20,044 nucleotides of DNA from a virus: positions 1 through 20,044 of IMG/VR virus record IMGVR_UViG_3300046001_004502; one strand, 5' to 3'. Shown here one piece after another: positions 1 to 20,044 of this stretch. Each line of letters begins with the position of its first letter. The stretch's first letter is position 1. The notes below the pieces were generated by a model. The model was not told the DNA's origin and did no database searches. It saw nothing but the letters and a program-made list of their open reading frames with translations. The position numbers were made by a program, and so were the translations under genes.

Positions 1-215
1 AAGAATGGAAGGGTTATATTGAAGATCGAAGACCAGGATCAAATGCCGATCCTTATAAGATCATACGTGAGATTGTTAAATCACTTGAGTTTACAGAACA
101 AATATATAATACAAAACATATGATGACATCATTTGTTGATATAGATGGTCTTAATGGTAAATACGGAACAATGTCCAACGATGAGTTATTAAAAGAATAT
201 AGAGAAGAAGAATAA
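1..215 (+). CDS. 3' end of an unknown protein gene (partial)
   Basis: The reading frame is open from the left edge (first complete codon at position 3) to a TAA at 213-215, giving the last 70 residues of a protein that ends in a run of acidic residues (KEYREEE). The visible part is hydrophilic and probably helical, with no motif I recognise. The stop codon overlaps the ATG of the next gene (TAATG), which supports both frames and suggests translational coupling. Function unknown. Confidence 0.8.
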   Translation, partial: EWKGYIEDRRPGSNADPYKIIREIVKSLEFTEQIYNTKHMMTSFVDIDGLNGKYGTMSNDELLKEYREEE

Positions 216-496
216 TGGATAATGAATGTGTATGTGGAGGAACCGGACTTTGTCAGTGTCCACCGATAAAAATAGAACAAGTTAATCACCCTAACCATTA
301 TGGGGGAGAAAATAATGAATACGAGGCAATCAAGGTGATTGATGCTTGGGATTTAGGATTTAGTTTAGGAAATACAGTAAAATATATTAGTCGTGCAGGA
401 AAAAAAGGAAAATACAACGAACTCGAGGATCTCAGAAAAGCCCTATGGTATCTCGAACACCACATCAAAAAAATTGAAGAAAAAAACAGGTTTTAG
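215..496 (+). CDS. DUF3310 family phage protein
   Basis: A 93-residue protein. Residues 24-29 (NHPNHY) followed by a central 'SLGNTVKYISRAG' stretch and a C-terminal 'LRKALWYLEHHI' helix are the signature of DUF3310, a small family common in phages whose biochemical role is not settled; some members are annotated as nucleotide-kinase-like. Ahead of the domain is a short cysteine-rich N-terminus (CVCGGTGLCQC, residues 5-15) that looks like half a zinc knuckle and is not part of the usual domain. It starts inside the stop codon of the preceding gene. The family call is confident; the function is not. Confidence 0.9.
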   Translation: MDNECVCGGTGLCQCPPIKIEQVNHPNHYGGENNEYEAIKVIDAWDLGFSLGNTVKYISRAGKKGKYNELEDLRKALWYLEHHIKKIEEKNRF

Positions 497-788
497 TAAA
501 GAAATCTCAGTTTTAGACGCAATCACAACACCAAATGAATTACTACGAGAAACTCTCATAAATTTTATGTGGGGGTTTCTTGGAAACTCTATTGTTGTGT
601 TTGTAGCAAAGGAACTGGACTTTTTAGTTTTAATAAACTATATTGTTTATTACGTTCTAATTTCGTATATTGTAAATAGGAAAAAGTATGACACAATTTT
701 AGGTAAGTTTATAGTTCTTCCTGGATCAGCGGCAGCAGGAGCATTCGCAGGGTATAAATTAGCACAGATAATTACAGAAATAGTTTAA
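393..788 (+). CDS. Small membrane protein, start uncertain
   Basis: Up to 131 residues. Residues 56-72, 76-95 and 104-128 are hydrophobic enough to be three membrane segments; the last is rich in Gly and Ala (SAAAGAFAGYK), a packing-type helix. The only ATG upstream of these segments is at 393, which makes the first 34 residues overlap the DUF3310 gene by 104 bases. That stretch is Lys/Thr/Ser-rich and looks like out-of-frame reading of the other gene, so the natural start may be a non-ATG codon just after position 496. There is no ATG between residue 2 and residue 59. It could be holin-like, but the evidence does not go beyond topology. It ends 5 bases before the methyltransferase gene. Confidence 0.6.
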   Translation: MQEKKENTTNSRISEKPYGISNTTSKKLKKKTGFSKEISVLDAITTPNELLRETLINFMWGFLGNSIVVFVAKELDFLVLINYIVYYVLISYIVNRKKYDTILGKFIVLPGSAAAGAFAGYKLAQIITEIV

Positions 789-793
789 ATAAG

Positions 794-1642
794 ATGATAG
801 AAACAGGAAAAATAATAAATGGGGATTGTATTGAGGTAATGAAAACTTTACCTGAAGGTAGTGTTGATTTGGTTGTGACATCACCACCATATAATTGCGG
901 GATTAATTATGATACCCATATCGATACTTTACCTATGGATGATTATTGGGGGTGGACAAAAGAATGGTTAGAAGAGGCTTACCGATTACTTAAAGATGAT
1001 GGTAGAGTATCAATTAATATACCTTACGAAACAAATGTTCAAGGCAGAGGTGGAAGAGTATTTTTTGTTTCAGAATTTTATCAGGTAATGAAACAGGTTG
1101 GTTTTAAATTCTTTGGTATTGTTGATCTTGAGGAAGAATCACCACACAGAAGTAAGACAACAGCTTGGGGTTCTTGGATGAGTCCGTCTAGTCCTTATAT
1201 TTATAACCCTAAAGAGTGTGTAATATTGGCTTATAAAAAACAACACATTAAAAAAATTAAAGGAGAACCACAATGGAAGGGAACACCTACTGAAATTGAA
1301 CAGGAGGATGGGACTATAAAAAAGAAAGTGGTGTATGAGGAGAAGGATAAGAAAGAGTTTATGGAACTTGTGTTTGGTCAGTGGAATTATTTTGCAGATA
1401 CTAAATCATTAACCAAGGCGACATTTAGTTTAGATATACCTTCAAAAGCAATTAAGATATTGTCATACAAAAATGATGTGGTTTTGGATCCATTTGCTGG
1501 ATCAGGAACTAGTATGGTAGCGGCAGAGATTTTAGATCGTCGTTGGTTAGGTGTTGAATTGTCTGAAAATTATTGTGACGTTGCGAGAAAACGAGTTCAA
1601 TCATTTGTTGATGATAAAAAACAATTAAATTTTGATTTATAG
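794..1642 (+). CDS. DNA methyltransferase, N4-cytosine/N6-adenine type (SPPY)
   Basis: A 282-residue enzyme of the N6_N4_Mtase family (PF01555). Catalytic motif IV, TSPPYN, is at residues 29-34 and the AdoMet-binding motif I, DPFAGSGT, is near residues 232-239, so the motif order is IV, then target-recognition region, then I: the beta arrangement. Ser in place of Asp in the [S/D]PPY motif is more usual in N4-cytosine enzymes but does not rule out adenine modification. The length is normal and both core motifs are intact. No restriction enzyme gene is adjacent, so it is best read as a solitary phage methyltransferase that modifies phage DNA, probably against host restriction. The target sequence cannot be read from the gene. 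Confidence 0.93.
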   Translation: MIETGKIINGDCIEVMKTLPEGSVDLVVTSPPYNCGINYDTHIDTLPMDDYWGWTKEWLEEAYRLLKDDGRVSINIPYETNVQGRGGRVFFVSEFYQVMKQVGFKFFGIVDLEEESPHRSKTTAWGSWMSPSSPYIYNPKECVILAYKKQHIKKIKGEPQWKGTPTEIEQEDGTIKKKVVYEEKDKKEFMELVFGQWNYFADTKSLTKATFSLDIPSKAIKILSYKNDVVLDPFAGSGTSMVAAEILDRRWLGVELSENYCDVARKRVQSFVDDKKQLNFDL

Positions 1643-1648
1643 TATTTT

Positions 1649-1993
1649 TTATTTAAACTCTATAAAATCACCATCATTTATATTATATTTCTCACAAGTT
1701 CCACCTGGTAATTCTAAAACCAAATCACCATAACCTTCATAACTTGGACATTCTTCTGTTTTACAGGGCTTACATTGGTGTTGTATCACGTTAATTTTGT
1801 TTTCATCAATAAATATAATATCTAAAGAGACCAAACAATTTTTCATCCAAAAAGAATGAGGACCTTTATCCATAAAAAATAACATACCGTCAAAACTACC
1901 GTCAAATTTTTTTCTCATCATGCCTTGTTGAATATCTTTTGATGTAAACAATGGTATTACTTTAAAAATGTTGTTATTTATAACTACGTTCAT
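1649..1993 (-). CDS. DUF192 family protein
   Basis: A 114-residue protein on the reverse strand. It matches DUF192 (PF02643) along its length: GMM at residues 24-26, GMLFFM at 36-41, FWMKN at 48-52, the LDIIFID strand, a C-x2-C pair (residues 74-77) near the family's P-x-Y-x-G region, and VLELPGG-x-C at 92-100. The family is a small all-beta protein of unknown function; bacterial and archaeal members are usually exported, but no signal peptide is seen here, so this version is probably cytoplasmic. It ends 6 bases from the convergent methyltransferase stop and starts 14 bases from the divergent Nudix gene, sharing a palindromic element with it. Confidence 0.88.
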   Translation of the reverse strand: MNVVINNNIFKVIPLFTSKDIQQGMMRKKFDGSFDGMLFFMDKGPHSFWMKNCLVSLDIIFIDENKINVIQHQCKPCKTEECPSYEGYGDLVLELPGGTCEKYNINDGDFIEFK

Positions 1994-2004
1994 ATTTATA
2001 AATA
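1993..2004. promoter_or_regulatory. Palindromic TATTTATAAATA between divergent starts
   Basis: The 12-base palindrome TATTTATAAATA fills almost all of the 14-base gap between the DUF192 and Nudix start codons. Read on the reverse strand it leads directly into the DUF192 ATG, with the same spacing seen before the gene at 6543. Read forward it ends 3 bases before the Nudix ATG. It resembles the T4 late promoter core TATAAATA on both strands. A bidirectional promoter is the simplest inference. Confidence 0.5.
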
Positions 2005-2007
2005 TCT

Positions 2008-2424
2008 ATGATTAAATTTAAAAAATGGGCCGGAGTTATTCTTAGAAATAAAGATGAAGTTTTACTTTGTAAAAGATCGCCAAAAAAACCATTACCAAAT
2101 ACTTGGTCCATACCATCTGGTAAAATAGAAGATGGTGAATCACCAGGACAAGCGGCCATTAGAGAATTTTATGAAGAGACAAATATTGAATTGAGCACAA
2201 AAATAGATTTTGTTGGGTTTATAAATAAATTAAAAGAAGATGGAACAAAAAAAGGGCATATGTTTGTTTTTTATATAGAAAGTAAAACAAAGATGGAACC
2301 TGATTTAGAAAATGCTAAAGACGGATTTGAACATACTGAGTGTAAATATTTTAATAAAGAAAACCTACCTCAACAAAAAAATAATGAAGAACTAATGGAT
2401 TTATTAAAAAAAATTTTAAAATAG
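2008..2424 (+). CDS. Nudix hydrolase
   Basis: A 138-residue protein with a complete Nudix box at residues 38-60: G38, five residues, E44, seven residues, R52-E53, then E56-E57 as metal ligands. The one deviation is Asn59 where Gly is usual near the end of the box. Family members hydrolyse nucleoside diphosphates linked to another group. The N-terminal 'AGVILRNKDEVLLCKR' and 'TWSIPSGKI' strands are MutT-like, so oxidised or non-canonical NTPs, or a capped RNA end, are reasonable substrates, but the sequence does not choose between them. The start is the ATG 3 bases after the palindromic element. Confidence 0.93.
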   Translation: MIKFKKWAGVILRNKDEVLLCKRSPKKPLPNTWSIPSGKIEDGESPGQAAIREFYEETNIELSTKIDFVGFINKLKEDGTKKGHMFVFYIESKTKMEPDLENAKDGFEHTECKYFNKENLPQQKNNEELMDLLKKILK

Positions 2425-2447
2425 TTTTTAGTTAAGCATATTATTTG

Positions 2448-2455
2448 TATATTTG
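2448..2455 (+). promoter_or_regulatory. TAnnTTTG promoter box (TATATTTG)
   Basis: TATATTTG matches the Bacteroidota -7 consensus TAnnTTTG. It lies 16 bases before the ATG at 2472, the longest such gap in this window. No clear -33 TTTG element is seen upstream. Confidence 0.45.
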
Positions 2456-2471
2456 TATTAAATAAAAACAT

Positions 2472-2747
2472 ATGATAAAAAACACCTTTAAACATACTAT
2501 CAATATTCTAAATGAAAATTTTGGAACCTTACTTAGCGAATCTTTTGTTGACCAAGTGCAGTTTAAAATTTTTTTAAAAATGGTTGATGGAGCATTAAAT
2601 TTAAATCAAGATTTATCTTTTTATGATGGGAATACTTTTTTGGTTCACATTCCTCATAGAATATTAAAAGACTCTGTAATATTAACAAACGTTAAAGAGG
2701 TGACGATTGGAGAACAAGTTAGAAACAAAATTGAAACATTAGTATAA
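2472..2747 (+). CDS. Unknown 91-residue protein
   Basis: I do not recognise this protein. It is 91 residues with alternating hydrophobic and charged positions and a C-terminal 'VILTNVKEVTIGEQVRNKIETLV' region that reads as strand then helix. The N-terminal 28 residues contain two [I/L]-x-E sequences (ILNE, LLSE), but they lack the KIII-x-E pattern of the virion-type N-termini elsewhere in the window. It is preceded by a host-type promoter box and ends 1 base before the lipoprotein gene, so the two are probably cotranscribed. Confidence 0.75.
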   Translation: MIKNTFKHTINILNENFGTLLSESFVDQVQFKIFLKMVDGALNLNQDLSFYDGNTFLVHIPHRILKDSVILTNVKEVTIGEQVRNKIETLV

Positions 2748-2748
2748 T

Positions 2749-3183
2749 ATGAAAAATATTTTTTATTTATTGGTTAGCATTATGTTATTATCTTCTTGTT
2801 ATAAGGAAGATATTACACCTCAGATGCCTTTAGACCCACAACCAATTATAACTGATACCACGACGGTTGACAATGTGGTTTCATTTAAAAACACTACTTG
2901 GGTTATTAAAAAGGTTTTAAATACAAACTTTGATCAAGAATTAAGATCAGATACAATTGTTTTTTTATCTAACAATGTTTATAGTTTTAATGGGGTTCAG
3001 TCAACTTATAATTTTTATCCAAATAATTTAAACTATACCTTGACATTAAATAACACTCCTTGGGGACATATAAGTGCGGGTATTTATGAATACAATATAA
3101 CACAAGGTGAAATTATAAATTGCCAATTTAATAATTATTTTACAGGACAAAATGTTTTAAAAATTTGGATGTATAAAGAATAG
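2749..3183 (+). CDS. Predicted lipoprotein
   Basis: A 144-residue protein with a short lipoprotein signal peptide: Lys2, a hydrophobic core (residues 4-14) and the lipobox LLSSC with Cys17 as the lipidated residue. After the signal comes a Pro/Thr-rich linker (residues 21-42) and then a beta-rich domain beginning 'NTTWVIKKVL', reminiscent of the small lipocalin-like lipoproteins of Bacteroidota. It would sit in the outer or inner membrane envelope of an infected cell. In a phage such a protein might act in superinfection exclusion or host-surface change, but that is a guess from localisation alone. Confidence 0.82.
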   Translation: MKNIFYLLVSIMLLSSCYKEDITPQMPLDPQPIITDTTTVDNVVSFKNTTWVIKKVLNTNFDQELRSDTIVFLSNNVYSFNGVQSTYNFYPNNLNYTLTLNNTPWGHISAGIYEYNITQGEIINCQFNNYFTGQNVLKIWMYKE

Positions 3184-3239
3184 TTTCTTTGTTTATCTTT
3201 AAAACAAAGTGGTGGAGTTATTGATTAAATTCAATGTCA

Positions 3240-3272
3240 ACAAAAAAAAGGTGGAGAAATTCACCTTTTTTT
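3240..3272 (+). terminator. Intrinsic terminator
   Basis: GGTG at 3250-3253 pairs with CACC at 3262-3265, and the flanking A-run (3242-3249) pairs with the T-run (3266-3272), giving a stem of about 10 pairs with an 8-base loop and a U-tail. It follows the lipoprotein gene and falls inside the upstream part of the next open frame, which argues that translation starts after it. Confidence 0.75.
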
Positions 3273-3283
3273 GTTTTTTATTA

Positions 3284-3290
3284 TATTTAT
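3284..3290 (+). promoter_or_regulatory. TATTTAT element
   Basis: TATTTAT directly after a terminator and 12 bases before the ATG at 3303. Same element and same arrangement as at 15753 and 16537. Proposed phage late-type promoter core. Confidence 0.45.
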
Positions 3291-3302
3291 TATAAAACAT
3301 TT

Positions 3303-4031
3303 ATGAAAAAAAATCTATTTGTAATTAATGAAAATGAGAAGGACCGTATTATAAATATGCATAAAAACGCAACTAAAAATTTATATATACCTGAAAATAA
3401 ACTATTGACAGAAGAAAGATTAATTTTGGTTAAAATACAATTACCAGATGGGAAATATCTTGGTAGTGGACAACAAGGATATGAATATAAAATTCTTACG
3501 CTAGATAAAAAAGATACGGGATATATCGTAAAGTCTTTCACACCTTCTAGAGAAGCCGTTACAGACGATCCAGTAACAATTTCAAGTGGAATAACAACAT
3601 CAAAAACTTGGGGTGTTGGGGGTGACTATTATTATGAAGCACCTATTTCTAATGTAGGATCAACTCAACAAGTAGTTGGTCAACAAGAAAAACCAACTAG
3701 ATATAAAAGAGGGGCTTGTGAAACAGGAACCACTCAAGAATGCGCACATGCGATTCAAATAAGGATGAACGAGGAATGTAAGGCCGATATTTTAAATGCC
3801 ACTTTAGTTAATTTTCCTAAAGCAAGAACTGGAACAGAAGGAAACTATAAATTAAAAGAAGATAAAGTTCTTGGATCAGGAACAAAGGCAGTTATTGCCG
3901 CTTGTAATTTACCAAAATTACCAAAAGTTGGTGCCACAACCATAACATCACAAGTATCTGGATTAAACGCAACAATACCTGTTGGAGGAACTTTAACCGA
4001 TAATGATATAATGACTTTAATGAATCAATAA
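3303..4031 (+). CDS. Putative virion protein with N-terminal targeting peptide
   Basis: The frame is open from an ATG at 3234, but that start would be translated through a terminator hairpin, so the ATG at 3303 is chosen, giving 242 residues. The N-terminus (KKNLFVINENEKDRIINMH, residues 2-20) is a hydrophobic patch followed by a charged helix, then IPE at 29-31 and LTE at 35-37, possible prohead-protease-type cut sites. The middle (residues 90-140) is Thr/Gly/Val-rich. A late stretch, 'EDKVLGSGTKAVIAAC', loosely resembles the DG-x-x-G-x-x-T turn of peptidoglycan-binding repeats, and several Cys residues could form disulfides. It is followed after 8 bases by a gene with the same kind of N-terminus. 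Virion location is inferred. Confidence 0.75.
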   Translation: MKKNLFVINENEKDRIINMHKNATKNLYIPENKLLTEERLILVKIQLPDGKYLGSGQQGYEYKILTLDKKDTGYIVKSFTPSREAVTDDPVTISSGITTSKTWGVGGDYYYEAPISNVGSTQQVVGQQEKPTRYKRGACETGTTQECAHAIQIRMNEECKADILNATLVNFPKARTGTEGNYKLKEDKVLGSGTKAVIAACNLPKLPKVGATTITSQVSGLNATIPVGGTLTDNDIMTLMNQ

Positions 4032-4039
4032 AAAAAGAT

Positions 4040-4969
4040 ATGGGAAAAATAATTTTAACCGAAAGACAATATAGGAATTTGAATCAAATTTTAATTGGCA
4101 AAGAAGATGATAGCAAAAAGGGTCGAATAAATGAGGTGGCAAAAACATTTACAGATTTTGATGGTAACAGTGCAATACTTGATAGTACTAAATTTACTCT
4201 TTCATTAAAAGCGATGGTTAATATTGAAGCATTGACAGGTGAAGACTCCAACAGGGAATTACAATTACTTTGGGGTACTGTTTTTACGAAAAAAAAAGGA
4301 AATAATACACTTTTAAGTAACTATGTTAAGGTAAATTGGGTTAGTGATTGGGTTAAGTCAATAATGAAAAGTGAAGATGGAACAGTAGAATATAAATGTG
4401 ATAGTAAAAAATTTAAGTTTACTAAATATGGCAATGAATATAAGCTTGATAGTAATTTCTCATGGATACAGAAGGCATTCGATGAATTATGTGCAATGAC
4501 TGGTGTAGCCCCTGTAGTAGCCCCTGTGGTAGCAGGTGGGGAAACAGTTCCTTGGACTGCGGTCGAAAAAAAACATATAATTGCGTTCCAACGGTGGTGG
4601 TGGCATTTTGTCGAAACTGTAGACCCAGAACCTGGTACAGATGTGGAGGATGTATGTAAAACAAAATTTAAGTCCGCGTTATGTGGAGGAAAACCTTGTA
4701 TTTTGGATCAGGCCGTTGATGGAAAACTTGGAGCAAGTACACAAATATTAATGGACAATACGGTTAATCGATCAAATTTTGAAAAATGGTGGAATACTGG
4801 CAAAAATGCGGTAGAATATAGTACGTTACCCTATAAATGTACTAGCGCTGAAAAAGGATATGTAAATCCAGATAAAAATCCAGATAAAAATCCTGTTGAA
4901 AAACCAATTGTAGGCGGTGGTGGTGGAGGTGGAGCACCATTTGGTGGTCAATATGCTGATATGGTTTAA
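4040..4969 (+). CDS. Putative virion protein with peptidoglycan-binding-like segment
   Basis: A 309-residue protein. It begins GKIILTERQYRNL, matching the N-termini at 6543 and 16549, and reaches an INE triplet at residues 30-32. Residues 35-150 form an unrecognised mixed domain. A low-complexity hinge (VAPVVAPVVAGG) follows, then 'HIIAFQRWWW' and 'AVDGKLGASTQILMD', which together resemble a PG_binding_1-type repeat (Phe-Gln pair, then DG-x-x-G-x-x-T). The C-terminus is a linker with NPDK repeated twice, then eight glycines and the tail GQYADMV. A cell-wall-contacting virion protein would fit, but no catalytic domain is visible. It has no element of its own upstream and is probably cotranscribed with the 3303 gene. 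Confidence 0.8.
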   Translation: MGKIILTERQYRNLNQILIGKEDDSKKGRINEVAKTFTDFDGNSAILDSTKFTLSLKAMVNIEALTGEDSNRELQLLWGTVFTKKKGNNTLLSNYVKVNWVSDWVKSIMKSEDGTVEYKCDSKKFKFTKYGNEYKLDSNFSWIQKAFDELCAMTGVAPVVAPVVAGGETVPWTAVEKKHIIAFQRWWWHFVETVDPEPGTDVEDVCKTKFKSALCGGKPCILDQAVDGKLGASTQILMDNTVNRSNFEKWWNTGKNAVEYSTLPYKCTSAEKGYVNPDKNPDKNPVEKPIVGGGGGGGAPFGGQYADMV

Positions 4970-4972
4970 TAA

Positions 4973-5413
4973 TTATATTTTTTTATAAAAAAAATCATAA
5001 TCATTGTCAGATTTAAGAATTTTATATTCTAATTTTTTATTAATTTTTTGTGAAAAAATATTGTTTTTTTTTGTTATTGATGATAAATAATCATACCCAT
5101 ATTTTTTTCCTAAATTTTCGGTATATCCTCTGATTGTTTTTCCTAACCCCAAATTTCTATATTCTTTTTGAATATACAAATTATGTAAAAACAATGTTAC
5201 AGTTTCTTTTAAAAAATCATAAGTTGTATAATTTTCTATGGTTTCTAAGATTTTTTTTATTTTAACGTCATGATCATACATTACATCAATATCTAAAATA
5301 AATATTTTTCCAATTTCATTATTATTTGTTTTATCATTAATTGTTAATTTAATTCCTGGCCAAATAGTTATATTTCCCTCTATCTTATAATAATAATTTT
5401 CATTTAATGTCAT
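4973..5413 (-). CDS. GNAT-family N-acetyltransferase
   Basis: A 146-residue reverse-strand gene. Residues 75-92 hold the acetyl-CoA-binding core of the GNAT fold: a hydrophobic strand (FLHNLYI) followed by YRNLGLGK, which fits the Q/R-x-x-G-x-G/A loop. The following helix and 'KKYGYDYLSSITKKNN' fit motif A/B. Length is normal for a single-domain GNAT enzyme. The acceptor, which could be a protein amine, a small molecule or a toxin-like target, cannot be told. It is the only other reverse gene besides DUF192 in the window and is even richer in A/T than its neighbours. Its stop is 3 bases from the convergent 4040 gene. Confidence 0.8.
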   Translation of the reverse strand: MTLNENYYYKIEGNITIWPGIKLTINDKTNNNEIGKIFILDIDVMYDHDVKIKKILETIENYTTYDFLKETVTLFLHNLYIQKEYRNLGLGKTIRGYTENLGKKYGYDYLSSITKKNNIFSQKINKKLEYKILKSDNDYDFFYKKI

Positions 5414-5457
5414 ATTTTTAATATAGTAAAATTATGGTAAATAAAAATATTTTTTAT

Positions 5458-5465
5458 TATATTTG
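5458..5465 (+). promoter_or_regulatory. TAnnTTTG promoter box (TATATTTG)
   Basis: TATATTTG ends 4 bases before the ATG at 5470. That spacing would put the transcription start at or next to the start codon. It lies inside the longer open frame that begins at 5434, which argues against that upstream start. Confidence 0.55.
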
Positions 5466-5469
5466 TAAT

Positions 5470-5859
5470 ATGGAAAAAATGATATATCTAGTTAGAGGAA
5501 TACCAGGAAGTGGCAAGACAACTTTTGCAAAACAATTAACACGAAATGTGTTTGAGGCAGACCATTATTTTTATGATAATGACGATAACTACAATTTTAT
5601 TGCATCTGAAATAAAAGAGGCACATAAAGAGTGTCAACAATATGTTGGATATGCGATGGAGTCAAACACACCAAAAATTGCAGTATCAAACACATTTACA
5701 CAAGAGTGGGAACTCCAACCTTATTATGAGTTAGCAATTAAGTATGGTTATTATGTGACCTCTATTATTGTGGAAAATAGACACGGAGGAACAAACAAAC
5801 ATGGAGTTCTAGAAGATAAGATTCAATTAATGAAAGATAGGTTTGAGTTTAAAATATAA
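5470..5859 (+). CDS. P-loop kinase, AAA_33 / polynucleotide-kinase-like
   Basis: The ATG at 5470 is preferred over 5434 because a promoter box lies between them. The 129-residue protein has a Walker A motif, GIPGSGKTT, at residues 10-18, then an acidic 'EADHYF' strand near 29-34, 'AHKECQ', and 'AVSNTFTQEWEL-x-PY', the pattern of the AAA_33/N4BP2-like group related to T4 polynucleotide kinase and adenylylsulfate-type kinases. The domain is short and has no attached phosphatase, so the substrate (5'-OH RNA/DNA end or a small molecule) is uncertain. The neighbouring metallophosphatase 3 bases downstream suggests a kinase/phosphatase pair acting on the same class of end. Confidence 0.85.
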   Translation: MEKMIYLVRGIPGSGKTTFAKQLTRNVFEADHYFYDNDDNYNFIASEIKEAHKECQQYVGYAMESNTPKIAVSNTFTQEWELQPYYELAIKYGYYVTSIIVENRHGGTNKHGVLEDKIQLMKDRFEFKI

Positions 5860-5862
5860 GAA

Positions 5863-6516
5863 ATGAAATTTGATAAAATATTAACTAGTGGGGTTGTTTG
5901 GATTACTTCGGACACCCACTATTCGCACAAAAACATATGTCGTGGAGTTACGGTTTGGAGAACCATAGATGGTGATATTCCAATTGATGCGACCAGAGAT
6001 TTTCCTAATTTGGATGTAATGAATAGTGTTATTGTTGATAACATTAATGAGAAGGTTGGTCCTGATGATACTTTAATTCACTTGGGTGACGTGGCTTTTG
6101 GTGGTGTTGAAAAGATAGGACAATTTTTGGATCGTTTGGTTTGTAAAAACGTTCACCTTGTTTTGGGTAATCACGATCAGAACATAAAAAAAAATAGAGA
6201 GAACACCAAAGATAAATTTTTATCTATTCAAAACTACTTGGAGGTTAATATTGGTGGTGTTGATTTTGTGTTATCGCATTATCCATTATCAAGTTGGAAC
6301 CAACTAAATAAAGGTTCTATTCACCTTCATGGGCACGTACACCTACCAAGAAATAAAAGATTTGGTAAAGGTAAAAAAATGGATGTTGGTATGGATGGTA
6401 ATAATCTTTATCCATATAGTATAAGTGAGATCGTTCATATGATGGATAAACGATGTGTTGAGTCAGAGATGAATGGAGATCACCACTTAGATGTTATTAT
6501 TGATCTTGTGGGTTAA
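5863..6516 (+). CDS. Calcineurin-like metallophosphoesterase
   Basis: A 217-residue protein with the full metal-binding set of the calcineurin-like family: SDTH at residues 16-19, LGD at 74-76, GNHD at 102-105, SHYP at 138-141 and HGHVH at 156-160. These bind two metal ions and support phosphomonoester or phosphodiester hydrolysis. Compact phage members of this kind are usually annotated as phosphoesterases or YfcE/MJ0936-like proteins. It follows the kinase gene with a 3-base gap in one apparent operon, consistent with nucleic-acid-end processing, though the substrate cannot be read from sequence. Confidence 0.93.
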   Translation: MKFDKILTSGVVWITSDTHYSHKNICRGVTVWRTIDGDIPIDATRDFPNLDVMNSVIVDNINEKVGPDDTLIHLGDVAFGGVEKIGQFLDRLVCKNVHLVLGNHDQNIKKNRENTKDKFLSIQNYLEVNIGGVDFVLSHYPLSSWNQLNKGSIHLHGHVHLPRNKRFGKGKKMDVGMDGNNLYPYSISEIVHMMDKRCVESEMNGDHHLDVIIDLVG

Positions 6517-6531
6517 ACCATAACTCCAATA

Positions 6532-6543
6532 TATTTATAAATA
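6532..6543 (+). promoter_or_regulatory. TATTTATAAATA element at the 6543 start
   Basis: The palindrome TATTTATAAATA runs into the ATG at 6543. The same 17 bases, ATATTTATAAATATGAA, occur at the DUF192 start on the other strand. Proposed late-type promoter core giving an almost leaderless mRNA. Confidence 0.5.
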
Positions 6544-7790
6544 TGAAAATCATTATAAGAGAATCACAACTTAATTTAATTAACGAAGCTTTAGGGGTTC
6601 CTGATAATATTTTGGATGCTGCCGATACGTTATATGATATTGTTGAAAGAGACATCAAATCAATAAGAGACATTCAAGATGAGTATAACTTTGATGGTGA
6701 ATTAGAATTTGAATTAGGTGATAAGAAAAAAATCAAAATTGATTCATATACTCTTACAGTAAAAATTGAGGAGATTGAAGATGAAGAAGGGGTCTTAGAT
6801 ATTGTCTCAATGGGAATGGGAGGTGCTTTTGGATTTAATAGGGATGTTTATATGAAAGAAAACGAACCTTCAACAATTTTGGGATTAACAATAACATTTG
6901 CTGTTGGTGAAAATTGGAAACCTGAAGGTCTTATTGAAAAAATGGAAGAAGACAAAGACGAACATGTTGCATCTTTAGCTCATGAAATAAAACACAAATA
7001 TGATAAACAATCAAAACAATTTGGTTTAATTGGTCAAGACGCTGAATATCAAGCAACACAAAGAAGAGGTATTTTTGGAATACCGGTAATTGATAGAGTT
7101 TTTTTTAGATACTTGTATTATATTTCTGGTATTGAAAATCTTGTAAGGCCAACTGAAGTGGCTTACAAATTAAAAAGAAAAAATATTACAAAGTCACAAT
7201 TCAAAGAATTTTTAGAAAATAATGTGGTTTATAAAGAACTCGTTGAAATTAAAAACTTCACATTTGAAGACTTCATCAATCAATTAAAAGAAAGTGAAGA
7301 TAGATTAGATGCTCTTATTGAACACATTGGTGATGACCCATCCGACATGACAATAGATGAAAAAATTAATGTAGTATTAGAAGTAAGTTATATTGATTTA
7401 GTTAATAATAGAATGCAAATGTTTATGACAATGACGGAACATGGGATGGATGATGTTATAAAATTTGGAACTCAACTTGGCATTTTACCTCCAGGGTTGG
7501 AAGGAAATTTGGAGGGAATTCAAAAGACAGATGCAATTAGACAAAAGTTTTTGAAATATGTTATGAAATACGAAAAAAATCCAACCAAATTTTTTGAAGA
7601 TGAAATTGAAAACTTCCAATATGTTGCAAATAAAATGTTAAAGAAAATATCAAAATTATATGCTATGGCAAAAGACGATGAACAAGTTAGTGAATCAATC
7701 ATCAATTGGGAACTTCATCAACAAATTATGGAAAAAAAATATGGAAAAAGAAAAATTGAAACAAAATACAAAAATTGGAATCTTAAATAA
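6543..7790 (+). CDS. Putative virion-associated HExxH zinc protein
   Basis: A 415-residue protein. Residues 1-15 (MKIIIRESQLNLINE) are the clearest example of the N-terminal peptide shared by five proteins here, ending in INE. Residues 55-125 look beta-rich. At 145-154 is LAHEIKHKYD, containing the zincin motif HEIKH (His147, Glu148, His151). A possible third ligand, Glu205, sits in 'RPTEVAY' 54 residues later, a layout like gluzincin-type peptidases. The rest is mostly helical and charged. A metallopeptidase packaged in the virion or used in entry, assembly or lysis is plausible. The family is not one I can name, and catalysis is not proven. No terminator separates it from the phosphoesterase gene, but it has its own TATTTAT element. 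Confidence 0.85.
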   Translation: MKIIIRESQLNLINEALGVPDNILDAADTLYDIVERDIKSIRDIQDEYNFDGELEFELGDKKKIKIDSYTLTVKIEEIEDEEGVLDIVSMGMGGAFGFNRDVYMKENEPSTILGLTITFAVGENWKPEGLIEKMEEDKDEHVASLAHEIKHKYDKQSKQFGLIGQDAEYQATQRRGIFGIPVIDRVFFRYLYYISGIENLVRPTEVAYKLKRKNITKSQFKEFLENNVVYKELVEIKNFTFEDFINQLKESEDRLDALIEHIGDDPSDMTIDEKINVVLEVSYIDLVNNRMQMFMTMTEHGMDDVIKFGTQLGILPPGLEGNLEGIQKTDAIRQKFLKYVMKYEKNPTKFFEDEIENFQYVANKMLKKISKLYAMAKDDEQVSESIINWELHQQIMEKKYGKRKIETKYKNWNLK

Positions 7791-7813
7791 TAAACTAAAA
7801 TCATAGTTTGCTC

Positions 7814-7865
7814 AATACGAGGATTTATTAACCACTAATCCCAATTGTATTCGTATTTATTAGTG
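7814..7865 (+). other. Two interleaved 7-bp inverted repeats (possible pseudoknot)
   Basis: AATACGA (7814-7820) is the reverse complement of TCGTATT (7851-7857), and CACTAAT (7833-7839) is the reverse complement of ATTAGTG (7859-7865). The order A-B-A'-B' is that of a pseudoknot, with loops of 12, 11 and 1 bases. It lies in the 158-base gap between the HExxH gene and the secreted protein gene, just upstream of a weak terminator-like hairpin. Confidence 0.4.
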
Positions 7866-7870
7866 AACTC

Positions 7871-7899
7871 AACCTGCCCGTGGAATATGGGGGTTTCTT
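7871..7899 (+). terminator. Weak terminator-like hairpin
   Basis: AACC (7871-7874) can pair with GGTT (7892-7895) and CCC (7877-7879) with GGG (7889-7891), with a 2-base bulge and a 9-base loop, followed by a short T-rich stretch. It is weaker than the other terminators in the window, but it stands in the expected place, between the 6543 gene and the next TATTTAT element. Confidence 0.35.
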
Positions 7900-7934
7900 A
7901 AAAAGATTCTTCAAGAGAGTAAATAATTTTATTT

Positions 7935-7941
7935 TATTTAT
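7935..7941 (+). promoter_or_regulatory. TATTTAT element
   Basis: TATTTAT ends 7 bases before the ATG at 7949 of the secreted repeat protein. A second copy lies at 7854-7860 inside the interleaved inverted repeats. T-rich surroundings make this match less specific than those at 6532 or 15753. Confidence 0.35.
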
Positions 7942-7948
7942 TTTTACT

Positions 7949-9817
7949 ATGAAGAATATATTGGTTGGACTTTTTGTCCTATTTTCATCTTTCTTATTTT
8001 CTCAATCATGTTCACATACCATACAACGAACCGACACTTGGGGCGATGGTTGGAACGGAGGAACTGTGGCCGTTTCCGTTAATGGAGTAACCGTTTTATC
8101 TAATTTAAGTTGCGCCGGATATGGACCTACTTCTTCTACATTTTCTGCAGCAGTGGGGGCAACAATACGAGTGTACCGCACGGCATCAGGATCATATCCT
8201 TCTGAAATGCGTATACGAGTTATCAATGGAGCAGGATCTACCATAATCAATACCGTTCAACCACTTGCTGGAACCTCAACTTCAGGAGGTCATATAGTGG
8301 CGGGAAGTTGTGCATCAGTATCACCGGGACCTTGTACTAATACCTATTCGTATTTAACGGCTACAATGCCATCAACTCCCGGTTTTTTTTCAGTTGGAAC
8401 ATGCACTTTTCAAGGGGATTACAATACATTTAATAGTGTTGTTGCAGGTAGACAATACAGATCAACTTATAGTTTAGGTGGTTGGATAACAGTAAGACAC
8501 ACAACACCAGGAGGAACTGTGGTTACTTCAGGACCTTCTCCACTAACATGGACCGCTACTATATCAGGGACTTATTACGTTCATTACAATACAAATTCAA
8601 GTTGTGGAACTGCTTCTTCTTGTGGGACAGATTATATTGAATGTTTAACTTGTACTGCACCACCACCCCCATCAAATGATTTAGTGTGTAATTCAACATC
8701 TATTACTTGTGGTCAGTCAATATCAGGGACTACTGTAAACGCAACTAACTCTGGAACGGGTGAAGGTGGATTTTGTTCTGTTAGTCAAACACAACCCGGT
8801 GTTTGGTATGTTATTCCAGGAAACGGACAAATTATGACGGCAAATCTTTGTGCTACCGCATGGGATAGTAAAATGTCTGTATTTTCAGGGGTAGGGTGCG
8901 GAAGTCTAACTTGTGTAGGGGGTAATGATGATTTTGGTCCTGCTTGTGGTAGTTCATCAGCCTCATATTCATGGTCTTCTGTGGTTGGAACAAATTACTA
9001 TATATTAGTTCATGGGTATAGTACAAGTAGTAGTTTTTCTATTAATGTAAATTGTGTTGCCCCTCCAACACCAGGCCCATGCATTAATACTATTTCGTAT
9101 GGAACACAAAGTTTACCTGTATTTGGTGGAATATCATACACTACCGTACCTTGTCAGTTTGCTGGTGAATACTCAACTTGGAGTGGAGCCGTGGTAGGAA
9201 CACCATATATTGCTATGACTACGGTTGCAACTGATTGGATAACAGTAAGAAGTGGAGCATATAATGGAACTGTTGTTGCTGTTGGATTAGGACCATTATC
9301 CTTTACTCCGACAAACAATAATACCTTATACATACACGTTAATACAAACTCACTATGTGGAACAGTAAGTGTATGTAGAGATGTTTCTGTAACTAGAATG
9401 TCTGCATTACCTATTGAATTGTTATCGTTTGAAGGTAAGAAACAAGTTAACTCAAATATGTTATATTGGTCAACAGCGTCTGAACATAATAGTAGTCACT
9501 TTATTATTGAAAAGAGTGTGGATGGTTTTAAATGGAGTGATATTGGACAAGTACAATCTGCTGGTAACTCAACTCAAAAAATAGATTATAGTTTAGAAGA
9601 TAAAGATGTATCTCAAGTTATCAACTACTACAGATTACATCAATACGATATAGATGGTGTGGATGAGGTATTTGGACCAATAGCGATCAACAATAGAGAT
9701 AGAATAAACATCATTGCTAAGAGAATTAATTTAGCGGGTCAAGAGGTTAATGAGAATGCAACCGGAATAATTATAGAAATTTATGAGGACGGAAGTATAA
9801 AAAGAATTATAAGGTAA
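7949..9817 (+). CDS. Secreted repeat protein with type IX secretion-like C-terminus
   Basis: The start is ATG 7949, not the upstream in-frame GTG at 7880, because it opens a clean signal peptide (residues 1-19, ending FLFSQ). The 622 residues then show: 'DTWGDGWNG' (29-37), a motif common in Bacteroidota surface proteins; two homologous domains at about 128-231 and 376-481, each with 'WITVR', 'Y-x-HVNTNS-x-CGT' and paired cysteines; between them (242-369) a domain opening 'SNDLVCNSTSITCG' like Bacteroidota pre-peptidase-type modules; and 'LPIELLSFEGK' (487-497) with 'YYRLHQYDIDG'. The last 40 residues (GQEV, then GIIIEIYEDGSIKRIIR) resemble a shortened type IX sorting domain lacking the usual PNP strand. 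It is probably acquired from a host and displayed on, or aimed at, the cell surface. A virion adhesin is the alternative. Confidence 0.85.
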   Translation: MKNILVGLFVLFSSFLFSQSCSHTIQRTDTWGDGWNGGTVAVSVNGVTVLSNLSCAGYGPTSSTFSAAVGATIRVYRTASGSYPSEMRIRVINGAGSTIINTVQPLAGTSTSGGHIVAGSCASVSPGPCTNTYSYLTATMPSTPGFFSVGTCTFQGDYNTFNSVVAGRQYRSTYSLGGWITVRHTTPGGTVVTSGPSPLTWTATISGTYYVHYNTNSSCGTASSCGTDYIECLTCTAPPPPSNDLVCNSTSITCGQSISGTTVNATNSGTGEGGFCSVSQTQPGVWYVIPGNGQIMTANLCATAWDSKMSVFSGVGCGSLTCVGGNDDFGPACGSSSASYSWSSVVGTNYYILVHGYSTSSSFSINVNCVAPPTPGPCINTISYGTQSLPVFGGISYTTVPCQFAGEYSTWSGAVVGTPYIAMTTVATDWITVRSGAYNGTVVAVGLGPLSFTPTNNNTLYIHVNTNSLCGTVSVCRDVSVTRMSALPIELLSFEGKKQVNSNMLYWSTASEHNSSHFIIEKSVDGFKWSDIGQVQSAGNSTQKIDYSLEDKDVSQVINYYRLHQYDIDGVDEVFGPIAINNRDRINIIAKRINLAGQEVNENATGIIIEIYEDGSIKRIIR

Positions 9818-9854
9818 TTAGGATTTCTAAAATATTTAATAAAAGAATATAAAG

Positions 9855-9886
9855 CCCCCAAATAAAAAATGGGGGTTTTTGTTTTT
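9855..9886 (+). terminator. Intrinsic terminator
   Basis: CCCCCA (9855-9860) pairs with TGGGGG (9870-9875) around a 9-base A-rich loop, followed by TTTTTGTTTTT. It closes the secreted protein's transcription unit. Confidence 0.85.
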
Positions 9887-9910
9887 ATTAGAAAAATTTT
9901 ATTATCTTTG
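9878..9910 (+). promoter_or_regulatory. TAnnTTTG promoter with upstream TTTG
   Basis: TATCTTTG at 9903-9910 lies 6 bases before the ATG at 9917. A TTTG at 9878-9881, 21 bases upstream, could be the -33 element. This is one of the better two-part matches to the Bacteroidota vegetative promoter in the window, although the -33 overlaps the terminator's T-run. Confidence 0.55.
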
Positions 9911-9916
9911 TCTTAT

Positions 9917-10117
9917 ATGATAAATCCATGCAAAGAATGTCCCCACGTTATTCGTAATCGTCATAATGATACGATTGTTGAATTTGGTCAAAGGACTGGT
10001 AAAAAACATAATTGTCATATGACCGAAGGGGTTAAAGATTTATGGAATGTTAAAAATATAAAATTAGAATGTTATGGATCAAAAAAACAAAAAGTTCAGA
10101 TTACCGAGAAAGCTTAA
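9917..10117 (+). CDS. Small Cys/His protein, possible zinc ribbon
   Basis: A 66-residue protein. The ATG at 9917 follows the promoter box; an upstream in-frame ATG at 9869 lies within the terminator and is rejected. Cys5-x2-Cys8-x-His10, then His31-x-Cys33-His34, and Cys52 could ligate one or two metal ions. The rest is basic and polar ('KKQKVQITEKA' tail). I recognise only the general look of small phage zinc-binding proteins. It heads a run of small genes and overlaps the next gene by 44 bases. Confidence 0.75.
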   Translation: MINPCKECPHVIRNRHNDTIVEFGQRTGKKHNCHMTEGVKDLWNVKNIKLECYGSKKQKVQITEKA

Positions 10118-10244
10118 AAAAAAATTAAAAAACAATCTTTTTACTTATCCAAAGAGTGAAAGAAACACTTATTTAATCGCTTGGCCATATAAGTATGAGA
10201 AAGATTACATGGATTATAAAAAAGGGTTGTTAAGAAGTATATGA
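10074..10244 (+). CDS. Short basic protein, 56 residues, overlapping the previous gene
   Basis: The ATG at 10074 opens a frame of 56 residues ending with TGA at 10242-10244. The N-terminal half is strongly basic (KNKKFRLPRKLKKKLKNN) and the second half is aromatic and structured-looking ('NTYLIAWPYKYEKDYMDYKKG'). Unlike chance frames, this is a protein-like composition and it fills an otherwise empty gap between 10117 and 10263. The 44-base overlap with the upstream gene suggests translational coupling. A nucleic-acid-binding role is possible from charge alone. Function unknown. Confidence 0.6.
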   Translation: MDQKNKKFRLPRKLKKKLKNNLFTYPKSERNTYLIAWPYKYEKDYMDYKKGLLRSI

Positions 10245-10262
10245 TAATAATTTAAAAAAAAG

Positions 10263-10484
10263 ATGAAAGAAAGAGAAGTAATTTACGGAGTGTGTGATAA
10301 GACTGGATCTTGTGATTCCTACTTTGGGTTTTTCAAAAATGAAAAAGATGCTGAACACGAGGTTGAAGTTCAAGCTAATAGACTCAAGGAAGACTTGGGT
10401 ATGATGGATATTGACATTCAAACGGACCGAGCATTATTCGATGGTAAATTAGTAATAGTAATTCATTCATATGTGTTAAGATGA
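10263..10484 (+). CDS. Unknown 73-residue protein
   Basis: A small protein reading 'EREVIYGVCDKTGSCDSYFGFFKNEKDAEHEV', that is, two strands and a helix with two cysteines six residues apart, then 'DGKLVIVIHSYVLR' as a final strand. It looks like a compact alpha/beta domain, but I do not recognise the family. The stop overlaps the ATG of the next gene (ATGA), so the two are translationally coupled. Confidence 0.8.
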   Translation: MKEREVIYGVCDKTGSCDSYFGFFKNEKDAEHEVEVQANRLKEDLGMMDIDIQTDRALFDGKLVIVIHSYVLR

Positions 10485-11167
10485 TAAACCCAACAGGAAA
10501 AAAATTAGAAAAAATTATCTTTAAATTGTTTGACGATGCAAGTCAAGGGGTTGATAGATATAATCATAACGATAGTTTGTGGTTAATCTTTACCAATGAG
10601 ATGAAATGGGTTGTTGAATACACTAAAGACCAAACTCTATGGTATAACTATAACTTCTTTAAAGATGAGATGGAGTTAATTGGTTTGGATTGTGTTGAAG
10701 ATAAAGACCTTATTCAAAAATGGTTTGAGTCAAGATTTTTGGGAATGCCAAAGGTTGAAGAGGCTTTTGACCCATTTTTCGATCAAGACCAATATGTTGA
10801 AGACGTTATTCAAAATGGAGTGAAAGATATCTCTAGTGTATTATATAAAGAGTTACTCAGCGTTGAAGACACCATTCAAAATGGGGTGAAACACACCGAG
10901 GAGGGATTGAGGCCTGATGACTCTGACGTTGAAGACACCATTCAAAATGGGGTGAAACTTACCAAAAGTACAATAATGAGTCAAGATTCTAAAATTGAAA
11001 ACACCATTCAAAATGGGGTGAAAGAGACTATTGGCACACTACGGCGTACTGCTAAGTGGGGTGTTGATGACATCATCCAAAATGGTGTAAAAGAAACTCA
11101 TGACGATTGTTCAAATAACATTGCAAGAGTTGAAGGTATAGTTAGAATAGGTGAAAAATTAAATTAA
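10481..11167 (+). CDS. Protein with six tandem 22-residue VEDxIQNGVK repeats
   Basis: A 228-residue protein. Residues 1-95 form a mixed domain ('NHNDSLWLIFTNEMKWVVEY', 'TLWYNYNFFKDE') that I cannot name. From residue 106 a ten-residue core (VED-x-IQNGVK) recurs at 106, 128, 150, 172, 195 and 217, i.e. every 22 residues with one 23-residue spacing; the last copy is degenerate (VEGIVRIGEK). At the DNA level the cores are nearly identical over 30 bases, with variable 36-39-base linkers. Twenty-two is two 11-residue turns, which suits a long amphipathic or coiled helix. Starts within the stop of the previous gene. Function unknown. Confidence 0.88.
   Translation: MINPTGKKLEKIIFKLFDDASQGVDRYNHNDSLWLIFTNEMKWVVEYTKDQTLWYNYNFFKDEMELIGLDCVEDKDLIQKWFESRFLGMPKVEEAFDPFFDQDQYVEDVIQNGVKDISSVLYKELLSVEDTIQNGVKHTEEGLRPDDSDVEDTIQNGVKLTKSTIMSQDSKIENTIQNGVKETIGTLRRTAKWGVDDIIQNGVKETHDDCSNNIARVEGIVRIGEKLN
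10796..11161 (+). repeat. Coding tandem repeat, 66-bp unit, six copies
   Basis: Units begin at 10796, 10862, 10928, 10994, 11063 and 11129 (periods 66, 66, 66, 69, 66). Copies 2-4 share CACCATTCAAAATGGGGTGA exactly; copy 1, copy 5 and especially copy 6 have diverged. The 69-base period adds one codon, keeping the frame. Confidence 0.9.
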
Positions 11168-11203
11168 TAATAGAAGTAGTAAACATTATTAGAAAATAAT
11201 ATG

Positions 11204-11211
11204 TATATTTG
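11204..11211 (+). promoter_or_regulatory. TAnnTTTG promoter box (TATATTTG)
   Basis: TATATTTG ends 4 bases before the ATG at 11216, inside the slightly longer frame that starts at 11201; the promoter reading favours the later start. It would begin a new transcript after the repeat protein. Confidence 0.5.
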
Positions 11212-11215
11212 TGGA

Positions 11216-11392
11216 ATGGAAAAAGAAGATAAAATAGAAATTAATGTAAAAAATGGTGACAATTTTCATATGGATAAAGATGTGTATATTCAATGGTTAA
11301 AAGCATTTATGGTACTAAATCTTGAAAAAGAGAATTATGATGAGTGTGCCAAGTTAAGGGATGAAATAAAATCTTTAGGTGAAGATTTTTAA
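11216..11392 (+). CDS. Small UVR-motif protein
   Basis: A 58-residue protein; the start at 11216 follows a promoter box. Residues 33-54 (VLNLEKENYDECAKLRDEIK) fit the UVR motif, the short helical hairpin by which UvrB and UvrC contact each other and which also occurs in ClpC-type adaptors and many small phage proteins (E-x-Y-x-x-AxxLRDxI). A protein-interaction role is likely. The N-terminal 25 residues are unassigned. Confidence 0.75.
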   Translation: MEKEDKIEINVKNGDNFHMDKDVYIQWLKAFMVLNLEKENYDECAKLRDEIKSLGEDF

Positions 11393-11406
11393 AATAATAA
11401 ATTGTT

Positions 11407-11712
11407 ATGAAAACAATAGAAACTAAATTTGGAACATATGTAGATATGGAAACAGAAACAAGCACAAAATTAACTGGTGATAAAATCACGGTATTTGTAG
11501 AAAGATTAAAAAAAATCGGTATTGATGTAAAACTATCAGGAAACTTTCCTTGGGTTTATATTGATGAGATCTGTGGTAAAAGAGTTACTGAAAAGTTTGA
11601 AGGGAATCACGGGTTTACATTAATATTTTTACCAGGTAGAAACGATAGTCCACCATCTGAATTTACTGATATTACAGAGATATTCAAACTAATAAGAAAA
11701 TACGCAAAATGA
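11407..11712 (+). CDS. Unknown 101-residue phage protein
   Basis: A compact protein with 'IGIDVKLSGNFPWVYIDEICGKRVTEKFEGNHGFTLIFLPGR' in the middle, a strand-turn-strand pattern with conserved-looking Trp, Gly-Asn-His and Arg residues, and a C-terminal helix 'DITEIFKLIRKYAK'. I have the impression of a widespread Bacteroidota-phage hypothetical family but cannot name a function. Its stop codon overlaps the ATG at 11709 by 4 bases. Confidence 0.8.
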   Translation: MKTIETKFGTYVDMETETSTKLTGDKITVFVERLKKIGIDVKLSGNFPWVYIDEICGKRVTEKFEGNHGFTLIFLPGRNDSPPSEFTDITEIFKLIRKYAK

Positions 11713-12233
11713 ATTTAGACAAACTAACAATGGACGAACTTATTTCATTAAGAAATGAAATTCAAGGAAAAATACATTCCTATGAAGATGGGTATTTGTA
11801 TATCTGTTCTGTTCGTCAGTTTGGTAGTGTATGGGAAGAAAAACCAAGTAGTTTATATGGTTTAAAAGAACTTTGTGATTCATATTATGGTGACAATGGT
11901 ATTGTTGATGTTTATACCAACAATCCAAATTTAGAATTTCCTGAAATGGAGTTTCAAAATTATGGTGACGTTATGTTTATTAAATCAGAAGATGATTACC
12001 GTGACTGGGTTAAATACAACAAAGAAAAAAACTTTATTGATGATGTAACACAACGACTTGATGAGTGGGATGAAAGTAAAAATTTACCATTTAAATATCG
12101 CCCTTCTTTTGCGCCAATTTGGACAAGAGAAGATCTTAATGAATGGGTTACAGGGTTTGAAAGTAAGACATGGGATTTTACTGAACCAAGATCTATGAAG
12201 GTAAAATATTCTGAAGAAGATGGTGAAGATTAA
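11709..12233 (+). CDS. Unknown 174-residue acidic protein
   Basis: The N-terminal 'LDKLTMDELISLRNEIQGKIHSYEDG' is a clear helix that could pair as a coiled coil; the following 'YLYICSVRQFGSVWEEKPSSLYGLKELCDSYYG' begins a mixed, Trp- and Tyr-rich acidic domain. No catalytic motif is recognised. It is translationally coupled to the preceding gene and 13 bases before the receiver-domain gene, so it belongs to the same operon. Confidence 0.8.
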   Translation: MNLDKLTMDELISLRNEIQGKIHSYEDGYLYICSVRQFGSVWEEKPSSLYGLKELCDSYYGDNGIVDVYTNNPNLEFPEMEFQNYGDVMFIKSEDDYRDWVKYNKEKNFIDDVTQRLDEWDESKNLPFKYRPSFAPIWTREDLNEWVTGFESKTWDFTEPRSMKVKYSEEDGED

Positions 12234-12246
12234 AAAATAAAAAATT

Positions 12247-12657
12247 ATGACAAAAGTAAAAATCTATCTAGATGATGTTCGTACACCGGTAGATCCAAGT
12301 TGGGTGGTTGTTCGTTCTTATGATGAATTTGTTAGTAAGATAAATGAAATTGGTTTAGAGAACATTGAACTAATTTCATTGGATCACGATTTGGGTGATA
12401 GTGCAATGAGAGAATGGCACTACGGCGTTGTAAAAAACTACACCATCAATTACGATAATATAACAGAAAAAACTGGTATGGATTGCACCAAGTGGTTAGT
12501 GAATCAATGGTTAGATGGTAAACATATTGTTGAAGTTGTGGTTCATTCAGCAAATGCGGTGGGTAGTGGAAACATGATGGGTTACATCAACAATTACCGA
12601 CACTTGAATAGAATGGAACAAAATTGTGTAAGAGTTAAAATTGAACATACAGTATAA
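12247..12657 (+). CDS. Cyclic-phosphate-processing receiver-like (cREC) protein
   Basis: A 136-residue receiver-fold protein: 'KIYLDDVRTP' (5-14) with Asp9-Asp10, 'ISLDHDLG' (43-50) with Asp46-His47-Asp48, and 'VVVHSANAVGSGNM' (97-110). These match the family described by Burroughs and Aravind as a cyclic-phosphate-processing receiver domain found in RNA-repair gene neighbourhoods. The extra His residues set it apart from ordinary two-component receivers, and the 60-75 region is a small insert. The proposed role is removing or opening 2',3'-cyclic phosphates at RNA breaks; this is a bioinformatic prediction. An RNA ligase gene two places downstream supports the assignment. Confidence 0.8.
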   Translation: MTKVKIYLDDVRTPVDPSWVVVRSYDEFVSKINEIGLENIELISLDHDLGDSAMREWHYGVVKNYTINYDNITEKTGMDCTKWLVNQWLDGKHIVEVVVHSANAVGSGNMMGYINNYRHLNRMEQNCVRVKIEHTV

Positions 12658-12667
12658 AAATAAAATT

Positions 12668-12928
12668 ATGGAATTAGAAAAATTTGAACAAGCAAAAAAA
12701 GTTAAAGAAAACCTTGAAAGGTTAAAAACACGGAAACATAAATTGGAATCCGCACTTAAATCTTGTAGTTTGGCGGTTAAGATTAATTATACGTATGGAG
12801 GTAAATTCCGAACGCCAGGTGAAGTGGGATTATATGATAAAGAGATTATAAAAGAAATGATGATCAAAGAACTTGAAAAGTTGGATGAAGAAATAAATTT
12901 AGTTAAAGAAGAATTTGAAAAAGTATAA
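12668..12928 (+). CDS. Small coiled-coil protein
   Basis: An 86-residue protein; the ATG at 12668 is preferred over one at 12641 that would overlap the receiver gene. Residues 1-33 and 60-86 are charged, heptad-like helices rich in Glu, Lys and Leu; the middle ('INYTYGGKFRTPGEVGLY') is a short loop or hairpin, so the whole probably folds as a helical hairpin. It lies between the receiver protein and the RNA ligase with gaps of 10 and 3 bases, so it may be a partner of one of them. No family recognised. Confidence 0.78.
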   Translation: MELEKFEQAKKVKENLERLKTRKHKLESALKSCSLAVKINYTYGGKFRTPGEVGLYDKEIIKEMMIKELEKLDEEINLVKEEFEKV

Positions 12929-12931
12929 GAA

Positions 12932-14065
12932 ATGGAAAATTTAAATAGTGTATGTTATGTTGGTGCAATCGGAGAGGTTAAGCCAATAGAAGGGGCAGAT
13001 AACATAGAACTTGTTATGGTTAATGGTTGGAATGCCATAACTAAAAAAGGAGAATATAAAGTTGATGATTTGGTTGTTGTTGCGACCACCGATGCGGTTA
13101 TACCTGTTGAGTTATCCGACTTAATTGGTGTAACTGGTTACTTAAGAAAGGGTCAGAGAGTTAGAACTGTTAAACTTCGTGGAGTTTACTCAGAGTGTTT
13201 AATCATATCTTTAAAATATACATTTAAATCAGAAATATCTATCAATGGTTTTGTTGATGGACAAGATATGATGGGTTTACTTAATGTCACTAAATACGAA
13301 CCACCAGTTAAAATGGTCCAGTTAAGTGGGGGTAGAAAATTCAAATACCACCAAAACCCTAACTTCCATGTTTACTACAAGTTTCCCAACTTAAAGAATG
13401 TACCTGAAATGTTTAACGAGGAAGACATAGTTACTTTTACTCGTAAACTTCACGGAACAAATGCTCGTTATGGTATCGTTAAAAAGAAAAGATTATCCTT
13501 GTGGGATTATGTAAGAAAGTTATTTGGAAACAAATGGGCTAACTACGAATATGTTTATGGATCTCACAACGTAGAGAAAGGTTCTGACTCTCAAGGGTTT
13601 TACAAATCAGATGTATGGAAAACAATCGCAGATAATTACAAAATAAAAGATAAACTATGGGATTATGTTAAGACATATGGTAGTCCTGACTATTTGGGTG
13701 ATGGGTTAATCATCTATGGTGAGATATATGGTCATGGTATACAAAAAAATTATGATTATGGTTTAACTGATGTTAAATTTGCTGGTTTTGATGTTGAGTT
13801 AAATGGTAATTACCGACCTTATTACGATGAAAAGAACGTTTTCAAATCTTTGGGATTACAAAGAGTTGAGGTTCTTTATTTGGGGACTTGGTCTAAAGAA
13901 AAACAAGATAAATACGTATTCAATAACAATATAGAGGGAACCAAAGTTCCACACGAAGGTGTTGTTGTTAAATCTGTTACTGGTGATAGACACAAAGTAG
14001 GTAAAGTGATCAACCCTGATTATAGTATATTCTGTGAAAAAAATAATGTAGGTGACTCCCATTGA
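12932..14065 (+). CDS. RNA ligase, Deinococcus Rnl (Rnl5)-like
   Basis: A 377-residue ATP-dependent RNA ligase. Residues 1-125 form an OB-like N-terminal domain ('GADNIELVMVNGWNAITKKGEYKVDDLVVV'), and the nucleotidyltransferase domain follows: motif I RKLHGTN with Lys172 as the predicted adenylated lysine, motif III 'IIYGEIYG' (260-267), motif IV 'EGVVVKS' (342-348) and a motif V-like Lys near 355-358. An N-terminal OB domain plus C-terminal ligase domain is the layout of Deinococcus radiodurans Rnl rather than T4 Rnl1 or Rnl2. It would seal nicked or broken RNA such as tRNA cut by host defence. The last codons lie within a terminator stem. Confidence 0.9.
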   Translation: MENLNSVCYVGAIGEVKPIEGADNIELVMVNGWNAITKKGEYKVDDLVVVATTDAVIPVELSDLIGVTGYLRKGQRVRTVKLRGVYSECLIISLKYTFKSEISINGFVDGQDMMGLLNVTKYEPPVKMVQLSGGRKFKYHQNPNFHVYYKFPNLKNVPEMFNEEDIVTFTRKLHGTNARYGIVKKKRLSLWDYVRKLFGNKWANYEYVYGSHNVEKGSDSQGFYKSDVWKTIADNYKIKDKLWDYVKTYGSPDYLGDGLIIYGEIYGHGIQKNYDYGLTDVKFAGFDVELNGNYRPYYDEKNVFKSLGLQRVEVLYLGTWSKEKQDKYVFNNNIEGTKVPHEGVVVKSVTGDRHKVGKVINPDYSIFCEKNNVGDSH

Positions 14066-14078
14066 TGGAGTCACTTTT
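14052..14078 (+). terminator. Intrinsic terminator overlapping the RNA ligase stop
   Basis: GTGACTCC (14052-14059) pairs perfectly with GGAGTCAC (14067-14074) around a 7-base loop, followed by TTTT. The left arm encodes the ligase's last residues and the stop codon TGA (14063-14065) is in the loop. Confidence 0.9.
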
Positions 14079-14122
14079 ATTACTTACTATTAAATTAAAA
14101 AAAATTAATACGTATTAAGATA

Positions 14123-14323
14123 ATGGAAAATAAAAAAAACACCCCTAAATTAATTTTAAACTCTGAAGAACATGAACTTATTGGGTTTTATATATCCGAA
14201 CTTGGATTTTTAATGATGTCAATATGTTCACAATCAGGTAAACGAACTAACTATAACTTGGGTGAACACAACACAGAACAAAATGTTTTTATAGATCTAA
14301 TTAAAAAACTTAACTATAAATAA
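14123..14323 (+). CDS. Unknown 66-residue protein
   Basis: A small protein with a central hydrophobic amphipathic region ('ELIGFYISELGFLMMSICS') that is probably a buried helix rather than a membrane span, and a polar second half. Not recognised. It is the first gene after the RNA ligase terminator; no convincing promoter box was found in the 58 bases upstream. Confidence 0.65.
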   Translation: MENKKNTPKLILNSEEHELIGFYISELGFLMMSICSQSGKRTNYNLGEHNTEQNVFIDLIKKLNYK

Positions 14324-14365
14324 ATTGAATTGATTAGTTCACTTTTTTAATTACATTTAAATAAA

Positions 14366-14560
14366 ATGAAACAAGATTTAAACAAATTTGCATTCTTTTC
14401 AAAAAACTTTTTGTGGTATTCCATAATGTTAGTGATTGAGAATGATTATAATCCACTTAATTGGTGGTTATTTAGTGGGTTTTTCCCTATAGTAATTACC
14501 ATATTTTTTGAATTATATATACTTGGAACATCATTAAACGAAACAGAAACAGAAACATAA
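14366..14560 (+). CDS. Small membrane protein (64 residues)
   Basis: Residues 12-25 and 31-53 are hydrophobic; the second ('WWLFSGFFPIVITIFFELYI') is a convincing membrane span and the first a shorter amphipathic or membrane segment. The C-terminus is a polar NETETET tail. It lies just upstream of the AAA+ ATPase gene (20-base gap). Function unknown. Confidence 0.65.
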   Translation: MKQDLNKFAFFSKNFLWYSIMLVIENDYNPLNWWLFSGFFPIVITIFFELYILGTSLNETETET

Positions 14561-14580
14561 AATTAAAAAAATATTATACA

Positions 14581-15564
14581 ATGAGAGAAAACGAAATTGA
14601 TGATTATATTGAAGAGTTAAAAATGATTGAAGAAATGGATAATATAGAAATGACAAGAAATAGATTTATTAAAAACGATGACACAAAGACACCAACTAAT
14701 TCACCAACATGTTGGGGAACTTTACAAGACGAAGAATTTGCCCCCGCATTTACATCCGTCCCAAAAGTTCCGGCTGGAATTTATGAAATCATTTACAATA
14801 GACAATTAAATTGTAACACAATAAAAAAACAACCATTTAAAACAGATGAGTTATACCAATTACCTTCATATGAGATCCAAGATATCCTCAAGGATATCCA
14901 AAATTTTTGGGATCGTCGTGACAAATATAGAGAATATAATTTTGTTCATAAGCGTGGGATTCTAATGTATGGTGAACCAGGATGTGGTAAGTCAGGAATC
15001 ATACAGTTAATTTCAAAACAACTAATTGAAAATGATGGGATTATTCTAAACATTAAAGATCATGACGATGTTGAATACTTTATTGATTTCATTGCAACAT
15101 TTAGAAAAATTGAAACCAACAGACCTTTAATTGTTTTGTTGGAAGATATTGATTCAATTGCCGGCGAAAATAATCATGCGACAAGTAAGTTATTAAACAT
15201 TCTTGACGGTGTGAAACAAATTGAAGACGTTGTTTATATTGCAACAACAAACTATCCTGAGAAACTACAAGACCGTATCACAAACAGACCATCTCGTTTT
15301 GATAGACGATACAAAGTGGAACTTCCAAACGAAGAGATTAGAAACGCTTATATCCGTCACAAATTAACAGAAGATGATTTGAAAAATGTTAATATTGATG
15401 AATGGGTAAAAAGAACTGAAGGAATGTCTCTTTCACACTTGAAAGAAGTTGTAATTTCAACTATAGTTATGGGAAGAGAATTTGAGGAAGTGATGGATAA
15501 CCTCGAAGGATTAAAAAAAGCACCAACAATTAAAGAATTTAAAAAAGTAGGATTTGGAAAATGA
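14581..15564 (+). CDS. AAA+ ATPase
   Basis: A 327-residue protein with one AAA domain: Walker A GEPGCGKS (131-138), Walker B IVLLEDID (184-191), sensor 1 ATTNYPE (221-227) and 'NRPSRFDRR' (235-243), which carries the arginine-finger-type residues. The layout, with an N-terminal region of about 120 residues before the domain, resembles the BCS1/FtsH/katanin-type AAA proteins found in several large phages, where they act as unfoldases or remodelling enzymes. No protease domain is present. The N-terminus is acidic and helical and may bind a partner. A small membrane protein gene overlaps its stop codon. Confidence 0.92.
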   Translation: MRENEIDDYIEELKMIEEMDNIEMTRNRFIKNDDTKTPTNSPTCWGTLQDEEFAPAFTSVPKVPAGIYEIIYNRQLNCNTIKKQPFKTDELYQLPSYEIQDILKDIQNFWDRRDKYREYNFVHKRGILMYGEPGCGKSGIIQLISKQLIENDGIILNIKDHDDVEYFIDFIATFRKIETNRPLIVLLEDIDSIAGENNHATSKLLNILDGVKQIEDVVYIATTNYPEKLQDRITNRPSRFDRRYKVELPNEEIRNAYIRHKLTEDDLKNVNIDEWVKRTEGMSLSHLKEVVISTIVMGREFEEVMDNLEGLKKAPTIKEFKKVGFGK

Positions 15565-15713
15565 AAAAAGGAATTTATTATATACCGTTATTTTTAATAT
15601 TATTATTTATAATGGTCTGGACATTTTATGTTAGTAATTATTTAGGGTTTGTAATGTCGACAATATCAATGTTATTATTAGGTGAAGTTTATTATTTAAG
15701 ATTTATAAAATAA
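15561..15713 (+). CDS. Small two-span membrane protein (50 residues)
   Basis: The ATG at 15561 overlaps the ATPase stop (ATGA), and the frame ends with TAA at 15711-15713. After a short basic N-terminus (MKKG) two hydrophobic stretches follow, about residues 5-22 and 25-42, separated by a short polar turn; the sequence ends RFIK. Composition and coupling to the ATPase gene make a real gene likely. It could anchor the ATPase or be a holin-like protein; neither is shown. Confidence 0.7.
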   Translation: MKKGIYYIPLFLILLFIMVWTFYVSNYLGFVMSTISMLLLGEVYYLRFIK

Positions 15714-15726
15714 TTTATAAAAATTT

Positions 15727-15751
15727 CCCCATCTCAAAAAGGTGGGGTTTT
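15727..15751 (+). terminator. Intrinsic terminator
   Basis: CCCCATCT (15727-15734) pairs with AGGTGGGG (15740-15747), 8 pairs including one G-T, loop CAAAA, then TTTT. Its T-run leads straight into the TATTTAT element of the next gene. Confidence 0.85.
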
Positions 15752-15752
15752 A

Positions 15753-15759
15753 TATTTAT
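15753..15759 (+). promoter_or_regulatory. TATTTAT element
   Basis: TATTTAT ends 5 bases before the ATG at 15765 and directly follows a terminator. Same arrangement as at 3284 and 16537. Confidence 0.5.
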
Positions 15760-15764
15760 AGAAT

Positions 15765-16283
15765 ATGAAAACATTAATAGAAAGAATTGTCAGAGAATAT
15801 CTTTTGGAGGAAAGAAAATTTCCTAAACAAAAAGGTAGTGAAGTCTATGATAAAATGTTATATAATATAATATCCACATACCATCAGTGGTTTGATCGAC
15901 ATGGGGATAATTCGTATAAGGAAAATATTGATTTGTTTTATGAAAAAAATAATTCAGATAACGATTATAGGATTGGTGTTAGTGATAAGTTATTGATACC
16001 GATAATTAAAAAAGATATTGGTAAGATTATTGATAGCTTTAAAACGCACAATCCTTGTAATAAAAGAATCATATTTACAAAAAGAATGGTTAATAATGAA
16101 GATGAGGAATACTTTGATGTTATTGAATTTCTCATACAAAAAGATAGTAATGAATTAAAAATTGTTAGTTCTGCTTTTTCTGATGACGGTAACTTTTTAT
16201 ATTTTGGTGTTAGACCAAGAAGTAAAAAAGAAAATTTAAAAGAAAATTCATGTAAAAGTGGGGATATAGTTGTGGAATTGTAA
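15765..16283 (+). CDS. Putative virion protein with N-terminal targeting peptide
   Basis: A 172-residue protein. The N-terminus MKTLIERIVREYLLE is an amphipathic helix ending in L-x-E at residue 15, the same position as in the proteins at 6543 and 16549, though the internal residues differ. The remaining domain has alternating strands and helices ('RIGVSDKLLIPIIKKDIGKIIDSF', 'KRIIFTKRM') and is not recognised. It forms a single-gene unit between a terminator and a host-type promoter. Function unknown; virion location inferred from the N-terminus. Confidence 0.75.
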   Translation: MKTLIERIVREYLLEERKFPKQKGSEVYDKMLYNIISTYHQWFDRHGDNSYKENIDLFYEKNNSDNDYRIGVSDKLLIPIIKKDIGKIIDSFKTHNPCNKRIIFTKRMVNNEDEEYFDVIEFLIQKDSNELKIVSSAFSDDGNFLYFGVRPRSKKENLKENSCKSGDIVVEL

Positions 16284-16299
16284 AAAAGTATTATCTTTG
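16270..16299 (+). promoter_or_regulatory. Two-part Bacteroidota promoter with no gene start after it
   Basis: GTTG ending at 16272, a 19-base spacer and TATCTTTG at 16292-16299 fit the Bacteroidota TTTG-N19-TAnnTTTG layout. Unlike most other TAnnTTTG boxes here, no ATG follows within a few bases and no open frame follows, so a non-coding transcript is expected. Confidence 0.55.
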
Positions 16300-16302
16300 T
16301 AA

Positions 16303-16434
16303 GACAATTGATTGTTATTGGTTCAATCATTAAAAAATACCAATCGTAGGGTGTCTGGCGTAATCCGACACAGGTTGAAAATCCCACCCCTAGGTGAAAT
16401 TGATCCCCACTGAAATATGTGGGGATTTTTTTTT
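16303..16434 (+). ncRNA. Predicted structured RNA with pseudoknot and terminator
   Basis: From the promoter to a strong terminator there is no usable reading frame but much pairing. TGATTG (16309-16314) pairs with CAATCA (16324-16329), and ATTGGT in its loop (16317-16322) pairs with ACCAAT (16339-16344), forming an H-type pseudoknot with an A-rich loop. Next, TAGGGTG (16347-16353) can pair with CACCCCTA (16385-16392), or GTGTC...GACAC (16351-16371) can form a local hairpin instead, so two folds compete. The terminator is ATCCCCAC/GTGGGGAT (16403-16426) plus nine Ts. A small phage RNA or an attenuator is possible; no known family is recognised. Confidence 0.5.
16403..16434 (+). terminator. Intrinsic terminator of the structured RNA
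   Basis: ATCCCCAC (16403-16410) pairs perfectly with GTGGGGAT (16419-16426), 8-base loop, followed by a run of Ts to 16434. Confidence 0.92.
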
Positions 16435-16437
16435 AAG

Positions 16438-16525
16438 AGACCCCATCTTAATTGATGGGCTTTAGGGCCGTTATCCGTTAGGGTAACGATTTAAAGGGGG
16501 GAATTCGCTACTCCCCCTTTTTTTT
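16438..16525 (+). ncRNA. Second structured RNA segment ending in a terminator
   Basis: CCCATC (16442-16447) pairs with GATGGG (16454-16459); CTTTA (16460-16464) with TAAAG (16492-16496), enclosing CGTTATCC/GGGTAACG (16469-16488, 8 pairs, GTTA loop). GGGGGA (16497-16502) pairs with TCCCCC (16512-16517) to form a terminator with a T-run. CCCC at 16441-16444 could instead pair with the same G-run, so mutually exclusive folds, as in riboswitch or attenuator platforms, are possible. No separate promoter is visible; it may be reached by read-through of the preceding terminator. No open frame. Confidence 0.42.
16493..16525 (+). terminator. Strong intrinsic terminator
   Basis: GGGGGA/TCCCCC with flanking A/T pairs, a 9-base loop and eight Ts (16518-16525). 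It isolates the following gene, which has its own TATTTAT element. Confidence 0.9.
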
Positions 16526-16536
16526 ATTTAACTAAG

Positions 16537-16543
16537 TATTTAT
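16537..16543 (+). promoter_or_regulatory. TATTTAT element
   Basis: TATTTAT ends 5 bases before the ATG at 16549, downstream of a strong terminator. Confidence 0.5.
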
Positions 16544-16548
16544 CATAT

Positions 16549-16995
16549 ATGAAAATAATAATTTCAGAACGTCAACAAAAGTTAATTAAAGAAAATTCTG
16601 TTAAGGGATCTTTAATTGATATGATTAAAGAAGATGGTTGGAAAAGTGTTTACGGATTGGTTGGGGGGATTGATAATCTTAAAAAACTTGTTGGAATTGA
16701 ATCACCAATAGATTTTCTTAATTTATTTAATGATTTGGATGTTATTAATAGTGAAGAAAAACCTAATTTGACTTTATTTAGATATGAAATAGGAAATAAT
16801 CTAATGGTTTACGATGATGAATTTGATTTTGTTTACATCAATTATAGTATAATTTGGTCATTTTTAGAAAAAGTTTTTGGATTTAACTACTCTGAAATAC
16901 AGGAAGTCACACAGGAATGGTTGTCTGAGGCCTACGATTTAAGGGGAGTCACAACAGATGAGGTAGATGAGGAGGATGATGAGTTGGTTGGATGA
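16549..16995 (+). CDS. Putative virion protein with N-terminal targeting peptide; possible frameshifted 3' end
   Basis: A 148-residue protein beginning MKIIISERQQKLIKE, nearly the same as the 6543 N-terminus, with IKE ending at residue 15. The body is a mixed domain ('IDFLNLFNDLDVINSEEKPNLTLFRYEIGNNLMVYDDEFDFVYI') followed by a helix and 'EWLSEAYDLRGVT', then a very acidic tail. Just past the acidic tail, in the +1 frame, the DNA encodes 'WLDEVYNLRGII' and a stop inside the following terminator, a second copy of the same motif. A one-base change near 16984 would join them into a slightly longer protein. Function unknown. Confidence 0.78.
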   Translation: MKIIISERQQKLIKENSVKGSLIDMIKEDGWKSVYGLVGGIDNLKKLVGIESPIDFLNLFNDLDVINSEEKPNLTLFRYEIGNNLMVYDDEFDFVYINYSIIWSFLEKVFGFNYSEIQEVTQEWLSEAYDLRGVTTDEVDEEDDELVG

Positions 16996-17020
16996 GGTCT
17001 ACAATTTAAGGGGAATTATA
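16919..17020 (+). repeat. Imperfect direct repeat, about 36 bp, 67-bp offset
   Basis: The block at about 16918-16953 (TGGTTG then TGAGGCCTACGATTTAAGGG) recurs at 16985-17020 with a few differences, mostly transitions. The first copy is in frame with the gene; the second is one frame off and overlaps its stop codon and the terminator. Confidence 0.7.
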
Positions 17021-17035
17021 TAATTCCCTTTTTTT
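17010..17035 (+). terminator. Intrinsic terminator
   Basis: GGGAATTATATAATTCCC (17011-17028) is a perfect palindrome forming a hairpin, followed by seven Ts. Confidence 0.88.
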
Positions 17036-17051
17036 ATTTAATTCTTTTACT

Positions 17052-17059
17052 TATCTTTG
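17052..17059 (+). promoter_or_regulatory. TAnnTTTG promoter box (TATCTTTG)
   Basis: TATCTTTG ends 4 bases before the ATG at 17064, just after a terminator, and would drive the small membrane protein and HAD genes. Confidence 0.55.
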
Positions 17060-17063
17060 TGTT

Positions 17064-17144
17064 ATGTTAATTATGACCATATTGTTTATTCTTTTAATCC
17101 TATGTATTGGGGTTTGGGGTAAACACGGAAAACACTTTAAGTGA
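17064..17144 (+). CDS. Very small membrane protein (26 residues)
   Basis: ATG at 17064, 4 bases after a promoter box, opens a 26-residue frame that is almost all one membrane span (MLIMTILFILLILCIGVWG) with a basic tail (KHGKHFK). Its TGA overlaps the ATG of the HAD gene, which is strong support for real translation and coupling. Function unknown. Confidence 0.65.
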   Translation: MLIMTILFILLILCIGVWGKHGKHFK

Positions 17145-17743
17145 TGAAAATAATACTACTTGATAATGATGGTGTGATTTGTTTATCCAATAATTGGGGT
17201 GGACGAGCAAAGAAATGGGCAAATTTTCATAAGGATAATCCTGATGTTGAATTTACAAATCGTCCTATTGATTGTAGGTTTGATAACTTTGATGAGAAGG
17301 CAATTAAGGTCCTTAATGAAATACTTGAAGAAACCGGTGCTGAAATAGTTGTAAGTTCAGATTGGAGATACAATGCAACACTTGAGGAACTTGGCGATTA
17401 CTACATAAGTCAAGGAATCATCAAACGACCAATTGCAGTAACGGATATGTTCAAAGACATATTCCCAAGAGAATGGAATGCGTTTAGGTTTCGTGCTGAT
17501 TTAGAAATAGAACGAAGTATGGAGATCGGACACTGGTTAGAGAACCATCCCGAAGTTACGCATTGGGTTGCAATTGATGACCTCAACATGAGTATTGAGT
17601 TTTTATCTAAAAACTTTTCACATAGTAAAGATGATGATAAAAACCCCGGTCTATCTAATTTTGTTCTAACACCAAAAGCAAGTGAGGGAATCAAACAAAG
17701 TGGTATTAAAGAAAAAATATTAAAGTTTTTGAAAGATGAGTAG
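17144..17743 (+). CDS. HAD-fold phosphatase of the RNA-repair-associated type
   Basis: A 199-residue protein. The HAD nucleophile motif is LLDNDGV (5-11) with Asp7 and Asp9, motif II is VVSSDWR (69-75), and motif IV is AIDD (143-146); 'EIGHWL' (127-132) precedes it. The DNDGV / VSSDWR / IDD pattern is that of HAD domains attached to 'Swiss army knife' RNA-repair proteins, where they are thought to remove 3' or 2' phosphates from RNA ends. Here the domain stands alone with some extra sequence between motifs I and II. The start is ATG 17144; a GTG one codon earlier is also in frame. It fits the RNA ligase and receiver-domain genes upstream. Confidence 0.85.
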   Translation: MKIILLDNDGVICLSNNWGGRAKKWANFHKDNPDVEFTNRPIDCRFDNFDEKAIKVLNEILEETGAEIVVSSDWRYNATLEELGDYYISQGIIKRPIAVTDMFKDIFPREWNAFRFRADLEIERSMEIGHWLENHPEVTHWVAIDDLNMSIEFLSKNFSHSKDDDKNPGLSNFVLTPKASEGIKQSGIKEKILKFLKDE

Positions 17744-17819
17744 AATGATTAAAAAGTTTATGTTGTGGTTATCACTCAAGTTCCCAAAGAAAGGTAAAAA
17801 AAGTATTTGGGATTTATAA
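17736..17819 (+). CDS. Possible 27-residue basic peptide
   Basis: ATG 17736 overlaps the HAD stop region (8-base overlap), with a second in-frame ATG at 17745, after it. The product MSRMIKKFMLWLSLKFPKKG plus KKSIWDL is amphipathic and basic. Coupling and the lack of any other use for this gap are the only support. It might be a real small peptide or chance. Confidence 0.4.
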   Translation: MSRMIKKFMLWLSLKFPKKGKKSIWDL

Positions 17820-17826
17820 AATTAAT

Positions 17827-18141
17827 ATGAAGAACATAAACCAAATATTCAAAAATAATATACATCTAATGGATGAACCCGAAGTAATTGAATTGATAGA
17901 ATATTGTCAAGAATTGGAGGGTGAAGTCCTTGAAAAGAAAATCAATAATACTTATAATAAAGATCACATGTTAAAAACCATGTTATCTGACATACTTTCA
18001 AGTTGTAGAGAATATGAAGAAAATAAAATTCTTAAAGATAGATATCCTGAGTTATATAACGAATTAGATGCTAATTCTTTAGTTAAAAACTTAATGGATT
18101 ATATTATAACTATGAATAATAAAAATAATTTAAGACTTTAA
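17827..18141 (+). CDS. Unknown 104-residue helical protein
   Basis: Mostly charged helix-forming sequence ('EPEVIELIEYCQELEGEVLEKKINN' then 'LSDILSSCREYEENKILKDRYPELYNELD'), probably a helical bundle or coiled coil. No motif recognised. It ends 2 bases before the next gene and is likely part of one operon from 17064 to 18801. Confidence 0.75.
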   Translation: MKNINQIFKNNIHLMDEPEVIELIEYCQELEGEVLEKKINNTYNKDHMLKTMLSDILSSCREYEENKILKDRYPELYNELDANSLVKNLMDYIITMNNKNNLRL

Positions 18142-18143
18142 AT

Positions 18144-18461
18144 ATGGACGAAAATAAAAAACAAAAAGTTAAACTTATTATGGTAGAAGAAAAACCATAT
18201 ATCATTTCTTTAGATAAAATAGAACTGGGGGATAAAGTTATTGTTACAGTTGGAGGACAATATCCATCAATTGTTAATTGTGAAAATGAAACAATTTTTA
18301 ATTTATTAACTGAGTCAAAACTATCTTTAACTCAGGCAAATAAAATTTTTATGGAACCTGAATATATAAAATTCACATCTGAACAAATAGAAAAAATAAT
18401 TGAAAATGGTGGAACATTAGATGTCGAACTAGAAGATGGGATTTATAAATATACTTTATAA
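18144..18461 (+). CDS. Unknown 105-residue protein
   Basis: Alternating strands at the start ('KVKLIMVEEKPYIISLDKIELGDKVIVTVGGQYPSIVNC') suggest a small beta-rich fold, followed by helices and a closing 'GGTLDVELEDGIYKYTL' hairpin. No family recognised. Tightly spaced behind the previous gene. Confidence 0.75.
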   Translation: MDENKKQKVKLIMVEEKPYIISLDKIELGDKVIVTVGGQYPSIVNCENETIFNLLTESKLSLTQANKIFMEPEYIKFTSEQIEKIIENGGTLDVELEDGIYKYTL

Positions 18462-18480
18462 TTTTAAATGATTTTTTAAT

Positions 18481-18801
18481 ATGAGAAAATTCAAAAAAAA
18501 AATAATTGAAGAGGATTTAATTATTGAAAGTAACATAGAAAATACGGAAGAAAAAGAAGATATTGAAACAGAACACAGTTTTTATATCAGTGATGAAAAA
18601 TTTTCAATAAGTTGGGATCAACCAACAAACAGATGTAATAGAACTCACCTATCTCAAACATTAGAAATAAAAACAGAAAATTGTGAAAATAAAAATTTTT
18701 TAGTTTTAAAAACCGAAAAATGGGATTTTGAAAATTTTGACGATTTAATTTTTATTTTATTACAGTTTAAAAAAAGACATGAAATTATGAAAAAATCTTA
18801 G
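18481..18801 (+). CDS. Unknown 106-residue protein
   Basis: A strongly charged N-terminus (RKFKKKIIEEDLIIE, then Glu-rich) and a second half 'FSISWDQPTNRCNRTHLSQTLEIKTENCENKNFLVLKTEKWDFENFDDL' with strands and two cysteines, closing with a basic helix. Not recognised. Last gene before a new promoter. Confidence 0.72.
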   Translation: MRKFKKKIIEEDLIIESNIENTEEKEDIETEHSFYISDEKFSISWDQPTNRCNRTHLSQTLEIKTENCENKNFLVLKTEKWDFENFDDLIFILLQFKKRHEIMKKS

Positions 18802-18820
18802 TTATTTTATAATTTTTTTG

Positions 18821-18828
18821 TATCTTTG
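18821..18828 (+). promoter_or_regulatory. TAnnTTTG promoter box (TATCTTTG)
   Basis: TATCTTTG ends 4 bases before the ATG at 18833, the same spacing as at 5458, 11204 and 17052. Confidence 0.55.
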
Positions 18829-18832
18829 TTTT

Positions 18833-20044
18833 ATGTTAGAAGTAGAAGGTAAAACATTTCATAAGTTAGTTGAGAAAAAAAGTTATAGGACTGAACTATA
18901 TCATAATTTTTGCGACATATATCAAAAAGATACAAATAGTCTTGGATATAAAAATTTACTAAATTTATATGTCACCAAAAATGGAGACAGATTTTTTTCT
19001 GATACCCAATGTTTTACAGAAGAAGATTTTGTTAAAAATTTTGGAAATCCATGTGCTACTGTTAATTTTAATAGACAACGATTATTCATAGAAGAGGGTG
19101 AGGATAAAATATCAATCAAATTTCAGACTCACCGAAAAATTAGAGGTGTAGGTTCCAAATATTTCTCAGAAAGAAAATCCACAAACTACTTTACCTTCAA
19201 TTTCAAAAAGAAAATGTTTTATTCAGGAACATTCTCCACTAAAAAAAAGAAAGTTATTGGAAGTAGTATGAAGGTAAACCCAACATATTACGCAATTGAA
19301 AGTCTTTTAAGAAATATTATAATTGATGAAAGTGTTAAATTAGACCAGTATATTTATTTTTTCTTAGAAAAGATTTGGGATAGAATGGGCATTGAAAACC
19401 CACAAAACTTTCAGTGGGATTGTATGAAGTCTTTTTATAGTTTAACTTTCTATTTGGTTAATGGAATTAAAATACCGAACAATTGGAGAAAATTTACAGG
19501 TATATTCTTTTCTAAAAAAGAATTGAAAAAGTTTGATATGAACTTGGTGGAGACTGCAATGGATAAACTAAAACTAAAAGGATCCAAAGTCAAACAGATT
19601 TTTAATGAAATGGACTGGGTTGACTTTGATAAATTGCATATGACTTACAACCTTTTGGGTATTGATAGATTTAATAAAATTGAAAATAAATACTTTTACG
19701 AGTATTACAGCAACGACGAATTTGGTCTTCCAATAGAGGATAATAAAATGGGAAGATTTTTTGAATGTTTTTATGATCAATACAATCAATACCAACGTAA
19801 TAGAATGTCAACACCTTTAACTTCAAAAGAAAAGGATAGAATTCTAGACATGATAAAATACTTTTACGGACATAATAAATGGGCAATATTACTTGACCAT
19901 TTAGATATGAAAAGAGATTTAATAAATCTTGGTGAGGATGTGAAATTTAAGTTCACAAACATTAGTAGTTTTAATTTAGAACACGAGGAACTTAGTCGTC
20001 TTTTACAATCATACAGAAAAGGTGAGGTTGAAAGATTCTATGGT
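18833..20044 (+). CDS. Large unknown protein, partial (runs off the window)
   Basis: From ATG 18833 the frame is open to the last base, giving the first 404 residues. The composition is lysine- and aromatic-rich with no signal peptide. Landmarks: basic strand-rich region 'ISIKFQTHRKIRGVGSKYF' near 95-115, 'FSTKKKKVIGSSMKVNPTYYA', several predicted helices, and near the visible end 'SFNLEHEELSRLLQSYRKGEVERFYG'. That last part loosely recalls the region before the C-terminal domain of PcfJ-like phage proteins, but the diagnostic part would lie beyond the window, so this is only a suggestion. Confidence 0.85.
   Translation, partial: MLEVEGKTFHKLVEKKSYRTELYHNFCDIYQKDTNSLGYKNLLNLYVTKNGDRFFSDTQCFTEEDFVKNFGNPCATVNFNRQRLFIEEGEDKISIKFQTHRKIRGVGSKYFSERKSTNYFTFNFKKKMFYSGTFSTKKKKVIGSSMKVNPTYYAIESLLRNIIIDESVKLDQYIYFFLEKIWDRMGIENPQNFQWDCMKSFYSLTFYLVNGIKIPNNWRKFTGIFFSKKELKKFDMNLVETAMDKLKLKGSKVKQIFNEMDWVDFDKLHMTYNLLGIDRFNKIENKYFYEYYSNDEFGLPIEDNKMGRFFECFYDQYNQYQRNRMSTPLTSKEKDRILDMIKYFYGHNKWAILLDHLDMKRDLINLGEDVKFKFTNISSFNLEHEELSRLLQSYRKGEVERFYG

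What the first reader, a model, noticed from the sequence alone, without database searches (positions are those of the whole stretch)
3303..16995. Five proteins share an N-terminal peptide ending in [I/L]-x-E: possible capsid-targeting sequence
The N-termini at 6543 (MKIIIRESQLNLINE), 16549 (MKIIISERQQKLIKE) and 15765 (MKTLIERIVREYLLE) all reach I/L-x-E exactly at residue 15. The one at 4040 (GKIILTERQYRNL) reaches INE at residue 32, and 3303 reaches IPE at 31 or LTE at 37. Beyond this segment the proteins are unrelated to each other. Established knowledge: T4 internal head proteins (IPI-III, Alt) carry short N-terminal peptides cut by prohead protease gp21 after [L/I]-x-E. Inference: this phage uses an analogous packaging tag, so these five unknown proteins, including a zincin-like one, may be delivered inside the head.
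Basis: partly seen in the sequence, partly recalled or inferred. Interest (0 to 1): 0.72.

Follow-up and report, generated by a model that had tools for sequence, protein, structure and literature searches.

The report
Cleavable head-loading tags in jumbo phages
Very large phages, probably of freshwater Bacteroidota, put a few interchangeable short N-terminal peptides, each ending in a likely protease cut site, on dozens of otherwise unrelated proteins, which suggests that these proteins are loaded into the virus head and injected into the host.

Summary
Confirmed, and much larger than reported. The five window proteins carry N-terminal peptides ending in [I/L]-x-E; their bodies are unrelated. 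The peptides are three tag types, not one. In two long relatives (273 and 304 kb), tags sit on 31 of 290 and 36 of 328 genes, against 0 of 958 and 0 of 1,081 internal windows; a third (292 kb) repeats this, 27 of 302 against 0 of 1,020. The commonest tag (B) heads 125 N-termini in 102 unrelated clusters; 99 of 102 have [I/L]-x-E ending at residues 20-26, and conservation stops there. Homologues swap one tag type for another at that boundary. Of 22 tag-bearing relatives, 15 hold the T4-type capsid gene and the same 15 the T4-type prohead protease S77; 7 hold neither. Their capsid protein has LINE|A where T4 gp23 is cut. Best explanation: capsid-targeting propeptides removed by the prohead protease, as in T4, but with several exchangeable tags on about a tenth of the genes. 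Cleavage, head location and injection are inferred; no virion proteomics was available. Tag A is weakest: 70 of 92 clusters have the site.

The parts
3303..3395 (+). Type E tag of protein 3303, residues 1-31, ends I-P-E (predicted cut after E31; second candidate LTE at 37)
   Evidence: Sequence; relatives end YLTE/YLME/YLFE/YVFE at the homologous place, four others do not
3396..4031 (+). Body of protein 3303 (predicted mature protein), no known family
   Evidence: No hit in PHROGs or Pfam at E 0.1 or NCBIfam at E 0.01; start at 3303 rather than 3234 supported by an orthologue with a different upstream sequence (L055)
4040..4135 (+). Type A tag of protein 4040, residues 1-32, ends I-N-E
   Evidence: LNE at 32 in orthologues whose flanks differ (L010, L012)
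4136..4969 (+). Body of protein 4040, no known family
6543..6587 (+). Type A tag of protein 6543, residues 1-15, ends I-N-E
   Evidence: In 99 of 99 related N-termini held (overlapping loci counted; 35 distinct tags, 15-23 residues) [IL]xE precedes [AVI][LV]GVP; E15 invariant in 40 sequences
6588..7787 (+). Body of protein 6543: zincin-like, invariant H147-E148-xx-H151, no known family
   Evidence: Invariant columns; AF2 mean pLDDT 87; no Foldseek match at E <= 0.001 in PDB
15765..15809 (+). Type C tag of protein 15765, residues 1-15, ends L-L-E (V-R-E at 11 is a second candidate)
   Evidence: 18 of 19 related hits end YLLE or YLFE at residue 15; the 19th (G003, 30% identical) has another N-terminus
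15810..16283 (+). Body of protein 15765, no known family (only sub-cut-off Pfam hits)
16549..16593 (+). Type A tag of protein 16549, residues 1-15, ends I-K-E; replaced by tag B or C in homologues
   Evidence: E15 is one of four invariant columns in 8 homologues with tags A, B and C
16594..16995 (+). Body of protein 16549, no known family

Best explanation
The window is a piece of a jumbo phage of a T4-headed lineage; its long relatives resemble the published bS21 phages of freshwater Bacteroidota. Its five proteins carry capsid-targeting propeptides: short N-terminal peptides that (inferred) dock the protein on the prohead scaffold or shell during head assembly. The S77 prohead protease then (inferred) cuts after [I/L]-x-E, when it also cuts the major capsid protein after LINE and probably itself after L-[IV]-E. 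The trimmed proteins stay in the head with the DNA and (inferred) are injected into the next host. Several tag families without evident similarity to each other (A, B, C, D, E) do the same job and are swapped between proteins by recombination near the cut site. Shown: the tags, their confinement to N-termini, the [I/L]-x-E boundary, the swapping, and the coupling with gp23 and S77. Inferred: cleavage, head location, injection and what the cargo does.
For: N-terminal 40-mers of proteins with unrelated bodies match each other far more than internal ones: pairs scoring 50 or more, 52 against 0, 1 and 0 (G001), 112 against 0, 2 and 1 (G002); 102 against 1 and 2 (G018), but 1 against 2 and 0 in phiKZ, which gives no S77 match. 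Tag B: 125 unique N-termini, 102 body clusters; [IL]xE ends at residue 22 in 103, at 26 in 15 (four-residue insertion), at 23 in 2, at 21 in 1; [VMF]xE in 3, none in 1; 10-residue control windows hold it in 2 to 9 of 122-125. Residue entropy: 0.77 bits at position 22, 2.8 at the free position 21, 3.6-4.1 from 24 on. Per cluster: B 149 of 162 (control 2 of 162), C 16 of 16 (1 of 16), D 10 of 10 (1 of 10), A 70 of 92 (20 of 91). 15 of 263 body clusters carry more than one tag class. S77 and gp23 occur together in 15 of 22 tag-bearing relatives and both are missing in the other 7. Capsid site: T4 gp23 FLTE|A aligns with LINE|A. T4's published cuts (65 residues off gp23, 10 off gp24, 9 off gp21; PMC9958956, passages) fall exactly after FLTE, LLRE and LLIE in the fetched T4 sequences.
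Against: No virion proteomics, cleavage assay or localisation. Tag A is looser: 22 of 92 clusters lack [IL]xE in the expected zone, and one zinc-ribbon-like family has FNE or FND there. S77 was found only in relatives (G001: 69% identical in 6543, 79% in the AAA protein), not in the window or in the 66- and 90-kb contigs that are 97-100% identical in 6543; these also lack gp23. Only 1 of 31 and 1 of 36 tagged genes lie in the structural/replication block, whose limits I set by eye. Internal residues 61-92 also show some [IL]xE excess (z 1.8 and 3.1 in G001 and G002). T4, a proven user, reaches only z 1.0 in the motif test, so that test neither detects nor excludes a small system. Codon identity within tags B and C exceeds expectation (0.65-0.78 against 0.51-0.58), so recent copying or a nucleotide-level role is not excluded. 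Tail tape measure families in PHROGs are each matched by one of the 67 tagged proteins, which would not fit head cargo. Why several tags are needed is unexplained.
Confidence: 0.84

Rival explanations
1. The tags are uncut docking helices that bring proteins to another phage structure or compartment (for example a replication factory or nucleus-like shell), and the closing glutamate is a helix cap.
For: Tags B, C and D look like basic amphipathic helices by sequence (inference); AF2 gives residues 7-16 of protein 6543 as a helix, at low confidence; some type A tags lack [IL]xE.
Against: Conservation stops at [IL]xE, with a free middle position. The boundary moves as a unit when the tag gains four residues or is swapped. 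The same kind of tripeptide stands at the capsid cleavage site. Tag carriers with gp23 all carry S77. A nucleus-like shell was not searched for.
Confidence: 0.09
2. The peptides are inhibitory or degradation tags read by another protease or unfoldase (for instance the AAA protein at 14581), so that the protein is activated or destroyed in the cell rather than packaged.
For: An AAA ATPase gene lies in the same conserved region (14581-15564) and is kept in relatives.
Against: That protein matched AAA and other P-loop families, no peptidase family. The cut motif is that of the capsid protein. Tag B alone heads 102 unrelated body clusters, odd for zymogen control.
Confidence: 0.04
3. The shared 5' ends are nucleotide elements (translation enhancers or recombination hot spots) and the peptide is a by-product.
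For: Same-codon use at identical residues is above expectation in tags B and C; tag swapping implies recombination.
Against: A fifth to a third of codons at identical residues still differ. Substitutions are mostly conservative (K/R, I/V/L), residue choice is strict at the first and third place of the motif and free between them, and the boundary follows protein positions even across insertions.
Confidence: 0.03

Closest known systems
T4 capsid-targeting sequence (CTS) of internal proteins IPII/IPIII, cut by gp21
   Same: Short N-terminal peptide shared by unrelated proteins, ending [IL]xE, in a phage with Gp23, T4-type portal and S77 protease. The same pair test recovers MKTYQEFIAE on two T4 proteins, score 59.
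   Different: That is one CTS pair among six T4 pairs of 50 or more; several of the others look like homing endonucleases whose bodies the filter did not join. [quoted passage not shown] Here at least five tag families sit on about a tenth of the genes and are exchanged between homologues.
Long propeptides of SPN3US and phiKZ head and ejection proteins
   Same: Head proteins cut by a prohead protease, inferred to target into the head (PMC5694885, passages).
   Different: Several are longer than 100 residues and the motif examples are A-x-E and S-x-E (same passages); phiKZ shows none of these tags and no N-terminal excess here.
P1 DarB capsid-targeting N-terminus
   Same: The first 30 residues suffice to put a reporter into the head (PMC9024508, passages).
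   Different: No consensus among the Dar N-termini according to that paper.
bS21 jumbo phages of freshwater Bacteroidota (PMC9723584, 2022)
   Same: Probably the same or a near clade (inference): G001 has Ribosomal_S21 on the opposite strand within a block with portal, S77 and Gp23, the arrangement that paper describes (passages).
   Different: The passages seen there do not mention N-terminal tags; the whole text was not read, and no direct comparison with its genomes was made.

Membership tests
T4-type capsid-targeting propeptide (CTS) | N-terminal peptide of about 10-30 residues ending in [I/L]-x-E | tested here: met
   Five of five window proteins; B 149 of 162, C 16 of 16, D 10 of 10, A 70 of 92 clusters (the C and D regexes themselves require a mostly aliphatic residue at the first place of the motif, not the E)
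T4-type capsid-targeting propeptide (CTS) | Shared by proteins with unrelated mature parts | tested here: met
   (102 body clusters for tag B)
T4-type capsid-targeting propeptide (CTS) | Phage encodes a gp21-like (S77) prohead protease | tested here: met
   15 of 22 tag-bearing relatives, the same 15 that hold gp23. No match in the window fragment. Positive control: T4 E 4e-113
T4-type capsid-targeting propeptide (CTS) | Same motif at the capsid protein's maturation site | tested here: met
   LINE|A at the gp23 site in G001 and G002 and in 9 of 9 further MCP pieces recovered, from 8 of 13 contigs; indirect, by alignment
T4-type capsid-targeting propeptide (CTS) | Peptide actually removed by the protease | not testable with these tools
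   Needs proteomics or an enzyme assay
T4-type capsid-targeting propeptide (CTS) | Tagged protein is in the head and the tag suffices for packaging | not testable with these tools
   Needs virions and fusion proteins
T4-type capsid-targeting propeptide (CTS) | Sequence homology of the tag itself to the T4 CTS | tested here: inconclusive
   The tag regexes find 0 of 218 T4 genes; the peptides are too short to prove or exclude common origin

The most novel reading that the evidence does not exclude
Each virion of this widespread jumbo-phage clade carries a cocktail of some thirty or more different, mostly unknown proteins, loaded by a small vocabulary of exchangeable cleavable tags. Tag choice is evolutionarily fluid, so a protein becomes a head-delivered effector when its gene recombines with any tag, and the injected proteome can be read from the genome alone.
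Probability: 0.55. Interest if true: 0.85.

Novelty: new variant of a known kind. Interest (0 to 1): 0.72.

Why it matters
Proteins injected with phage DNA act before any phage gene is expressed and in T4 and P1 include anti-restriction factors, but they are hard to predict because they share no fold. Here sequence alone nominates 31, 36 and 27 candidates in three genomes; of the 67 in the first two, at most 2 have a Pfam match. It makes the question of what jumbo phages inject directly testable by one proteomics run, and supplies several candidate cleavable loading tags for phages of Bacteroidota.

Tried and rejected
Protein 2472 (MIKNTFKHTINILNE) looked like a sixth tag; rejected because its whole length is conserved in relatives and one relative (L057) has D in place of E.

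Searching INPHARED with 23- and 31-residue tag consensus peptides found nothing; such short queries are insensitive, so this does not show absence from isolates.

Protein 6543 gave no match in INPHARED and no clear PDB fold: Foldseek best E 0.24; VIA-align best Z 5.6, helical bundles aligned mainly over residues 163-381. 'Zincin-like' rests on the invariant HExxH only.

Flavobacterium phage immuto, Tenacibaculum phage pT24 and T4 carry none of these tags (0 of 190, 0 of 249, 0 of 218), although all three have S77. immuto and pT24 show N-terminal sets of their own. So S77 does not imply these tag sequences. Three huge phages (LR756500, LR756511, LR756508) also have S77; I did not examine them for tags.

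Tag B pattern in 84,980 bacterial and archaeal genomes: one hit, on a 3.2-kb contig binned as an alphaproteobacterium, next to another tag-like N-terminus; probably a phage contig in a bin, not proven.

S78, the other common prohead protease, was over the cut-off in 0 of 16 tag-bearing records; one (G019) had a sub-cut-off match.

Literature: the paper search with capsid-targeting, prohead protease, internal protein and LTESDL terms listed no paper on this tag set by title or abstract; the library holds only open-licence PMC papers. Of PMC10052503 I saw the outline and abstract; of four papers passages; none was read whole.

Limits. Genes were called by a simple script of mine. Tag regexes were written by hand after reading G001, G002 and, in part, G003, G005 and the window. 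G018 was meant as the unseen test: its whole contig had not been examined, but two short loci of it (L230, L233) were already in the tag B pool, so its B hits are not fully independent. The tag B pattern fixes residues 1-12, so only residues 13 onward are evidence. One search pools overlapping loci, reduced to unique ORFs and then to one per cluster and class; some of its 15 mixed clusters join through shared repeat or zinc-ribbon-like parts rather than at the boundary. In one search my extraction returned 9 MCP pieces (8 contigs) of 14 loci (13 contigs) and 12 S77 N-termini of 13 loci; the rest were not recovered. The phiKZ search carries the tool's warning that no match does not show absence. 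In some searches the tool gives counts per family, not which member matched.
Full report
What was claimed. A reader saw five proteins in a 20-kb contig whose N-termini reach [I/L]-x-E and proposed a T4-like capsid-targeting peptide.

Check of the observation. The five N-termini are as described, and their bodies show no similarity better than E 1.1. In the window alone the signal is modest: 22 [IL]xE in residues 5-36 of 28 called genes against 14.3 expected, z 2.4; the control [IL]E scores 2.6 there, so the window by itself does not single out the motif. The window is an IMG/VR record of 20,044 bases without an S77 match.

Relatives. Protein 6543 has relatives at 74 loci in viral contigs, among them G001 (272,576 bp) and G002 (304,365 bp). 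Of 33 window ORFs tested, 19, 20 and 20 have a blastp match at E 1e-5 in G001, G002 and G003, many in the same order. G001 has Gp23, T4-type portal, Peptidase_S77 and, on the opposite strand within the same block, ribosomal protein bS21. That resembles the published bS21 phages of freshwater Bacteroidota (PMC9723584, passages only); I did not compare the genomes.

The tags are genome-wide and N-terminal. Comparing 40-residue stretches between proteins with unrelated bodies, pairs scoring 50 or more number 52 at residues 1-40 of G001 against 0, 1 and 0 further in, and 112 against 0, 2 and 1 in G002. In these two genomes [IL]xE is enriched at N-termini (z 7.3 and 7.0); [IL]xD (1.2, 0.7), [IL]E (-0.2, -3.5) and [IL]xxE (0.8, 1.5) are not. 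The internal control at residues 61-92 gave z 1.8 and 3.1 for [IL]xE, so part of the excess is general. Regexes for five tag families hit 31 of 290 and 36 of 328 genes of 60 aa or more, and 0 of 958 and 0 of 1,081 internal windows; in G003 11 of 156 and 0 of 523. 64 of the 67 tagged proteins of G001 and G002 have [IL]xE ending at residues 10-40, against 120 of 259 and 116 of 292 untagged ones. Applied unchanged to the whole of G018 they hit 27 of 302 genes and 0 of 1,020 windows; 25 of the 27 have the site in the expected zone, and one of the other two has V-x-E. The pair test there gave 102 against 1 and 2, z 7.4. phiKZ, which gives no S77 match, has no excess: 1 pair against 2 and 0, z -0.7, no tags in 274 genes, 1 regex hit in 907 internal windows. 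T4, a known user, yields its MKTYQEFIAE pair with score 59, one of 6 N-terminal pairs of 50 or more against 2 and 0 internally, but its motif z is only 1.0.

The boundary. It gave 125 unique N-termini with bodies in 102 homology clusters. [IL]xE ends at residue 22 in 103, at 26 in 15, at 23 in 2 and at 21 in 1; 3 have [VMF]xE and 1 has none. The 26s carry a four-residue insertion that keeps the ending. Position 21 is free (2.8 bits), 22 is E in 108 of 125, and from 24 on the entropy is 3.6-4.1 bits. Per cluster, 99 of 102 have the site at 20-26, 89 at exactly 22; 10-residue control windows further in hold it in 2 to 9 of 122-125 sequences. In the pooled set of 475 unique tagged ORFs in 263 body clusters the figures are B 149 of 162, C 16 of 16, D 10 of 10 and A 70 of 92, with controls 40 residues further in of 2 of 162, 1 of 16, 1 of 10 and 20 of 91. 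Type A is thus the least certain.

Swapping. Among these clusters 15 hold more than one tag class. Some links are loose, through shared zinc-ribbon-like or repeat regions, but several are exact at the boundary. Protein 16549 has tag A in the window, B in L015/L081 (77% identical; the same contig is 97% identical in 6543 and 100% in 15765), and C in L107 and G002. The zincin-like protein has tag A in most and C in L189, MRELIRQVLRE|ALGVP against MRNIVITESQLKLITE|ALGVP. In 99 of 99 N-termini held among 101 hits of 6543 (overlapping loci counted, 35 distinct tags) the tripeptide before [AVI][LV]GVP is [IL]xE, while the tag varies in length from 15 to 23. A peptide belonging to the fold would not behave so. 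AlphaFold2 agrees: mean pLDDT 52 and 70 for the first two blocks of ten, 91-97 for residues 21-90; parts of the C-terminus are low too.

The protease and its site. Peptidase_S77 is over the cut-off in G001 and G002 but in none of six smaller relatives, and in 13 of 14 further tag-bearing contigs of 154 kb or more. gp23 occurs in exactly the same 15 of these 22 records, and the other seven hold neither. S78 is over the cut-off in 0 of 16. Aligned with T4 gp23, whose 65-residue propeptide ends FLTE, the clade's capsid protein reads LINE|A, also in all nine further MCP pieces recovered, from 8 of 13 contigs. The 12 of 13 S77 N-termini recovered have I-L-[IV]-E near the start, as T4 gp21 has LLIE at the nine-residue self-cut.

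What the cargo is. Among 67 tagged proteins Pfam finds one phage lysozyme and one DUF6576 match at E 0.001, so at least 65 have no Pfam family; the lysozyme lies in G001:256758-257675. Of 17 PHROG families each matched by one member, three are endolysins and seven tail tape measure proteins. Tagged genes lie almost wholly outside the structural/replication block as I drew it (1 of 31 and 1 of 36 inside, although the block holds 127 of 298 and 152 of 340 genes), in line with accessory cargo. The tag B pattern had one hit in the bacterial and archaeal genome collection, so it is in essence a viral feature.

Reading. The data fit capsid-targeting propeptides of the T4 kind, expanded into several exchangeable tags on about a tenth of the genes. 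Steps shown: tags, N-terminal restriction, boundary motif, swapping, linkage to gp23 and S77, agreement with the capsid site. Steps inferred: docking, cleavage, residence in the head, injection, function. The bench result that would settle it is named under next steps.

Noticed in passing
window 10481-11167: Protein with five copies of a 22-23 residue repeat containing [VI]-[ED]-[DN]-x-IQNGVK; DNA copies 76-100% identical to the reference copy, spacing 66, 66, 66, 69. Only sub-cut-off NCBIfam hits.
   Followed up: partly
window 7949-9817: 622-residue protein with an N-terminal signal-peptide-like stretch (MKNILVGLFVLFSSFLFSQSC) and a C-terminus that recalls Bacteroidota type IX sorting domains (recalled, not tested); relative in G001 of 1,345 residues. 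A phage-coded secreted protein?
   Followed up: no
window 2749-3183: Lipoprotein-like N-terminus (MKNIFYLLVSIMLLSSC), conserved in three relatives, only a sub-cut-off NCBIfam hit.
   Followed up: no
L166-L169 (Flavobacterium phage immuto, NC_055915.1): Own N-terminal sets on unrelated proteins: FDLKKFLVENKLTxNSKLLxE on four, MKKSQLRxIIKE-like on several, QKLAGIITES-like on two. A cultured phage in which the tag idea could be tested.
   Followed up: partly
L306-L318 (Tenacibaculum phage pT24): Another N-terminal set, MRDIxxYIKExL / MKKISIYLEEKI, with S77 in a 531-residue frame; [IL]xE z 4.2.
   Followed up: partly
G001:256758-257675: A lysozyme-domain protein with a type A tag: a peptidoglycan hydrolase that might travel in the head.
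   Followed up: no
L374 (DFKH01000024.1): Only bacterial-genome hit of the tag B pattern, a 3.2-kb contig with two neighbouring tag-like N-termini and a gene that looks like a sigma factor (not tested); probably phage.
   Followed up: partly
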